The notes below the pieces were generated by a model. That model saw only the letters and a list, made by a program, of their open reading frames with translations. It had not been told where the DNA came from and searched no databases. Positions 1 through 64,000 of a stretch of DNA of 64,000 bases are shown here, in pieces. The stretch comes from Melaminivora jejuensis (GTDB taxonomy: Bacteria > Pseudomonadota > Gammaproteobacteria > Burkholderiales > Burkholderiaceae_C), in NCBI RefSeq assembly GCF_017811175.1, contig NZ_JACWIJ010000002.1, positions 806,001-870,000 of the forward strand, given 5' to 3'. Position 1 is the stretch's first letter. Each line of letters opens with the position of its first letter. A program made the position numbers and the translations under genes.

Positions 1-1202
1 CATTCGATGGGCGCATCGCCCTGGTGGTGGCGCAGGGCGTTGTCCAGCAGGTTGCCGATGGCGCTGGTCAGCAGGGCGTCGGGCACCGGCAGGCACACGC
101 CTGACCAGGCCGGGGTGTCGGCGGGCTGGCAATGCACCTGCAGGGCGGTGGCGCTGCCCCCCTCGTGCTGGGCGCGCTGGCGCGACTGCTGCACGGCCAG
201 CTCGAAGGCCTGCACGATGGCGCTGCCGCAGGTGCTGCTGGGGCTGGCGCCGTCCTGGCCTTCGAGCCGTGCCAACTGCAGCAATTGCTCCAGCGTGCCG
301 TGCATGTGGGCGATGCCCTGCAGCGCGGCATCCAGTGCCTGGCCGGCGACGGCGCTGCGCCCCGGCGTGGCCAGCGCCATCTGCGCCACCTGCACCTGCG
401 TCTTGATGGCCGTGAGCGGCGTGCGCAGCTCGTGGGCCGCGTCCGCCGTCCAGCGCCGCTCGTGCGCCAGCGCCGCGCCGGTGCGCGCCAGCAGGGCGTT
501 GAGGCTGGTCACCAGCGGGCTGAGTTCATGCGTGTCCTGGCCGCTGTGGATGGGCTCCAGCGCCGTGGGCGCGCGCGTTGCCAGCTCGCGGCGCAGGCGC
601 TCCAGCGGGCGCAGGCCCAGCGTCGCCACCCACCACACCAGCAGCCAGACCACGGCCAGCGCCAAAGCAAAAGGCAGGGCCAGGGCCAGCACGGCGGCGC
701 GCACCAGTTGCTCGCGCTGCGCCAGCGGGTCGGACGTGGCCACGCGCAACTCGCCCTCGGCCAGCACATAGGTGCGCCAGGCCTTGCCGCCCTTGGTGAT
801 CTGCTTGAAGCCGGGCGCGCCCAGGGTGGACTGGGGCGGTGCGCCGCCGGTGCGCGCCAGCGCCAGCACCTCGACTTCGCTGCGCGCCAGGCTGACCTCG
901 CAGGCCACGCCGTCACGGCCAATCACCGAATGCACCTGCTCTTGCACGTCCTGCTGCTGCGCCTGGGCAGAGTCCGCTGCTGCCGGCTCCGGCGGCATGG
1001 CCGGCTGCAGTTGCTGCACGATGCTGGCCACCATGCGCGCCGAGGCCATCAGCCGCTCGTCCAGCATGGCGTTGATCTCCTCGTCCAGGCTGTTGATGCG
1101 CCAGGCCGCCACGCTGCCCCACAGCAGGCTGCTGGCCAGCGCCAGGCCCAGCACCAGGCGCAGGCGCAGGCTTTTCAGGCGCGCGGGCAGCTCGGCGTTC
1201 AT
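1..1202 (-). CDS. QseC-like sensor histidine kinase (3' end outside window)
   Basis: Inner-membrane sensor kinase of a two-component pair. The reading frame starts at ATG 1202 and stays open to base 1, so the last part of the ATPase domain is missing. In order it shows an N-terminal membrane segment (LRLVLGLALASSLLWG), a periplasmic region, a second membrane segment (AAVLALALPFALALAVVWLL), a HAMP-like linker, the phospho-acceptor box TADAAHELRTPLTAIK near bases 415-450, and the N-box GNLLDNALRHH at the window edge. The start codon overlaps the stop of the upstream regulator gene (ATGA), so the two are translationally coupled. The architecture fits the QseC/PmrB class. The ligand cannot be read from sequence. 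It sits beside the ttr operon but is not TtrS-like. Confidence 0.88.
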   Translation of the reverse strand, partial: MNAELPARLKSLRLRLVLGLALASSLLWGSVAAWRINSLDEEINAMLDERLMASARMVASIVQQLQPAMPPEPAAADSAQAQQQDVQEQVHSVIGRDGVACEVSLARSEVEVLALARTGGAPPQSTLGAPGFKQITKGGKAWRTYVLAEGELRVATSDPLAQREQLVRAAVLALALPFALALAVVWLLVWWVATLGLRPLERLRRELATRAPTALEPIHSGQDTHELSPLVTSLNALLARTGAALAHERRWTADAAHELRTPLTAIKTQVQVAQMALATPGRSAVAGQALDAALQGIAHMHGTLEQLLQLARLEGQDGASPSSTCGSAIVQAFELAVQQSRQRAQHEGGSATALQVHCQPADTPAWSGVCLPVPDALLTSAIGNLLDNALRHHQGDAPIE

Positions 1203-1900
1203 GCCGATGTCGATGACGCGGCTGGCACCAGCTGCTGCTGGTAGCGCGCCCCCAGGCGAAAGCCCAGGCCGCGCACGGTGTCGATCAGGTCGGCGCCGAG
1301 CTTGCGGCGCAGGTGGTGGACATGGACGTTGACGGTGTTGCTGCCGACCTCCTCGCCCAGGCCGTACAGGCTGTCGTGCAATTGCGCCGTACTCAGCACG
1401 CGCCCGCCGGCCTGCACCAGCGCGGCCAGCAGCAGCCATTCGCGCCGGGGCAGCTCAAGCGGCACGCCGGCGCGCCAGACGGCGCCGCTGGCCAGGTCGA
1501 TCTCGCACTCGCCCAGGGTGACCCGGTCGCTGGCGCGCCCGCCGGCACGGCGCACCAGCGCCTGCAGGCGCAGCGCCAGCTCGTGCAGGTCGAAAGGCTT
1601 GGCCAGATAGTCGTCCGTGCCCTGCTCGAAGCCGGCGATGCGGTCGTCCAGGGCGCTGCGGGCGCTCAGGATCAGCACCGGCAGCGCCGTGCCGGCCGCG
1701 CGCCAGCGGCGCAGCAGCGCCAGGCCGTCGCCATCGGGCAGGCCAAGGTCGAGCACGCAGGCGTCGTAGCTGCGCGCGTCCACATGCGCCTGCGCCGCCG
1801 CCGCCGTGCCGGCCACGTCGGCCTGCATCCCGTGCAATTGCAGCCCGGTGCGGATGCCGCTGGCCACCAGGGCGTTGTCTTCGACGATCAGGATGTGCAT
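1199..1900 (-). CDS. OmpR/PhoB-family response regulator (QseB-like)
   Basis: DNA-binding response regulator of 233 residues, partner of the kinase that follows it. It opens with the receiver domain (MHILIVEDNALVASGI, acidic pocket E-D). The phospho-acceptor Asp is in the stretch ACVLDLGLPDGDG, the conserved Lys is in DDYLAKPFDL, and a winged-helix domain ends the protein (TVNVHVHHLRRKLG, then IDTVRGLGFRLG). An upstream in-frame ATG at 1966 exists, but the receiver fold begins exactly at the ATG at 1900. The stop overlaps the kinase start by 4 nt. The OmpR-type output domain argues against it being TtrR, which belongs to the FixJ/LuxR class. Confidence 0.9.
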   Translation of the reverse strand: MHILIVEDNALVASGIRTGLQLHGMQADVAGTAAAAQAHVDARSYDACVLDLGLPDGDGLALLRRWRAAGTALPVLILSARSALDDRIAGFEQGTDDYLAKPFDLHELALRLQALVRRAGGRASDRVTLGECEIDLASGAVWRAGVPLELPRREWLLLAALVQAGGRVLSTAQLHDSLYGLGEEVGSNTVNVHVHHLRRKLGADLIDTVRGLGFRLGARYQQQLVPAASSTSA

Positions 1901-1965
1901 GGGCGCATCATGCCCTGCGCTGGCTGGCCGCTGGCCCAAGCCATGCAAGCAAGCTGCTCTGAGCA

Positions 1966-2010
1966 TGAAAAACGCCTTAAACCCTTGTGTATCAAGCGAT
2001 GGTAGCTATT
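1966..2010 (-). repeat. Dispersed repeat copy 1
   Basis: Copy of the ~45-bp dispersed element, read on the minus strand (AATAGCTACCATCGCTTG, then ACAAGGGTTTAAGGC). It lies between the response regulator start and the ttrA stop. Copies of this family recur across the window, mostly between genes. Confidence 0.7.
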
Positions 2011-2025
2011 GAAAGCATAGCTGCT

Positions 2026-5000
2026 TCACACCTTGCGCACGCGCACCGGCAGGCCTTGGCGCACCACCGCGCCCGAGACCCACTCGATCCAGACGTTGTC
2101 CCGGGCCGGGCGCGTCGGGTCGGCAAAGCCCAGGTCGTTGAGGTTCACGCCACTGGCGTTGTGCGGGTCGTGCGCCGTGGCCTTGCCGTCGATGGTGTGC
2201 GCCACTGCGCCCAGCTGCCGGTGGCCGTAGCCGTATTCGATGGCCACCGTGCCCGGGGCGATGCCGCTCCTGACCAGGGCCACGCCCTGCACGCTGGCGC
2301 CGGGCGTGCTGACTTCGATCCGGTCGCCGTTGGCAATCCCGAAGCGCGCCGCGTCGTCCCTGTGCAGGCTGATGGGGTTGTGCGGGTGTACCTGGCGCAG
2401 GCGCTTGACGCCGATCGACATGCTGCTCATCAGGTTGGACTTGTAGGAGCTCAGCGTCAGCGGCCAGTCCGACTCGGGATAGTGCTCGCGCATGGCCGAG
2501 CCGTCGGCAAAGCGCGTCGGAAACCAGGTCGGGCAGCCCACGTAGGCCTCGCCGGTCATGGAGTGGCGCATCTTCGCCAGCCCCTCGTGCCACAGCTGCA
2601 CCGGGAACTTGTGCGCCGCCTTGATGTGCTCGCCCACCCAGGCGTCCTCGATGGTGTCGAAGCGCCCGCCGCGGCTCATGACCATGGCCACGCGGCGCAC
2701 CTCCTCGGGCTTGAGGCGCTTTTGCACCTCGGGCATCCAGCGCTTGAGGCCGGTGATCTCGATGTCGTCGTCGCTGGCCTCGGGCACGGGCTTGCCGGCC
2801 TGCCAGGCGATGTTGCAGATGCCGCGCACGTAGAAATCCTCGGCGCTTTCCAGGTCGAGGGGCTCGCCGTCGCGGGTAGCCATGGCGTTCTTGCCAAAGC
2901 CTGGCAGCTGCAGCTCCCGGGCCACGGCGAACAGGAAGGCCTCGAAGTTGACCGGCCGGCCGTCCGCCGTGCGCGCCGTGGCCGGCTCGACCACTGGCCA
3001 GCGCACGGTCGAGGTCTTGGCGATCACGTCGGCCCAGGGCGCGCCTATGCCCCAGCTCTCGTAGGTCACCGTGTCGGGCACGATGTAGTCGGCCAGCGCC
3101 GAGGTCTCGTTGATGAAGGGATCGACCGAGATGAACAGCGGCAGCTTCTTGGGATCCTTGATGGCCGGCACCACGGCGTGCTCGAAGCCGGCAATGGCAT
3201 ACACCGGGTTCGACATGTGGTTAATCCACGCCTTGATGGCGTAGGGGTAGCCCAGCAGGCCCGCCGCCACCATCTCGCTGCTCATGTTGCCGGGCGCGGG
3301 GTACCAGGGCGCGCGCGCCGGGTAGGGGTTCTCGCCGGCTGCCTTCTTGCGCTTGAACTCGCTGGTCTTTTCGTAGGGGAAGCGCGTGCGCGACAGCGAC
3401 ACGCCGCTGGGCTTGACCTGGCCCTCGAAGGTGGCGAAGTTGTAGCGCGGCCCCGGGCCGAAGGGGCCGAACGGCCCGGCGTCCAGCACCCAGCCGCCCT
3501 TGACGTTCAGGTTGCCGACCAGGTTGTTCAGCATGGCGATGGCATAGGCAGTGTAGAAGCCTGCGCCGCTCATGGTGCCGCCGTGCGAGTTGGCCACTGC
3601 CCGCTTGCCGTGGCTGGTGAACTCGCGCGCCAGGGCTTCGATCTCGGCCACCGGCACGCCGCAGATGTCCGAATACTCCTGCAGCGTCATGCGCTGGGCG
3701 TGCTCGCGCAGCTTGGCAAACGACGTGCATACGGGCACCGGCGCTGGCTCTTCGGCAGCGCCTTCAGCGCGCGGCAGGGTGAATTCGCGCTCGACCATCA
3801 GCTGCGCGGGCTGGGCCACCGTGTGGGCGCTGAGTGTGCCGTCGGCCAGCTGCACCACATAGACATCCTCGGCCGGGGTTTTCTCGTCCACCGGCTCGGG
3901 CAGGGGCAGGCCGATGTCCGCGCCGCGCAGGAACTGGCCGAAGCGCGGGTGCTGGGGGTCGTTGATGAGCAAATGCGTGGCGTTGCTCCACGACGCCTCG
4001 CCGGCGGCGGCCATGGCCTGCGGGCCGGGTTGGGCCAGGTATTGGGCGTCGTAGCGCTCGTTGTCGATGATCCAGCGGATCAGCGCCATGGCCAGCGCCA
4101 GGTCGGTGGCGGGCTTGACGGGCAGCCAGCGGTTGTTGTCGCCGGCGGCGTGGCTGGATGAGGTCGGTAGCACGGGCGAGACCACCACGTACTGGTAGCT
4201 GTTGTCCTCGCGCGAGCGCGCCTCGGCCAGCTCCCGGCCCATGCGCTGGAAGGGGTTGCCGGCCTGCGCCGGCGCCGTGCCCAGAAACAGGCCGAAGCGC
4301 GAGTTCTTCCAGTCCGGCTTGCCGTGCGGCATCCCGGGGATGTTGCCCAGCGCCGCCGCCGTGCCGACGCGGTAGGTCTGGCCGCAGTAGGCGCCGTGGT
4401 TGGAGAAGTTCACCGTGCCGAACGACGGGCCGGCAAAGCGGCGGATCAGCGGCGTGCGGCCTTCGTTGGAGGCGTCGGTGATGACCAGCTGGTTGGACTT
4501 GGGGCCGTACTCGGGGTTGTCCGGGTCGATCAGGGTGTCCACGTCGCGGATGGCGCGCAGGCCATCCACATGGCCCTCGCCGAACAGGTCGCCGCCTTCG
4601 CACACTTCCTTGACCAGTTGCTCCAGCGAGATGCTCTGCCACTGGCCCGAGCCGCGCGGCCCCACGCGCTTGAGCGGTGTGAGCACGCGATGCGGGGCGC
4701 TTTGGTGCTCCAGCATGGCCGAGCCGCGCGCGCACGACGTGGCGCGGCCCTCGATGCCGCTGTCGCCGCCCAGCATGGCGTAGGCCTGGCGCACCGGCAG
4801 GGCCATGGGCACGGCATTGGTCGTGGACAGCGGGTGGTAGGGGTTGCCGGCGATGCGGATGATCTGGCCGCGCTCGGTGTCCACGCGCACGCGCACGCCG
4901 CACTGCGTCCAGCAGCCCAGGCAGCTCGATGGGCTGACCACCTGGCCGGGCTGGGTGGCCAGCTGGCCGGTGGCCGGGTCGATGCGGAACTCGGGCGTGA

Positions 5001-5211
5001 GCGAGTTGCCGCGCGTGGCGCTTTTCGTGCCGACGCCGGAGGAGCCGCTGATCAGGCCCTTGGCGCCCTTGGCGACGACGTCGCCATAGCCGGCGGCAAA
5101 GGCCGTCAGGCCGCCGGCCACGGCACCGCCGCGCAGCAGCAGGCGGCGACGGCGCACGTCGGGCGCTTGGGTTTCATGGGTGGGGGCGGGGCGGGGAGGC
5201 TTGTTGGTCAT
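2026..5211 (-). CDS. ttrA: Tetrathionate reductase molybdopterin subunit TtrA
   Basis: Catalytic subunit (1061 residues) of a periplasm-facing molybdopterin oxidoreductase that reduces tetrathionate to thiosulfate. The N-terminus has a twin-arginine-type signal (RRRRLLLRGG followed by a hydrophobic stretch). Cys97, Cys100 and Cys104 (SSCLGCWTQCGV), with a later Cys in TSCARG, would bind a [4Fe-4S] cluster. A Cys in NHGAYCGQTYRVG is the likely Mo ligand, as in the Ttr/Psr/Arr branch. The C-terminus carries a molybdopterin dinucleotide-binding domain. Start ATG 5211 was preferred over 5292 because AAGGAACAG lies just upstream and the Tat signal begins soon after. Last gene of ttrB-ttrC-ttrA. 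A related sulfur- or arsenic-oxyanion reductase is the main alternative. Confidence 0.88.
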   Translation of the reverse strand: MTNKPPRPAPTHETQAPDVRRRRLLLRGGAVAGGLTAFAAGYGDVVAKGAKGLISGSSGVGTKSATRGNSLTPEFRIDPATGQLATQPGQVVSPSSCLGCWTQCGVRVRVDTERGQIIRIAGNPYHPLSTTNAVPMALPVRQAYAMLGGDSGIEGRATSCARGSAMLEHQSAPHRVLTPLKRVGPRGSGQWQSISLEQLVKEVCEGGDLFGEGHVDGLRAIRDVDTLIDPDNPEYGPKSNQLVITDASNEGRTPLIRRFAGPSFGTVNFSNHGAYCGQTYRVGTAAALGNIPGMPHGKPDWKNSRFGLFLGTAPAQAGNPFQRMGRELAEARSREDNSYQYVVVSPVLPTSSSHAAGDNNRWLPVKPATDLALAMALIRWIIDNERYDAQYLAQPGPQAMAAAGEASWSNATHLLINDPQHPRFGQFLRGADIGLPLPEPVDEKTPAEDVYVVQLADGTLSAHTVAQPAQLMVEREFTLPRAEGAAEEPAPVPVCTSFAKLREHAQRMTLQEYSDICGVPVAEIEALAREFTSHGKRAVANSHGGTMSGAGFYTAYAIAMLNNLVGNLNVKGGWVLDAGPFGPFGPGPRYNFATFEGQVKPSGVSLSRTRFPYEKTSEFKRKKAAGENPYPARAPWYPAPGNMSSEMVAAGLLGYPYAIKAWINHMSNPVYAIAGFEHAVVPAIKDPKKLPLFISVDPFINETSALADYIVPDTVTYESWGIGAPWADVIAKTSTVRWPVVEPATARTADGRPVNFEAFLFAVARELQLPGFGKNAMATRDGEPLDLESAEDFYVRGICNIAWQAGKPVPEASDDDIEITGLKRWMPEVQKRLKPEEVRRVAMVMSRGGRFDTIEDAWVGEHIKAAHKFPVQLWHEGLAKMRHSMTGEAYVGCPTWFPTRFADGSAMREHYPESDWPLTLSSYKSNLMSSMSIGVKRLRQVHPHNPISLHRDDAARFGIANGDRIEVSTPGASVQGVALVRSGIAPGTVAIEYGYGHRQLGAVAHTIDGKATAHDPHNASGVNLNDLGFADPTRPARDNVWIEWVSGAVVRQGLPVRVRKV

Positions 5212-5260
5212 GTCTGTTCCTTGGGGTCGTCGGGTTGGGCGTGGGCGGCGGGTTGCTTGT

Positions 5261-5310
5261 TTTTTTGATAGCTGCTCACGCTTGTCAGGCAACGGTTCGA
5301 GGCTTTTTTT
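5261..5310 (+). repeat. Dispersed repeat copy 2, inside the ttr operon
   Basis: Plus-oriented copy (GATAGCTGCTCACGCTTG, then TCAGGCAACGGTTCGAGGC) that fills most of the 100-nt gap between ttrC and ttrA. It would be transcribed within the operon mRNA, where it could form a hairpin or processing site. That role is inference. Confidence 0.7.
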
Positions 5311-5311
5311 C

Positions 5312-6376
5312 CTACGCGCGGGCGGGCTTGAGTGCCGGCCAGGTCTCCAGCGCCCAGGTGGCCGCCGCCACCAGGGCGATGCACAGGCCGAATACGCCCA
5401 GCATCCCCAGTAGTCCGTCGCTGCCCAGCGGCATGGTGTAGAGGTACAGGCCGGCGCCGAATTTGGGCACGCCCTGTACGCTCATGAACAGCGCCCAGCG
5501 AAACGCCCAGGCACTGCCGGCCAGCAGCAGGCCCAGCATGGCGCGGTACCAGGGGCAGGCCATGCGGGTGCGCCCGGCCAGCAGCACGGCCAGCACGGCC
5601 ACGCCGCCCAGCGCCGAGAGCACCATGCCGGCGCGCCAGACCGGGAAGTCATTCCACAGCCGCAGCGCCGCCAGCAGCGAGGGCGAGCGCGCCACCAGGC
5701 CCAGGGTGAACCAGCTCAGGGTGGCCAGCGCCAGCAGCGCGCCCAGGGCCAGGGCGATGCGGCGCAGCAGCTGCAGCGCTGCATCGTGCGGGCGCAGCGC
5801 GGCGGGCAGGAAGCGCTCGATCAGGAGCATCACGCCGATGGCCGCCAGCCAGCCGGTCAGCGCCAGGTTGACCGGCAGCCAGGCGGTGTGCCACAGCGGA
5901 CGGGCGCGCACCACCATGACCTCGGCGCCGGTGTAGAGCACGATGCTCAGCGCCGACAGCACCAGCAGCGGCGCCAGCAGGCGCATCCAGCGCAGGCGGC
6001 CCAGCCACCAGCTGGCGCACATGGCCAGCGCCAGTGCCACGAAGGCCGGCAGCAGCAGCGCGCCCAGCGACATCCACGACCAGGGCGTGAAGTGCGCGTA
6101 GAAGTGCCAAAAGCGCGCCGGCTGGTGCAGGTCGGCCAGCAGCGACACTGGCGCGGCAATGGCCACCACGGCCAGCGTCAGCACGGCCACCGGCGTCAGG
6201 CGTGCCAGGGGCGACAGCGGCGCATCGGGCGCGCTGGCTGGGCGTGCCAGGGCCAGGCCGCACGCCGCCACCAGCAGCGCCGCGCCGGTGGCGATGCCGG
6301 CCAGGAAGAAATACTGCACGGCCCAGGGCAGCCAGGCGGCCTCGTAGGCCGGGGTGAGCAATTCGATGATCTGCAT
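5312..6376 (-). CDS. ttrC: Tetrathionate reductase membrane subunit TtrC (NrfD/PsrC family)
   Basis: Polytopic membrane subunit (354 residues, about nine hydrophobic segments) that anchors the reductase and passes electrons from quinol to TtrB. The first segments (WAVQYFFLAGIATGAALLVA) are typical of the NrfD/PsrC family, and the length is close to known TtrC proteins. It begins 21 nt after ttrB and is followed, after a repeat-containing gap, by ttrA, giving the ttrBCA order known from enteric bacteria. NrfD proteins serve several complexes, so the assignment leans on its neighbours. Confidence 0.87.
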   Translation of the reverse strand: MQIIELLTPAYEAAWLPWAVQYFFLAGIATGAALLVAACGLALARPASAPDAPLSPLARLTPVAVLTLAVVAIAAPVSLLADLHQPARFWHFYAHFTPWSWMSLGALLLPAFVALALAMCASWWLGRLRWMRLLAPLLVLSALSIVLYTGAEVMVVRARPLWHTAWLPVNLALTGWLAAIGVMLLIERFLPAALRPHDAALQLLRRIALALGALLALATLSWFTLGLVARSPSLLAALRLWNDFPVWRAGMVLSALGGVAVLAVLLAGRTRMACPWYRAMLGLLLAGSAWAFRWALFMSVQGVPKFGAGLYLYTMPLGSDGLLGMLGVFGLCIALVAAATWALETWPALKPARA

Positions 6377-6397
6377 GTGAAAGTCCTCCCGGGGCGG

Positions 6398-7237
6398 TCA
6401 GTGCTCGGACACCAGGCGCACGCTGGCCTGGCCATCGACGCCATCGACGAATTCATCGGGCAGGCCGATGTAGAACACGCGCGGCTCGGTCTTCATGCCG
6501 GGCTTGAGCACCTTGACGCCCTCCTCGTGCGCGGCCATGCGGCGGTTGATCTCGCTTTGCGGGTCGTTCAGGTCGCCGATCACGCGCGCGCCGCCGACGC
6601 AGCTCTCCACGCAGGCCGGCAGCAGGCCGACCTCCAGGCGGTGCTCGCAGAAGGTGCATTTGTCGGCGGTCTGCGTCTCGTGGTTGATGAAGCGCGCGTC
6701 ATAGGGGCAGGCCTGCACGCAGTAGCCGCAGCCCACGCAGCGCTCGTTGTCCACCAGCACGATGCCGTCCTCGCGCTGGAAGGTGGCCTGCACCGGGCAG
6801 ACCGGCACGCAGGGCGGCTCCTCGCAGTGGTTGCACAGGCGCGGCAGGCTGACCATGGCGGGCATGGAGCCGTCTGGCTTGTCGATCTCGTACTGCAGCA
6901 CGGTGGTGCGGAACTGGCCGATGGGCGGCTGGTTTTCCACCGAGCAGCTCACCGTGCAGGCCTGGCAGCCGATGCACTTGCGGATGTCCACCAACATGCC
7001 GAAGCGCTTGCCGGCCATGCCGGGGCGGCGCGGCGGCTGGCTGCCGGGCAGGGCGGCGGCAGTGGCCGGGCCGGTGGCGGCGACGGCACCGAAGGCGCTG
7101 GCCAAGCCGATGAGCTCCTGAAGAAAACTGCGCTTGCTGGTCTGCACCTGGGCGGCAGCTGGGGTGGGCGCAGAGACCGAGGCGGCTGGCGCCACTGGCT
7201 GGGGGCCGGGGGAGGAGGTGATGTCAGGCATGGGCAA
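6398..7237 (-). CDS. ttrB: Tetrathionate reductase iron-sulfur subunit TtrB
   Basis: Electron-transfer subunit (279 residues) carrying four [4Fe-4S] cluster motifs: CIGCQACTVSC, CNHCEEPPCVPVCP, CVGCGYCVQACP and CTFCEHRLEVGLLPACVESC. It would link TtrC to the molybdenum subunit TtrA. A hydrophobic stretch near residues 35-65 could be a signal, but an Arg-Arg motif is not clear there, so co-export with TtrA is possible. First gene of the operon. The 370-nt AT-rich region upstream holds an FNR-type promoter. No ttrRS-type regulators are visible in the window. Confidence 0.9.
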   Translation of the reverse strand: MPMPDITSSPGPQPVAPAASVSAPTPAAAQVQTSKRSFLQELIGLASAFGAVAATGPATAAALPGSQPPRRPGMAGKRFGMLVDIRKCIGCQACTVSCSVENQPPIGQFRTTVLQYEIDKPDGSMPAMVSLPRLCNHCEEPPCVPVCPVQATFQREDGIVLVDNERCVGCGYCVQACPYDARFINHETQTADKCTFCEHRLEVGLLPACVESCVGGARVIGDLNDPQSEINRRMAAHEEGVKVLKPGMKTEPRVFYIGLPDEFVDGVDGQASVRLVSEH

Positions 7238-7268
7238 TCTTCTTCATCTATTTATTCGATCATTCGGG

Positions 7269-7317
7269 ATATTCTCAGATTATTCTTTTATTTATCCTGC
7301 GTATTGATCCGGGTCAA
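7269..7317 (-). promoter_or_regulatory. FNR-type box and -10 element for ttrBCA
   Basis: TTGATCCGGGTCAA at 7304-7317 matches the FNR/ANR consensus TTGAT-N4-RTCAA. On the minus strand a TAATCT -10-like hexamer at 7282-7277 predicts a start near 7270, which places the box centre about 41 nt upstream, the spacing of class II FNR promoters. ttrB starts at 7237. The rest of the gap (7318-7430) is AT-rich, with an imperfect dyad TTTGATGAGTATTCAAA at 7329-7345 and no gene seen. Confidence 0.6.
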
Positions 7318-7430
7318 ATGATGGGATATTTGATGAGTATTCAAAAGAGATATGTCATTGCAAAAATAAAGGCAAAAATAATATTATATTTTTCCTGTAT
7401 TAACAGTGCATTAAGGATTTCATGGAAATG

Positions 7431-7469
7431 AAAAAGGCAAGGCGCGACAGGATTGCCGCGCCTTGCCTT
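7431..7469 (-). terminator. Rho-independent terminator after putA
   Basis: A 13-bp perfect stem AAGGCAAGGCGCG (7434-7446) pairs with CGCGCCTTGCCTT (7457-7469) around a 10-nt loop. Read on the minus strand it is followed by five T residues, so it terminates leftward transcripts from putA before they reach the ttrB promoter region. Confidence 0.8.
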
Positions 7470-7518
7470 GCTGGTCTCCAGGATTGTGAAATCAGGGTGG
7501 ATTCAGGGTTTTTTCATG

Positions 7519-7570
7519 AAAAATGATAGCTATCAGCGCTTGCCTACATTGGTTTTGAGGCCGATTTGGA
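7519..7570 (+). repeat. Dispersed repeat copy 3
   Basis: Plus-oriented copy (AATGATAGCTATCAGCGCTTG, then CCTACATTGGTTTTGAGGCC) lying between the putA stop and its terminator hairpin. Confidence 0.7.
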
Positions 7571-7614
7571 TAAAAATTCGAATCGATATCCGCCGCGCTG
7601 TCTGGCCGAGCTCC

Positions 7615-10600
7615 TCAGGCCAGGGCCATCAGGCTGGCATTGCCGCCGGCTGCCGTGGTGTTGATGCTGGTGCTGCGCTCCAGCACCAGGCGCAGCAAGG
7701 CCGTGCAGGCATTTTGCCGGGATGCATCCGCATTCAGGGCTGCCAGGCCTGTCAATGCACCCGGGCGCTGGGTCAATATGCGCTGGAGATTCAGCAGGGC
7801 CGCCGCGCTGCCGCCGTGCAATACGGCAGCAAAATCCGCCTGCTGCCAGTTGGCCAGCAAGATCACGCGCTCTTGCACCGCATGGGGCAGGCGGGCGCGC
7901 AGGGCGGCTGCGCTGGCCGGCCACAGCGCCTGGCTGCCGGCGGCCAGCACGGTGGCCAGCTGCACCAGCAGGGCGGCGGGCGCGTCGCCCTCGGCCAGGC
8001 ACAGCACGCGCTCGCGCGGCAGGATGCGGTAGTCGTTTTTCTCGCCGGTCGGGCCGGGCAGGCGGGCCTGCAGGCCGGCGCAGCTGGCCTGGGCCAGGGC
8101 GGCGCAGATGCCGGCCAGCGGCGCGGCCCAGCCTTCGTGCTCCTGCTCCTGCGCCCAGGTCTGCAGCGCCTGCAGCGGCGCCAGCAGGGCCGGCTGCAGC
8201 GAGGCGTCCACTGCCGGCAAGGCACCGCCGGCAGTGCCGATGGCTGTGGCGGCTGTGGCAGCGATGGCCTGGCGTGCTGCGTCCAGGGGGTGGTGTGCCA
8301 GCAGCCGCAGCAGATACAGCGGCCCGCCCGCCTTCGGCCCGGTGCCCGACAGGCCTTCGCCGCCGAAGGGCTGTACGCCGACCACGGCGCCGACCATGTT
8401 GCGGTTCACGTACAGGTTGCCGGCCTGCGCCTGCGCGGCCACGCGCGCCACGGTCTCATCGATGCGCGTGTGTACGCCTTGCGTCAGGCCGTAGCCGGTA
8501 GCGTTGATCTGTGCCAGCAGCGCCGGCAACTCGGCGCGCGCATGGCGCAGCACGTGCAGCACCGGGCCGAAGACCTCGCGGCCCAGCTCGGTGGCGTCCT
8601 GCAGCTCGATCAGCGTGGGCGCGACAAAGGTGCCGCGCGCTGCCACGGCGGCGTCCAGCGCGCCCTGATGCACGGCATGGCCCTGCTTGCGCCGGCTGGC
8701 GATGTAGTCCTCGATGCCGCGCTGCGCTTCGGCGTCTATGACCGGGCCGATGTCGGTGGCCAGCGCGCCGGGGTCGCCCACGCGCTGCTCGGCCAGGGCG
8801 CCGCGCAGCATGGCCAGGATGCGCTCGGCGCACTCATCCTGCAGGCACAGCACGCGCAGCGCCGAGCAGCGCTGGCCGGCGCTGTCGAAGGCCGAGGCCA
8901 GCACGTCGGCCACGACCTGCTCGGCCAGCGCCGAGGAGTCCACGACCATGGCGTTCTGCCCGCCGGTTTCGGCGATCAGCGGCACTGGCTGGCCGTGCGC
9001 GCCCAGGCGCTGCGCCAGACTCTGTTGCAGGATGCGCGCGACCTCGGTCGAGCCGGTGAACATGACGCCCTGCACGCGCGCATCCCGCACCAGCGCCGCG
9101 CCCACGGCCTCGCCGCTGCCGGGTAGCAGCTGCAGCGCCGTGTGCGGCACGCCGGCGGCGTGCAGCAGGCGCACGGCCTCATGGGCGATGAGCGGCGTTT
9201 GCTCGGCGGGCTTGGCCAGCACCACGTTGCCGGCGGCCAGGGCGGCGGCAACCTGGCCCAGGAAGATGGCCAGCGGAAAATTCCACGGGCTGATGCACGC
9301 CACCGGCCCCAGCGGCACGTGCGTGGCGTTGTCCCAGCCGCCCGATTCGACCTGCGCGGCGTAGTAGCGCAGGAAGTCCACCGCCTCGCGCAGCTCGGCC
9401 ACGGCGTTGGCGGCGGTCTTGCCGGCCTCGCGCATGATGAGCGGCAGCAGGCGCGGCGCCTCGGCCTGGAGCAGCTCGGCGCTGCGGCGCAGCAGTTGCG
9501 TGCGCGCGGCAGGGGCGGTGGCTGCCCAGGCGGGCTGGCAGGCCGTGGCGGCGGCCAGGGCAGCGTCGATGTCGCCGGCGCTGGCCTCGCGCACCTGGCC
9601 GACCAGATCGCCGTGGTCGGCGGGATTGCGGATGTCCAGCAGGATAGGGGCGGTGTCTGCCTGCGCCATGTTGTCAAAAGCTACGCTTTCGATAGCTGTG
9701 AGCACTTGCCCAGCAAGGTTTTTCGCCGTATTTGATGCCAAATCTACAACCTGCGCCGGTGCTGCCGCTGCGCCGACCAGCGGCGCCGCCAGGCAGGCGC
9801 TGGCCCGGCTGGCGTCCAGCGCCTGTGCCAGGGCGGCCAGCATCGGCGCGGCGGCCAAGTCCAGCCCGCTCGAATTGGCGCGTGCCGCGCCGTAGAGGCC
9901 GCCCGGCAGCGGGATACGCGGGTGCGGCAGGCCGGCTGCGCCTTCGCTGGCCGCCAGCGCATCCACCGTGGCCACGGGGTCTTCGATCAGGGATTCCAGC
10001 GGCAGCGCCGTATCGGCCACGCGGTTGACGAACGAGGTGTTGGCGCCGTTTTCCAGCAGCCGGCGCACCAGGTAGGCCAGCAGGGTCTCGTGCGTGCCCA
10101 CTGGGGCGTAGATGCGGCAGGGGCGCTGGCCGATGATCTGCTCGTACAGCGGCTCGCCCATGCCGTGCAGGCACTGGAATTCGTACTGCCCGCCGTCGTA
10201 GCGCTGCGGCCCGGCCAGCTCCCAGATGCTGGCCAGGGTCTGCACGTTGTGCGTGGCGAACTGCGGATAGACCGCATCCGGCGCAGCCAGGAGCTTGCGC
10301 GCGCAGGCGATGTAGGACACGTCGGTATGTGCCTTGCGCGTATGGACGGGGTAGTCCGCCAGGCCCTCGACCTGGGCGCGCTTGATCTCGCTGTCCCAGT
10401 AGGCGCCCTTGACCAGGCGGATCATCAGCCGGTGGCCGCTCCTGCGCGCCAGGTCGATGCACCAGTCGATGACCGCCGGGCAGCGCTTTTGGTAGGCCTG
10501 GATGACGAAGCCGATGCCGGCAAAGCCGGCCAGCGAGGGTTCGTGGCACAGGCGCTCCAGCAAGTCCAGCGACAGCTCCAGCCGGTCGGCTTCCTCGGCG

Positions 10601-11484
10601 TCGATGTTCAGGCCGATGTCGTAGTGCTGCGCCAGGCGCGCCAGCTCCAGCACGCGCGGGTACAGCTCGTCCATCACGCGCTGCCACTGCGCCATCTGGT
10701 AGCGCGGGTGCAGGGCGCTGAGTTTGATGGAAATGCCCGGTCCGGCATACACGCCGCGCCCGGCGCTGGCCTGGCCGATGGCGTGGATGGCGTCGATGTA
10801 GGCTTGCTGGTAGCGCTGCGCGTCGCCTGCGGTCAGGGCTGCCTCGCCCAGCATGTCGTAGGAGTAGCGAAAGCCGCGCGCCTCCAGCCGGCGGGCGTTG
10901 CCCAGGGCCTGCTCAATGGTCTCGCCGGTCACGAATTGCTCGCCCATCATGCGCATGGCGACATCCACGCCCCTGCGGATCAAAGGCTCGCCGCCGCGCA
11001 CGGTGAGGCGGCGCAGCGCGTCCTTCAGGCCCGATTCGCTGTGCGTGGCCACCAGCCGACCGGTCAGCAGCAGGCCCCAGGTGGCGGCGTTGACGAACAG
11101 CGAGGGGCTTTGCCCCAAGTGCCGCGCCCAGTCGCCCGTGCCCACCTTGTCGCGGATCAGTGCATCGCGCGTGGCCGCGTCGGGGATGCGCAAGAGCGCT
11201 TCGGCCAGGCACATCAGCGCCACGCCCTCCTGCGACGACAGGGCGAACTGCTGCAACAGCGCCTGCACCAGCCCGGCGCGCCCGCCCTCGCTCCTGCGCC
11301 CGCGCAAGGCCTGTGCCAGCGCCAGCGCACGCGCCTGCACGGCCTGCTGCTGCGCCGGCGGCAGTCGCGCGGCGGCCAGCAGCGGCGCCAACGCCTGCGG
11401 CTCGGGCATACGGGTGGCGGCGGTGATGGCCTGGCGCAGGGGCGCGGCGTCCTGCGGGCGGGGGAAGAAGGCGGCGGTGTCCAT
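7615..11484 (-). CDS. putA: Bifunctional proline dehydrogenase / P5C dehydrogenase PutA
   Basis: Oxidises proline to glutamate in two steps (1289 residues). The N-terminal half is the FAD-linked proline dehydrogenase barrel (CLHGMGEPLYEQI, RRLLENGANTSFVNR). The second half is an aldehyde dehydrogenase with catalytic Cys in AGQRCSALRVLC and Glu in AETGGQNAM, followed by the C-terminal ALDH-like tail. The ribbon-helix-helix DNA-binding domain that begins E. coli PutA is absent, so this PutA is unlikely to repress its own gene; a divergent Lrp-type regulator lies 70 bp away. A copy of the dispersed repeat is read in frame at about residues 582-600, in the linker between the two catalytic domains. 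Confidence 0.93.
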   Translation of the reverse strand: MDTAAFFPRPQDAAPLRQAITAATRMPEPQALAPLLAAARLPPAQQQAVQARALALAQALRGRRSEGGRAGLVQALLQQFALSSQEGVALMCLAEALLRIPDAATRDALIRDKVGTGDWARHLGQSPSLFVNAATWGLLLTGRLVATHSESGLKDALRRLTVRGGEPLIRRGVDVAMRMMGEQFVTGETIEQALGNARRLEARGFRYSYDMLGEAALTAGDAQRYQQAYIDAIHAIGQASAGRGVYAGPGISIKLSALHPRYQMAQWQRVMDELYPRVLELARLAQHYDIGLNIDAEEADRLELSLDLLERLCHEPSLAGFAGIGFVIQAYQKRCPAVIDWCIDLARRSGHRLMIRLVKGAYWDSEIKRAQVEGLADYPVHTRKAHTDVSYIACARKLLAAPDAVYPQFATHNVQTLASIWELAGPQRYDGGQYEFQCLHGMGEPLYEQIIGQRPCRIYAPVGTHETLLAYLVRRLLENGANTSFVNRVADTALPLESLIEDPVATVDALAASEGAAGLPHPRIPLPGGLYGAARANSSGLDLAAAPMLAALAQALDASRASACLAAPLVGAAAAPAQVVDLASNTAKNLAGQVLTAIESVAFDNMAQADTAPILLDIRNPADHGDLVGQVREASAGDIDAALAAATACQPAWAATAPAARTQLLRRSAELLQAEAPRLLPLIMREAGKTAANAVAELREAVDFLRYYAAQVESGGWDNATHVPLGPVACISPWNFPLAIFLGQVAAALAAGNVVLAKPAEQTPLIAHEAVRLLHAAGVPHTALQLLPGSGEAVGAALVRDARVQGVMFTGSTEVARILQQSLAQRLGAHGQPVPLIAETGGQNAMVVDSSALAEQVVADVLASAFDSAGQRCSALRVLCLQDECAERILAMLRGALAEQRVGDPGALATDIGPVIDAEAQRGIEDYIASRRKQGHAVHQGALDAAVAARGTFVAPTLIELQDATELGREVFGPVLHVLRHARAELPALLAQINATGYGLTQGVHTRIDETVARVAAQAQAGNLYVNRNMVGAVVGVQPFGGEGLSGTGPKAGGPLYLLRLLAHHPLDAARQAIAATAATAIGTAGGALPAVDASLQPALLAPLQALQTWAQEQEHEGWAAPLAGICAALAQASCAGLQARLPGPTGEKNDYRILPRERVLCLAEGDAPAALLVQLATVLAAGSQALWPASAAALRARLPHAVQERVILLANWQQADFAAVLHGGSAAALLNLQRILTQRPGALTGLAALNADASRQNACTALLRLVLERSTSINTTAAGGNASLMALA
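9688..9738 (+). repeat. Dispersed repeat copy 4, in frame inside putA
   Basis: Plus-oriented copy (CGATAGCTGTGAGCACTTG, then CCCAGCAAGGTTTTTCGCC) within putA, which runs on the minus strand. It encodes part of the inter-domain linker, including LAGQVLTAI. Confidence 0.65.
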
Positions 11485-11554
11485 GCGCGGATCATGGGGT
11501 CTGGCCGGCTGAATGAATCACCAAAATCAGGCTTGCTAGCCGAATAATCACGCC

Positions 11555-12034
11555 ATGAAAGCGCCTGAAACCTTCAGTCTGGATCGCATAGACCTGCGCA
11601 TCCTGAAGATCCTGCAAACCGACGGGCGGCTGTCCAACCTGAAGCTGGCCGAGGCCGTGTCGCTGTCGCCCACGGCCGTGCTGGCCCGCGTGCAGCGGCT
11701 GACGCAGGGCGGCTTCATCCTGGGCTACGAGGCGCGGCTCAACCCGCTCAAGCTGGGTGCCGGGATGCTGGTCTTCGTCGAAGTGCTGCTCGACCGCACC
11801 ACGCCCAATGTCTTCGAGCAGTTCAAGGCCGCCGTGCAGGTACACCCGCAGATCATGGAGTGCCACATGGTGGCCGGCGGCTTCGACTACCTGCTCAAGA
11901 CGCGCTCGGCGGACATGGCGGCCTACCGGCGCTTTGCCGGCGACGTGCTGTGGCAGCTGCCCGGGGTGCGCGAGACGCGCACCTATGCGGTGATGGAGGA
12001 GGTCAAGCACTGCAGCCATCTGCACCTGCCCTGA
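11555..12034 (+). CDS. Lrp/AsnC-family regulator, likely PutR
   Basis: Transcription factor of 159 residues with an N-terminal helix-turn-helix (LDRIDLRILKILQTDGRLSN, then LAEAVSLSPTAVLARVQRL) and a C-terminal ligand-sensing RAM domain (MLVFVEVLLDRTTP, MECHMVAGGFDYLLK). It is transcribed divergently from putA with a 70-bp gap. In several alpha- and gammaproteobacteria an Lrp-family PutR activates putA in response to proline. The arrangement, together with the missing DNA-binding domain in PutA, supports the same role here by inference. No operator could be defined with confidence in the short gap. Confidence 0.88.
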   Translation: MKAPETFSLDRIDLRILKILQTDGRLSNLKLAEAVSLSPTAVLARVQRLTQGGFILGYEARLNPLKLGAGMLVFVEVLLDRTTPNVFEQFKAAVQVHPQIMECHMVAGGFDYLLKTRSADMAAYRRFAGDVLWQLPGVRETRTYAVMEEVKHCSHLHLP

Positions 12035-12120
12035 GGGCGTGAAGGTGCGCGGCCTCCGTGCGCCTGTCCATAATCGGCGCCATCGCGCCTGCCGCCCCAA
12101 CCCTGTCGCCTGGAGCTTTC

Positions 12121-12474
12121 ATGTCCCCAAGCCCTATTTTTCCCGTCCGCCGTGCCGCCTGGGCGCTGGCCCTGCTGCTGTCCGCCCCGCTGGCGCACGC
12201 TGCCTGCTACACCGTGCTGGGCGCCGACCAGCAGGTGCTGTACCGCGCGCAGACGCCGCCGGTGGACATGTCGCTGCCCTTGCACGAGACGCTGCCGCGC
12301 ATCGCGCCGGGCGCCAGCCTGGTGTTTTCGCTGTACAGCGGCGCCTGCGACCAAGAGGTCTATCGCCTGCCCGCCAGCACCCAGGGCGTGGTGCGCGAAC
12401 CCTCGGCGGGCATCGCCCCGCAAGTGCCGCCTGAGCGCGCGCCATTGCCGGCACCGCGGGGCGACAGGGGTTGA
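12121..12474 (+). CDS. Hypothetical secreted protein
   Basis: Small protein (117 residues) of unknown function. It has a clear Sec signal peptide (arginines, then [15 protein letters not shown], cleavage before ACYTV). The mature part contains two Cys (ACYTVLG and [11 protein letters not shown]), which could form a disulfide in the periplasm, and a Pro-rich tail. Start ATG 12121 was chosen because it opens the signal peptide and has GGAG upstream; an in-frame ATG at 12058 would add a non-signal extension. No recognised domain. Confidence 0.6.
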
Positions 12475-12607
12475 CCAAGGAGCACGCGGCGCGCCTGCAG
12501 GCGATGGCGGGCTGAGACAATCGGGGCATGAGCGACCCCGCAGAAAACCTCTCCCCTCTTCCCCTGCCAGCCTTGATGCCAGCCTGCAAGCCAGCGCTGC
12601 GAGCGCG

Positions 12608-14032
12608 TTGCCGCCAGGCTGGCTGGCCATCGAATCCATGGATCTGGACGCCCAGGGCGTCGCGCATCGGCCCGACGGCAAGGTCGTGTTCATCGACGGC
12701 GCACTGCCGGGCGAGCTGGTCAGCGCCAGCACGGGCCGCAAGAAGAACAACTGGGAGCAGGCCCAGCTGACCGAGATCCATCGCGAGTCCAGCCAGCGCG
12801 TGCGCCCGCTGTGCCCGCACTTCGGCCTGCACGCCGGCGCCTGCGGCGGCTGCAAGATGCAGCACCTGGACGCCGGCGCCCAGGTGGCCGTCAAGCAGCG
12901 CGTGCTGGAGGACAACCTGTGGCATTTGGGCAAGGTGCGGCCCGAGACCGTGCTGCGCCCCATCCACGGCCCGGCCTGGGGCTATCGCTTCCGCGCCCGG
13001 CTGTCGGTGCGCCATGTGCTGAAAAAGGGCACGGTGCTGGTCGGCTTTCACGAGAGAAAGAGCCGCTACATCGCCGACATGCAGACCTGCAAGATCCTGC
13101 CGCCGCACGTCGATGCCCTGCTGATGCCGCTGCGCGCGCTGATCGCCGGCATGGACGCGCGCGACACCTGCCCGCAGATCGAGCTGGCCTGCGGCGACCG
13201 CGTCACCGCCCTGGTGCTGCGCCACCTGGAGCCGTTGTCGGGCGCCGACCGCCAGCGCCTGCGCGACTTCGCCGCGCAGCACGGCGTGCAGTGGTGGCTG
13301 CAGCCCAAGGGGCCGGACACGGTGCAGCTGCTGGACGCGGGCGGCGAGGCGCTGGCCTACGAGCTGCCCGATTTCGGCATCACCATGCCGTTTCGGCCCA
13401 CGGACTTCACCCAGGTCAATCCGCACATCAACCGCGTGCTGGTCACGCGCGCGCTGCGCCTGCTGCAGGTGCAGCCGCATGAGCGGGTGATCGACTGGTT
13501 CTGTGGCCTGGGCAATTTCACGCTGCCGCTGGCCACGCAGGCGCGCGAGGTGCTGGGCATAGAGGGCAGTGAGGCGCTGGTCGCCCGCTCACGCGAAAAT
13601 CATGCGAAAAATCAGGCGCAAAGGCCCGCTGGACAAGCGCTGGCAGCTACCATTTTCGTAGCGCGCAACCTGTTCGAGATGACGCCCGAGCTGCTCATGG
13701 CCGATGGCAGCGCCGACAAGTGGCTGGTCGATCCGCCGCGCGAGGGCGCTTTTGCTCTGGCCAAGGCGCTGGCTGACATCCACCAGGCGCGCATCGGCGC
13801 CGAGGGCGCTGCGGCCCTGCCGGCGGGCAGCGCGGGCTGGCAGCCGCCGGCGCGCATCGTCTATGTCAGTTGCAACCCGGCCACCCTGGCGCGCGACGCC
13901 GGCCTGCTGGTGCATCAGGCGGGCTACCGCTGCACGGCGGCGGGCGTGGTCAACATGTTTCCGCACACGGCGCACGTCGAGAGCATGGCCGTGTTCGAGC
14001 GGGTGGAAGCGGGTGGATCGAGGCCTGTCTGA
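12608..14032 (+). CDS. rlmD: 23S rRNA (uracil-1939-C5)-methyltransferase RlmD, N-terminal frameshift likely
   Basis: S-adenosylmethionine-dependent methyltransferase of the RumA/RlmD family. A TRAM domain opens it ([26 protein letters not shown]). Iron-sulfur cysteines follow ([23 protein letters not shown]), then SAM motif I ([16 protein letters not shown]), [11 protein letters not shown], and the catalytic Cys in [10 protein letters not shown]. The start is unclear. In frame only TTG 12608 precedes the TRAM domain. A better start, ATG 12528 ([10 protein letters not shown], preceded by GACAATCGGGGC), lies in another frame that one restored base in the C-rich stretch 12552-12570 would join. 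A repeat copy encodes [10 protein letters not shown] in the methyltransferase domain. Confidence 0.87.
13607..13658 (-). repeat. Dispersed repeat copy 5, in frame inside rlmD
   Basis: Minus-oriented copy (on plus: CAAAGGCCCGCTGGACAAGC then GCTGGCAGCTACCATTTTC) inside the methyltransferase domain. It encodes [14 protein letters not shown] just after the conserved EGSEALV stretch. Confidence 0.75.
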
Positions 14033-14036
14033 GGGC

Positions 14037-14084
14037 TGAAAATGGCTCCAGCGCTTGCCTGGCAAGCGCTGGCAGCTATCAAAA
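14037..14084 (-). repeat. Dispersed repeat copy 6 with a perfect palindrome
   Basis: Copy in the convergent gap between rlmD and the lipoprotein gene. Its core is a perfect inverted repeat: CCAGCGCTTGCC (14048-14059) and GGCAAGCGCTGG (14061-14072) around a single base. With the A/T tracts on both sides it could act as a two-way terminator. Confidence 0.75.
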
Positions 14085-14138
14085 AAGTAGTGTTGACAAG
14101 CAGCGTCAGAGCGCGGGTGCGCCAGCTGCACACGGGCA

Positions 14139-14528
14139 TCAGCTGCTGCTGCCGCTACCGCGCTCGCTGCGGCTGTCGTCATCGCTGCGTGCCGGCTTGG
14201 CCTTGGCCGGCGGCTGCAGCTGCGTGAGCACCGAGGGCGCGCCCTCCAGCTTGTGCTCGCGCATGTACGAATCCATGTCTTTCCAGCCGGCGAACACCAG
14301 GGCCTTGGGCGCCTTGGGGTTGAGCGTGAAGCAGTCCTCCAGGCCGCGCAGGGCGTGGCGGCAGGCGCCGCCTATGGCCTTGGCCTCGGCCTCGCGCTGG
14401 GCGATGCGCGGATCGGGGCCGATGCCCGGGATGTCGCAGCCGGCCAGCACCAGCGTGGCGGCCAGCAGCGTGAAGGGCAGGGCCAGGGTGGCCTTGCGCG
14501 GCAGGGAGGGGTGGCGAGGCTGCAGCAT
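14139..14528 (-). CDS. Hypothetical lipoprotein
   Basis: Predicted lipoprotein of 129 residues. The signal ends in a lipobox with Cys about residue 31 (LLAATLVLAGCDIPG). The mature part has two further Cys (GGACRHALRGLEDCFTL) and a hydrophilic Ser/Arg/Asp-rich C-terminus. I do not recognise the family. It is convergent with rlmD and lies downstream of the BI-1 gene, separated from it by a terminator, so it probably has its own promoter. Confidence 0.65.
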   Translation of the reverse strand: MLQPRHPSLPRKATLALPFTLLAATLVLAGCDIPGIGPDPRIAQREAEAKAIGGACRHALRGLEDCFTLNPKAPKALVFAGWKDMDSYMREHKLEGAPSVLTQLQPPAKAKPARSDDDSRSERGSGSSS

Positions 14529-14571
14529 GGGTTCTTATCGGCTGTTGTGCGCCCAAGTTGAGCGTGGGCGC

Positions 14572-14601
14572 AAAAAAGCCCCGCGCGGCAACGGGCGGGG
14601 C
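14572..14601 (-). terminator. Terminator after the BI-1/YccA gene
   Basis: On the minus strand GCGGGGC and GCCCCGC form a GC-rich hairpin (7-bp closing stem, small inner loop) followed by six T residues (plus-strand A run 14572-14577). It sits 35 nt after the stop of the leftward BI-1 gene. Confidence 0.7.
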
Positions 14602-14635
14602 AGGGGATGCTGGGTCGGCAAGCCGGCAGTGCGCG

Positions 14636-15331
14636 TCAGTCGCGCTCGCCGCCCATGATACCCAGCAGGGCCAGCAGGCCCTGGAAGACGTTGAACAAGT
14701 CCAGGTACAGGGCCAGCGTGGCACTGATGTAGTTGGTCTCGCCGCCGTCCAGGATCTGCTTGATGTCATACAGCATGTAGGCGCTGAAGATGGCGATGGC
14801 GCCCATCGAGATTGCCATCATGCCGGCGGTGGAGCCGACAAAGACGTTGATGACCGAGCCCACGATCAGCACCAGCGCGCCGACGAACAGCCACTTGCCC
14901 AGGCCCGAGAGGTCGCGCTTGATCACGGTGGCAAGACTTGCCATCACGAAGAACACGCCTGCCGTGCCGGCAAAGGCCGTCATGATGAGCTCGGCGCCGT
15001 TGGAAAAGCCCAGGATGGCGCCGATCAGGCGCGACAGCATCAGGCCCATGAAGAAGGTGAAGGCCAGCAGCACCGGCACGCCGGCGGCAGAGTGCTTGGT
15101 CTTTTCGATGGCGAACATGAAGGCAAAAGCGCCGCCCAGGAAGACGATCAGCCCCAGGCCGCCGGTGAGCGCGGCGGTGATGCCGGTGGCCACGCCCAGC
15201 CAGGCGCCGGCCACGGTGGGCAGCATGCTCAGCGCCAGCAGCCAGTAGGTGTTGCGCAGCACGCGGTGGCGCTGCTCCTGCGACAGGCCGTAGCTGGCGG
15301 CGCTGCCGAATCGGGTCATCTGTTGGTTCAT
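14636..15331 (-). CDS. Bax inhibitor-1/YccA family membrane protein
   Basis: Integral membrane protein of 231 residues with about seven transmembrane segments (YWLLALSMLPTVAGAWLG, LGLIVFLGGAFAFMFAIE, MAISMGAIAIFSAYMLYD). The C-terminal DIKQILDG and the last helix ending GIMGGERD are typical of the YbhL/YccA branch. In E. coli YccA is a modulator of the FtsH protease; the role here is unproven. Start 15331 was chosen because of the GGAG ribosome site (AGCAGGAGAGACACACC) and because it removes a non-conserved extension. It is a single gene with its own terminator. Confidence 0.87.
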   Translation of the reverse strand: MNQQMTRFGSAASYGLSQEQRHRVLRNTYWLLALSMLPTVAGAWLGVATGITAALTGGLGLIVFLGGAFAFMFAIEKTKHSAAGVPVLLAFTFFMGLMLSRLIGAILGFSNGAELIMTAFAGTAGVFFVMASLATVIKRDLSGLGKWLFVGALVLIVGSVINVFVGSTAGMMAISMGAIAIFSAYMLYDIKQILDGGETNYISATLALYLDLFNVFQGLLALLGIMGGERD

Positions 15332-15540
15332 GGTGTGTCTCTCCTGCTTGTGCGATCCAGGCCGGTGCCGTGGATGGCGATCCGGCCAGCGGGTTTCAGA
15401 TGGGGGGTTGCGGTCATTTTGCAATATCCGCGCATCATCCCCTACTTTAAAGTCGGCATTGTTTCACCCTGTACGGGCGCACTGCGTGCGGCGTGCCTGG
15501 CTATGCTGCGGCGGTCTTTGAAATTTTGATTCGCACAGCC

Positions 15541-15948
15541 ATGAAAACCACCCACGTCCTGGAGCACTCCGATATCAAGCAGATCGCCGCCGCCGCCGAG
15601 GCCGAGGCGCTGAAGAATCAATGGGCCGTGACGATTGCCATCGTGGACGCCGGCGGCCACCTGCTGCACCTGGCGCGCCTGGATGGCGCAGCGCCCCTGT
15701 CGGCGCACATCGCCCCGGCCAAGGCACACAGCGCCGCCCTGGGCCGGCGCGAGAGCAAGGGCTACGAGGACATGATCAACGGCGGGCGCACGTCCTTTCT
15801 GTCGGCGCCGGCCATTGCCGGAATGCTGGAGGGCGGCGTGCCCATCATGAAGGACGGCCAGTGCCTGGGTGCCGTGGGCGTGAGCGGCGTCAAGTCCACC
15901 GAGGACGCGCAGATCGCCCGCGCCGGCATTGCTGCCATTGGTCTCTGA
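15541..15948 (+). CDS. GlcG/HbpS-like haem-binding family protein
   Basis: Small protein (135 residues) of the GlcG/HbpS fold. Family features include AIVDAGGHLLHLARLDGA, the central AKAHSAALGRRES, and the C-terminal GAVGVSGVKSTEDAQIARAG. Family members include HbpS, a haem-binding partner of a sensor kinase in Streptomyces, and GlcG of glycolate operons. No glycolate genes are nearby. Its convergent neighbours are hemP and the exbD-exbB-tonB genes, which makes a link to haem plausible but unproven. ATG 15541 is used in place of the upstream ATG 15493 because the conserved domain starts there. Confidence 0.75.
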   Translation: MKTTHVLEHSDIKQIAAAAEAEALKNQWAVTIAIVDAGGHLLHLARLDGAAPLSAHIAPAKAHSAALGRRESKGYEDMINGGRTSFLSAPAIAGMLEGGVPIMKDGQCLGAVGVSGVKSTEDAQIARAGIAAIGL

Positions 15949-16108
15949 TCGTTGGGCGTTGTTGGGCGTGAACGTCACGCACAACGCAGCAAAAAAGGCG
16001 TGGCTACGAGGGAAAGGGCATTTCCCGCTGGCTGGCCAAAACGACTGGTCGGGCTGGAGCAGCCCGCGAGTCGCCCCACGATGAAACTGGGTTTGTCTGT
16101 CTGGCGGC

Positions 16109-16330
16109 TTACTTGGTCAGGATGAGCTTGCCCAGGCGCGTGGCCTGCAGGCGGTACAGAGTGCCGTTGTGTGCGATGGTGACCGCCTTGTGGCCTTGCA
16201 GCAGCCGGGCGCTGTCCAGTGCTCCCGCCTGGGCCGATGCGGCTGCTGCCTGCGAAGCGGGCTCGGCCGGGGAGGCTGGAGTGCTGGGTTGATCGGGCGT
16301 CGCGGTCATGCGGGTCATCAGGGCTGGCAT
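16109..16330 (-). CDS. hemP: Haemin uptake protein HemP
   Basis: Short protein (73 residues) whose C-terminal half matches the HemP/HmuP family: SARLLQGHKAVTIAHNGTLY and then RLQATRLGKLILTK. HmuP proteins help activate haem-receptor genes under iron limitation in rhizobia and Burkholderia. The first 40 residues are low-complexity Ala/Pro/Ser, and Met codons inside them leave the start uncertain. A strong Fur-like box lies 43 bp upstream. It is separated from exbD by this promoter, so it can be transcribed alone. No TonB-dependent haem receptor is present in the window. Confidence 0.82.
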   Translation of the reverse strand: MPALMTRMTATPDQPSTPASPAEPASQAAAASAQAGALDSARLLQGHKAVTIAHNGTLYRLQATRLGKLILTK

Positions 16331-16372
16331 GGCTGGAGTTCAGGGCAGGTCGGGCTGGAGTCAAAGTCATCA

Positions 16373-16391
16373 AATGATAATCATTCTCATT
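16373..16391 (-). promoter_or_regulatory. Fur box upstream of hemP
   Basis: The 19-bp sequence AATGATAATCATTCTCATT closely matches the Fur consensus GATAATGATAATCATTATC. It lies 43 bp before the hemP start and 52 bp after the exbD stop, so iron-dependent repression of hemP is expected. Confidence 0.75.
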
Positions 16392-16442
16392 TGATCGTCA
16401 AGCCTTTTCCGATTTTTCTGCCTGCCTGCCCGGCGCTGCCGC

Positions 16443-16853
16443 TCACTGCCCCGGATCGGTGACGAAGCCGATCTTGCGCACGCCAGCCCGCTGCGCCGCT
16501 GCCATGGCCTGGGCGACGCGCTCGTAGCGCACGTCCTTGTCGCCGCGGATGTGCAGGTCGGGTTGCGGCTCCTTGCCGGCCTCCGCGCGCAGGCGCGGCT
16601 CCAGTTCCTCGTCGGCTATGGCGGTCTCGTTCCAGTGGTAGCTGCCGTCCGCCGTGACCGACAGGCGGATGGTCTCGGGCTTGATGACCTCCTCCTGGTT
16701 GGCCGCACGCGGCAGATCCACCGGCACAGCGTGCTTCATGACCGGCACGGTGATGATGAAGATGATGAGCAGCACCAGCATGACATCCACCAGCGGCGTC
16801 ATGTTGATTTCGTTCATCACGTCGTCGGCACTGTCCTGGGTTCCGAAGGCCAT
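16443..16853 (-). CDS. exbD: Biopolymer transport protein ExbD
   Basis: Inner-membrane subunit (136 residues) of the TonB energy-transducing complex. It has a single N-terminal membrane helix containing the essential Asp (INMTPLVDVMLVLLIIFIIT) and a periplasmic domain ending GVRKIGFVTDPGQ. Start ATG 16853 lies 5 nt after the exbB stop. It forms tonB-exbB-exbD with the genes upstream. The proton-motive partner is ExbB and the outer-membrane clients would be TonB-dependent receptors encoded elsewhere. Confidence 0.9.
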   Translation of the reverse strand: MAFGTQDSADDVMNEINMTPLVDVMLVLLIIFIITVPVMKHAVPVDLPRAANQEEVIKPETIRLSVTADGSYHWNETAIADEELEPRLRAEAGKEPQPDLHIRGDKDVRYERVAQAMAAAQRAGVRKIGFVTDPGQ

Positions 16854-16858
16854 GACGC

Positions 16859-17581
16859 TCAGCCTTTCTTCATGGGGATGACGCTGGCGCTGCCGGCGCC
16901 GCCCGAGGCGCGCACCCGGGCGCCGGTCACGAAGAAGGCGTGCAGGTCGTGGGCGAAGCTGTTGAGGCTGCTCAGGATGTGCTTGTTGCCGCGCACCAGG
17001 GCGTTGTAGCCCAGCACCGCCGGGATGGCCACGGCCAGGCCCAGGGCGGTCATGATCAGCGCCTCGCCGATCGGCCCGGCTACCTTGTCGATGGTGGACT
17101 GGCCCGAGGCGCCGATGGCCAGCAGCGCGTGGTAAATCCCCCAGACGGTGCCGAACAGGCCGATGAAGGGGGCAGTGGAGCCGACCGAGGCCAGGATGGC
17201 CAGGCCCGACTGCAGCCGGGCGGTGAACTCGTCGATGCTGTTGCGCAGGCTGCGCGTGACCCAGTCGCTTACATCCAGGTGGTCGTGCAGCTGGGCCTGG
17301 CTGTTGCGGTGGTGGGCCGTGGCCTCGCGGCCCTCGATGGCCAGGTGGCGAAACGGGTTGGCAGCGCTGGCGTCGAGCTTGCCCAGGCCGGCGGCGAAGT
17401 CCTCGCTGTGCCAGAAAGCGTGCGTCTCGCGCGCCAGGCGCTTGAATTTCACGATGTCCAGCGCCTTGATGGCGATGACGATCCACGACGCCAGGGACAT
17501 GCCCAGCAGCAGCACGGCAGTGGCGCGGGTGACGAAGTCGCCCTGGATCCAGACGTTGGCGATGCCGAATTGCGATTCCAT
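16859..17581 (-). CDS. exbB: Biopolymer transport protein ExbB (MotA/TolQ/ExbB family)
   Basis: Inner-membrane channel subunit (240 residues) of the TonB motor. Three membrane segments are visible: RATAVLLLGMSLASWIVIAI, APFIGLFGTVWGIYHALLAI with the family signature, and GEALIMTALGLAVAIPAVLG. Start 17581 is supported by CCAGGAG upstream and removes a non-conserved 28-residue extension. It lies between tonB and exbD. The pairing with tonB and exbD, and the iron context, distinguish it from the TolQ encoded at 48.3-49.0 kb. Confidence 0.91.
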   Translation of the reverse strand: MESQFGIANVWIQGDFVTRATAVLLLGMSLASWIVIAIKALDIVKFKRLARETHAFWHSEDFAAGLGKLDASAANPFRHLAIEGREATAHHRNSQAQLHDHLDVSDWVTRSLRNSIDEFTARLQSGLAILASVGSTAPFIGLFGTVWGIYHALLAIGASGQSTIDKVAGPIGEALIMTALGLAVAIPAVLGYNALVRGNKHILSSLNSFAHDLHAFFVTGARVRASGGAGSASVIPMKKG

Positions 17582-17625
17582 GAAAGAGAACTCCTGGGGT
17601 TGGCGGGGGCCGTTGTGTTGTTGGC

Positions 17626-18374
17626 TCACTGCTTGAGCACGAAATTGATGGGCTGCACGAACCACATGGCCTCGGGCACGCCATTGCGCGTGCCAGGCAC
17701 GAAGCGCCAGCGCTGCACGGTCTCCAGCGCCTGGCGATCCAGCCGCTCGAAGCCGCTGGATTTCTTGAGCTCGACTTTTTGCGGCAGGCCGTCGGTGCCG
17801 ATCAGCACGTTGAGCAGCACCACGCCCTGCTCGCCCAGGCGGCGGCTGACGGCAGGATAGGCCGGGGCCGGGTTGTTCAGGTGGCTGGCGTTGCTGGAGG
17901 GCTGCACCACGGCGGGCGGGGCTGGTGGCGCAGGCGGCGCTGGAGGGGCCGGCGGTGCCGGCGGTACCGGGGGAGCGGGCGGCGCTGGCGGCTGCGGCTC
18001 GCTGGCGCCGGTGGGGGCATCGGGCGCCGGTGCCGGATCCGGGATGGCCAGCGGCATGGGGGCTGGCTGCGGGCGCGGCGGCGTGGGTTTGGGCGGCGCC
18101 GGAGCCGGTTTGGGTGGCGCGGGCTTGGGTGGGGCAGGCTTGGGCGGTGGCGGGGCGGGGGGGCCGGCGCCGGTGGTGGCGGCGCTGGCGGCTGCGCCAC
18201 CAGCATTTCGCTGATGAGCTGCACAGGCACCACCACCCGGGGCGGCTCGACCCGCGCCAGGCCCGACTGCAACGCCCAAAGGCCGCCTGCGTGCAGGGCC
18301 AGCACTGCAGTGGCCACGGCCAGGTTGCGGCCCGTCAGGCCCGGCATTGCGCCGTATCGGTCAGTCAAGGGCAT
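17626..18374 (-). pseudogene. tonB: TonB energy-transducing protein, frameshifted in this sequence
   Basis: Periplasm-spanning protein that passes energy from ExbB/ExbD to outer-membrane receptors. The N-terminal anchor (MPGLTGRNLAVATAVLALHA) and the start of the Pro-rich region are in one frame. The rest of the Pro/Lys linker (PPKPAPPKPAP), PAYPAVSRRLGEQGVVLLNV and the C-terminal domain (VQRWRFVPGTRNGVP) are in another. The frames join at a run of seven C on the coding strand (plus 18157-18163); one extra C restores a continuous protein of about 248 residues. An essential-looking gene broken at a homopolymer points to a sequencing undercall. Start at 18374 or 18347 is open. Confidence 0.82.
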
Positions 18375-18375
18375 G

Positions 18376-18428
18376 AAAAATGATAGCTGCTCGCGCTTGC
18401 CAGGCAAGGGCTGGAGGCCAAAAAGCCT
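18376..18428 (+). repeat. Dispersed repeat copy 7
   Basis: Plus-oriented copy close to the consensus (AATGATAGCTGCTCGCGCTTG, then CCAGGCAAGGGCTGGAGGCC), directly upstream of the tonB start and downstream of the bfd/small-ORF pair. Confidence 0.75.
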
Positions 18429-18450
18429 TGTATTCGTCCGGTGGGCGATG

Positions 18451-18528
18451 CTATTTGCGCAGAATCCACCAGACCGAGCCCAGCACCAGGATCAGGCTGC
18501 CAGCGAGTGGGACAAGGATTTGCAACAT
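18451..18528 (-). CDS. Candidate small membrane protein (25 residues)
   Basis: A short reading frame, MLQILVPLAGSLILVLGS followed by VWWILRK, starts at ATG 18528 with a strong ribosome site (GGAGGT, 7 nt upstream). It encodes one hydrophobic helix with a positive C-terminal end, as in small bitopic membrane proteins. It overlaps the last 37 nt of bfd in another frame and lies between bfd and tonB. I do not recognise it. The strong ribosome site and clean membrane profile are the only support; conservation is untested. Confidence 0.4.
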   Translation of the reverse strand: MLQILVPLAGSLILVLGSVWWILRK

Positions 18529-18767
18529 GCCTGACCTCCAGGGCAGTGAGGGGCAAGCTGGCTGGCGTCGCGTGCAGCCTCATTGTGCAGTGCCGCCACC
18601 GGCTGGCTGGCGCTGCATTGGGCGACGACGCCGCGTGCCGTGGCCTCGCAGCAGCCGCACTGGGTAGCGACGCCGAGTTCGAACTGGATCTCGTCAAAAC
18701 TCATCCCGGCGCGCGCATGGCGGGCAATCTCGCGGTCGGAAACACGGTGGCAGACGCAAACGATCAT
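18492..18767 (-). CDS. bfd: Bacterioferritin-associated ferredoxin (Bfd-like)
   Basis: [2Fe-2S] protein of 91 residues. The N-terminal BFD domain shows the four ligands as CVCHRVSDREI and GVATQCGCCEATAR. In known systems Bfd reduces bacterioferritin to release iron. The C-terminal third is longer than in E. coli Bfd (64 residues) and contains more Cys (CPGGQACC). It sits upstream of tonB-exbB-exbD, and a Fur-like site precedes it, consistent with induction at low iron. Start ATG 18767 opens the conserved domain directly. Confidence 0.83.
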   Translation of the reverse strand: MIVCVCHRVSDREIARHARAGMSFDEIQFELGVATQCGCCEATARGVVAQCSASQPVAALHNEAARDASQLAPHCPGGQACCKSLSHSLAA

Positions 18768-18822
18768 GGCTGGGGTGCAGGCAGACCTGGCTGGCTTGGT
18801 AAGAAAAAGTGCCGCGAGTATA

Positions 18823-18841
18823 AATGAGAATCCATCGCATT
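18823..18841 (-). promoter_or_regulatory. Possible Fur box upstream of bfd
   Basis: AATGCGATGGATTCTCATT (minus strand) agrees at 14 of 19 positions with the better hemP Fur box in this window and keeps the ATTCTCATT half. It lies 55 bp upstream of bfd. It is weaker than the hemP site. Confidence 0.45.
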
Positions 18842-18889
18842 CACTTTTTTCCATTCCCCTGCCGGCGTCGCGGCGACCGGGCGGCGGGC

Positions 18890-18918
18890 AAAAAAAAACC
18901 GACGCCGGGGCGTCGGTT
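18890..18918 (-). terminator. Terminator after the SWIB gene
   Basis: AACCGACGCC and GGCGTCGGTT form a 10-bp stem that, on the minus strand, is followed by a run of T residues (plus-strand A 18890-18898). It ends the leftward SWIB transcript before bfd. Confidence 0.85.
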
Positions 18919-18940
18919 GCCGTGCAGCACCCTGGCGGGC

Positions 18941-19258
18941 TTACTTCACGTGCTTGCCGATCAGGCCGGCCATCTCGAACATCGATACCTGGGGCTTGTC
19001 GAAGACTTTCTTGAGCTTGGCATCGGCGTTGATCATGCGCTTGTTGGCCGGATCCTGCAGGTTGTGCTCCTTGATATAGACCCACAGCTTGCTGATGATC
19101 TCGGTGCGCGGCAGGGGCTCCTTGCCGACCACGGCGGCCAGGGCGGCGCTGGGTGTCAGGGGTTTCATGAAGGCGGCGTTGGGCGCGCGCTTCTTGGGGG
19201 CGTCAGCCGCAGGGGCGGCGGGAGCGGCGGCGGGAGCGGCCTTTTTTGCAGTTGCCAT
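18941..19258 (-). CDS. SWIB/MDM2 domain protein
   Basis: Small basic protein (105 residues). An Ala/Pro/Lys-rich tail ([19 protein letters not shown]), like histone H1-type bacterial proteins, precedes a complete SWIB domain ([47 protein letters not shown]). SWIB proteins occur in Chlamydia, plants and many betaproteobacteria and are thought to act on chromatin or the nucleoid; the bacterial function is not established. It has its own ribosome site (AAGGATCCCTGAC) and terminator. Confidence 0.87.
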
Positions 19259-19508
19259 GTCAGGGATCCTTGTGGTGGGTGGACAGGAGACCAGCGAATG
19301 CCGGGCTGCTCCACTGGTAGGCGGGATGCTAATGGGAAAAAAACCGCTTTCCAAGGAGGCAGCGCTTTTTTCGCCCCTCGGGCGGCCTGGTTGTGGCGCA
19401 GGCGACAATGCGGCCCGCCCGGGCGGGCTGTCTTTGCCGTCCAGGCCGGCGCCGGCCCTGCCGGCACGCCTTCCTCCTGCCCCATTCAACAACCTTGCCT
19501 GTGTGCCC

Positions 19509-20042
19509 ATGATTGCCGCGTCCGCCTCCTCCTCCTCCTCCTCCAGCCCTGCCAGCTTTGCCACCTGCGACCTGTGCGACGCCCACAAGGCCGACGACAG
19601 CGGCGCCTTTCGCGTCCTGCCGCCGGGCTTTCACAGCTATGGCGGCGTGGCCGCCTTTTGCGGCCCGGTGCAGACCGTGTACTGCTTCGAGGACAACTCG
19701 CTGGTCAAGGCCGCAGTGGACTCGCCCGGCGCGGGCCGGGTGCTGGTGGTCGATGGCGGCGCCTCGCTGCGCCGGGCGCTGGTCGGCGGCAACCTGGCGG
19801 CCAGCGCGGCGCGCAACGGCTGGGCCGGCATCGTCGTCAACGGCTGCGTGCGCGACGTGGCCGAACTGAACGCGGCGCAGGTCGGCATCCGCGCCCTGGG
19901 CCTGGTGCCGCTGCCCACGCAAAAGCGCGGCACGGGGCAAAGCGGCGTTGCCGTGCAGGTGCAGGGTGTGTGGGTGCGCCCGGGCGACTGGCTGTATGCC
20001 GATGCCGATGGCATTGTGGTCAGCGACCGCGCCTTGCCATGA
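19509..20042 (+). CDS. RraA-like protein / HMG-CHA aldolase family
   Basis: Protein of 177 residues in the RraA family. It carries the signature [20 protein letters not shown] followed by CVRD. The family has two known roles: inhibition of RNase E (RraA) and divalent-metal aldolase cleavage of 4-hydroxy-4-methyl-2-oxoglutarate or related acids. The conserved Arg-Asp and the glycine-rich loop needed by the aldolase are present, so enzymatic activity is possible. Neighbouring genes give no pathway. It is preceded by a Ser-rich N-terminus ([13 protein letters not shown]). ATG 19509 is the last Met before the conserved ATCDLCDAH. Confidence 0.82.
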
Positions 20043-20091
20043 CCTTTGTGAAAGGGGGCGTGTGGGGGCCGGGCAGGGCTGCCAGCCGGCG

Positions 20092-21051
20092 TCAGGCCGC
20101 AGGCGGGCGCTGGCGCCCCACGCGCCAGGCCAGGCGCGAGGGCAGGGTGGCCAGCACGACGCTGGCAAGCGCAATGGCAAAGGCCAGCAGTTGCATAGCG
20201 CCGAAGCGCTCGCCCAGCACCAGCACGCCCACCAGCGCGGCGCTGACGGGCAGCAGCACCGTGAACACGCCGCCCTGGGCAGCGGGCACGACCTGCAGGC
20301 CGGTCATCCATAGCCAGACCGTCCACATGCACGCCGCCAGCGCGTAGAACAGCAGCAGCAGCCACAGGCTGGCGGGCACGGCGCCGAAGTCGAAGCGCAG
20401 GGCCCACCACAGGCCCAGCGGCGTGGCCAGGGCAAAGCCCCACAGGTTGATCAGCGCCGTGATGCGCTTGGGGCCGAGGGCGCCGGTCAGCTTCTTGCCG
20501 ATGACCGAATAGGCGCCCTCGCAGACCGACGCCGCCACCAGCAGGGCGTAGCCCAACCACAGTGTCTTTGAGGTGTTTTCGGCCTCCAGCCCTTGCATGG
20601 TCTTCGCTGGCAGCTCCGGTTTCGATAGCGCAAAAAGTGCGATGCCGAGCACCGCGCAGGCTACCGCCAGCCAGGTGCGCGGCGCCACGCGCTCGCGCAG
20701 GAACAGCCAGCTCATGACCGCCACGCAGGCCGGAATGGAGGCCATGATGACGCCGGCCGAGGTGGCGCTGGTCAGGCTGACGCCATAGATCATGCAAATG
20801 GTGAACAGGAAGTTGCCCAGCAGCGCCTGCAGCAGCAACAGGGCGCGCGTCTGGCCGCTCATGGGTGGCTCGTCAGGTGGGCGGCGCAGCCAGCCCAGCA
20901 TGGCCAAGCCGCCGATGCCAAAGCGCAGCCAGGCCAGCAGCAAGACCGGAAAGGCCGCAGCCAGCGGCTTGGACAGGGCAACGTAGCTGCCCACCAGGGA
21001 CATGCTCAGGGCCAGGCAGAAGTAGGCGACGGGGCGGCTCGGTGGTGGCAC
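20092..21051 (-). CDS. EamA/DMT-family transporter
   Basis: Inner-membrane transporter of 319 residues with ten hydrophobic segments arranged as two EamA halves (YVALSKPLAAAFPVLLLAW, TSATSAGVIMASIPACVAVM; second half LINLWGFALATPLGLWW, VFTVLLPVSAALVGVLVLGE). Members export metabolites, amino acids or drugs; the substrate cannot be predicted. The loop between the two halves (about residues 139-159, SKPELPAKTMQGLEAENTSK) is encoded by a copy of the dispersed repeat. It is convergent with the RraA-like gene and divergent from aceA. Confidence 0.86.
   Translation of the reverse strand: MPPPSRPVAYFCLALSMSLVGSYVALSKPLAAAFPVLLLAWLRFGIGGLAMLGWLRRPPDEPPMSGQTRALLLLQALLGNFLFTICMIYGVSLTSATSAGVIMASIPACVAVMSWLFLRERVAPRTWLAVACAVLGIALFALSKPELPAKTMQGLEAENTSKTLWLGYALLVAASVCEGAYSVIGKKLTGALGPKRITALINLWGFALATPLGLWWALRFDFGAVPASLWLLLLFYALAACMWTVWLWMTGLQVVPAAQGGVFTVLLPVSAALVGVLVLGERFGAMQLLAFAIALASVVLATLPSRLAWRVGRQRPPAA
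20575..20629 (-). repeat. Dispersed repeat copy 8, in frame inside the EamA gene
   Basis: Minus-oriented copy (GAGCTGCCAGCGAAGACC, then ATGCAAGGGCTGGAGGCC on the coding strand). It is more diverged than the others. Here the repeat is read from the opposite side compared with putA, rlmD and tex, giving PELPAKTMQGLEAE. Confidence 0.6.
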
Positions 21052-21280
21052 GGTCAGGAAGCGGCAGTGGCAGGCCGCGCATCATGCCCGAGCCGAGCCG
21101 AGCCGGCAGTGGCACGCGGCAGGTGGCTGCAGACGGAGGGATTCCCGCATGGTGCAATCATCTTTTCGTTTGGTGAAAAGATGACTTGCTGCGGCGCCAC
21201 ATTTTTTCTCATTGCAGGAAGAAATTTTCCGCAACAAGAAATGCGCGCGGCAAGATGTTGTTTTTTAATCAGAAAAATTG

Positions 21281-21327
21281 TGTCTTATATAAGACATAAG
21301 ATGTTGCACAAGTCTTATACAAGACTT
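21281..21327 (+). promoter_or_regulatory. Two operator-like palindromes upstream of aceA
   Basis: TGTCTTATATAAGACA (21281-21296) is a perfect 16-bp palindrome. AAGTCTTATACAAGACTT (21310-21327) is an 18-bp palindrome with one mismatch. Their centres are 30 bp apart, about three helical turns, and they lie 74-120 bp before the aceA start. The shared TCTTATA-AAGA core suggests cooperative binding of one dimeric regulator, which I cannot name. The rest of the 349-bp gap (21052-21400) is AT-rich in its middle and holds no gene that I can see. Confidence 0.6.
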
Positions 21328-21400
21328 AAAGTTCATCCAACGGCGCTGCAGATGTGCCAGCGCCCAAGCCGATCATTCAACCCCCGTTTTGGAGAGTCAC

Positions 21401-22732
<1,332 letters not shown>

Positions 22733-22795
22733 TCTGACGCAGCCAGGCACTGCCGGCGCCATTGACTGGCGCCACCGACCGGCACCGACCGGCGC

Positions 22796-22819
22796 AAGGC
22801 CACCCCAGCGGGTGGCCTT
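22796..22819 (+). terminator. Hairpin between aceA and lysR
   Basis: AAGGCCACCC (22796-22805) and GGGTGGCCTT (22810-22819) form a perfect 10-bp stem with a 4-nt loop in the convergent gap. The T tract on either side is weak, so termination strength is uncertain. It could serve both directions. Confidence 0.55.
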
Positions 22820-22847
22820 GCTGTTCGTGGCACTCGCGTCCAGGCCC

Positions 22848-23737
22848 TCATGGCAGCGCCTGCGCCGCCTCCTGCAGATGCCCCAGCAGCGCCTGCACCA
22901 GCGCATTGGCCGGCCCGCTGCGCCACATGGCCAGCATCTCCGAGGCTGGATGCTCGCCCAGCAGGGCCGGAACACCAGGCGCGGCAGGCCCACGCGCTGC
23001 AGGGCCGCAGGCACCAGCGCCACGCCCTGGCCCAGCGACACCAGCGCCAGCACCGACAGCCAGTGGCGCACCTCGTGCCGCACCTCGGGTACGAAGCCGT
23101 GCGCCTGGCACATCTCATGGATGCGCTGGTGATAGGCCGGCGACACCAGGCTGGAAAACAGGATCAGCCGCTCGCCCCCGAGCCGTGCCAGATCGATGGC
23201 CGGCGCCGCCTCCAGCGCATGGCCGGCGGGCAGGCAGGCGACGAAGGGCTCGGCGGCGATCAGCCGGCTGGCAATGCCTTCGGGCGGCTGGATGGAATGC
23301 ACCAGCGCGACATCCAGGCGCAGCTGCTGCAGGCCCAGCAGCTGCTCGGCGCTGTTGGCCTCCAGCATGTCCACGCGCACATCGGGATGGGTGCGCTGCA
23401 TCTGCGCCAGTGCCTGCGGCAGGCCCCGGTACAGGCTGGAGCCGACGAAGCCCAGCCGCAGATGCCCGCGCGTGCCCTGGGCGATGTCGCGCGTCTCCTG
23501 CGCGGCCTGGCGCCCCAGCGCCAGCAGCTGGCTTGCGCGCGCGTGCAGATGCGCGCCGGCGGCGGTCAGGCGCACGCCTCGGCTGCTGCGCTCGAATAGT
23601 TGCGCGCCCAGCTGCTCCTCCAACTGCCGGATGGCCACGCTCAGGGGCGGCTGCGAGATGCACAGCCGCTGCGCGGCGCGGCCAAAGTGCAGCTCCTCGG
23701 CCAGGGTGACGAAGTAGTGCAGCAGGCGGGTTTCCAT
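22848..23737 (-). pseudogene. LysR-family regulator, frameshifted near the C-terminus
   Basis: LysR-type transcription factor divergent from the acyl-CoA dehydrogenase gene, so it probably controls that gene and the CoA-transferase. The N-terminal helix-turn-helix is intact (METRLLHYFVTLAEELHFGR, AAQRLCISQPPLSVAIRQLE) and the effector domain reads well to VGLPRLVFR. The natural end (LLGEHPASEMLAMWRSG to HLQEAAQALP, stop 22848) is in another frame. One extra C in the coding-strand run at plus 22964-22966 restores about 297 residues. Unrepaired, the frame runs on antisense through aceA to 21377. Start ATG 23737 opens the DNA-binding domain. Confidence 0.8.
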
Positions 23738-23873
23738 GGTCGATGTGCTGGGTGAGGGAGAGGGTGGCATTCGGATAGCCAATGGTCGAAGTGCTTATTG
23801 ATATTGGACTTGAATCGATCGGTCTGCTGCAATCAGGGCATACGTCCAGTCGTCCAGTCCCAGGAGAATCCCC

Positions 23874-25583
23874 ATGTCCGCCGCCGACCAGACCCAGATG
23901 AGCGCCCTGGCCCAGGCCAGCGCCGCCGCCCATCCCGTGCCCGACCGTGGCCACGTCAACAACTACACCAGCGACCCCGAGCTGCAACAGCTGCTGCGGC
24001 TGTACCTGCCGGCCGACCTGTACGCGCACCTGCAGCCGTACTTCGAGCGCATGGGCGAGCTGGCCGGAGGCGTGGTCGATGACTGGGCGCTGCAGGCCGA
24101 CCGCAACCCGCCCACGCTGCAGGTGCGCAGCCGCAGTGGCAGGGACGAGCAGCGCATCCACAAGCACCCGGCCTATGTCGAGATGGAGAAGATCGCCTTC
24201 CAGGAATTCGGCCTGGCCGCCATCTCGCACCGCGAGGACATGCTGGGCTGGCCGGGCAGGCTGCCGGCCATCGTCAAGTACGCGCTGACCTATTTGTTCG
24301 TGCAGTCCGAGTTCGGCCTGTGCTGCCCGCTGTCCATGACCGACTCGCTCACGCGCACGCTGAAGAAATACGGCGACGAGGCGCTGGTGCGCAAATACCT
24401 GCCCACGCTGCTGGCCATGGACTTCGACTCCGCCGTGCAGGGTTCGATGTTCATGACCGAGCAGGCGGCCGGCTCCGATATCGCCAACACGCTGACCGTG
24501 GCGGCTGCGCAGGAAGACGGCTCCTGGCGCCTGTATGGCGAGAAGTGGTTCTGCTCCAACCCCGACGCTGGCTTCGGCATGGTGCTGGCGCGCGTGCAGG
24601 GCGGGCCGCCCGGCATGAAGGGCATCTCGCTGTTCCTGTTGCCGCGCACGCTCGATGACGGCAGCGCCAACCATTACCGCATCGTGCGCCTCAAGGACAA
24701 GCTGGGCACGCGCTCCATGGCCAGCGGCGAGATCCGTATGGAGGGCGCCGTGGCCTATCTGGTGGGCGAGCAGGGCCGGGGCTTCGTGCAGATTGCCGAC
24801 ATGGTCAACAACTCGCGCCTGTCCAACGGTATGCGCTCGGCGGGCATGATGCGCCGCGCCGTGGCCGAGGCCGAGTTCATCGCCCGCGAGCGCTGGGCCT
24901 TCGGCAAGCAACTGCAGGACTTGCCGCTGATGCAGGTGCAGCTGGACAAGCTGCGCGTGCCCGCCGAGCAGGCGCGCACCATGGTCTTGCAGACGGCCGC
25001 CGCGCTGACCCGCTCGGACGCGGGCGAGCCGGGCGCCTATGCGCTGCTGCGCATCCTCACGCCGCTGATCAAGTTCCGCGCCTGCCGCGATGCGCGCAAG
25101 GTCACGGGCGATGCCATGGAGGTGCGCGGCGGCTGCGGCTACATCGAGGAATGGGCCGACCCGCGCCTGGTGCGCGACGCGCACCTGGGCTCGATCTGGG
25201 AGGGCACCAGCAACATCGTGGCGCTGGATGTCAGGCGCGCCATCCGCCGCGAGGGCTCGCTGCCGGTGCTGCAGCAGCACCTGCTGGGCCTGCTGGCCGA
25301 CACCGGCGGCATCACTGCAGCCTACCGCCAGGCGTTGGCCGATGCGCTGGCCGGCGCGGCACGCCTGGCCGAGCGGGCCGTGGCCGAGGACGGCGAAGCC
25401 CTGGTGCGCCAGGCCGCCACGGCCCTGTACAACTGCACTACCGCCATCGCCATGACCTGGGAGGCAGGCCGCACCGGCTCCGCCGAGCGCCTGCGCCTGG
25501 CGCAGCTGGCACTGGCGCACCGCGTGCTGCCGCGCGATCCGCTGGGCGGCGGCGCTGCGGTGCCGGCCAGCTGGCTGGCGTGA
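23874..25583 (+). CDS. AidB-like acyl-CoA dehydrogenase
   Basis: FAD enzyme of 569 residues, the length of the AidB branch and not of the ~380-residue short-chain enzymes. It shows the acyl-CoA dehydrogenase signatures GSMFMTEQAAGSDIANT (flavin/substrate loop), KLGTRSMASGEI, and the C-terminal GSIWEGTSNIVALDV with the Glu position of the catalytic base in this branch, followed by a helical extension. It is followed after a repeat-containing gap by a class III CoA-transferase, which suggests degradation of an activated carboxylic acid. The substrate is not predictable. A LysR regulator faces it. ATG 23874 follows AGGAGA. Confidence 0.87.
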   Translation: MSAADQTQMSALAQASAAAHPVPDRGHVNNYTSDPELQQLLRLYLPADLYAHLQPYFERMGELAGGVVDDWALQADRNPPTLQVRSRSGRDEQRIHKHPAYVEMEKIAFQEFGLAAISHREDMLGWPGRLPAIVKYALTYLFVQSEFGLCCPLSMTDSLTRTLKKYGDEALVRKYLPTLLAMDFDSAVQGSMFMTEQAAGSDIANTLTVAAAQEDGSWRLYGEKWFCSNPDAGFGMVLARVQGGPPGMKGISLFLLPRTLDDGSANHYRIVRLKDKLGTRSMASGEIRMEGAVAYLVGEQGRGFVQIADMVNNSRLSNGMRSAGMMRRAVAEAEFIARERWAFGKQLQDLPLMQVQLDKLRVPAEQARTMVLQTAAALTRSDAGEPGAYALLRILTPLIKFRACRDARKVTGDAMEVRGGCGYIEEWADPRLVRDAHLGSIWEGTSNIVALDVRRAIRREGSLPVLQQHLLGLLADTGGITAAYRQALADALAGAARLAERAVAEDGEALVRQAATALYNCTTAIAMTWEAGRTGSAERLRLAQLALAHRVLPRDPLGGGAAVPASWLA

Positions 25584-25623
25584 AGCTGTCCGCACAGCCT
25601 GCGAGCAGGCTTTGAAATATCAA

Positions 25624-25675
25624 CGAAAACCCCGTTTTTCCCTTATGGGACAAGCGCTGAAAGCTATTTTTTTGA
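25624..25675 (-). repeat. Dispersed repeat copy 9
   Basis: Minus-oriented copy (on plus: TTATGGGACAAGCGCTGAAA then GCTATTTTTTTG) in the 101-nt gap between the acyl-CoA dehydrogenase and CoA-transferase genes, ending 9 nt before the latter. Confidence 0.7.
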
Positions 25676-25684
25676 AGTATTCAA

Positions 25685-26854
25685 ATGCAAGCAAACACGC
25701 AGGCAGATACGCCGATTGCGGGCGCCCAGGGCGCGGCTGCGGGGGCGCTGGCCGGCATCCGGGTGCTGGACTTGTCGCGCATCCTGGGCGGGCCGCTGGC
25801 CGGGCAGATCCTGGGCGACCACGGCGCCGATGTGCTGAAAGTCGAGCCGCCGCAGGGCGACGACACGCGCGCCTGGGGGCCGCCATTCAAGGACGGCGTG
25901 GCTTCCTACTACTTCGGGCTGAACCGCAACAAGCGCATCCAGCACCTGGACTTGTCGGCGCCCGAGGGCCAGCAGCGCGTGCGCGCGCTGATGGCGCGCG
26001 CCGACGTGGTCATCGAGAACTTCAAGGCCGGCACCATGGAGAAATGGGGCATAGGCTGGGAGCAGATGCGCCCCGAACTGCCGCACCTGATCTGGTGCCG
26101 CGTGTCCGGCTTCGGCAGCGACGGCCCGCTGGGTGCGCTGCCCGGCTACGACGCCGCCATCCAGGCCATGGCCGGCCTGATGAGCATCAACGGCGAGGCC
26201 AGCGGCGAGCCGCTGCGCGTCGGCCTGCCGGTGGTGGACATGGTGACCGGCATGAACGCCGTGATCGGCGTGCTGCTGGCGCTGCACGAGCGCGCCCGAA
26301 GCGGGCTGGGGCAACTGGTCGATGCGGCGCTGTACGACTCCGGCCTGTCGCTTTTGCACCCGCACGCGGCCAACTGGTTCACCAGTGGCGAGGCGCCCCA
26401 GCGCACCGGCAACGCCCATCCCAACATCTACCCCTACGATGTGCTGCGCACCGGCGGCGCGCCCATCTTCCTGGCCGTGGGCAACGACCGGCAGTTCGCG
26501 CTGCTGTGCAGCCACATCGGCCAGCCGCAGCTGGCGCAGGATGCGCGCTTTGCCAGCGCCGGCCAGCGCTCGGTGCATCGCCACGCGCTCAAGCCGCTGC
26601 TGGAGCAGGCCTTTGCCGGCCATGACGGCCAGCCGCTGGCCGATGCGCTGATGGCCATCGGCGTGCCGGCGGCTGCGGTGCTGGACGTGCAGCAGGCGCT
26701 CAGCCATCCGCATACGCAGCACCGCGAGATGGTGGTGCAGATGGCGGGCGGCTATCGCGGCCTGGGCGCGCCGGTCAAGCTCGGGCGCACGCCGGCCAGC
26801 TACCGCCACGCACCCCTGACCGAAGGCAGGCATTTCCTGGACGGCGCGCTCTGA
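25685..26854 (+). CDS. CaiB/BaiF class III CoA-transferase
   Basis: Transfers CoA between carboxylic acids (389 residues). Family features include LAGIRVLDLSRILGGPLAGQ, LGDHGADVLKVEPP, NRNKRIQHLDL and the catalytic Asp in GLPVVDMVTGMNAV. It follows the AidB-like acyl-CoA dehydrogenase in the same orientation and is probably its pathway partner, activating or recycling the CoA thioester. ATG 25685 lies right after a dispersed repeat; no strong ribosome site is visible, so coupling to the upstream transcript is uncertain. It is convergent with regA. Confidence 0.9.
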   Translation: MQANTQADTPIAGAQGAAAGALAGIRVLDLSRILGGPLAGQILGDHGADVLKVEPPQGDDTRAWGPPFKDGVASYYFGLNRNKRIQHLDLSAPEGQQRVRALMARADVVIENFKAGTMEKWGIGWEQMRPELPHLIWCRVSGFGSDGPLGALPGYDAAIQAMAGLMSINGEASGEPLRVGLPVVDMVTGMNAVIGVLLALHERARSGLGQLVDAALYDSGLSLLHPHAANWFTSGEAPQRTGNAHPNIYPYDVLRTGGAPIFLAVGNDRQFALLCSHIGQPQLAQDARFASAGQRSVHRHALKPLLEQAFAGHDGQPLADALMAIGVPAAAVLDVQQALSHPHTQHREMVVQMAGGYRGLGAPVKLGRTPASYRHAPLTEGRHFLDGAL

Positions 26855-26891
26855 GCGCAGGCCCACGATCAGCGAAGGCGCAGCGCCAGCT

Positions 26892-27443
26892 TCACACCCG
26901 GCGCTTGTCCAGCTTGCGCGTGAGCGTGCGCCGGTGCATCCCCAGGCGCCGGGCGGCCTCGGAGATATTGAAGCCGGTCTCGGCCAGCACCTGGTGGATG
27001 TGCTCCCACTCCAGCGTCTTGATGGAGCTGGCGCGCTGGGTCAGCCCGACCTCGTCGTCGCCCTCGGTGCGGGCGAAGGCCGCCTCGATGTCGTCGGTGT
27101 TGGACGGCTTGGCCAGGTATTGGCAGGCGCCCAGCTTGATGGCCTGCACGGCAGTGGCGATGCTGGCGTAGCCCGTGAGCACGACGATCAGCATGTCGGC
27201 ACTGGCGGCGTGCAGCGCACGCACGCAGGCCAGGCCGCTGGCCTCGCCGCGCAGCTTGAGATCGACCACGGCGTGCGTTGGCTGCTGGCTGGCCAGCAGC
27301 GCCTGCACGGCGCCCAGGCTGTCGGCGTGCAGCACGCGCCAGCCGCGCCGGGTGAGCGAGCGCGCCAGCGTGCGCGCGAAGTCCACATCGTCCTCCACCA
27401 GCAACAGCTGGCGGTCGTCAGGGGCAGGGGCAGGGGCGTCCAT
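26892..27443 (-). CDS. regA: RegA/PrrA-type redox response regulator
   Basis: Response regulator of 183 residues that completes a RegB/RegA redox pair. The receiver domain has the acidic pocket LLLVEDDVDFART, phospho-Asp in AVVDLKLRGEASG and Lys in CQYLAKPSNTDDI. The C-terminal Fis-type helix-turn-helix (NISEAARRLGMHRRTLTRKL) is the RegA/PrrA/ActR recognition motif. It begins 7 nt after regB and ends the cyo-surf1-regBA operon. RegA homologues control respiration, carbon and nitrogen fixation genes. An ATG at 27461 would add six residues and overlap regB. Confidence 0.88.
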   Translation of the reverse strand: MDAPAPAPDDRQLLLVEDDVDFARTLARSLTRRGWRVLHADSLGAVQALLASQQPTHAVVDLKLRGEASGLACVRALHAASADMLIVVLTGYASIATAVQAIKLGACQYLAKPSNTDDIEAAFARTEGDDEVGLTQRASSIKTLEWEHIHQVLAETGFNISEAARRLGMHRRTLTRKLDKRRV

Positions 27444-27450
27444 GGTGGCT

Positions 27451-28773
27451 CTACAGGGCAATGGCCGGCAGGGGCAGGGTGATGGTGACGCGCGCGCCGG
27501 CTTCGGGCAGGTTTTCGGCCCGGATGCTGCCGCCCAGGGTGCGCGCCACGTTCGTGCTCAGGAACAGGCCCAGCCCGCCGCCGGGGCGGCCCTTGCTGGA
27601 CTGGTAGGGCTTGCCGAGCTGGCGCAGCATGTCCGGCGTGAAGCCGGGGCCGCGGTCGATGACGCTGATGCACAGCGCCTGGCCATCGCGCGAGCGCTCG
27701 GCGCGCAGGCCTACCCAGTCGGGCGAGGCATCCCGGGCATTGTCCAGCACGTTGAAGACCATCTGCTGCAGCGTGGTGTCGGCGACCATCGGCTGATCCG
27801 TGCCGAAGCGGTTGTCATAGTCGAAGGCGGCCACGCTGCGTGTGGCGCGCCACTGCTGCACCAGTGCGTCGAGAAAACGGCAGACGCTGGTCTGCGCCGA
27901 AGCCTCGCCGCGCGCCTCGCCAGCGGACAGCAAAATGCCGCTGACGATGGCCTTGCAGCGCTGTACCTGCGCCTGCATGTCGGCGATCTCCTGGTGCAGC
28001 TGCGCGTCCTGCGCCAGCCGCAGGTCGCGCCGCCAGTCGCCCAGGATGACGGCCAGCGTGGCCAGCGGCGTGCCCAGCTCATGCGCCGCGCCCGAGGCCA
28101 GCAGGCCCATGCGCAGCACATGTTCCTCCTCGGCAGCGCGCTGGCGGATAGCCGCCAGCCGCGCATCGCGCTGGCGCAGGTTGCGCCCGATGCGCTGCAT
28201 GAACAGGGCCACCAGCGCCGCGTTGAGCACGAAGCACACCAGCAGGCCCAGCACATAGGGGCTGGCCAGGCCGTGTGCGAAGTCGATGGACAGCGGCAGC
28301 GGCAGGTGAAAGCGCGTCAGCAACGCCATGCACAGCCCCGTGACCGCCACCAGCGCCCAGACGTGGCGGCTGCGCAGCAGCGCCGCGCCCAGCGTGACCT
28401 GCAGCAGGTACAGGAAAACGAAGGGGTTGCCCACGCCGCCGCTCAGGTACAGCTGCACAGTGAGCACCGCCACATCGACCAGCAGCGCCAGCAGCAGCTC
28501 CACCGGGCGCACCTGCAGGCCACTGCGCCAGCGCAGCCAGCTCAGCGCGTTGAACACGGCCAGGCAGCCGACGGCCAGCAGCATCTCGGCCAGCGGCAAG
28601 GGCAGGCGCAGGCGGTAGTGGGCAATCACCATGGTGAGCACCTGCCCGACCACGGCCAGCCAGCGCAGCTCGATGAGTTGCAGCAGGTTCTTCAGGCCGG
28701 CAGCGGCGTCGGCAGAGCGCGCGCTGCGCCCGGGCAGCGCGGCGCGCGGTGGCGTCCCGGTCGGGGCGCTCAT
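27451..28773 (-). CDS. regB: RegB/PrrB-type redox sensor kinase
   Basis: Membrane sensor kinase of 440 residues with six hydrophobic segments. It begins with the family stretch LIELRWLAVVGQ and contains the exact quinone-binding heptapeptide GGVGNPF. The phospho-acceptor box is ASGAAHELGTPLATLAVILG. A conserved Cys in VQRCKAIVSGIL matches the redox-active Cys of RegB. The ATPase region shows NVLDNARDASP, DRGPGFTP and GGGLGLFLSTN. The start overlaps the surf1 stop (ATGA). Its location behind a quinol oxidase lets it report on the quinone pool that this oxidase drains. Confidence 0.92.
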   Translation of the reverse strand: MSAPTGTPPRAALPGRSARSADAAAGLKNLLQLIELRWLAVVGQVLTMVIAHYRLRLPLPLAEMLLAVGCLAVFNALSWLRWRSGLQVRPVELLLALLVDVAVLTVQLYLSGGVGNPFVFLYLLQVTLGAALLRSRHVWALVAVTGLCMALLTRFHLPLPLSIDFAHGLASPYVLGLLVCFVLNAALVALFMQRIGRNLRQRDARLAAIRQRAAEEEHVLRMGLLASGAAHELGTPLATLAVILGDWRRDLRLAQDAQLHQEIADMQAQVQRCKAIVSGILLSAGEARGEASAQTSVCRFLDALVQQWRATRSVAAFDYDNRFGTDQPMVADTTLQQMVFNVLDNARDASPDWVGLRAERSRDGQALCISVIDRGPGFTPDMLRQLGKPYQSSKGRPGGGLGLFLSTNVARTLGGSIRAENLPEAGARVTITLPLPAIAL

Positions 28774-29594
28774 GCGCCTTGCCGCAGGCACTGCTCGTGG
28801 CGCGTCACCACGGCGGCCGCGCCCAGCACCAACAGGGCCAGACCCCACCAGGTCAGGACATAGACCAGGTGGCTGTTGTGGAAGCGCACCACGGTCAGGC
28901 CGGGGCGTGGCCAGGGGCCGGCCTCGCTGCCGCGTAGGCCTTGCGGTGCGCCGGCGGGCGCGGCGGCAGGAATGCCGGCATCGACGAAAAAGGGCGCTGC
29001 CTCCGACAGGCCCTGGGCCTGGGCGATGGCGGCCACGTCGCGCGAGTGCCAGCGGCCCTCGGCGGGCGCGTTGCGGCGCAGAAAGCCGCCGCCCGGCTCG
29101 CTCATGCGGATCAGCCCGGTGAGTTGCGCGGGCGCGCCAGCGGCTCCGCGCGCCTGGGCGATGGGATCGCGCTGCGGCCAGCCGGCGCGCAGTTGCTGCG
29201 GAATGAAGCCCCGGTTGACCAGCACCTGGCTGCCGCCGTCCAGCTGCAGCGGCGTCAGCACCCAGAAACCCGCGCCCAGCTCGGTGCTGGCCTGGGTCAG
29301 CACGGTCTTGTCCGCCAGCCAGCGGCCCTGCAACTGCACCGGCTGGTATTCGCTGCGCGCGGCGTCCATGCCTGGCCACTGGGCCGGGGGCGGCAGCGGC
29401 GTGGGGGTGGTGTGCAGGCGCTGCTCGACGCGCTCCATCAGTTGCAGCTTCCAGGCGCGCCGCTCCAGCTGCCACCAGCCCAGGGCGGCAAACAGGCTGA
29501 ACAGCAAGACGCCCGCCAGCGCCAGCAGGGCCAGCGCGGCAGGCGAGCGCAAGGGGCGGGGCGGGCGTGCTGCGCCGGCGACTGGCTGCGTCAA
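28770..29594 (-). CDS. SURF1-family oxidase assembly protein
   Basis: Assembly factor for haem-copper oxidases (274 residues). An N-terminal and a C-terminal membrane helix (LALLALAGVLLFSLFAALGW; VYVLTWWGLALLVLGAAAVV) flank a periplasmic domain, and the family motif WWQLERRAWKLQLMERVEQR follows the first helix. The only start consistent with the gene border is TTG 29594, which overlaps the cyoD stop as TTGA; the longer frame to 29696 would lie inside cyoD. Surf1 is more often tied to cytochrome aa3; here it is in a bo3-type operon. Confidence 0.87.
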   Translation of the reverse strand: MTQPVAGAARPPRPLRSPAALALLALAGVLLFSLFAALGWWQLERRAWKLQLMERVEQRLHTTPTPLPPPAQWPGMDAARSEYQPVQLQGRWLADKTVLTQASTELGAGFWVLTPLQLDGGSQVLVNRGFIPQQLRAGWPQRDPIAQARGAAGAPAQLTGLIRMSEPGGGFLRRNAPAEGRWHSRDVAAIAQAQGLSEAAPFFVDAGIPAAAPAGAPQGLRGSEAGPWPRPGLTVVRFHNSHLVYVLTWWGLALLVLGAAAVVTRHEQCLRQGA

Positions 29595-30016
29595 GGCGTC
29601 CCGTGCTGCGAGTGCTGCGCTGGTTGCGTCGGTGCGCCGGACATGGGGTTGGCGTGATCCGGCATCATGTGCGCGTTCATGTGGAACATGACCCACAGCG
29701 TGCCGGCCAGCGTCACGCCCACAAAGACCAATGCGAAGATGGTGGACAGCAGCGTCCAGCCGCCCTGCACCTTGCCGTTCATGTGCAGGAAATAGACCAT
29801 GTGTACGACGATCTGCGCCGCTGCCAGCGCGCCCAGCAGCACCACCAGCGTGGTGCGATCCTGGATGACGCCGGCCATGACCAGCCAGAACGCAATGATG
29901 GTGAGGACGGCCGCCAGCACGAAGCCGCGTATGTAGTCCGACAGGCTGACGTGCAGATCATCGTGGTCGTGCTCGGGGCCGTGCTCGTGCGCCGCGTGGA
30001 GTTGTTGCGTGCCCAT
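29591..30016 (-). CDS. cyoD: Cytochrome o ubiquinol oxidase subunit IV CyoD
   Basis: Small membrane subunit (141 residues) of the bo3 quinol oxidase, with three helices (LAAVLTIIAFWLVMAGVI, VVLLGALAAAQIVVHMVYFL, ILSTIFALVFVGVTLAGTL-like) and the family stretch HMVYFLHMNGK. It is longer at the C-terminus than E. coli CyoD (109 residues), with a His/Met-rich tail (MFHMNAHMMPDHANPMSG) that could bind metal. It starts 3 nt after cyoC and its stop overlaps the surf1 TTG start. Confidence 0.9.
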   Translation of the reverse strand: MGTQQLHAAHEHGPEHDHDDLHVSLSDYIRGFVLAAVLTIIAFWLVMAGVIQDRTTLVVLLGALAAAQIVVHMVYFLHMNGKVQGGWTLLSTIFALVFVGVTLAGTLWVMFHMNAHMMPDHANPMSGAPTQPAQHSQHGTP

Positions 30017-30019
30017 GGT

Positions 30020-30667
30020 TTACAGCACTCCCATCAGATAGACGAAGGTGAACACACCGACCCAGACCACGTCCAGGAAGTGCCAGAACATGGACAGACA
30101 GTTGATGCGGCGCACGTTGGCGGTCGTCAGGCCGTGCTGCCTGACCTGCACCATCAGGGTGAGCAGCCAGATGATGCCGAAGGTGACGTGCAGGCCATGC
30201 GTGCCCACCAGGGTGAAGAACGACGACAGGAAGGCGCTGGTGCGCGGCGTCGCGCCCTGGTGGATCAGGTGTGCGAACTCGTACAGCTCCACCCCCAGGA
30301 AGGCCAGGCCCAAGAGGCCCGTGATGCCCAGCCACAAAAGCGTGCCGGGCACATTTTTTGCCTGCTTTTGCAGCATGGCAAAGCCGAAGGTGATGGACGA
30401 CAGCAGCAGGAAGGCCGTGTTGATGGCCACCAGCTTGAGGTCGAACAGCTCTGCTCCGGCAGGGCCGCCGGCGTAGGCACGGCCCAGCACGCCATAGGTG
30501 GCAAACAGCACGGCGAAGATGAGCACGTCGCTCATCAGATAGAGCCAAAAGCCCAGCGCCGTGCCGTTGTCCGGGTGCGGCTCGTGCGCCAGGTGGTATT
30601 GGCGCTGCGGGCGCTGCTGATGCTGCACAGGGGCGGCGCCGATGGGGTTCAGGGTGATGTCAGACAT
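30020..30667 (-). CDS. cyoC: Cytochrome o ubiquinol oxidase subunit III CyoC
   Basis: Membrane subunit (215 residues, five helices) of the bo3 quinol oxidase. It matches the subunit III family with [37 protein letters not shown] and [19 protein letters not shown]. It starts 8 nt inside the end of cyoB, so translation is coupled, and is followed by cyoD after 3 nt. Confidence 0.94.
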
Positions 30668-32666
30668 GCGATGCAGCGGCCAGTTGCCGGGTGCGCGCCT
30701 CTTCCACGGCGGCCACGTCGGCGGCCGGGATCCAGTAGTCGCGCTGGTAGTTGAAGGTGTGCACGATGGTCGCCACGATGATGGCGGCCAGCGCGCCTAT
30801 GGCCAGCGGCCACATGTGCCAGATCAGGGCAAAGCCCAGCAGCGTGGACAGCATGGCGATCACGAAGCCCGCGCCGGTGTTAGCCGGCATGTGGATGGGT
30901 GCAAAGCCTGTCAGCGGGCGCTGGTAGCCGTGCTTTTTCATGTCCCACCAGGCATCGATCTCGTATGCCACCGGGGTGAAGGCGAAGTTGTACTGCGGCG
31001 GGGGCGACGAGGTGGCCCACTCCAGCGTGCGGCCATCCCAGGGGTCGCCGGTCGCGTCACGCAGCTCATCGCGGCGCCGAAAACTCACATACAGCTGCAT
31101 GAGGAAGCAGGCAATGCCGGCGGCGATCAGCACGGCGCCGAAGGCGGCCACGACGAAGAAGGGCTGGACGCTGGGGTCTTCAAAGTGGCTCACGCGGCGC
31201 GTCACGCCCATCAGGCCCAGGATATAGAGCGGCGTGAAGGCCACCCAGAAGCCCGTCAGCCAGAACCAGAAGGTGGCCTTGCCCCAGGATTCGACCAGGC
31301 GGTAGCCGAAGGCCTTGGGGAACCAGTAGTGGATGCCGGCGAATACCGCAAACACCACGCCGCCGATGATCACGTTGTGGAAGTGCGCCACCAGGAACAG
31401 CGAGTTGTGCAGCACGAAGTCCGCCGGCGGCACGGCCAGCAGCACGCCCGTCATGCCGCCGATGGCGAAGGTACACATGAAGCCCACCGTCCACAGCATG
31501 GGCACGGTGAAGCGGATGCGGCCCCGGTACATGGTGAACAGCCAGTTGAAGATCTTGGCGCCCGTGGGGATCGAGATGATCATGGTCGTGATGCCGAAGA
31601 AAGTGTTCACCGTCGCGCCCGAGCCCATGGTGAAGAAGTGGTGCAGCCACACTAGGTACGACAGGATGGTGATGACCACCGTGGCATAGACCATGGAGGT
31701 GTAGCCGAACAGGCGCTTTTTGGTGAAGGTGGGCACGATCTCGGAATACACGCCGAAGGCCGGCAGCACCAGGATGTACACCTCGGGGTGGCCCCAGATC
31801 CAGATCAGGTTCACGTACAGCATGGCGTTGCCGCCCAGGTCGTTCGTGAAGAAGTGCGTGCCGAGATACCGATCCAGGCTCATCAGCACCAGCGTGGCCG
31901 TGAGGATGGGGAAGGTGGCCACGATGAGCGCATTGGTACACAGCGCCGTCCAGGTGAAGATGGGCATCTTCATGAGCTTCATGCCCGGCGCGCGCATCTT
32001 GATGATGGTCACGATCAGGTTGATGCCCGACAGCGTCGTGCCCACCCCGGCCACCTGCAGGCCCCAGATGTAGTAGTCCAGCCCCACGCCCGGATCCTGC
32101 GCGCCCAGGTTGGACAGCGCCAGCCAGCCCGAGGTGGAGAACTCGCCCAGGAACAGCGACAGCATGACCAGGATGGCCCCGCCCGTGGTCATCCAGAAGC
32201 TGAAGTTGTTCAGGAACGGAAACGACACGTCGCGCGCGCCGATCTGCAGCGGCACCAGATAGTTCATCAGCCCGGTGACGAAGGGCATGGCCACGAAGAA
32301 GATCATGATCACGCCATGCGCCGTGAAGATCTGGTCGTAGTGGTGCGGCGGCAGGTAGCCCAGGTTCTCGCCCACGGCCATGGCCTGCTGCAGCCGCATC
32401 ATGATGGCGTCGGAAAAGCCGCGCAGCAGCATGACCAGGCCCAGGATCATGTACATGATGCCGATTTTCTTGTGGTCGATGGAGCAGATCCAGTCGCGCC
32501 ACAGCGGGCCCCACAGGCGATAGCGCGTGATGCCGGCCAGCACCACCAGGCCGCCCAGCGCCACCGCGATGAAAGTCCACAGCACGATGGGTTCGTGCGC
32601 CATGGGGATGGCATCCCACGTGACGCGGCCCAGCAGCCAGTGGTTGGGTGTCATTTGTTCAGGCAT
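30660..32666 (-). CDS. cyoB: Cytochrome o ubiquinol oxidase subunit I CyoB
   Basis: Catalytic haem-copper subunit (668 residues) that reduces oxygen to water and pumps protons. Ligands are visible: low-spin haem His in [12 protein letters not shown], CuB His with the cross-linked Tyr in [15 protein letters not shown], CuB His-His in [10 protein letters not shown], and haem His pairs in [13 protein letters not shown]. The R-x-x-D quinone-site region near the N-terminus ([16 protein letters not shown]) is also typical of bo3 oxidases. It is preceded by cyoA and overlaps cyoC. A second quinol or cytochrome c oxidase would be encoded elsewhere. Confidence 0.97.
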
Positions 32667-32699
32667 GTCGAATCTCGGGCTCGGATACTTCTTCTCGGG

Positions 32700-33713
32700 T
32701 CACGGGGCGGCGGGGGCAGCACGCTGGCGCAGTGCCGCCACGAACTGCGGCGCATCGGCCGGGGTGCAGATGTCGCGCGGCAGGCCAGCGGCGGCGCGCG
32801 CATCCATGGCCATCTGCTCGTGCAGGCAGGTCTGACCGTCTTCGACGCAGCGGTTCAGGATGCGCTCGTACAGGCCCGGCTGCACGCTGGCAAAGCGCTG
32901 CACTGGGTCGCGCTCACTGGGCTTGGCCAGTTGCAGGTAGCTGGCCTGATCCAGCGCCTGGCCTTCGACTCTGGCCTTGCGTACCCACTGCTCGAAGTCG
33001 GCCTCGGGCAGACCGTGGAACTTGAACGTCATGCCCGAAAAGCCCGGGCCGCTGTAGTGCGAAGCCAGGCCCTTGAACACGCCGGCGCGGTTGATGACGG
33101 CGTTGAGCTCGGTCTGCATCCCGGGCATGGAGTAAATCATCCCGGCCAGATCGGGTACGTAGAAGGCATTCATGGTCGAGCTGGCCGTCAGCTTGAAGTG
33201 GATGGGCCGATCTACCGGCGCAGCCAGTTCGTTGACGGTGGCGATGCCCTGCTCGGGATACAGGAACAGCCATTTCCAGTCCAGGGCCACGACCTGCACC
33301 TCCAGAGGCCGCACGCCTGCTGCCACAGGGCGCTGGGCGTCGATGCGATCCAGCGGGCGATAGGGGTCGAGCTTGTGCGTGGCGATCCAGGTCAGCGTGC
33401 CCAGGGCGATGATGATCATCAGGGGCACCGTCCAGATGACCAGCTCCAGGACGGTGGAGTGATGCCAGTCGGGTGCGTAGGGCGCGTCCTGGTTGCCCTG
33501 GCGGTACTTCCAGGCGAAGACCAGCGTGGCGATGATGACCGGCACGATGATGATGAGCATCAACAGCGTGGCGGTGATGACGAGCTTGCCCTGCTGGGCA
33601 GCCACGTCGCCAGCCGGATTGAGCACGACGGCCTGGCTGCAGCCGGCCAGCAGGGCAGCCGCAGCAGATGCCGCCAGCCAGGCAGGCCCGCGAAAGCGTG
33701 AGGTGTTCAACAT
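32700..33713 (-). CDS. cyoA: Cytochrome o ubiquinol oxidase subunit II CyoA
   Basis: Subunit II (337 residues) of the bo3 oxidase, a lipoprotein (lipobox LLAGC, Cys about residue 25) with two membrane helices (LVITATLLMLIIIVPVII, STVLELVIWTVPLMIIIAL) and a periplasmic cupredoxin-like domain (VVALDWKWLFLYPEQGIATV) that lacks the CuA ligands, which marks it as a quinol oxidase. The C-terminus carries about 60 extra residues with Cys. It is the first gene of cyoABCD-surf1-regB-regA. The start ATG has no obvious ribosome site on its strand. Confidence 0.94.
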   Translation of the reverse strand: MLNTSRFRGPAWLAASAAAALLAGCSQAVVLNPAGDVAAQQGKLVITATLLMLIIIVPVIIATLVFAWKYRQGNQDAPYAPDWHHSTVLELVIWTVPLMIIIALGTLTWIATHKLDPYRPLDRIDAQRPVAAGVRPLEVQVVALDWKWLFLYPEQGIATVNELAAPVDRPIHFKLTASSTMNAFYVPDLAGMIYSMPGMQTELNAVINRAGVFKGLASHYSGPGFSGMTFKFHGLPEADFEQWVRKARVEGQALDQASYLQLAKPSERDPVQRFASVQPGLYERILNRCVEDGQTCLHEQMAMDARAAAGLPRDICTPADAPQFVAALRQRAAPAAP

Positions 33714-33972
33714 GCGTGAAAGGAGGAAAGCAGGCAAGGGAAAGCCGCCGCGCCTGGGGTAAACGCGGATGGCACAACGCCCAAAAATGTAATGTGGCTG
33801 GCTTGCCCCAAGGTGAGACATTTTGTCCTGTATCAACACTCGCGGCTGACGGCAAGCGAGAAAACGCCAATGGCTGATCCAAAGCAAGGAAATTTTTCCC
33901 GAAAGCTTGCGTGAAAGAGCACTTGTAGCCTGGGTGGCTTGCGTGTAGAACGGTTCGACCTGGGTGCATCCC

Positions 33973-33986
33973 TTGAGGTGCATCAA
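33973..33986 (+). promoter_or_regulatory. FNR-like box between cyoA and the MFS gene
   Basis: TTGAGGTGCATCAA matches TTGAT-N4-ATCAA at nine of ten positions and ends 33 bp before the MFS start. By my estimate about two such matches are expected by chance in 64 kb, so this is only suggestive. The rest of the 306-bp gap (33714-34019) holds no gene; promoter elements for the divergent cyo operon must lie here but none is clear to me. Confidence 0.35.
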
Positions 33987-34019
33987 GACCTGCCACACCG
34001 CAACCAGGAGTTTTGCACC

Positions 34020-35354
34020 ATGAGCAGCAGTTCGATGGCCTTGTCCGCACACGGCTACGGGGGCGATGCCTCGCTGGCGCACGCGCACACCGATGAAGAC
34101 GCGACGCCTGCCGAGATCGCGGTCGGCGTGATCATTGGGCGCTCGTCCGAGTACTTCGACTTCTTCGTCTTCGGCATCGCCTGCGTGCTGGTCTTTCCGC
34201 AGTTGCTGTTCCCGTTCCTGTCGCCGCTGGCGGGCACGCTGGCAGCCTTTGCCATCTTTGCCCTGGCTTTTGTTGCCCGGCCCTTTGGCACAGCCTTGTT
34301 CATGGCCGTGCAGCGGCGCTGGGGACGCGGCACCAAGCTGACGCTGGCACTGTTCCTGCTGGGCAGCAGCACGGTCAGCATGGCGCTGCTGCCGGGCTAC
34401 GACAGCGTGGGCGCGGCGGCCATCGCTGCCCTGATCGCCTTGCGTATCGGGCAGGGCGTGGCGCTGGGTGGCTCCTGGGACGGCCTGCCGTCGCTCCTGG
34501 CCATGGCGGCGCCGCGCGAGCGCCGGGGCTGGTACGCCATGGTCGGGCAGCTGGGCGCGCCGGCGGGCTTTGCGCTGGCGGCGGCGCTGTTTGCCTATCT
34601 GCATGGCCAGCTCACGCCCGAGGAATTCCTGGCCTGGGGCTGGCGCTATCCGTTTTGTGTGGCTTTTGCCATCAACGTGGTGGCGCTGTTCGCGCGCCTG
34701 CGCCTGGTGGTCGGGCAGTCATACGCCGAGCTGCTGGAGGAAAAGGAGCTGCAGCCCATGCCTGCCACGCAGCTGCTGCGCGACGAGGGCGGCCACGTCT
34801 TCCTGGGCGCCTTTGCCGCGCTGGCCAGCTTTGCGCTGTTCCATCTGGTGACCATTTTTCCGCTGTCCTGGCTGGCGCTGCGCTTCGAGCGCAGCATGAC
34901 CGAGGTGCTGGGTATGCAGATCGCCGGTGCCTTTCTGGCGGCGCTGGCCATCGTGCTGTCGGGCTACTTGGCCGACCGCATCGGGCGGCGCAACCTGCTG
35001 GGCGGCATGGCTGTGCTGATCGGCCTGTTCAGCCTGGCTGTGCCCTGGCTGCTCGGTGGCGGCGTGGCCGGTGGCAACATCTTTTTGCTGCTGGGTTTCG
35101 TGCTGCTGGGGCTGTCCTACGGGCAGTCGGCGGGCACGGTGACGGCGAATTTTTCCGCGCTCCATCGCTATACCGGCGCGGCGCTGTCATCCGACCTGGC
35201 CTGGCTGCTGGGCGCGGCCTTTGCGCCGCTGGTGGCGCTGGGCCTGTCGGTGCGCTTCGGCCTGGGCGCCGTGTCGCTGTATCTGCTCTCGGGCGTGGTC
35301 TGCACGCTGGCGGCGCTGCGCATCAACCGCTTGATTGAGCAGCAACGTGGCTGA
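34020..35354 (+). CDS. MFS transporter, metabolite:H+ symporter type
   Basis: Twelve-helix permease of 444 residues. It resembles the MHS branch of the major facilitator superfamily (proline/betaine, alpha-ketoglutarate, shikimate carriers), with AVGVIIGRSSEYFDFFVFGI before helix 1, FVARPFGTALFMAVQRRWGR between helices 2 and 3, and GQGVALGGSWDGLPSLLAMA. The usual Glu-Tyr-Asp motif in helix 1 is present. The N-terminus is short and hydrophilic. ATG 34020 has an AGGAG site; the upstream GTG-type start at 33939 has none. It is divergent from cyo and convergent with the FGE gene. The substrate is unknown. Confidence 0.85.
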   Translation: MSSSSMALSAHGYGGDASLAHAHTDEDATPAEIAVGVIIGRSSEYFDFFVFGIACVLVFPQLLFPFLSPLAGTLAAFAIFALAFVARPFGTALFMAVQRRWGRGTKLTLALFLLGSSTVSMALLPGYDSVGAAAIAALIALRIGQGVALGGSWDGLPSLLAMAAPRERRGWYAMVGQLGAPAGFALAAALFAYLHGQLTPEEFLAWGWRYPFCVAFAINVVALFARLRLVVGQSYAELLEEKELQPMPATQLLRDEGGHVFLGAFAALASFALFHLVTIFPLSWLALRFERSMTEVLGMQIAGAFLAALAIVLSGYLADRIGRRNLLGGMAVLIGLFSLAVPWLLGGGVAGGNIFLLLGFVLLGLSYGQSAGTVTANFSALHRYTGAALSSDLAWLLGAAFAPLVALGLSVRFGLGAVSLYLLSGVVCTLAALRINRLIEQQRG

Positions 35355-35376
35355 GTTGCCAGCATATGATTTGCTA

Positions 35377-35430
35377 TTTTAAATATAGCTTCCACCGCTT
35401 GTCCAGCAAGGGTTTGAGCCGGATTTGACC
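35377..35430 (+). repeat. Dispersed repeat copy 10
   Basis: Plus-oriented copy (AATATAGCTTCCACCGCTTG, then TCCAGCAAGGGTTTGAGCC) filling the convergent gap between the MFS and FGE genes; it could serve both as a terminator. Confidence 0.75.
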
Positions 35431-35436
35431 ATATTT

Positions 35437-36573
35437 TCAGTCAGCGTCCCGCACCAGCCGGAAGCCCACGTGCGACATCGGGCTGTGCGGGTCGCTGCCG
35501 CGCCGGGCGCTGGGGCGGTAGGACAGGCAGTAGTCCTCGTTGCACAGAAAGGAGCCGCCACGGATGACCCGCCGGGGCGCGCCGGCCGGCACGCCCGGCT
35601 CATGCGGGTCGAACGATTGCTCCGGGCCGGGCGGGTTGTCCAGCGGGCCGTGGGTGCGTCTTGCCTGGCGCGCGAACTCGTCGGCGCGATACCAATCGGC
35701 CACCCACTGCCAGGCGTTGCCGGTCATGTCGTGCAGGCCGTAGCCATTGGCCGGGAAGCTCCCGACGGGCAGGGTGCCCGCCGCGCCACCCGCCTGCGCG
35801 CTGACCACCGGAAAGGGCCGCGTGCGGGCATCCCAATAGTTGGCCAGCATGGCGCCGCCGGGCCGGGCCTCGTCGCCCCAGGCGTAGGTGGCCTGCTCCA
35901 GGCCGCCGCGTGCGGCGAACTCCCATTCGGCCTCGGTCGGCAGGCGCTTGCCGGCCCAGCGGGCGTAGGCCAGCGCATCCTCATGGCTGACCTGCACCAC
36001 CGGATGGTCGCCCCGGCCCTCGATGGAGCTGCCCGGCCCCTGCGGATGGCGCCAGTCGGCGCCCGGCACGTAGCGCCACCACTGCCCGGGGTCGTCCAGC
36101 CGCACCGGCGCGCTGGTGCCGGCGAAGACCATGGCCCCAGGCACCAGCACCTCGTCGGGCGGGCGCGGCGTGCCGGGCGGCAGTTGCACGCGGATGGTGT
36201 CCCAGTCGGGCTGGCGCTCGGCGGTGGTGACGTAGCCGCTGTGGCGCACGAACTCGGCGAACTGGTCGTTGGTGACGTGCGTCGTGTCCATCCAGAAGCC
36301 CTTGACGCGCACTGGGTGCGCCGGACGCTCGTTGGCCTGGGCCAAGGGGTGGTCGCTGCCCATCAAAAAGGTGCCGCCCGGCACCCAGGCCATGCCCGCC
36401 GGGCCGCGCACGCCGTCGCCCAGCACGATGGTGGGGGGCGTCGGGCGCGGCGGGGCGCGCCGTGCCAGGGCCTGCCAGCCGCCCAGGCTGGCGAGTGCGG
36501 CGATGGCGGCACCGCCGCCCAGCAGCCAGCGCCGGCGCGGCTGTTGCGGCTGCGGCTGCTCAATGGACGCCAT
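35437..36573 (-). CDS. Formylglycine-generating enzyme (FGE-type sulfatase activator) with N-terminal export/anchor segment
   Basis: Converts the active-site Cys of type I sulfatases to formylglycine using oxygen. The fold is the FGE-sulfatase domain (GMAWVPGGTFLMGSDH, LPTEAEWEFAARGG, GYGLHDMTGNAWQWV). Both catalytic Cys are present, Cys344 and Cys349 in FLCNEDYCLSYRPSARRG, spaced as in human FGE, so this is a true FGE and not a catalytically dead relative. The N-terminus has arginines followed by a hydrophobic stretch (RRRWLLGGGAAIAALASL), pointing to Tat export or membrane anchoring; many bacterial FGEs are cytosolic. It starts 14 nt inside sulfatase 2 and so is translationally coupled to it. 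Confidence 0.86.
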   Translation of the reverse strand: MASIEQPQPQQPRRRWLLGGGAAIAALASLGGWQALARRAPPRPTPPTIVLGDGVRGPAGMAWVPGGTFLMGSDHPLAQANERPAHPVRVKGFWMDTTHVTNDQFAEFVRHSGYVTTAERQPDWDTIRVQLPPGTPRPPDEVLVPGAMVFAGTSAPVRLDDPGQWWRYVPGADWRHPQGPGSSIEGRGDHPVVQVSHEDALAYARWAGKRLPTEAEWEFAARGGLEQATYAWGDEARPGGAMLANYWDARTRPFPVVSAQAGGAAGTLPVGSFPANGYGLHDMTGNAWQWVADWYRADEFARQARRTHGPLDNPPGPEQSFDPHEPGVPAGAPRRVIRGGSFLCNEDYCLSYRPSARRGSDPHSPMSHVGFRLVRDAD

Positions 36574-38770
36574 GGCGCCTGGGGCAGACCGTGCCCATGT
36601 GCTGCTCAATGACCTGCCGATCCGCAGCGTCGGTGCGGCCATCGAAGAAAAAGTCATAAACGCTGGACAGGCCCCAGTCGCGGGAGATGCGCTGCCAGTG
36701 CGCCAGATCCTGGGCGTCCACCACGCCATCGCGGTTGCCGTCGCCCGGGCAGTCTGGCTCGGAGGCCAGCAACTCGTCCAGCCGGGCGGTGAGCGTGGCA
36801 TAGGCCGCCTGCTGCCCGGCGCTGAGGGGGCTGCGCAGCAGGTTGTTGCTGTCCGGGTCTTCCAGGCGGGGGGTGCCCGGCGCCTGGTCGATCTCGTAGA
36901 GCTCGACGGCCACGTCCTCGCGGCTGCCGCCGGTGGCCGGGTCGTGGTTCAGCGTGGTGTTGCGTACCAGCTTGTAGCGTTCGTCGCGGATGGCCAGCGT
37001 GCGTTCGGGCAGCACCAGCACCGGGCCGGGCGCGGCGCCGGCAGCGGTGATGGCGCGGTTGACCTCCCAGCATTGCGCGTGGCCGGCGCCGCCCGGATCG
37101 ATGACGGACGGGTCGGTGTGGCCCGGCCCCCACCACACGCCGGCGTTGTCCTCGCAGACACTCTTGGAGGTGGGGATCTGCGTGCAGCTGCCACCCTGGC
37201 TGGCCGTGCGGCTCATGACGCAGGGGCCGTTGCGCGCGCCGCCCGCCTGGATGTTGACGCCCGACTGGGTGAAGTTGATGCTGCGCAGGCCAGCCTGGCC
37301 GGGCGTGACCAGGTAGGGCAGCAGGCCCACCGAGTCGAGCGTGCGCGGCACCTGGGCAGGTACGTCAAGGCCGGCCAGCTCGCCGAAGAACTGGAACAGA
37401 TCGACGCTGTTGACCATGTGCTCCACGGCGCGGCCCGGCGCCGCCACCTGCGGCCCGGCGACGATCAGGGGCACCCACACGCCCGTCTGGTAGGACGTGC
37501 CCTTGGCCAGCGACAGGCTGAACGGCGGCTTGACGGCAAAGCCCAGCGAGCCGTTGTCGCCGACGATGACGATGACGGTGTTGCCCGCCTGCGGGTCGTA
37601 GGCCAGGCTGCCGTCCGCAGCGCGCGTGGCCAGGCCGGTCTCGACCAGCAGGCGGCCGAACTCGGTATCCAGTGCCTCGGTCATCTGGTTCTGGATCAGC
37701 CGTCCGGCCACCGGGCTGGCGCAGTCCAGCACGTTGCCCGACAGGCGCGGGCTGGTCTGCGGCGACAGCTGCCTGGGTGCGTGCTGCCAGGGCGTGTGGG
37801 CGGCCGAGTAGCTCACCGTGGCCATCCAGGGTGTGCCGGCAGGGCGCGACTTGATCCAGCGGATGGCGGCGTCGGTTTCAATGGTCGTGCGGTAGCCGCG
37901 TGCGCGCGGGTCGGACAGTGGCACGGCCTCGGTGCGGCCGCCATCGATGACCACCAGCGGCGAGACGTAGTAGGCGTTCTCGCGATCGAAATCCAGCCGC
38001 GCGCTGGCCGGCAGGGGCGTGCCGCACTGGTGGCGATCGACGAAGATGCCGCCGCGCGCCAGGCACTGCAGGCCGTTGCCGTCCTCGGATAGCGGTGCCA
38101 GCGGCAGGTTCTCGCAGGCGCCATCGGCAAAGTGGCACGAGCCGGCGAAGTGGTGCGGATAAAAGCCGCAGGCCTGCGCGCCCGCAGCGTAGGCGCCGCC
38201 CGCCGTGCTGTCGATGGAGCCGGGCAGGCCGCCGATCCAGCCGTAGAAATGATCCCAGCCCAGTTGCAGCGGTGTGGCGTTGCCGGCCTCGTTGTGCTCC
38301 GGCCCGGCCAGGTGGAACTTGCCGAACATGGCGCTCTCGTAGCCCGCCTGCTTGAGCAGCTTGGGCACGGTGGCGTCGAAGGGCGAGAGCTGCGAGTTGG
38401 CCAGGTCGTTCGGCCCCAGCGCCTGGTACATGTGGGTGCGCAGCGGGTAGCGCCCGGTGAAGAAGGCGGCGCGGCCCGGTGAGCACTCGGGCATCGACCA
38501 GGTGTTGCGGAACCTGACGCCGGCGCTGGCCACCGCGTCCATGTGCGGCGTGGGCGGAGCGTCGGCGCCGCCATAGCCGAAGCTGGCCATCTGGTCGATG
38601 CCCACGTCGTCCATGACGACGAACAGGATGTTGGGCCGCTGCTGCGCCGGCGGGGGCGTGGGCGCCGGGCCGCTGCCGCCCGAGCTGCCGCCGCACGAGG
38701 CCAGCACTGCGGCAAGCGCCAGTGCGCCGGACAGGCCGGACAATCTGCGGCAAATGTGGCTGCGGTGCAT
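36560..38770 (-). CDS. Lipoprotein sulfatase 2 with dockerin-like C-terminus
   Basis: Type I sulfatase (736 residues). The signal ends in lipobox LASC (Cys26), so it is lipid-anchored. Metal ligands appear in NILFVVMDDVGIDQ, and Cys96 in PECSPGRAAFFTGRYP is the C-x-P-x-R site modified to formylglycine. Further typical parts are KFHLAGPEHNE and VIVIVGDNGSLG. The last ~60 residues carry two EF-hand-like loops, GDGNRDGVVDAQDLAHWQRI and DGRTDAADRQVIEQHMG, resembling dockerin type I repeats and bracketed by Cys. Start 38770 follows AAGGAG. It is the middle gene of sulfatase 1 - sulfatase 2 - FGE. The substrate is unknown. Confidence 0.85.
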   Translation of the reverse strand: MHRSHICRRLSGLSGALALAAVLASCGGSSGGSGPAPTPPPAQQRPNILFVVMDDVGIDQMASFGYGGADAPPTPHMDAVASAGVRFRNTWSMPECSPGRAAFFTGRYPLRTHMYQALGPNDLANSQLSPFDATVPKLLKQAGYESAMFGKFHLAGPEHNEAGNATPLQLGWDHFYGWIGGLPGSIDSTAGGAYAAGAQACGFYPHHFAGSCHFADGACENLPLAPLSEDGNGLQCLARGGIFVDRHQCGTPLPASARLDFDRENAYYVSPLVVIDGGRTEAVPLSDPRARGYRTTIETDAAIRWIKSRPAGTPWMATVSYSAAHTPWQHAPRQLSPQTSPRLSGNVLDCASPVAGRLIQNQMTEALDTEFGRLLVETGLATRAADGSLAYDPQAGNTVIVIVGDNGSLGFAVKPPFSLSLAKGTSYQTGVWVPLIVAGPQVAAPGRAVEHMVNSVDLFQFFGELAGLDVPAQVPRTLDSVGLLPYLVTPGQAGLRSINFTQSGVNIQAGGARNGPCVMSRTASQGGSCTQIPTSKSVCEDNAGVWWGPGHTDPSVIDPGGAGHAQCWEVNRAITAAGAAPGPVLVLPERTLAIRDERYKLVRNTTLNHDPATGGSREDVAVELYEIDQAPGTPRLEDPDSNNLLRSPLSAGQQAAYATLTARLDELLASEPDCPGDGNRDGVVDAQDLAHWQRISRDWGLSSVYDFFFDGRTDAADRQVIEQHMGTVCPRRHGVH

Positions 38771-38799
38771 GGCAATGCTCCTTGTGTGCTTGCTTGCGC

Positions 38800-41163
38800 T
38801 CACGGCGCCGCGCAGCGGCGGCCCAGGTGGCGCTCGATGATGGCCCGGTCGGCGGCGTCGGTGCGGCCATCGTGGTTCAGGTCGTACCAGCTCGACTGGC
38901 CGCCATTGAGCTGGCTCAACTCGCGCCAGTTGTCCAGATCCTGCTGATCGACCACGCCATCGCGGTTGCCATCGCCCGGGCAGTGGGTGCTGTCGTAGCG
39001 CTGGTTGTAGCTCGCCACCACGTCGCGCCGATCCAGCTCGGCCTGCAGCGCGGCGTGCGCCTGGCGCGCCTGGGCGTCCAGGCCAGCGGCATCCAGCGGG
39101 CTGCGTCCCGCCGCCAGCGCCGTGCCCTGGCGATCCAGCGCTGGATGGGGCGTGGCCATGTCCACGCGGTACAGCTCGTCGGTGACGGCGAACACCGGCT
39201 CGCCCTCGACATCCCGGCCATAGACCCAATCATGGATCGGGTCAGGGCCGCTGCTGGCGCACTGGTTGCGGCTCAGGCGCACCAGCTTGTATTGCCCGTC
39301 GCTGGCGGCTTTCTGCGCGTGCGGCAGGATGTCCACCATGCCTTGGCCGCGCGCGGCGCGGTACTGCTGCACCTGGCAGCAGTTGCCGTAGCCACCGGCG
39401 GGCACGCCCGGCTGGGTCGAGCCCTCGCCGTACCAGACGCCACCCTGGTCGTCGCACAGCGCCTTGTACGGGAAGATGCTGAAGCAGGTGCTGGCCGCCT
39501 CGATCACGCAGGGCTGTGGCGTGGCGGCCACGGCCGGGTTGCGCAGGTTGGTGCCCATCTCGGTGAAGTTGATGGCGCGGATGCCGGCCTGGCCCGGGTC
39601 TTCCAGGTAGGCGCGCATCGGCTGGCCGTCCAGCGGGCGGGCCGGGTCGATGGCGGCCTCGATGTCGGCGCCGGCGATCTCGGCAAACAGCCGGTACAGG
39701 TCGGCGGCGTTGGCCAGGTGTGCCACCTCGCGCCCCGGCTGGCGCACCAGCGGCCCGGCCACCAGTAGCGGCACGGCCACGCCTGTCTGGTAGGCAAAGC
39801 CCTTGGCCCGGGTCGGATCGAACCGGCCGGGCGCGGTGAACTTGACGCTGTTGACGTAGGTGCCGTTGTCGCCCATCACGACCACCACGGTGTTGGTCTT
39901 GTCGGGCTGATAGTCGAGCGAGCCGTCGGCGCGGCGCGCAGCCAGGCCCAGTTCGACCAGCAGACGGCCGATCTCGCTGTCCATGGCCTCGGCCATCAGG
40001 TTGGTGACCAGGTGGGCATCGACCAGGTCGGCGGCGCCGTTCAGCGTGGCCCGCACGCCCTCGTTCTCGCCGTCGCTGCGTGGATAGCACACCAGGTTGT
40101 CGTTGCGCCCCGGCGTGTCCTCGGACAGCAGCGCCAGCGGCGGCAGTTGCAGCGGCGCGTGCAGGGCCGAGTAGCCCAGCGACAGCATCCACGGCTGGCC
40201 GGCGGGCTGCTGGCGCGCCCAGGCGATGGCGCGGTCGGTCTCCAGCGTGCTGCGGTAGCCGCGCGCGGTGGGGTCGGCGGCACCGATCTTGCGCGTGTTG
40301 CCCTGGGCGTCGCTCTGTATCCATTCGGCGGTGTAGTAGCCGTTTTGCGCGCTGAAATCCAGGTGAGCGGGCACGCTGGACTGGCAAGCCTGGCGCGGCT
40401 CGAACAGGCCGCCGCGCTCCATGCAGGTGCGCCCCGGCGTGGTGATGGCGCCGCCGCGCACGATCTGCGTGCAGTCGCCCGTGGCCAGGTAGCAGGCGCC
40501 GGCGTCGGCGCCGTGCGCCGGGTCGATGCTGGCGTTGGGCACGAAGCCGCAGGGATAAGTGCCCTCGGGCGTGCCGGTGCGGCCAGCGCGGGTGTCGATG
40601 GGGTAGGGCGCGCCGTCCAGATAGCCGTCGAAGTGATCCCAGCCCAGCTTCCACAGGGTCTGGTGGCCATAGGGCAGGTTGGGCGCGCCGCCCAGGTCAG
40701 TGCCCGTCAGGTGCATCTTGCCGATCAGCGCGCTGCGGTAGCCGCGCGTCTTCAGCAGCTTGGGCAGGGTGAGTTCGTAGGGCGAGATGGTCGAGTTGGC
40801 CAGGTCGGTGGACACCACAGCGTTGAGCACATTGGTGCTCGATGGATAGCGGCCCGTGAAAAAGCTGGCGCGCGTGGGCGTGCAGGTCGGCATGGCCCAG
40901 GCGTTGCGGAACTGCACCCCGGCGCGGGCAATGGCCGTCAGGTTGGGCAGGCGCGGCGGTACGGCGCCGCCGTAGCCGTAGGAGGTGAGCTGATCCACGC
41001 CCAGGTCGTCGAGCACGATGAACAGGATGTTGGGCGGCTGGGCCGCAGGGGCCGGGCCGCTGCTGCTGCTGCTGCTGCCACTGCCGCCGCTGCAGGCGGC
41101 CAGCAGCAGGGCCAGCGCGGCGGCAAGCGCCTGGTGCGGGGAGCGGGGGCAGGGGGTGGGCAT
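38800..41163 (-). CDS. Lipoprotein sulfatase 1 with dockerin-like C-terminus
   Basis: Type I sulfatase (787 residues), paralogue of its downstream neighbour. Lipobox LLAAC gives Cys24 as anchor, followed by a Ser/Gly spacer. NILFIVLDDLGVDQ binds metal and Cys94 in MPTCTPTRASFFTGRYP is the C-x-P-x-R formylglycine site. The end has two dockerin-like calcium loops, GDGNRDGVVDQQDLDNWREL and DLNHDGRTDAADRAIIERHL, again bracketed by Cys. Start 41163 was chosen for the signal peptide and GGAGAG upstream; the frame extends to 41583 only as an overlap with the divergent regulator gene. It is the first gene of the operon, 29 nt before sulfatase 2. Confidence 0.85.
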   Translation of the reverse strand: MPTPCPRSPHQALAAALALLLAACSGGSGSSSSSSGPAPAAQPPNILFIVLDDLGVDQLTSYGYGGAVPPRLPNLTAIARAGVQFRNAWAMPTCTPTRASFFTGRYPSSTNVLNAVVSTDLANSTISPYELTLPKLLKTRGYRSALIGKMHLTGTDLGGAPNLPYGHQTLWKLGWDHFDGYLDGAPYPIDTRAGRTGTPEGTYPCGFVPNASIDPAHGADAGACYLATGDCTQIVRGGAITTPGRTCMERGGLFEPRQACQSSVPAHLDFSAQNGYYTAEWIQSDAQGNTRKIGAADPTARGYRSTLETDRAIAWARQQPAGQPWMLSLGYSALHAPLQLPPLALLSEDTPGRNDNLVCYPRSDGENEGVRATLNGAADLVDAHLVTNLMAEAMDSEIGRLLVELGLAARRADGSLDYQPDKTNTVVVVMGDNGTYVNSVKFTAPGRFDPTRAKGFAYQTGVAVPLLVAGPLVRQPGREVAHLANAADLYRLFAEIAGADIEAAIDPARPLDGQPMRAYLEDPGQAGIRAINFTEMGTNLRNPAVAATPQPCVIEAASTCFSIFPYKALCDDQGGVWYGEGSTQPGVPAGGYGNCCQVQQYRAARGQGMVDILPHAQKAASDGQYKLVRLSRNQCASSGPDPIHDWVYGRDVEGEPVFAVTDELYRVDMATPHPALDRQGTALAAGRSPLDAAGLDAQARQAHAALQAELDRRDVVASYNQRYDSTHCPGDGNRDGVVDQQDLDNWRELSQLNGGQSSWYDLNHDGRTDAADRAIIERHLGRRCAAP

Positions 41164-41214
41164 GGCGGTGGACTCTCCAGTGCCGGCAGTGTCCGTGCTG
41201 CGGCGGGCGCTGCA

Positions 41215-41234
41215 AATACCATGAAAGCGGTATT
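41215..41234. promoter_or_regulatory. Inverted repeat in the divergent sulfatase/regulator promoter
   Basis: AATACC (41215-41220) and GGTATT (41229-41234) are inverted with an 8-bp spacer in the 106-bp gap between sulfatase 1 and the NarL-type regulator. It is a candidate operator for the adjacent regulator; this is position-based inference. Confidence 0.4.
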
Positions 41235-41269
41235 CAGGCAGACATGCCGGCTGTGCCAGAGTGCGGGGC

Positions 41270-41968
41270 ATGAACAAGCCATTGCAGGAGCAGGCAGTGC
41301 CGGCGCCCGGCGCACCGTGCCGTGTGCTGCTGCTCGAAGACGACGAACCGCTGCGCGAGCGCTTCGCGCGCATCCTGGCTGCCTGGCCGGGCGGGCAGCT
41401 GGTGGCGGCCTGCGCCACGCTGGGCCAGGCGCTGCAGGTGTTGCAGGGCGGCGAGCGCCTTGACCTGTTGATCGCCGACCTGCGCCTGCCCGACGGCCAC
41501 GGCACCCAGGCCATCCGGCTGCTGCGCAGCCTGCACCCGCAGGCCGAGGCCATGGTGATCTCGGTGCTGGCTGACGATGCCACGGTGATCGAGGCGATCG
41601 AGGCCGGCGCGGCGGGCTATCTGCTCAAGGATGCCGACTCCATCGAGCTGCTGGAGGCCATCGAGGAGCTGCGTGCCGGGCGCTCGCCGATCTCCTCGTC
41701 GATCGCGCGCGTCATCGTGCGCCGGCTGGGCGCCGCTGCCGCGGCGACCGCTCCCGCCGCGCCGCCAGCCGAAATGCTGACCCCGCGCGAAACTGAAATC
41801 CTGTGGGGCATCGCCCGGGGGCTGACCTATGCCGAACTCGCGCAGCAGCTGGGCATCTCGCGCCAGACCGTGCCGGTACACATCAAGAACGTCTATCGCA
41901 AGCTGGAGGCGACGAACCGCTCCGAGGCCGTGTTCAACGCCTCGCGCAATGGGTTGATCCGCCTTTGA
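41270..41968 (+). CDS. NarL/FixJ-type response regulator
   Basis: Response regulator of 232 residues. The receiver has LLLEDDEPLRERF, phospho-Asp in LLIADLRLPDGHG and Lys in GYLLKDADSIEL. The LuxR-type helix-turn-helix is LTPRETEILWGIARGLTYAE followed by LAQQLGISRQTVPVHIKNVY. ATG 41270 is preferred to GTG 41261. It is divergent from the sulfatase operon. Its likely partner kinase starts 2.7 kb downstream, the two being separated by two insertion elements. The stop codon TGA lies exactly where the terminal sequence of the tnpB element begins, so the last residues may have been altered by insertion. Confidence 0.88.
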   Translation: MNKPLQEQAVPAPGAPCRVLLLEDDEPLRERFARILAAWPGGQLVAACATLGQALQVLQGGERLDLLIADLRLPDGHGTQAIRLLRSLHPQAEAMVISVLADDATVIEAIEAGAAGYLLKDADSIELLEAIEELRAGRSPISSSIARVIVRRLGAAAAATAPAAPPAEMLTPRETEILWGIARGLTYAELAQQLGISRQTVPVHIKNVYRKLEATNRSEAVFNASRNGLIRL

Positions 41969-42120
41969 CATCCTCCCCGCCCTAAAGGACGGGGATTTCA
42001 GCAAAACCAATCATGCTAGGCACAACTGATTTCCTGTCGGTTCGCACTTCGCCGGGGCTTGCGTTCACCGGCCTTGGCCCGCGCCCGTCTGACAGTCCCT
42101 CCATGCGCAGTCACGGTCTG
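41969..42120 (-). ncRNA. Candidate omegaRNA (reRNA) of the tnpB element
   Basis: IS200/IS605 elements make a guide RNA from the 3' part of tnpB and the right end. Here the minus strand after tnpB has a hairpin CCCCGTCC-TTTA-GGGCGGGG (42000-41970 region) and ends GAGGATGTCAA. The next bases, AGGCGGATCAACCC, would be the guide and come from the 3' end of the response regulator gene. The 5' limit is a guess. Confidence 0.4.
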
Positions 42121-43194
42121 CCCGACCGCCAATATGTTCCTCGCCGCATTCACGTCGCGGTCGTGGCGCGCGCCGCAGCTCGGACACGTCCAGTTTCTCA
42201 CGTCAAGCGGCATTCGCTCCTGAATATGGCCGCAGCCCGAGCAGGTTTTGCTCGACGGAAACCAGCGGTCGATGCGCTCGACCCGCTTGCCGTAGCGCTC
42301 GGCCTTTTCTTCCAGCATTCGGGCGGCTTGTCCGAGGCTGGCATCGCTCAACGCGCGCGCAAGGCTGTGGTTCTTGACCATGCCGCGCACGTTGAGGTCT
42401 TCGATGTAGATCGCGTCGAACCGCCGCACCATGCCCGTAGAGAACTTGTGCAGTGCGTCGGTGCGGCTGTTGGCAATCTTCTCGTGGATGCGCGCGACGT
42501 GGCGCTTGAGCCGCGCGCGCCGCTTGCTGCCTTTGTGCCCGCGAGCCATGCGGCGCTGGTAGTGCGCGAGGCGCTTTTGCCACTTCGCACCGTGCTTCGC
42601 ATTGGAGACCGTCTCGCCGGTGGAGAGCGTCGCCAGCCGATTGATGCCGAAGTCAATGCCGACCGACTGACCGGTTTCGGGCAGCGGAGCTGCCTGCGTC
42701 TCGACCACGAGCGAGATGAAGTATTTGCCGCTTGCGGTGCGGATCAGCCGGATCGACGACGGGTGCGCAATGATGTCGCGCGACCATTTGACTTTGATCG
42801 CGCCGATCTTGGCGAGCTTCAATGTGCGGGTGTCGATGTTGAACGAAAAGCCGCGTTCGGTGTAGTTGGCCGACTGCCGCGCTTCCTTGCGCTTGAACGA
42901 CGGGTAAGCCGCGCGCTTGTCGAAAAAGTTCGAGTAGGCGACTTGCAGATCACGCAAGGCCTGCTGCAAGCAGACGCTGCTGACTTCGTTGAGCCATGCG
43001 TGTTCGGGTGTGGCTTTCAGCGCCGTCAGCGCCTTGTCGGTAGCGGGGTAGCCGATGCGCTCGCCATTGCGCCATCCGTCCGAGCGCAGCCGCAGCGCCC
43101 AATTCCAGACGAAGCGCACGCAACCGAAAGTGCGATTCAGGTGCGCGGCTTGTTCGGGCGTCGGGTAGCAGCGGAACGTCCAGCGGGATTTCAT
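42016..43194 (-). CDS. tnpB: RNA-guided nuclease TnpB
   Basis: TnpB of 392 residues, ancestor type of Cas12 nucleases. It cuts DNA at sites matched by an omegaRNA guide next to a transposon-adjacent motif. It has the N-terminal helix-turn-helix-like domain (PTPEQAAHLNRTFGCVRFVW). The RuvC residues are intact: Asp181 in GIDFGINRLATL, Glu265 in IYIEDLNVRGM and Asp347 in HDRDVNAARNI. Between them is the zinc ribbon with Cys318, Cys321, Cys337 and Cys340 (CSGCG, CPSCG). All catalytic residues are present, so it is probably active. No tnpA accompanies it, so movement would need a transposase in trans. Confidence 0.9.
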   Translation of the reverse strand: MKSRWTFRCYPTPEQAAHLNRTFGCVRFVWNWALRLRSDGWRNGERIGYPATDKALTALKATPEHAWLNEVSSVCLQQALRDLQVAYSNFFDKRAAYPSFKRKEARQSANYTERGFSFNIDTRTLKLAKIGAIKVKWSRDIIAHPSSIRLIRTASGKYFISLVVETQAAPLPETGQSVGIDFGINRLATLSTGETVSNAKHGAKWQKRLAHYQRRMARGHKGSKRRARLKRHVARIHEKIANSRTDALHKFSTGMVRRFDAIYIEDLNVRGMVKNHSLARALSDASLGQAARMLEEKAERYGKRVERIDRWFPSSKTCSGCGHIQERMPLDVRNWTCPSCGARHDRDVNAARNILAVGQTVTAHGGTVRRARAKAGERKPRRSANRQEISCA

Positions 43195-43274
43195 GCTTCA
43201 CATTATGGGAAATAACGTGCGAAACATACAACTTTACGAGCGCGTTGCGCTCGCCCTCTACCTCCTCCCCTGAA

Positions 43275-44653
43275 GCATTGGTATCTACACATCTCCCGTA
43301 ACGCGCCGATAGTCGAGCGTATGTTTCTAATTTCACTACTCTGGAGCCTCGCTTGCGCCGCCGAGCCGAGCGCTTGGTGATGCAACACGCCAACTGTGCC
43401 CCCAGCCTGGCCGCAGGGATGAAGTCGCTGCCCGGCTGCTCCTCGAGCATGGCTGACACGCAGGCCCTGTGGCGCTTTCTGAACAACCCGCGCGTCAAGC
43501 CCGTGGACTTGTCGGGCCCTTTGCTGGCCATGGCCCGCGAAGGCCTCGCGCGGGACTGCAAGGACTATGCGCTGGCGGTGCACGACTGGTCGCGGCTGAA
43601 CTTTCGCACCCACGACAGCAAGCAAGACCGCGTGCGCATGACGCACCAGCTCGATGTGGGCTATGAGCTGCAAAGCACGGTGCTGGTAAGCGACCGCGAC
43701 GGCTCGCCGATCTGCGCTCCAGTGCAGAACCTGCGCACGGCCCAGGGGCTGCTCAGCAGCCGCAGCGATGGCCTGCTGCCGATGAAGCCGCACCTTGATG
43801 AGTTGAGCGATCGCCTCGCCTGGCTGGAGCAGCAAGCGCTGGGCCGCCCGCTGGTGCACGTGGTCGATCGCGAGGCTGATTCGATCGGGCATTTGCGCCA
43901 GTGGAGCGAGCCGGGCCACCTGTGGCTGATCCGGGTCAAGGCCGGTGGCCGGGTGAAGAGGCAAAACAAGGCGTTCAAGCTCAGTGTCGTGGCCGCGCAG
44001 TTGCCCTTTGAGCAGGCGCGCGCGGTGCAACACCAGGGCGGCATGGCGATGCAGTGGAACGCCAGCACGGCGGTGGTGCTCACGCGCCCGGCCAAGCCTG
44101 CGGCGCTTAACGCGCAAGGCAAGCGTGTGGCTGGCGTCAAAGGCGTGCCGCTGCACGCGCGGCTGGTGCTCAGCCAGGTGCGCGATGACGCGGGCAACGT
44201 GCTGGCCCAGTGGTACCTGCTGAGCAACGTGCCAGAGACCGTGAGCGCTGCAACGCTGGCGCTGTGGTACTACTGGCGCTGGCGCATCGAGTCGTACTTC
44301 AAGCTGCTCAAGCAAGCAGGCCAGCAAGTGGAGCACTGGGAGCAAGAAAGCGGCCAGGCGATCTTCAAACGTCTGCTCATTGCCTCGCAGGCCTGCGCGC
44401 TGGCATGGCGCCTGATGCGCGCACAGGGCGAGTCGGCCCAATGCACGCGCGCCTTTCTCACGCGCCTGGCGGCACGCCAGATGAAGCGCGCCAGGCCGGC
44501 GACCGCCAGCGCACTGCTGGCGGGCATGTACATACTGTTTGCGATCAATGAGGCCCTGGAGCATTACTCACCCGAGGAGATTGCGCAGTTCGCTCGCCAG
44601 GCTCGCGGCATGGGGGGCGCGATAGCGAACTGAAGATGTGTAGATACCAATGC
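43275..44653 (+). mobile_element. IS4-family insertion sequence
   Basis: About 1.38 kb, bounded by 20-bp perfect inverted repeats: GCATTGGTATCTACACATCT at 43275-43294 and its complement at 44634-44653. It holds one transposase gene. I could not find a target-site duplication; flanks are CTCCCCTGAA and CCAAAAGGGG. A weaker outward extension of the repeats (CCTCC on both sides) leaves the exact ends open. It lies directly beside the tnpB element. Confidence 0.8.
43353..44633 (+). CDS. IS4-family transposase
   Basis: DDE transposase of about 426 residues. The first Asp is in VHDWSRLNF, the second in LVHVVDREADSIGHL, and the C-terminal YREK motif is complete (YYWRWRIESYFKLLK, with Tyr, Arg, Glu and Lys at the expected spacing). 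The N-terminus resembles the IS4 DNA-binding region (SMADTQALWRFLNNPRV) but no ATG exists upstream; the frame can start only at TTG 43353 or at another weak codon, so the N-terminus may be slightly truncated. It lies within the inverted repeats of the element. Confidence 0.85.
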   Translation: MRRRAERLVMQHANCAPSLAAGMKSLPGCSSSMADTQALWRFLNNPRVKPVDLSGPLLAMAREGLARDCKDYALAVHDWSRLNFRTHDSKQDRVRMTHQLDVGYELQSTVLVSDRDGSPICAPVQNLRTAQGLLSSRSDGLLPMKPHLDELSDRLAWLEQQALGRPLVHVVDREADSIGHLRQWSEPGHLWLIRVKAGGRVKRQNKAFKLSVVAAQLPFEQARAVQHQGGMAMQWNASTAVVLTRPAKPAALNAQGKRVAGVKGVPLHARLVLSQVRDDAGNVLAQWYLLSNVPETVSAATLALWYYWRWRIESYFKLLKQAGQQVEHWEQESGQAIFKRLLIASQACALAWRLMRAQGESAQCTRAFLTRLAARQMKRARPATASALLAGMYILFAINEALEHYSPEEIAQFARQARGMGGAIAN

Positions 44654-44683
44654 CCAAAAGGGGGAGGCTTCGCGGGAATTCAG

Positions 44684-46534
44684 GTGAAGCGGGGTGTCGC
44701 CCTGGTGCTGGCCTGCCTGGGCCTGCTGCTGCTGGCAGGGGCGCCGCTGTGGCCGCAGCTGGCGCTGTTCGATGGCGGGCAGCGCCTGGACAGCGCCTTG
44801 GCCGCGCGGGCCGACGCTGGCGGGATGGCCACGCCCGATTGGCAGCCGGTGGCGCTGCCGCACACCTGGCCGGCCCGGCTGGGGGCTGCCCAATACCGCT
44901 ACCGCCTGCACCTGGAGCTGGCGCAGGCGCCGCGCGAGCCGCTGTACCTGTTCCTGCCGCTGCTCAGCCAGAGCGCGGTCGTGGCGCTCAACGGCGCCGA
45001 GCTGGCCGACACCGGCAACCGCACCCTGCCCACGGGCATCATCTCGGGCGTGACGGCGCTGGTGCGCCTGCCGGCGGATCGGCTGGTGCCGGGGCGCAAC
45101 ACGCTGGAGCTGCAGGTGGCCGCAGCCGGCGTGATCCGGGGCCATCTGGCCGCGCCGCTGGTGGGCAGCGCCGAGGTGCTGGCGCCGCACTACCGGCTGA
45201 ACCTGTTCCTGCTGGAGCACCTGCGCCTGATGGTGCTGGCCGGCCAGCTGCTGCTGGTGGTGGCGCTGCTGGTGCTGTGGCGGCAGCGCAGCGCCGAGCC
45301 GCTGTTTGGCTGGCTGCTGCTCATGCAGGTGCTCAGCCTGCCGCTGTACGTGGGCCTGCGCGCCGACCTGCCGGGCGTGCAGCAGGCGCTGCCCTACGTG
45401 CTGATGGCCAGCTCCGCGTCGGCCTTCATCCTGCCCATCATCGCCCTGCTGGTGAGCGGCCTGCCGGTGCCGCGCGCTCTGCAGGCCTGCGTGCCGCTGG
45501 TGCCGGCCCTGGGCCTGGCGCTGGCGCTGCTGACGCCGCTGGCGGCGCGCCAGGTCATGCTGGGGCTGAACGTGCCGGCGGCGCTGCTGGCGATCTGGGC
45601 GGCGGTGCTGATCGCCGCGCGGGGGGCGCTGCGCGGCGCGCAGGAAGCGCGGCTGCTGCTTGTGCCCATGCTGCTGTTCGCGCTGGCCCTGCTGCACGAC
45701 GTGGCGCTGGTGGCCGGCTGGGTGGATGGCGCCATCTTGCTGGGCGCCTACTGCCGCATGGTGCTGCTGATCGCCATCGCGGCCATCCTGATGCGCCGCC
45801 TGGGCCTGAGCCTGATGCGCCTGGACGGCGCCAATGCCCGCCTGCGCCAGACGCTGGCGCAGCGCGAGGCGCAGTTGGCGCTCCTGCACGCGGAGGAGCG
45901 GCGCGAGGCCGCCGAGCGCGTGCGCAGCCAGGAGCGCCAGCGCCTGACGGTGGATCTGCACGACGGCGTAAGCGGCCAGCTGGCCTCCATCCTGGCGCTG
46001 GCCGAGCGCGCCGGCGTGCCGGCCATCGAGCGCAGCGCCCGCGAGGCGCTGGACGACCTGCGCGCCGTGATCCACTCGCTGGACATCGGCGACCGCGAGC
46101 TGGCCGTGGCGCTGGCCGGCCTGCGCGAGCGCAGCGCGCGCCAGCTCAAGCGTCTGGGCGTGCAGCTGGACTGGGCCATGGCGCAGTTGCCGGAGATCTC
46201 GGGCGTCACGCCCACGCACGCGCTCAATGTGCTGCGCATCGTCCAGGAGGCGCTGACCAACGCCGTGCGCCACGGCCCGGCCACGCGCATCGCGGTGCGC
46301 GGCCAGGCGCACGGCGCTGCACAGGCGGCCATCGTGGTGGAAAACGACGGCGCTGCCCCGGCAGCCGCAGCGCCTGCCATGCCTGGCGGCGGCGCGGGGC
46401 TGGAGAACATGCGCCGGCGCGCGCAGACACTGGGCGCCACGGTCTGCCTGCAGGCGCTGCCGGGGGGCGGCGCGCGCCTGGTGCTGCTGCTGCCGCTGCA
46501 ACTGCCGGGCGATGAGCCGACTCCCCGTGGATGA
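44684..46534 (+). CDS. Histidine kinase with 7TMR-DISM-type sensor, NarL-type partner
   Basis: Sensor kinase of 616 residues. A signal/anchor (RGVALVLACLGLLLLAGAPL) leads to a periplasmic beta-rich domain of 7TMR-DISM extracellular type 2, then about seven membrane helices, a coiled-coil (ARLRQTLAQREAQLALLHAE), a HisKA_3 box with phospho-His in QRLTVDLHDGVSGQLASIL, and an ATPase domain (LRIVQEALTNAVRHG, GGAGLENMRRRAQTLGA). HisKA_3 kinases pair with NarL-type regulators, such as the one 2.7 kb upstream. GTG 44684 is used because the ATG at 44636 lies inside the insertion sequence end. Its original promoter or leader was probably displaced by the two insertions. Confidence 0.85.
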   Translation: MKRGVALVLACLGLLLLAGAPLWPQLALFDGGQRLDSALAARADAGGMATPDWQPVALPHTWPARLGAAQYRYRLHLELAQAPREPLYLFLPLLSQSAVVALNGAELADTGNRTLPTGIISGVTALVRLPADRLVPGRNTLELQVAAAGVIRGHLAAPLVGSAEVLAPHYRLNLFLLEHLRLMVLAGQLLLVVALLVLWRQRSAEPLFGWLLLMQVLSLPLYVGLRADLPGVQQALPYVLMASSASAFILPIIALLVSGLPVPRALQACVPLVPALGLALALLTPLAARQVMLGLNVPAALLAIWAAVLIAARGALRGAQEARLLLVPMLLFALALLHDVALVAGWVDGAILLGAYCRMVLLIAIAAILMRRLGLSLMRLDGANARLRQTLAQREAQLALLHAEERREAAERVRSQERQRLTVDLHDGVSGQLASILALAERAGVPAIERSAREALDDLRAVIHSLDIGDRELAVALAGLRERSARQLKRLGVQLDWAMAQLPEISGVTPTHALNVLRIVQEALTNAVRHGPATRIAVRGQAHGAAQAAIVVENDGAAPAAAAPAMPGGGAGLENMRRRAQTLGATVCLQALPGGGARLVLLLPLQLPGDEPTPRG

Positions 46535-46536
46535 TA

Positions 46537-46636
46537 CAAAAAAGATAGCTGGCAGCGCTTGTCAGTCAAAGGTTTCAGGTAGAAAACTATCTGAAACCTT
46601 TTTCCAGCAAGCGGTGTCAGCTATATTTTTAATAGT
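46537..46636. repeat. Dispersed repeat copies 11a and 11b as an inverted pair
   Basis: A plus copy (AAGATAGCTGGCAGCGCTTG, then TCAGTCAAAGGTTTCAGG) is followed head to head by a minus copy (CTGAAACCTTTTTCCAGC, then AAGCGGTGTCAGCTATA). The inner ends form a 15-bp stem with one mismatch (46568-46582 with 46587-46601) around an AAAA loop. It fills the convergent gap between the kinase and tolA and is a good candidate two-way terminator. Confidence 0.8.
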
Positions 46637-46678
46637 CCGGCTGCCGGTCAGCACGCTCCCGGGCGGGCGCTTGCCGGC

Positions 46679-47837
46679 TCAGTCCTTGGGCCGGAAGCCG
46701 ATGACCAGCGAGGGCGGCACGCGCCCGTCGGTGTCGCGCGGCAGGGTTTCCGTCTTGTGCAGGGCGCGCACCACGGCCTCGTCCCAGGCCGGGTTGCCGC
46801 TGGACTTCATGACGCGCACGCTGGTGATGGTGCCGTCGGGCGCGGCGCGCACCTCGACCTCGGCGCGCGGGTTGCCGGCCACGGTGTCGGGATAGACGAT
46901 GTTGGGCCGCACCTTGGCCGCCACCTTGCCGCCATAGCCGGCAGAAATGCCGCTGCCGCCGGCACCGGCCGTGGCACTGCCCGGGCCGCTGCTGCGCTGG
47001 GCGCTGCCGCTGGCGGACTCGCCCCCGGTCGCGCCCGCCAGGCCGGCGATGCGGCGCAGTTGTTCGCGGCGCAGCTCCTCGGCGCGCTTTTCCTCGGCTT
47101 CGGCGCGGCGCTTGTCCTCGGCGGCTTTTTTCTTCTGCTCCTCGGCACGGGCCTGTTTTTCACGCTCGGCCTTTTCGCGTTCGGCCTTTTCGCGTTCGGC
47201 CTTCTGGCGCTCGGCTTTGTCTTTTTCCGCCTTCTCGCGCTGGGCCTTTTCCCTCTCCGCCTTTTCTGCCTTGTCCTTCTCGGCCTTTTCCCGCTGGGCC
47301 TTCTCGCGCTCGGCCTTTTGCTCGGCCAGGCGTTCCTTCTTCTCCTGCTCCAGGCGTTCGCGGCGCTCCTCTTCCCTGCGCTCGCGTTCGCGCTTTTCAC
47401 GCTCCAGCTGCTGCTGACGCTTTTTTTCTTCTTCCAGGCGCTTTTTCTCGCGCTCCAGGGCAATGTCGGCCTCGCGCGTGTCGGCCACGGCGGCCTTGGC
47501 CGGGGGGGAGGGGGCGGCGGTGGCGCGGGCGCTGGCCGGGGGCCGGGGCGGGCGGTGGTGGGGGAGCGGGTGGCGGTGGCGGCGCCGGCAGGGGCGGCGG
47601 TGGCACGGCCCGGGGCGCGGCCTGCTGCGGCTGGGCCGACCACAGCTCGGCCTGTACGGCGGGCGCATCGTCGCTGGCCTTCCAGCGCACGCCCCAGGTC
47701 AGCGCGCCGATCAGCGCCAGGTGCGCCAGCACGGCCAGCGAGACGGCGCGCGTGCGCCCGGGCGGGCGCGGCGGCGCGAACTGGTCGCGGTCGGCCAGGG
47801 CCGGCTGCTGGGGCTGTCTATCCTCGGGGCCGCGCAC
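46679..47837 (-). pseudogene. tolA: TolA envelope protein, frameshifted in this sequence
   Basis: Links TolQ/TolR to the outer membrane during envelope constriction. The N-terminal anchor (TRAVSLAVLAHLALIGALTW) and Pro-rich start are in one frame. The rest of the protein is in another: the long charged coiled coil (repeats such as EREKAQREKAEKDKAEK) and the C-terminal TonB-like domain (IVYPDTVAGNPRAEVEVRAA, ALHKTETLPRDTDG). The frames change in the C-rich stretch 47500-47570. Two added C bases, in the five-C and seven-C runs, give a smooth Pro-rich linker ([20 protein letters not shown]). Total about 385 residues. A sequencing artefact is the best explanation. It lies 5 nt after tolR. Confidence 0.82.
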
Positions 47838-47842
47838 GCTCG

Positions 47843-48265
47843 TCAGCCACCACTCTTGACGGCCAGGGCCACGCGCGCCACGCCGGCGCGCTGCAGCGCG
47901 GCCATGGCCTGCATCACGGCGTCATAGGGCACGGCCTTGTCGGCGCTGATCAGCACCGGCGTGTCCTCGGGCTGATCCTTGAGCCACTCGCGCGCCGTGC
48001 TGCCCAGGTTTTGCAGGGCGACCGGGCGCTCGTTGCCGTCGGTCTTGAAGCGGATGCCGCCATCCCTGTCCACGAACACGTCGGCGCGCGTCCTGGGCAC
48101 CTTGGCGCCCTTGCCCACCGAGGGCACGTTGACCGAGCTGGGCGTGAGCATGGGCGCCGTGACCATGAAGATGATGAGCAGCACCAGCATCACGTCGATG
48201 AAGGGCACCATGTTGATCTCGTTCATGGAGCGGCGGCGGCTGCCGCGCGATGCGGTGGCGGGCAT
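47843..48265 (-). CDS. tolR: Tol-Pal system protein TolR
   Basis: Inner-membrane protein of 140 residues, partner of TolQ in the Tol motor. A short cytoplasmic N-terminus (SRGSRRRSMNEINMVP) precedes the single helix with the essential Asp (FIDVMLVLLIIFMVTAPML), and the periplasmic domain includes PVLISADKAVPYDAVMQAMA. Start 48265 keeps the full N-terminus. Order tolQ-tolR-tolA. The TolA partner distinguishes it from ExbD. Confidence 0.92.
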   Translation of the reverse strand: MPATASRGSRRRSMNEINMVPFIDVMLVLLIIFMVTAPMLTPSSVNVPSVGKGAKVPRTRADVFVDRDGGIRFKTDGNERPVALQNLGSTAREWLKDQPEDTPVLISADKAVPYDAVMQAMAALQRAGVARVALAVKSGG

Positions 48266-48302
48266 GGGCGCTGTTCCTGTATGTCTCTGGCGGTGCGGGT
48301 TG

Positions 48303-49033
<731 letters not shown>

Positions 49034-49037
<4 letters not shown>

Positions 49038-49507
49038 GGTGCGTTGGTAGTCTGGGGCGGTCGGGGCAGGCGTTGCAGTACGGCAGGCGGGATGCGTGCC
49101 GGGCGCAGTGTGGCGGCGTCCACCCAGCCGATGCGGATGGCGCCCTCGCACAGCAGCGGCCCGTGATTGCAGGCGGGTGAAGCAGTGTCCGGTGCGGGCC
49201 GTGCGCCCTTGGCAAAGGCCTGTTGGGCGATTGTCAGGGACGCCCGGCCAGCTTCCAGGAGCTGCGCCGTAACAACCAGTTCATCGTCCAGCCGGGCCGG
49301 GGCGGCGTAGCGCACGCGCGCCTCGCTTACGACGAACATGCCGCCTTCGAGTTCCCGCAGCTCCCGCTGCGCCAGGCCCAGGGCGCGCAGCCATTCGGTG
49401 CGCGCGCGCTCGAAGAATTTCAGGTAGTTGGCGTAGAACACGATGCCGCCGGCATCCGTGTCCTCCCAATAGACGCGCACCGGCCAGTGGAAGATGTCTG
49501 CCTGCAT
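49034..49507 (-). CDS. ybgC: Tol-Pal-associated acyl-CoA thioesterase YbgC
   Basis: Hot-dog-fold thioesterase of 157 residues. The catalytic signature VYWEDTDAGGIVFYANYLKF, with the active Asp, is complete, and ERARTEWLRALG follows. It stands before tolQ, as in many proteobacteria, and overlaps it by 4 nt. A loop around residues 105-118 (ARPAPDTASPACNHG) is longer than in E. coli YbgC. The physiological substrate is thought to be acyl-ACP or acyl-CoA linked to phospholipid metabolism. Confidence 0.92.
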
Positions 49508-49513
49508 CGTGCG

Positions 49514-50698
49514 TCAGCCGATGAGCGCGCGCAGCCGGGCGACCGATTCCTGCAGCTGCGCCATCGAGTTGGCAGTGGAAAAGCGCACGAAGCGCCCGGT
49601 GTCCGCCGTGCCGAAGTCGCGCCCCGGCGTGATGGCCAGGTGGGCGCGGCGCATCAGCTCGAAGGCGAAGTCCCAGCTGCCGGCAACGCCGAGCTTGTGC
49701 GCCGCCTGCGTGCAGTCGGCCCAGGCATAGAAGGCGCCGTCGGGCATGACGGGCACTGCCAGGCCCAGCTCCTGCAGCGCCGGGATGAAGTAGTCGCGCC
49801 GGGCGCGGAACTCGGCGCGGCGGCGCTCGTACTCGGCGATGCTGCCCGGCTCGAAGCAGGCCAGCGCGGCGTGCTGCGAGATGGTCGAGGCGCAGATGAA
49901 CAGGTTCTGCGCCAGGCGCTCGACCACCGCCACCATGGCGTCCGGCACCACCATCCAGCCCAAGCGCCAGCCGGTCATGTTGAAGTACTTGCTGAAGCTG
50001 TTGATGCTGATGATGTCGTCCCCGATGGCCAGCGCGGACTGCCCGAACGCCTCGTCATAGGACAGGCCCAGGTAGATCTCGTCGATCAGCGTGATGCCGC
50101 CGCGCGCGCGCACCACCTCGTGGATGGAGCGCAACTCATCGGGCGCGATCGAGGTGCCGGTGGGATTGGAGGGCGAGGCGAGCAAGACGCCGCGCGTCTT
50201 TGGCCCCCAGGCGGCCTCGACCTTGGCGGCACTGAGCTGAAAGCGCTCCTTGGCCGTGGTCGGGATCAGCACGGCGCGGCCCTCGGCGGCGCTGACGAAG
50301 TGCCGGTTGCACGGATAGCTGGGGTCGGGCATCAGGACTTCGTCGCCCGCCTCGATCAGCGCCAGGCAGGCCAGCTGCAGCGCTGCCGACGCGCCGGCAG
50401 TGACCACGATGCGCCGCGCCGGCACATCCAGGCCGAAGCGCTCGGCATACCAGCCGCTGATGCGCTCGCGCAGGGCGTCCAGGCCCAGGGCGTTGGTGTA
50501 TTGCGTCTGGCCGGCACGCATGGCGCGCTCGGCGGCCTCGGCCACGGCGGGCGGCGCGGTGAAGTCCGGCTCGCCGATGTTCAGGAAGATCATCGGCTCG
50601 CGCGAACCGGCCACCGCGCGCGCCAGCTGTTGCGCCTCCTTGGCCACTTCCATGACATAGAACGGTTCGATGCGCTCGGCGCGGGTGGAAAATTTCAT
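49514..50698 (-). CDS. PLP-dependent class I/II aminotransferase
   Basis: Fold-type I aminotransferase (394 residues). The Schiff-base Lys is in INSFSKYFNMTGWRLGWMVV. Other family parts are NIGEPDFTAPPAV, VTAGASAALQLACLA, SPSNPTGTSIAP and the carboxylate-binding Arg in TGRFVRFSTANS. It belongs to the aspartate/alanine-type group, but the precise amino acid is not deducible. Start 50698 (MKFSTRAERIEPFYVMEV) removes a non-conserved extension. It is in the ribB-tolA operon, 6 nt before ybgC; the grouping with Tol genes has no obvious metabolic reason. Confidence 0.87.
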   Translation of the reverse strand: MKFSTRAERIEPFYVMEVAKEAQQLARAVAGSREPMIFLNIGEPDFTAPPAVAEAAERAMRAGQTQYTNALGLDALRERISGWYAERFGLDVPARRIVVTAGASAALQLACLALIEAGDEVLMPDPSYPCNRHFVSAAEGRAVLIPTTAKERFQLSAAKVEAAWGPKTRGVLLASPSNPTGTSIAPDELRSIHEVVRARGGITLIDEIYLGLSYDEAFGQSALAIGDDIISINSFSKYFNMTGWRLGWMVVPDAMVAVVERLAQNLFICASTISQHAALACFEPGSIAEYERRRAEFRARRDYFIPALQELGLAVPVMPDGAFYAWADCTQAAHKLGVAGSWDFAFELMRRAHLAITPGRDFGTADTGRFVRFSTANSMAQLQESVARLRALIG

Positions 50699-50765
50699 GG
50701 GCCTGCTGCGTGTCTGCGCGCCTCGCCCGGGGTCGGGCAGGGCACGCGAAAGAGAAAAAACCGGC

Positions 50766-51344
50766 TCAGTCCTGCGGATGCTGGGAGCCCTGCGGCGGTG
50801 CGGGCGCTGCCCCCCGATCGGCTGCCACCTCGGCCGCACGCAGTTGCGGCGCCAGGTTGCCCAGGGCGCCGTTGACCCACTTGTGCCCGTCGGTGCCGCC
50901 GAATTCCTTGGCCAGTTCGATGCACTCGTTGATGACCACGCGCCAGGGCACGTCCAGGCAGTGCTGGAATTCGTAGGCGCCGATCCACATCACGGCGTGC
51001 TCGATGGGCGAGACCTCGGCCAGCTTGCGATCCAGGTGCGGCTCGATCAGCGCGTCCAGCTGCGCCGCGCCCTCGATGCAGCCATGCACCAGCGCGTCGT
51101 AGTGTGCCGAGTCGGCCTTGTGGAATCCCGACAGGTCGCGCGTGAAGGCGTCGATGGCGGCGGCGTCGTTGCCACCGACCAGATGCTGGTACAGCGCCTG
51201 CAGGGCGAATTCGCGCGCCCGGCTGCGGTTGGACTTGGAGCCGGCCTTACGCGCGCCCGTGCTGGTGGTGCCGGTGCGCGCCTGGCGCGGTGGGCGCTTT
51301 TTCGGCGCGAAGGCGCCGCCCTCGGTATCGCCCAGGTCGCTCAT
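50766..51344 (-). CDS. nusB: Transcription antitermination factor NusB
   Basis: Helical RNA-binding protein (192 residues) that, with NusE, promotes rRNA antitermination. The conserved parts are [36 protein letters not shown] and [20 protein letters not shown] then NGALGNLA. The first 40 residues are a basic Lys/Arg/Thr-rich extension absent from E. coli NusB (139 residues), and the C-terminus has a Pro-rich tail. It overlaps ribH by 4 nt; ribH-nusB coupling is widely conserved. Confidence 0.93.
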
Positions 51345-51823
51345 GCCAGGCCCCGCAGCAGCTGCGCCATCTCCACGGCCACGCGCGCTGCGTCCACGCC
51401 CTTGTCGCTTTGGCGGGCGATGGCCTGCTCCATGTTTTCCGTGGTCAGGATGGCGTTGGCGATCGGCACGTGGTAGTCCAGGCCGACGCGCGTCACGCCG
51501 GCGCCGGACTCGTTGGCCACCAGCTCGAAGTGGTAGGTCTCGCCGCGGATGATGCAGCCCAGGGCGATCAGTGCGTCGAAGGGCTCCTGGTCATCGTCCT
51601 CGCCGCGCTGGGCGAGTTGCTGCAGCGCCAGCGGCACCTCCAGCGCGCCGGGCACCTGCACCTGCACGATGTCGGCCTCCGACACGCCCAGGCGCGCCAG
51701 CTCGGCGCGGCAGGCGCCGGCCAGGGTGTTGGTGATGCTTTCGTTGAAGCGCGCCTGCACGATGGCGATGCGCAGGCCGCTGCCGTCGAGCTGCGGGGCC
51801 GTGCCTTTTTCTGCGTCAAACAT
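51341..51823 (-). CDS. ribH: 6,7-dimethyl-8-ribityllumazine synthase RibH
   Basis: Penultimate enzyme of riboflavin synthesis (160 residues). It has [20 protein letters not shown] at the start, [15 protein letters not shown], the active-site region [20 protein letters not shown] with the catalytic His, and [14 protein letters not shown] 51823 opens the conserved protein; the longer frame upstream is not conserved. It lies between ribB and nusB. Confidence 0.95.
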
Positions 51824-51876
51824 GGCGAAACGATCTTTCTGTGGGTTTCTGTGGATGAAGTGGGCTTCGGGGCCGA

Positions 51877-53028
51877 TCAGGCCGGGCCTTGCTCGGGGGC
51901 GATGAAGCCGGTGATCTCCAGCCCGTGGCCGGCCATGCTGGGCATACGCCGGGGCCGGGCCATGAGCTGCATCCGCGCCACGCCCACTTCGCGCAGGATT
52001 TGCGCGCCCACGCCGTAGGTGCGCAAGTCCATGCGACCGCGCTCGGGCGCCTGGGCCGAGCGGGCGCTGCCCTCGAACTGCGCCAGCAGCTGCTCGGCGC
52101 TTTCGTTGCAGTTGAGCAGCACGGCCACGCCCCGGCCATGCTCTGCGATGTGGCGCAGGCTGGCGTCCAGGCTCCAGGAGTGCATGCTGCGGCCCACCTC
52201 CAGCGCGTCCAGCACCGACAGCGGCTCGTGTACGCGCACTGGCACGCTCTCGCCCGCGTCCCACTGGCCCATGACCAGCGCCAGATGCACGGCCTGGCTG
52301 GGCTCGTCGCGGAAGGCGTGGGCAGTGAATTCGCCACAGGCTGTCCTGAAGGCACGCGTGCTGACCCTCGTGACCAGCGATTCGTTGCGGCTCCTGTACT
52401 CGATCAGGTCGGCGATGGTGCCCACCTTCAGGCCGTGCTCGGCGGCGAACTGTTGCAGGTCGGGCAAGCGCGCCATGGTGCCGTCGTCCTTCATGACCTC
52501 GCAGATCACGGCGGCCGGGCTGCAGCCGGCCATGGCCGCCAGGTCGCAGCCGGCCTCGGTATGCCCGGCGCGCATCAGCACGCCGCCATCGACGGCCTGC
52601 AGCGGAAAGATGTGGCCGGGCTGCACCAGGTCGGCGGCCTGGGCGCCCGGCGCCACGGCAGCGGCCACGGTGCGCGCCCGGTCGGCGGCGGAGATCCCGG
52701 TGGTCACGCCCTCGGCGGCTTCGATGGAGACGGTGAAGGCCGTGCCCATCTTGGTGCCGTTCCTGGCCACCATGGGCGGCAGCTGTAGGCGCTCGCAGCG
52801 CTCGCGCGTGAGCGTCAGGCAGATTAGGCCACGGCCAAAGCGTGCCATGAAGTTGATGGCCTCGGGCGTGACGTGATCGGCAGCCAGCACCAGATCGCCC
52901 TCGTTTTCGCGGTCTTCCTCATCGACCAGGATGACCATGCGGCCAGCGGCCAGCTCGGCCACGATGTCCTGCACGGGCGAGATCGGCACAGGGGTCGGTG
53001 CTGGGGCGGGCGGGGGAGGAGTGTTCAT
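51877..53028 (-). CDS. ribB: 3,4-dihydroxy-2-butanone-4-phosphate synthase with degenerate GTP cyclohydrolase II domain
   Basis: The N-terminal half (about residues 18-215) is a complete DHBP synthase: [68 protein letters not shown]. The C-terminal half aligns with GTP cyclohydrolase II in its frame ([35 protein letters not shown]) but lacks the zinc-binding Cys of true RibA, so this half is probably inactive. Such RibBX-type proteins are known in proteobacteria. A separate ribA is expected elsewhere. It heads the ribB-ribH-nusB operon. No FMN riboswitch is visible upstream. Confidence 0.88.
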
Positions 53029-53183
53029 GCGGCGAAGCTCTCGGAAAAAGGGGGCCGGCGGCGGGGCGTCTTGGGCTCCTGGGGCGCACGGCGGCAGGTT
53101 TTTCCAAAGAACGACGCACTGGCGCGGCCAGGGGGCACGGCAGGGGCGGGGTTATCCCGAAGCGGCGGATTTTAAGCGGCGCA

Positions 53184-53477
53184 TCAGATGGCGGACGTCG
53201 CCAGGGTCACATCGCTCATGGGATAGGCCACGCAGGGCAGGACGCAGCCCTGCTCGCGCTCCTCGGGCGTCAGGCCGGGCCAGTCGATGGCGTAGCGCAC
53301 CTGGCCCTTTTCCAGGATGCCGATGCAGGTGCGGCAGGTGCCGTTGCGGCACGAGCTGGGCCAGTCTATGCCGCCTTGCTCCAGCGACAGCAGCAGCGGC
53401 TGCTCGGGCCAGGCGTCGCATTGCGTGCCATCGTCGCCCACATGGGCGGTGAAGAAGGGAGGAGTGGAAGATTGCAT
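53184..53477 (-). CDS. [2Fe-2S] ferredoxin (plant type)
   Basis: Small electron carrier (97 residues). The cluster ligands are CRNGTCRTC followed by a Cys in EQGCVLPCVAYP, the C-x5-C-x2-C plus distant C pattern. It has the beta-grasp start (PLLLSLEQGGIDWPSSCRNG). The redox partner cannot be inferred; its neighbours are ribB and a repeat-rich intergenic region. It may be a domain-type ferredoxin acting with a nearby oxygenase encoded elsewhere. Confidence 0.85.
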   Translation of the reverse strand: MQSSTPPFFTAHVGDDGTQCDAWPEQPLLLSLEQGGIDWPSSCRNGTCRTCIGILEKGQVRYAIDWPGLTPEEREQGCVLPCVAYPMSDVTLATSAI

Positions 53478-53487
53478 GAGAATATGG

Positions 53488-53543
53488 GTGAAAAAGCCTT
53501 GAAAGCCTTTACTGGCAAGCGCTGATAGCTACTTAAATGATAG
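53488..53543 (-). repeat. Dispersed repeat copy 12
   Basis: Minus-oriented copy (on plus: GCCTTTACTGGCAAGCGCTG then ATAGCTACTTAAATGATAG) immediately upstream of the ferredoxin start. It may contribute to the leader of that gene. Confidence 0.75.
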
Positions 53544-53597
53544 TAAATCCGAAAGATTCCAGCACTTGCACTGGTTGCCCAAATTTTGAGCAATGCA

Positions 53598-53834
53598 GGG
53601 GATTTCCTTGCAAATCAGGCACTTGAGCCAGCCGTTCAGCGCTTGTCCAGAGTTATCCCCATGATTGTCCAGTGCTGCGCGGGATAACCGGGTGCTGGCG
53701 GTCAGATCCTGCCTAAAAAACAGGCAGAAAAGGTGCCGCCCTTGTAAATCAAGCACTTGCATCTGCCATACAACACTTGTTCAGGGTTATCCACACGATT
53801 GTCCAGCATACCCAGGGATAACCCGGATGCCAGC
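53598..53834. repeat. Two imperfect 103-bp direct repeats with paired DnaA-box-like sites
   Basis: Unit A (53598-53700) and unit B (53732-53834) share about two thirds of their bases in the same order. Each contains an inverted pair of TTATCC cores about 34 bp apart: TTATCCCCA (53653) with GGGATAA (53681), and the perfect DnaA box TTATCCACA (53787) with GGGATAA (53815), each with ATTGTCCAG between. They occupy a 460-bp gap without genes (53478-53938), together with copy 12 and a small hairpin CTGCCT-N7-AGGCAG near 53709. Confidence 0.7.
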
Positions 53835-53938
53835 GCGTTCCTGTCCCGTTCGCGCCAGGGTTGCGCCGCTGCACTGCCGCACAATGCCCGCGCTCTGGCT
53901 GCGGCCCTTTTCGTGCATTTACAGGAGACTTGTCCATC

Positions 53939-54847
53939 ATGACCCTCGACTTTGCAGGCCGCGTGGCCATCGTGACCGGCGCCGGCGGCGGCCTGGGCCG
54001 CCAACATGCGCTGGCCCTGGCGGCGCGCGGCGCCCGGGTGCTCGTCAACGATCTGGGCGGCGCCGTGGACGGCAGCGGCGCCGCAGCAGGTGCTGCGCAG
54101 GCCGTGGTCGATGAGATCCGCGCCGCCGGCGGCCAGGCGCTGGCCAATGCTGCCTCGGTGACCGATTTCGACGCCGTGCTGGCCATGGTGCAGCAGGCCG
54201 TGGATGCCTGGGGCCGGGTGGACATCCTGGTCAACAACGCCGGCATCCTGCGCGACAAGTCGTTTGCCAAGATGGACATGCAGGATTTCCGCCTGGTGGT
54301 GGACGTACACCTGATGGGCGCGGCCTACTGTGCCAAGGCCGTCTGGCCGCACATGCAGGCGCAGAACTATGGGCGCATCGTCATGACTACCTCCTCCACC
54401 GGCCTGTACGGCAATTTCGGCCAGGCCAACTACGGCGCGGCCAAGCTGGCCCAGGTCGGCCTGATGCAGACCCTGTCCATCGAGGGCGCCAAGCACGGCA
54501 TCCACGTCAACGCCCTGGCGCCCACGGCGGCCACGCGCATGACCGAAGGGCTGATGCCCGAGGAGGTTCTGGCCCAGCTCACGCCCGAGTCGGTGGTGCC
54601 GGCCATGCTGGTGCTGGCCCACGAGAGCGCGCCCACGCGCACCATTCTGTGCGCCGGCGCGGGCGGCTTCGAGGCCGCGCACATCACGCTGACGCAGGGC
54701 ATCCACCTGCCCTCGGGGCCGGACACGCCCGAGCAGCTGGCGGCGCGCCTGGCCGAAGTCACGGCCCGGGACGGTGAGCAGGTGCCGCAAAGCGGCTCGG
54801 CCCAGGGCACGCTGGAATTGACCAAGGCCCGGGCGGCGCTCGGCTGA
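53939..54847 (+). CDS. SDR family oxidoreductase (MFE-2-like 3-hydroxyacyl-CoA dehydrogenase type)
   Basis: NAD(P)-dependent dehydrogenase of 302 residues. The cofactor motif is VTGAGGGLGRQHALALAARG, with NNAGILRDKSF, and the catalytic Ser and Tyr-x-x-x-Lys occur in TTSSTGLYGNFGQANYGAAK. The pattern after the cofactor site (RVLVNDLGGAVDGSG) and the length match the dehydrogenase domain of peroxisomal multifunctional enzyme 2 and its bacterial relatives in fatty-acid or steroid side-chain beta-oxidation. ATG 53939 opens the fold. It has its own promoter region next to the DnaA-box repeat. Confidence 0.85.
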   Translation: MTLDFAGRVAIVTGAGGGLGRQHALALAARGARVLVNDLGGAVDGSGAAAGAAQAVVDEIRAAGGQALANAASVTDFDAVLAMVQQAVDAWGRVDILVNNAGILRDKSFAKMDMQDFRLVVDVHLMGAAYCAKAVWPHMQAQNYGRIVMTTSSTGLYGNFGQANYGAAKLAQVGLMQTLSIEGAKHGIHVNALAPTAATRMTEGLMPEEVLAQLTPESVVPAMLVLAHESAPTRTILCAGAGGFEAAHITLTQGIHLPSGPDTPEQLAARLAEVTARDGEQVPQSGSAQGTLELTKARAALG

Positions 54848-54950
54848 GGGCTGTCGGCGAGGCGCTGACCCCAGGCCGCCGACGGGCACCTGCGGGCCGT
54901 GCTAAGTTCCGGCCCCATCGCCAGGAGCACAAGAAGAGCGCCCCATCACC

Positions 54951-56537
54951 ATGAGTCCAACCAAGAACCGCGCTGGTTCCGAGCCGCTTGCCTTGCGGGG
55001 CGGCGGTCTGAGCCAGCGCCTTGCCGCCGTGTCCGCCGAGCGTCTTGCCGGCATCCGGCGCGGCATCGAAAAAGAGGGCCTGCGCGTGCTGCCCAACGGC
55101 CAGCTCGCGCTCACCCCGCATCCGCAGGTGCTGGGCTCGGCGCTCACGCACGCCAGCATCACCACCGACTACAGCGAGTCGCAGCTGGAGCTGATCACCG
55201 GCGCCCACCCCTCGGTGCGCCAGTGCCTCGACGAGCTGACCGAACTGCACCAGTTCGTGCATCGCGTGCTGCAGCAGCAGCAGCCTGCGGGCGAGTTGCT
55301 GTGGGCGTCCAGCATGCCCGGCCAGCTGCCGCCCGACGAGACCATCCCGCTGGGGCGCTACGGCAGCTCCAACGTCGGGCGTGCCAAGAGCATCTACCGC
55401 ATGGGCCTGGGCCACCGCTATGGCCGGCGGATGCAGACCATCTCGGGCATTCACTACAACTGGTCGCTGCCGGGCGTGGGCAGCGACGAGTATTTCGGGC
55501 TGATCCGCAACTTCCGCCGCCAGGCCTTTGTGCTGCTGTATCTGTTCGGCGCCTCGCCGGCGCTGTGCCCGTGCTTCGTGCAGGGGCGCGAGCACGGCCT
55601 GCAGCCGCTGGGCGACGCCGGGCGTGCGCTGTACCTGCCGCACGCCACCTCGCTACGCATGGGCCGGCTGGGCTACCAGAGCGAGGCCCAGGCCAGCCTG
55701 CGCGTGAGCTACAACGGCCTGCAAGGCTATGCCGACTCGCTGCACGAGGCGCTGACCCGGCCCTACCCGGCCTACGAGGCCATTGGCCTGCGCAGCCTGG
55801 GCGGCGACTACAACCAGCTGGGCACCAGCTTGCTGCAGATTGAAAACGAGTTCTACGGCACCATCCGGCCCAAGCGCACGGTCAGGAGCGGCGAGCGCCC
55901 GCTGCACGCGCTGCGCGAGCGCGGCGTCGAATACGTCGAGGTGCGGCTGATGGATATCGACCCCTTCGTGCCCGCCGGCATCACGGCACAGACCATGCGG
56001 CTGCTGGACGTATTCCTGCTGCACTGCCTGCTGTCGGACAGCCCGCCGGACACGCCCGAGGAGATCGCCGCGCTCAAGCACAACCAGCAACTGACCGCCG
56101 AGCGCGGCCGCGATTCCGGCCTGCGCCTGGCGCGCGGCAGCGAGCAGGTTTTGCTGACCGAGTGGGGCGCCGAGATCCTGGCCGAGTGCCAGCCGATCGC
56201 TGCTGCGCTGGATGCGGCTCTTGGCGGGGCCGATTACGCCCAGGCCGTGCTGGATGCCCAGGCCAGCCTGGCCGCGCCGCACACCACGCCCTCGGCCCAC
56301 GTCCTGGCCGAGCTGACGCAGCAGTTCGACGGCGACTTCACGGCCTTTGCCCGTGCGCGCTCGCAGTCGGCGCGCGACGTGCTGCTGGGCCTGCCCTGGA
56401 CGGAGGCGCAGCAGCAGCGCTACCTGCAGCTGGCCGAGCAGTCGCTGGCAGCCCAGCAGGCCATCGAGCGGGCCGACGATCTGCCCTTCGAGCAGTGGCG
56501 CGAGCGCTACATGGCGGTGCAGGAGCTGGTCGCCTGA
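54951..56537 (+). CDS. gshA: Glutamate-cysteine ligase GshA
   Basis: First enzyme of glutathione synthesis (528 residues, E. coli-type class). Conserved parts are GIEKEGLRVLPNGQLALTPH, TDYSESQLELITGAHPS, HYNWSLPGVGSDEYFGLIRN, IENEFYGTIRPKR and YVEVRLMDIDPFVPAGI. ATG 54951 is in accord with the family start. It is a single gene, convergent with the DUF1566 gene. gshB is not in the window. Confidence 0.95.
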   Translation: MSPTKNRAGSEPLALRGGGLSQRLAAVSAERLAGIRRGIEKEGLRVLPNGQLALTPHPQVLGSALTHASITTDYSESQLELITGAHPSVRQCLDELTELHQFVHRVLQQQQPAGELLWASSMPGQLPPDETIPLGRYGSSNVGRAKSIYRMGLGHRYGRRMQTISGIHYNWSLPGVGSDEYFGLIRNFRRQAFVLLYLFGASPALCPCFVQGREHGLQPLGDAGRALYLPHATSLRMGRLGYQSEAQASLRVSYNGLQGYADSLHEALTRPYPAYEAIGLRSLGGDYNQLGTSLLQIENEFYGTIRPKRTVRSGERPLHALRERGVEYVEVRLMDIDPFVPAGITAQTMRLLDVFLLHCLLSDSPPDTPEEIAALKHNQQLTAERGRDSGLRLARGSEQVLLTEWGAEILAECQPIAAALDAALGGADYAQAVLDAQASLAAPHTTPSAHVLAELTQQFDGDFTAFARARSQSARDVLLGLPWTEAQQQRYLQLAEQSLAAQQAIERADDLPFEQWRERYMAVQELVA

Positions 56538-56542
56538 AAGTC

Positions 56543-57271
56543 TCAGGGCGCTGGCCGCACCAGCCGCAGCACCAGCCTGGAGCTGCGGCCCATGTCGCCG
56601 CGTGCCTCGCCGCTGGCCATGTCCACGGCCCAGGCTTGCTGCACGGTGAGCTGGCTCTCGCCCTCGCCGCCACGCATGACGTTGCCGTAGGCATAGGGGT
56701 TGACGGCGGCGGTGTTGATGCTGGCCGTGCCCGTCCAGTGCCACTCGGGCGGCGCGTTCGGAAACAGCGCGGCATCGACTACGCGCGGCTGGGCGTTGCG
56801 GTTGATCAGGCGGCGCAGCTCGTTGACGCGCGGCAGGCGCCAGCGCACTTCGCTGTCCTGCCAGCGCCGGCGCGCCAGGGCCTGGGCTTCGCCGTAGGTG
56901 AACAGCTGCGGCGCGCCGGTGCAGCTGTGCCCGCTCCAGTGCATCCCCTCGACGCAGCGCGGCCAGGCCAGACGGGCGCGGGGGTCGATCACCAGGGTGC
57001 CGTCCTCGGAGATGGTCAGCGCTGTCGATGCTGCGGATGCTGCCGATGTCGTTGGTACGGATTGGCTGGTCGCTGGCTGGTCGGTCTTCTGGGCCTCGGC
57101 GTCAGGCTCGTCGGCGGCAAGAGCGGGCAGGGCCAGCGTGCCCAGCAGCAGGGCCAGGGCGGTGGCGAGGCGGCGTGCGCGGCCTGCGGGATGGCTGGCC
57201 GGCAGCGGCATCGACGCAGCGTGCGGATGGACGGCGCACGGGCGGAGGGTGGTGGCAGCAACAGTCGTCAT
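56543..57271 (-). CDS. DUF1566 (Lcl C-terminal) domain protein, exported
   Basis: Protein of 242 residues with a signal peptide (RRLATALALLLGTLALPALA before ADEPD) and a DUF1566 fold: WPRCVEGMHWSGHSC, TYGEAQALARRR, WRLPRVNELRRLINR, HWTGTAS and VDMASG. DUF1566 proteins are often surface or envelope proteins of unknown function. The long n-region suggests that Met 57211 might be the real start, but ATG 57271 overlaps the stop of the upstream DUF72 gene (ATGA), which favours coupling from there. Confidence 0.75.
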   Translation of the reverse strand: MTTVAATTLRPCAVHPHAASMPLPASHPAGRARRLATALALLLGTLALPALAADEPDAEAQKTDQPATSQSVPTTSAASAASTALTISEDGTLVIDPRARLAWPRCVEGMHWSGHSCTGAPQLFTYGEAQALARRRWQDSEVRWRLPRVNELRRLINRNAQPRVVDAALFPNAPPEWHWTGTASINTAAVNPYAYGNVMRGGEGESQLTVQQAWAVDMASGEARGDMGRSSRLVLRLVRPAP

Positions 57272-58458
57272 GGCGGGGCCTGCAGCGAAGAGTGGGGGTG
57301 AGGGGCGCCAGCGCATCCGGGCGGCACCGTGGCGCCGGGGGGATGCTGTGCAGATTGTGCCGCCACCTGGGCCGTTGCCTGCGCCGCCACCGCCTCGGCC
57401 AGCCGGCGCGCGGTCAGGGGAGCGCTGCCCTCGGCGTGGTTGCTGATGGTGACGAAGGCGTTGTGCACGCCGCGCCCGCACACGCCGGCCAGGGTGCGCG
57501 CCAGCAGGGCAATGTCCTCGGGCGCCGGGTCGTGCAGCCGGTCATAGGGGGCGTACAGGCGCTCGGCCTGCTCATAGCCGTGCGGGCCATGCACCGGGTT
57601 CAGGTTCCAGCGTGCCACCAGCGGCCCGGGCCACAGGCGGCGCAGCAGCGGCAATTGCTCGGACAGCGGCGGCATCCGCGCGTGCAGGCCCAGGCAGTAG
57701 GTGGCCCGGGTGCTGGCCAGCACGTCGGCGAAGTGCTCGAGGTGCTCGGGCGCCAGCCAGGCGCCGTCGCGCACTTCGACGGCCAGCACGGCGTCGGGCG
57801 CAGCACCCAGCGCCGGCTGCGCGGCCAGCATGGCGCGCAGGCGCTCCAGCACGTCCGGCAGGCGCTCGATCTGCTGCCAGGGCAGGGGGCTGAGCTGGAA
57901 TACCAATGCCCCGGTGCGCGCACCCAGACCCTCCAGCGCCGGCAGCGTGAAGTGCCGCGCGGCCAGCTCGCCGTTCAAAAAAGTGGGATTGGCCTCGCGC
58001 CCGCGCCCGTCCTGGCTGCGCACCAAGGCGTCGGTCACCATGCTGGGCGCCTTGACGACGAAGCGGAAGTCCGGCGGCACCTGCCCGGCATAGCGGGCGA
58101 AATGGCTGGCGCTCAGGGGCCGGTAAAAGCCCCGGTCTATGCCCACGGTGCGCAGCAGCGGGTGCTGGGCGTAGGCGCCCAGGCCGTTGCGCGCCAGCAC
58201 CTGCGCGCTATAGACGCCGTCCCAGACCAGATCGGCCCAGCCGGGGTAGCTCCACGACGAAGTGCCCAGGCGCAGCGTGGCCGGCAACTGTGCCGCCAGG
58301 GCGCGCAGCGTGTCGTCGAAGTGTGCCGGCTGCACGGCGCTGCCGGCCCGGGCGGCCCTGTGGCCTGTGGCCGGGGGGGTGCGGCAGGCGGCTCGTGGGG
58401 CTGCGAAGCTTGGGGTGACTGGGGTGATTGGAGTGGGCCAAAGAGATCGTCTTGCATG
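57268..58458 (-). CDS. DUF72 family protein, N-terminal frameshift likely
   Basis: TIM-barrel-like DUF72 protein. Conserved parts are LRLGTSSWSYPGWADLVWDG, DFRFVVKAPSMVTDALV, LPWQQIERLPDVLERL, AVEVRDGAWLAPEHL and ISNHAEGSAP. The biochemical role of the family is not established. The natural N-terminus, MQDDLFGPLQSPQSPQAS from ATG 58458, is in another frame; one extra C in the seven-C run (plus 58373-58379) joins it to the domain, giving about 396 residues. Unrepaired, the domain frame continues upstream to 58509 without a good start. It is followed by the DUF1566 gene. Confidence 0.8.
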   Translation of the reverse strand, partial: HARRSLWPTPITPVTPSFAAPRAACRTPPATGHRAARAGSAVQPAHFDDTLRALAAQLPATLRLGTSSWSYPGWADLVWDGVYSAQVLARNGLGAYAQHPLLRTVGIDRGFYRPLSASHFARYAGQVPPDFRFVVKAPSMVTDALVRSQDGRGREANPTFLNGELAARHFTLPALEGLGARTGALVFQLSPLPWQQIERLPDVLERLRAMLAAQPALGAAPDAVLAVEVRDGAWLAPEHLEHFADVLASTRATYCLGLHARMPPLSEQLPLLRRLWPGPLVARWNLNPVHGPHGYEQAERLYAPYDRLHDPAPEDIALLARTLAGVCGRGVHNAFVTISNHAEGSAPLTARRLAEAVAAQATAQVAAQSAQHPPGATVPPGCAGAPHPHSSLQAPP

Positions 58459-58462
58459 GCCG

Positions 58463-58897
58463 TCAACTCTGCGCGAACAGGCCGCCTTCGTCCAGCAGCG
58501 CCCAGGCAATCTCGGGGCGTCGCTCCAGCGCCTGGCGGATGGCGGCGGGCACGGCCTGGCGCGTCTTGCGGCACAGCCCGGGCTGGGCGTGCAGGGCGAT
58601 GGCGATGCCGCGCAGGCTGCGCACCTCCTGCGCCGCCGGCGCCACCGTCAGGCGCACGCCGAGCTGCTCGTGCAGGCGCCGCTGCATGTGGCGCAGATCG
58701 GCCAGACTGTCGATGCGCGCCAGGCGCGCCAGCAGGCGGCCCTCCTCCTCGCGCGTGAGTTGCAGGATGCGCGCGTCGGGCGCGCCGGGCGCGTCAGCAG
58801 CGCCGGCGCTGCCCTCCAGCAGGGCGGCGCGCTCGCAGATGCACGCGCCGGGCGGGCATTCGGTGCGGATGGGGGCGGCGGCAAACAGCGGCGGCAT
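58463..58897 (-). CDS. Conserved hypothetical protein with N-terminal Cys motif
   Basis: Protein of 144 residues, not assigned to a family by me. It begins with a Cys-rich stretch (TECPPGACICERAALLEG) that could bind metal, followed by a helical, Arg/Leu-rich region (REEEGRLLARLARIDSLAD, LRHMQRRLHEQLGV) and the sequence LRGIAIALHAQPGLCRKTRQ. It ends 4 nt before the natural DUF72 start, so the two are probably one transcript with DUF1566. The codon use is like its neighbours. Confidence 0.6.
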   Translation of the reverse strand: MPPLFAAAPIRTECPPGACICERAALLEGSAGAADAPGAPDARILQLTREEEGRLLARLARIDSLADLRHMQRRLHEQLGVRLTVAPAAQEVRSLRGIAIALHAQPGLCRKTRQAVPAAIRQALERRPEIAWALLDEGGLFAQS

Positions 58898-59010
58898 GGC
58901 TGGCGGCCATTATGGGCAGCGTCCGGCGCCCGGGCCACGGGACGGGCGTGGCCGGACAGGGCCTGTGGCACACTCGCGCGCTGCTTTTTCACTGTTGTTA
59001 TTTCCAGCAT

Positions 59011-61413
<2,403 letters not shown>

Positions 61414-61549
61414 GCAGGCACTGAACGGGCGCTGGGCAAGGCCGGGCTTGCGCTCACCTTGCGAAACAGTTTGAAACGATACGGCGCGCAGGGGCTGATA
61501 ATCGCGGCTTTCCGTCGCCCTGCATCCACCCGCCCCACACGCCACGACC

Positions 61550-62364
61550 ATGGAGCTGCAAGCCCTGCTCGCCCAGCCGCCCCGGCTGCCCAGCCTGCCG
61601 CGCGCGGTGGCGCTGCTCATGAGCGAGCTGGCCCGGCCCGAACCCAGCCAGCGCCGCCTGAGCCAGTTGTTTGCCACCGACCCGAGCCTGGCCGCGCGCC
61701 TGCTGCAGTGCGCCAATGCGCCCGAGCACGGCGTGCCGGGGCAGATCCACGGCATTGCCGAGGCGCTGGCCATCGTCGGGCCGGGGCAGTTGCGCGGGCT
61801 GATCCAGAGTGCTGCCGTGGGCACCACCTCGCGCTCGGTGCCGGGCGTGAACCTGCAGCAGTTCTGGCGCTACAGCCTGCACGCGGCCAAGATGGCGCGC
61901 TCGCTGGCCGGCCTGGTGCGCCACAACCCGCTGGCGGCCTACAGCGCCGGCCTGCTGCACGCCCTGGGCGAGCTGGCCCTGCACCTGGCCGACCCGGCGC
62001 GCATGTTGTCCATTGCCACGCTGGCTGCGCCGCTGGACTTGCGCCGTGGCCTGCTGGAGCAGCACCTGCTGGGCTTCAGCTATGCCCAGGTCAGCGCCGG
62101 CCTGGCCCGCCAGTGGGGGCTGCCGCAGGACGTGGTGGACGCCCTGCGGCACCACATCACGCCGTTCGACAACGAGGTCTATGAGCCGCTGGCCGGCGTG
62201 CTGCACCTGGCCGTATGGCGCGCGCGCGTACAGGTGCTGGAGTTGGGCGAGCGTGCGGCGATGGTGAGCTTCCCCGGCGAGGTCGGCGTGGCCCTGGGGC
62301 TGGACATCGATGCCGTGCTGCAGCAAGACCCATCGACTGGAGCGCGCCGGCGGACGGCAGTTAA
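61550..62364 (+). pseudogene. HDOD domain protein, frameshifted just before its stop
   Basis: Signal-output protein of the HDOD class (about 271 residues). Typical parts are LPSLPRAVALLMSELARPE, FATDPSLAARLLQCANAPE, IAEALAIVGPGQLRGLIQSA, AAYSAGLLHALGELAL and FSYAQVSAGLARQWGLPQDV. The frame reads to GLDIDAVLQQDP and then misses its stop, staying open to the window end through the whole next gene. One extra C at 62329-62331 gives IDWSAPADGS and stop TAA 62364, a natural end. HDOD proteins link signalling to motility or virulence regulation; this role is not shown here. Confidence 0.75.
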
Positions 62365-62406
62365 AATCGCCGGTTTTTGCTGCGCTGCTGGCCGGCGCCA
62401 GCGCCC

Positions 62407-62439
62407 ATGGGTTCCCTCGCCCCCATCCACCAAAAAGGA
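62407..62439 (+). promoter_or_regulatory. Probable preQ1-I riboswitch before yhhQ
   Basis: A compact 33-nt element: stem ATGGG (62407-62411) with CCCAT (62422-62426), a 10-nt loop TTCCCTCGCC, then CCACC and AAAAAGGA, where the AAGGA is the ribosome site of yhhQ. Stem length, loop length, first loop U, last loop C, and the C-AAAA tail match the Thermoanaerobacter preQ1-I aptamer position by position. Loop UCC can pair with GGA to hide the ribosome site. The downstream gene is a queuosine-precursor transporter, which fits. Confidence 0.72.
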
Positions 62440-62444
62440 CTGTC

Positions 62445-63122
62445 ATGCCGACCTCCCTGGCGCCTGCCCCGGCGCGCCTGCCCCTTGCCGCCTCGCTGCT
62501 GCCCCTGCTGGTGGCCCTGCACATCGCTATCGTCATCGCCAGCAACTACCTGGTGCAGATCCCGGTGACCTTGCTGGGCTTTCACAGCACCTGGGGGGCG
62601 CTGAGCTTCCCCTTCATCTTCCTGGCCACCGACCTCACGGTGCGGCTGATCGGCAAGGCGCCGGCGCGTCGCGTCATCACCCGCGCCATGCTGCCGGCGC
62701 TGGTGGCGTCCTATGTCGTCGGCGTGCTGTTCCGCGATGGCCAGTTCAACGGCCTGGCGGCGCTGGGCGGCTTCAATGCCTTTGTCTTTCGCATTGCGCT
62801 GGCCAGCTTTGCCGCCTATGTGCTGGGGCAGTTGCTGGACATCCAGGTTTTCGACCGCATCCGCCAGAGGGGCCGCGCCTGGTGGCTGGCACCGGCGGCG
62901 GCGTCCATCGTCGGCCAGGCGCTCGATACGGCAGCCTTTTTCTCGATCGCCTTCTGGCGCAGCTCCGACCCCTTCATGGCGGCCCACTGGGTGGAGATCG
63001 CCTGGGTGGATTACGCCGTGAAACTGTCGGTCAGCCTGCTGCTGTTCGTGCCGGCCTACGGCATGGCGCTGGCCGCCATCGTGCGCGCCCTGGGACGGGT
63101 GCCGGAGCCGGCGGCGGCATAA
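62445..63122 (+). CDS. yhhQ: Queuosine precursor transporter YhhQ (VUT family)
   Basis: Inner-membrane protein of 225 residues, six or so helices, importing 7-cyano-7-deazaguanine and related queuosine precursors. Family parts are LVALHIAIVIASNYLVQIPV, FPFIFLATDLTVRLIGKAPA and SIVGQALDTAAFFSIAFW. ATG 62445 follows AAAAAGGACTGTC. The 5' leader holds a preQ1-I-like riboswitch, so expression should fall when preQ1 is abundant. It is a single gene, convergent with argG. Confidence 0.92.
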   Translation: MPTSLAPAPARLPLAASLLPLLVALHIAIVIASNYLVQIPVTLLGFHSTWGALSFPFIFLATDLTVRLIGKAPARRVITRAMLPALVASYVVGVLFRDGQFNGLAALGGFNAFVFRIALASFAAYVLGQLLDIQVFDRIRQRGRAWWLAPAAASIVGQALDTAAFFSIAFWRSSDPFMAAHWVEIAWVDYAVKLSVSLLLFVPAYGMALAAIVRALGRVPEPAAA

Positions 63123-63148
63123 AAAACCGCCCGTTGATGGCGGGCGGT
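63121..63148 (-). terminator. Terminator after argG
   Basis: ACCGCCCG (63126-63133) and CGGGCGGT (63141-63148) form an 8-bp perfect stem; on the minus strand it is followed by six T residues (63126-63121). It ends leftward argG transcription and overlaps the yhhQ stop. Confidence 0.8.
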
Positions 63149-63166
63149 CAGACAACAGGAAATGCA

Positions 63167-63217
63167 AATTTAATAGCTGCCCGCGCTTGCCTGGTAAGGG
63201 TTTGCGCGGGTTTTCAT
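63167..63217 (+). repeat. Dispersed repeat copy 14
   Basis: Plus-oriented copy (AATAGCTGCCCGCGCTTG, then CCTGGTAAGGGTTTGCGCGGG) between the argG stop and its terminator. Confidence 0.75.
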
Positions 63218-63220
63218 GCT

Positions 63221-64000
<780 letters not shown>

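Follow-up and report, generated by a model that had tools for sequence, protein, structure and literature searches.

Dispersed imperfect palindromes in a bacterial genome: a probable old family at inherited positions, with apparently genome-specific cores

The window, as we call the 64,000-nucleotide stretch of DNA analysed here, carries 15 copies of a palindrome-like element that occurs in hundreds of copies in its genome (G000). Where these copies can be compared with related genomes they mostly stand at the same positions, and by alignment the outer parts of the element appear to keep a memory of the locus, with the 32-bp core switched to a type specific for each genome. Our leading reading, which we hold tentatively and at somewhat less than even confidence, is that of a REP/RPE-like family, old and fixed in place, whose core has been rewritten lineage by lineage. 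An earlier note on this DNA had proposed an old, non-autonomous family of that kind; the hundreds of dispersed copies, the relatives within one family and the coding copies agree with this proposal, but mobility, a RAYT partner and an insertion unit were not borne out.

We seeded a 65-bp profile with the pattern ATAGCTGNNNGCGCTTG, derived from the consensus in the earlier note but blind to its coordinates, and iterated it over 464 kb of the genome (the window and 20 stretches) at a threshold of 12 bits. This yielded 85 copies above 12 bits, against none in the reversed sequence, where the best score was 7.6. In the window the profile called exactly 15 copies, seven on the forward and eight on the reverse strand and spanning 38.6-87.4 bits (Table 1), at the places where the note had reported at least 15, including the two at 46537; element-like sequence was present at 14/14 of its listed coordinates. 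Genome-wide, a half-element pattern allowing up to two mismatches matched 321 + 337 = 658 times, versus 12 + 13 = 25 for the reversed pattern; some sites enter these totals twice, as sites close to the start of contig C2 recur in contig C1, shifted by a constant 2704. The copy number, the use of both orientations and the genome-wide excess over a control all came out as the earlier note had anticipated. With totals of 321 and 337 we dropped a strand bias of the pattern matches; plus and minus copies in the profiled stretches of three genomes numbered 37/49, 40/60 and 61/69 (p 0.24, 0.057 and 0.54). A search of the window against Rfam gave nothing at gathering score.

The earlier estimate of about 45 bp captured a real palindrome-like repeat, but conservation in the profile runs to ~65 bp and includes A/T tracts and a CTAT..ATAG mini-palindrome. 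The layout, from about -12 to +52 around ATAG, is gCTAt, an A/T tract, ATAGCTGyCAGCGCTTG, a loop, CAAGGGTTTGAGGCC and a second A/T tract, the tracts being either A runs or T runs. Copies share ~60 bits of sequence, and their scores are bimodal, with almost none between 10 and 26 bits; scores are bimodal also in the congener G072, and the congener G201 shows an extra group of weak matches that are partly spurious.

Table 1. Element copies and two host genes in the window (positions of the whole stretch)
Feature	Position	Strand	Score and evidence
Copy 1	1957..2021	-	65.7 bits
Copy 2	5256..5320	+	44.9 bits
Copy 3	7514..7578	+	69.3 bits
Copy 4, in frame within called ORF (- strand, 1289 aa)	9680..9744	+	69.6 bits; ORF call
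Copy 5, in frame within rlmD	13598..13662	-	58.5 bits; RlmD model; +8 aa vs 1uwv
Copy 6, near-perfect palindrome, rlmD 3' end	14027..14091	-	61.4 bits
Copy 7; orthologous G201 place without scored copy	18371..18435	+	58.2 bits
Copy 8, in frame, unidentified 319-aa ORF; G201 4 aa and G178 3 aa shorter there	20565..20629	-	38.6 bits, window minimum
Copy 9	25615..25679	-	57.3 bits
Copy 10	35373..35437	+	87.4 bits, window maximum
Copy 11, left half of tail-to-tail double	46533..46597	+	70.2 bits; 45-bp offset
Copy 12, right half of same double	46572..46636	-	62.2 bits
Copy 13	53480..53544	-	78.2 bits
Copy 14, in frame within tex-like gene	60259..60323	-	66.9 bits; +10 aa vs Tex 2oce/3bzc
Copy 15, within doubtful called ORF	63161..63225	+	71.8 bits
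Host gene rlmD	12638..14032	+	NF009639, 621.9 bits, cut-off 458
Host gene tex	59002..61413	+	phmmer to P. aeruginosa Tex structures

We were able to place 20 of 86 own copies in a syntenic frame against G201, and 16 of 86 against G072. The orthologous place in G201 was occupied for 17/20, with 16 in the same orientation, where random placement gave a mean of 1.6 and a maximum of 5 (by an earlier method, 17 were occupied and 15 had the same orientation). In G072 it was occupied for 13/16, all of them in the same orientation (13/13; random mean 1.8). At the sites shared with G201, the core was classified as own-type in 16/16 own copies and as G201-type in 13/16 of their counterparts, whereas the outer parts classified by genome in 11/16 and 11/16 and were not diagnostic; the corresponding figures for G072 were 12/13 and 10/13 for the core, and 8/13 and 7/13 for the outer parts, so that the result rests on a small sample of 16 and 13 site pairs. 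Excess identity between orthologues in G201 was 0.214 in the right outer part, 0.097 in the left outer part and 0.036 in the core. Per-genome profiles gave different consensus cores across four congeners, among them GCGCTTG..CAAGGGTTTGAGG in G000, CGCTTGAT.CACGCCGGCTGAAGG in G201 and, from 10 copies only, GGCCCTTG..CAAGGGCT in G178. Gain or loss was also seen: three own copies have no counterpart in G201 and three have none in G072, and site C2:870559 is occupied in G000 and G201 and corresponds to a 38-bp gap in G072. No target duplication was seen, and the insertion unit that the earlier note had hoped to define did not emerge cleanly, occupied gene sites differing by 0 to 19 aa. A genome-wide switch of core type at conserved sites had not been foreseen in that note.

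Renewed transposition and the concerted evolution of dispersed repeats in bacteria are difficult to tell apart. The stretches of 13 genomes held no genuine dispersed pairs at 0.85 identity or above; local tandem copies in G015 were the sole ones to reach 0.85. An identical pair in a larger G201 set was rejected as a case of recent copying, being unrelated repeated DNA scoring 24.6 bits, and neither the 13 genomes nor that larger set contained a REPIN-type master sequence with near-identical copies. Taken with the retention of orthologous positions, these data argue against recent activity of a 65-bp transposon in G000, and present-day mobility is not supported. Column shuffling showed extra structure, and therefore some shared ancestry or exchange remains: the standard deviation for the G000 core was 0.109 against at most 0.086 in the shuffles, and in G072 there were 16 core pairs at 0.9 or above where 0.24 were expected. 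The test omitted copies scoring 25 or less (1/86, 13/100 and 1/130) and members of doubles (10, 0 and 18); two of the 13 low G201 rows so omitted were identical copies of unrelated DNA. The between-copy excess of correlation is modest but real, and fits some copying or exchange.

These results bear directly on a different account, under which the copies would be fossil REP or MITE elements whose cores were homogenised by ectopic gene conversion through the common outer frame. Genome-specific cores at fixed sites, the modest surplus of similar core pairs and the fixed geometry of double copies are what conversion could produce, but we regard it as doubtful: genuine near-identical copies were not found, the tracts would be just ~30 bp long between frames that are only about 56-60% identical from copy to copy, and one strong copy, in LigA, sits in its gene without any change of length.

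Called ORFs, some of them doubtful, contain 25/86 copies (~30%), of which 13/25 lie in one common reading frame, and rare codons (relative use <0.1) make up 33.7% of codons within these 25 copies against 9.9% in their flanks. Family models name as hosts RlmD, TilS, HisZ, XseA, LigA, PgeF/YfiH and a PrmB-type methyltransferase, as well as FGAM synthase (a purine enzyme), an HrpA-like helicase and a KDO transferase. We measured the net length at the element site, where the element spans 22 residues, against solved homologues, and found the full 22-residue gain at none of the host proteins so compared. The differences were 0 in LigA (no gap relative to E. coli-type ligases) and in FolP (a weak copy of 27 bits); +6, +4 and +1 aa against three structures in TilS; +4 to +5 against structures in HisZ, though HisZ covers its family model over the full length; +7 aa in FGAM synthase (PurL), +8 aa in RlmD, +10 aa in Tex and +19 aa against E. 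coli YfiH in PgeF. For the KDO transferase the homologue alignment did not cover the element site, and the PrmB-type query gave no match among structures.

As two contrasting examples, we point to LigA and Tex. The LigA copy scores 63 bits, yet the spacing is 37 residues in all 21 motif-matched of 24 relatives, whose scores against the G000 profile range from -48 to 63; low scores may partly reflect other dialects, and 3/24 relatives were unmatched by motif. Such a strong copy without length change was another observation that the earlier note had not foreseen. For Tex we assembled 81 sequences (77 motif-matched of 80 retrieved loci, plus our own genome, G201, G072 and G178), and occupancy was all-or-none: 12/81 scored 24-67 (eight of the 77 and those four genomes), and the rest scored 1.3 or less. 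The Tex loop is 47 residues in 11 of the 12 occupied sequences and 61 in one, other loops having 35-76, and in alignment with G201 the outer loop around copy 14 is identical and the core different. The all-or-none occupancy and the bimodal scores fit discrete gain or loss rather than gradual building. At the level of these alignments, the PgeF copy looks like an insertion, and the LigA copy would fit an origin in place, as PgeF and Tex would not.

Our genomic context figures rest on the calls of a crude, home-made gene caller. With that caller, coding overlap was below 10% in 45/85 copies, against 8% at random, and at least 90% in 26/85. The 85 copies fell into genes (24), convergent gaps (18), tandem gaps (40) and divergent gaps (3), where 35 convergent gaps of at least 65 bp, 142 tandem gaps and 59 divergent gaps were available; relative to tandem genes, orientation was 21 to 19. 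Element copies keep away from promoters and show no bias with respect to gene direction, and the preference for gene 3' ends and convergent gaps described in the earlier note stands. Copy-free gaps longer than 20 kb are GC-poor: this genome has two (0.611 and 0.580 versus 0.667), G072 has none, and G201 has a copy-free stretch of more than 90 kb with a GC content of 0.57-0.63 versus 0.678, its two apparent copies there being spurious.

The concentration in convergent gaps relative to divergent ones, together with the indifference to gene direction, is what one would expect of ordinary bidirectional transcription terminators, but we consider this explanation very improbable, given the ~60 bits of common sequence, the ~30% of copies within called genes and the weak folding. 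Regarding the last of these, mean z of the minimum free energy in the first 40 of 86 copies of this genome was -0.72 on the plus and -0.58 on the minus strand (-2.1 in G178 and -1.8 in G010), and just 8% of the 86 copies have a Watson-Crick match at the central pair 12:26, both columns being mostly G. The earlier claim that each copy can fold into a hairpin is weak for this genome. The G178 consensus restores pairing between the arms at a position mismatched in G000, and RNAalifold gave a useful consensus for G178 alone. Counts of G:T and A:C pairs (296 and 130) were left unused because a single G000 column dominates them.

We next consider the RAYT question. Like REP/REPIN systems with their RAYT, the element is a short palindrome, mostly extragenic, in hundreds of copies, with inverted doubles and with RAYT in relatives; the 658 versus 25 pattern matches give it the high copy number of a REP. 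Close pairs in this genome are 5/5 tail-to-tail, all at a 45-bp offset, and 8/9 in G072 have the offset of 45, a fixed geometry reminiscent of REPINs (G201 pairs are mixed). Unlike those systems, the element has an apparently weak stem in this genome, a consensus tag of ATAG rather than GTAG (first base A in 84% and G in 15% of 86 copies) and no RAYT found in this genome, and unlike a REPIN it has no master sequence or near-identical copies and its core is switched at orthologous sites. The RAYT model NF047646 matched 176/200 genomes of a family sample, 57 of them over its cut-off, but did not match G000, so the partner that the earlier note suggested looking for was not recovered here. The Y1_Tnp matches in this genome were rejected as RAYT: by eye the pieces look like IS200/IS605-type TnpA adjoining a TnpB-like ORF, and they are interrupted by another transposase ORF. 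Among five genus genomes RAYT is full-length in two (G072 and G178), with weak partial matches in G201 and G200. It adjoins a gltB ORF in the four loci that we read (G072 gltB confirmed by NF008730); a GltB match is present in G072, G178, G095 and G196 and absent in G000, G201 and G200.

One could therefore propose a RAYT-mobilised REP/REPIN family, in which the gltB-linked RAYT of relatives would move the palindrome and the transposase would have been lost here. The inverted doubles accord with this, RAYT matches at E<=1e-13 occur in 21/24 copy-rich versus 102/176 other family genomes (Fisher p=0.006, uncorrected for phylogeny), and 8/18 copy-rich genomes inspected, versus 0/2 copy-poor ones, have an element no more than 60 bp from the stop codon of RAYT, although this may be a single inherited site. 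The link is suggestive at the level of genome comparison, but we judge the proposal unlikely, since many copy-poor genomes have RAYT, recent copies were not found and this genome lacks a match; moreover, in copy-rich G136 and G141 the RAYT-like protein scores under the cut-off and has no HxH motif, and in G095 and G196 the ORF at the RAYT place is RAYT-like at its start, with a weak match in G196 (1.6e-5) and none in G095. Di Nocera et al. 2013 (PMC3733652) record loss of the REPtron (RAYT locus), describe GTAG and CGTC REPs, intragenic ones often lying in replication/repair genes, and different REPs at about the same recB site of two Xanthomonas species, and name the RPE. Nunvar et al. 2010 (PMC2817692) call a Thauera RAYT horizontally acquired, and PMC8049555 models REPIN populations with a master sequence. 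PMC6006769 held nothing on the genera of interest, and no description of this element family was found in the literature searched, subscription journals lying outside its scope.

Returning to the reading of an old family fixed in place, we envisage that ~65-bp imperfect dyads, single or as a fixed tail-to-tail double, spread long ago, at some sites probably by insertion through a presumed mobiliser, as PgeF and Tex would indicate. Copies would now be inherited at fixed positions, nothing in G000 pointing to recent transposition, and would persist where tolerated, namely at gene ends, in convergent gaps and in variable protein loops. In each lineage the core would then be rewritten in place at most of the compared orthologous sites, the outer parts keeping their locus memory, as a sequence-specific recogniser of changing specificity acted site by site through selection or biased drive. 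For the rewriting process we give most weight to site-wise drive or selection by a recogniser, less to ectopic conversion and least to RAYT action. Orthologous sites set an outer frame with locus memory apart from the core that was replaced, and the strong copy in LigA sits in a gene of constant length; drive, conversion and transposition can therefore be tested against each other in related strains.

Two further systems are instructive here. Rickettsia palindromic elements (RPE) are, as here, palindromes that lie within ORFs of conserved genes and are read in a favoured frame; the present family differs in its lineage, in that most copies are extragenic and in that the net length change is often far below element size. 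DNA uptake sequences have a core of 9-12 bp and occupy hundreds of coding and non-coding sites in either orientation, with dialects between relatives and a scarcity in low-GC stretches. The element resembles the uptake sequences of Neisseriaceae and Pasteurellaceae in all of these distributional features, and its core rewriting may be likened to their change of dialect, but it has ~60 bits over 65 bp, bimodal scores and some insertions. An extension of this analogy, which we think improbable, is that the motif is a genome watermark for a candidate cellular recogniser, serving uptake or chromosome handling, such that shifts of core dialect would rewrite hundreds of fixed sites, essential-gene codons included, without transposition; the RAYT relatives without HxH, retained as open frames by gltB, would be candidate domesticated readers in some genera. 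The element is also relevant to annotation, since parts of housekeeping proteins, Tex, RlmD, LigA and PgeF among them, are moulded by it and encoded with rare codons.

Finally, we asked how widely the family is distributed. By pattern counts made by hand, 24/200 family genomes had at least 100 matches above control, and in an order-wide sample of 150, none of the 146 genomes from other families (0/146) reached that excess; these counts miss diverged dialects, such as that of G201, which carries another core. Indeed, G201 at first seemed nearly without the family (47 pattern matches, control 19), a conclusion that we rejected when the profile revealed that core. High copy numbers occur patchily and, among the genomes sampled, within one family only, probably Comamonadaceae, with which the earlier note had associated the sequence; in keeping with that association, the Tex gene of the window has its named relatives mostly in Comamonadaceae and other Burkholderiales. 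A scan of viral contigs gave 4 exact matches.

A RAYT-like open frame, that is, one resembling the REP-associated transposases considered as possible mobilisers of the element, is maintained despite loss of the HxH motif in the copy-rich relatives G136 and G141 (loci L051 and L052) and G095 and G196 (L242 and L243), and at the latter two loci it adjoins gltB. A domesticated DNA-binding protein is a possible candidate role for these frames. In the majority of the flanks inspected at the RAYT loci (L040-L059), the box GATRTGTCCC recurs 3' of the gene, as does a CTGACCCC-type box, and a GGGGTCAGA-type sequence lies 5' of the gene in several of them. It is possible that these boxes are the ends of the RAYT units themselves, without relation to the element.

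The window's tex gene carries an in-frame element copy in a loop where two relatives (L174 and L192) have a different extra sequence, of the VRPEPVEG / VRPELVEG type. Because this second kind of sequence is also found there, the loop may be a common acceptor for coding repeats.

Other features of the window and of the M. jejuensis genome (G000) are collected in the table. The 39-nt inverted repeats are possibly the ends of a mobile element, and the element-free stretches possibly represent acquired DNA.

Further repeats, transposase remnants and element-free stretches
Feature	Location	Details
Inverted repeats, 39 nt	window 43261-43299, 44629-44667	79% complementary; 1.3 kb between
Imperfect repeats	window 47121-47333	15-bp period
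Fragmented IS200/IS605-like TnpA (L029, L030)	G000:C2:578600-583300	split by a second transposase ORF; TnpB-like ORF adjoins the pieces; all named by eye
GC-poor stretch	G000:C2:881766-908468	no element copies
GC-poor stretch	G000:C2:1016093-1048863	no element copies

Sites on contig C1 of G000 reappear near the start of C2, always shifted by the same 2704 positions, and the assembly is therefore redundant there.
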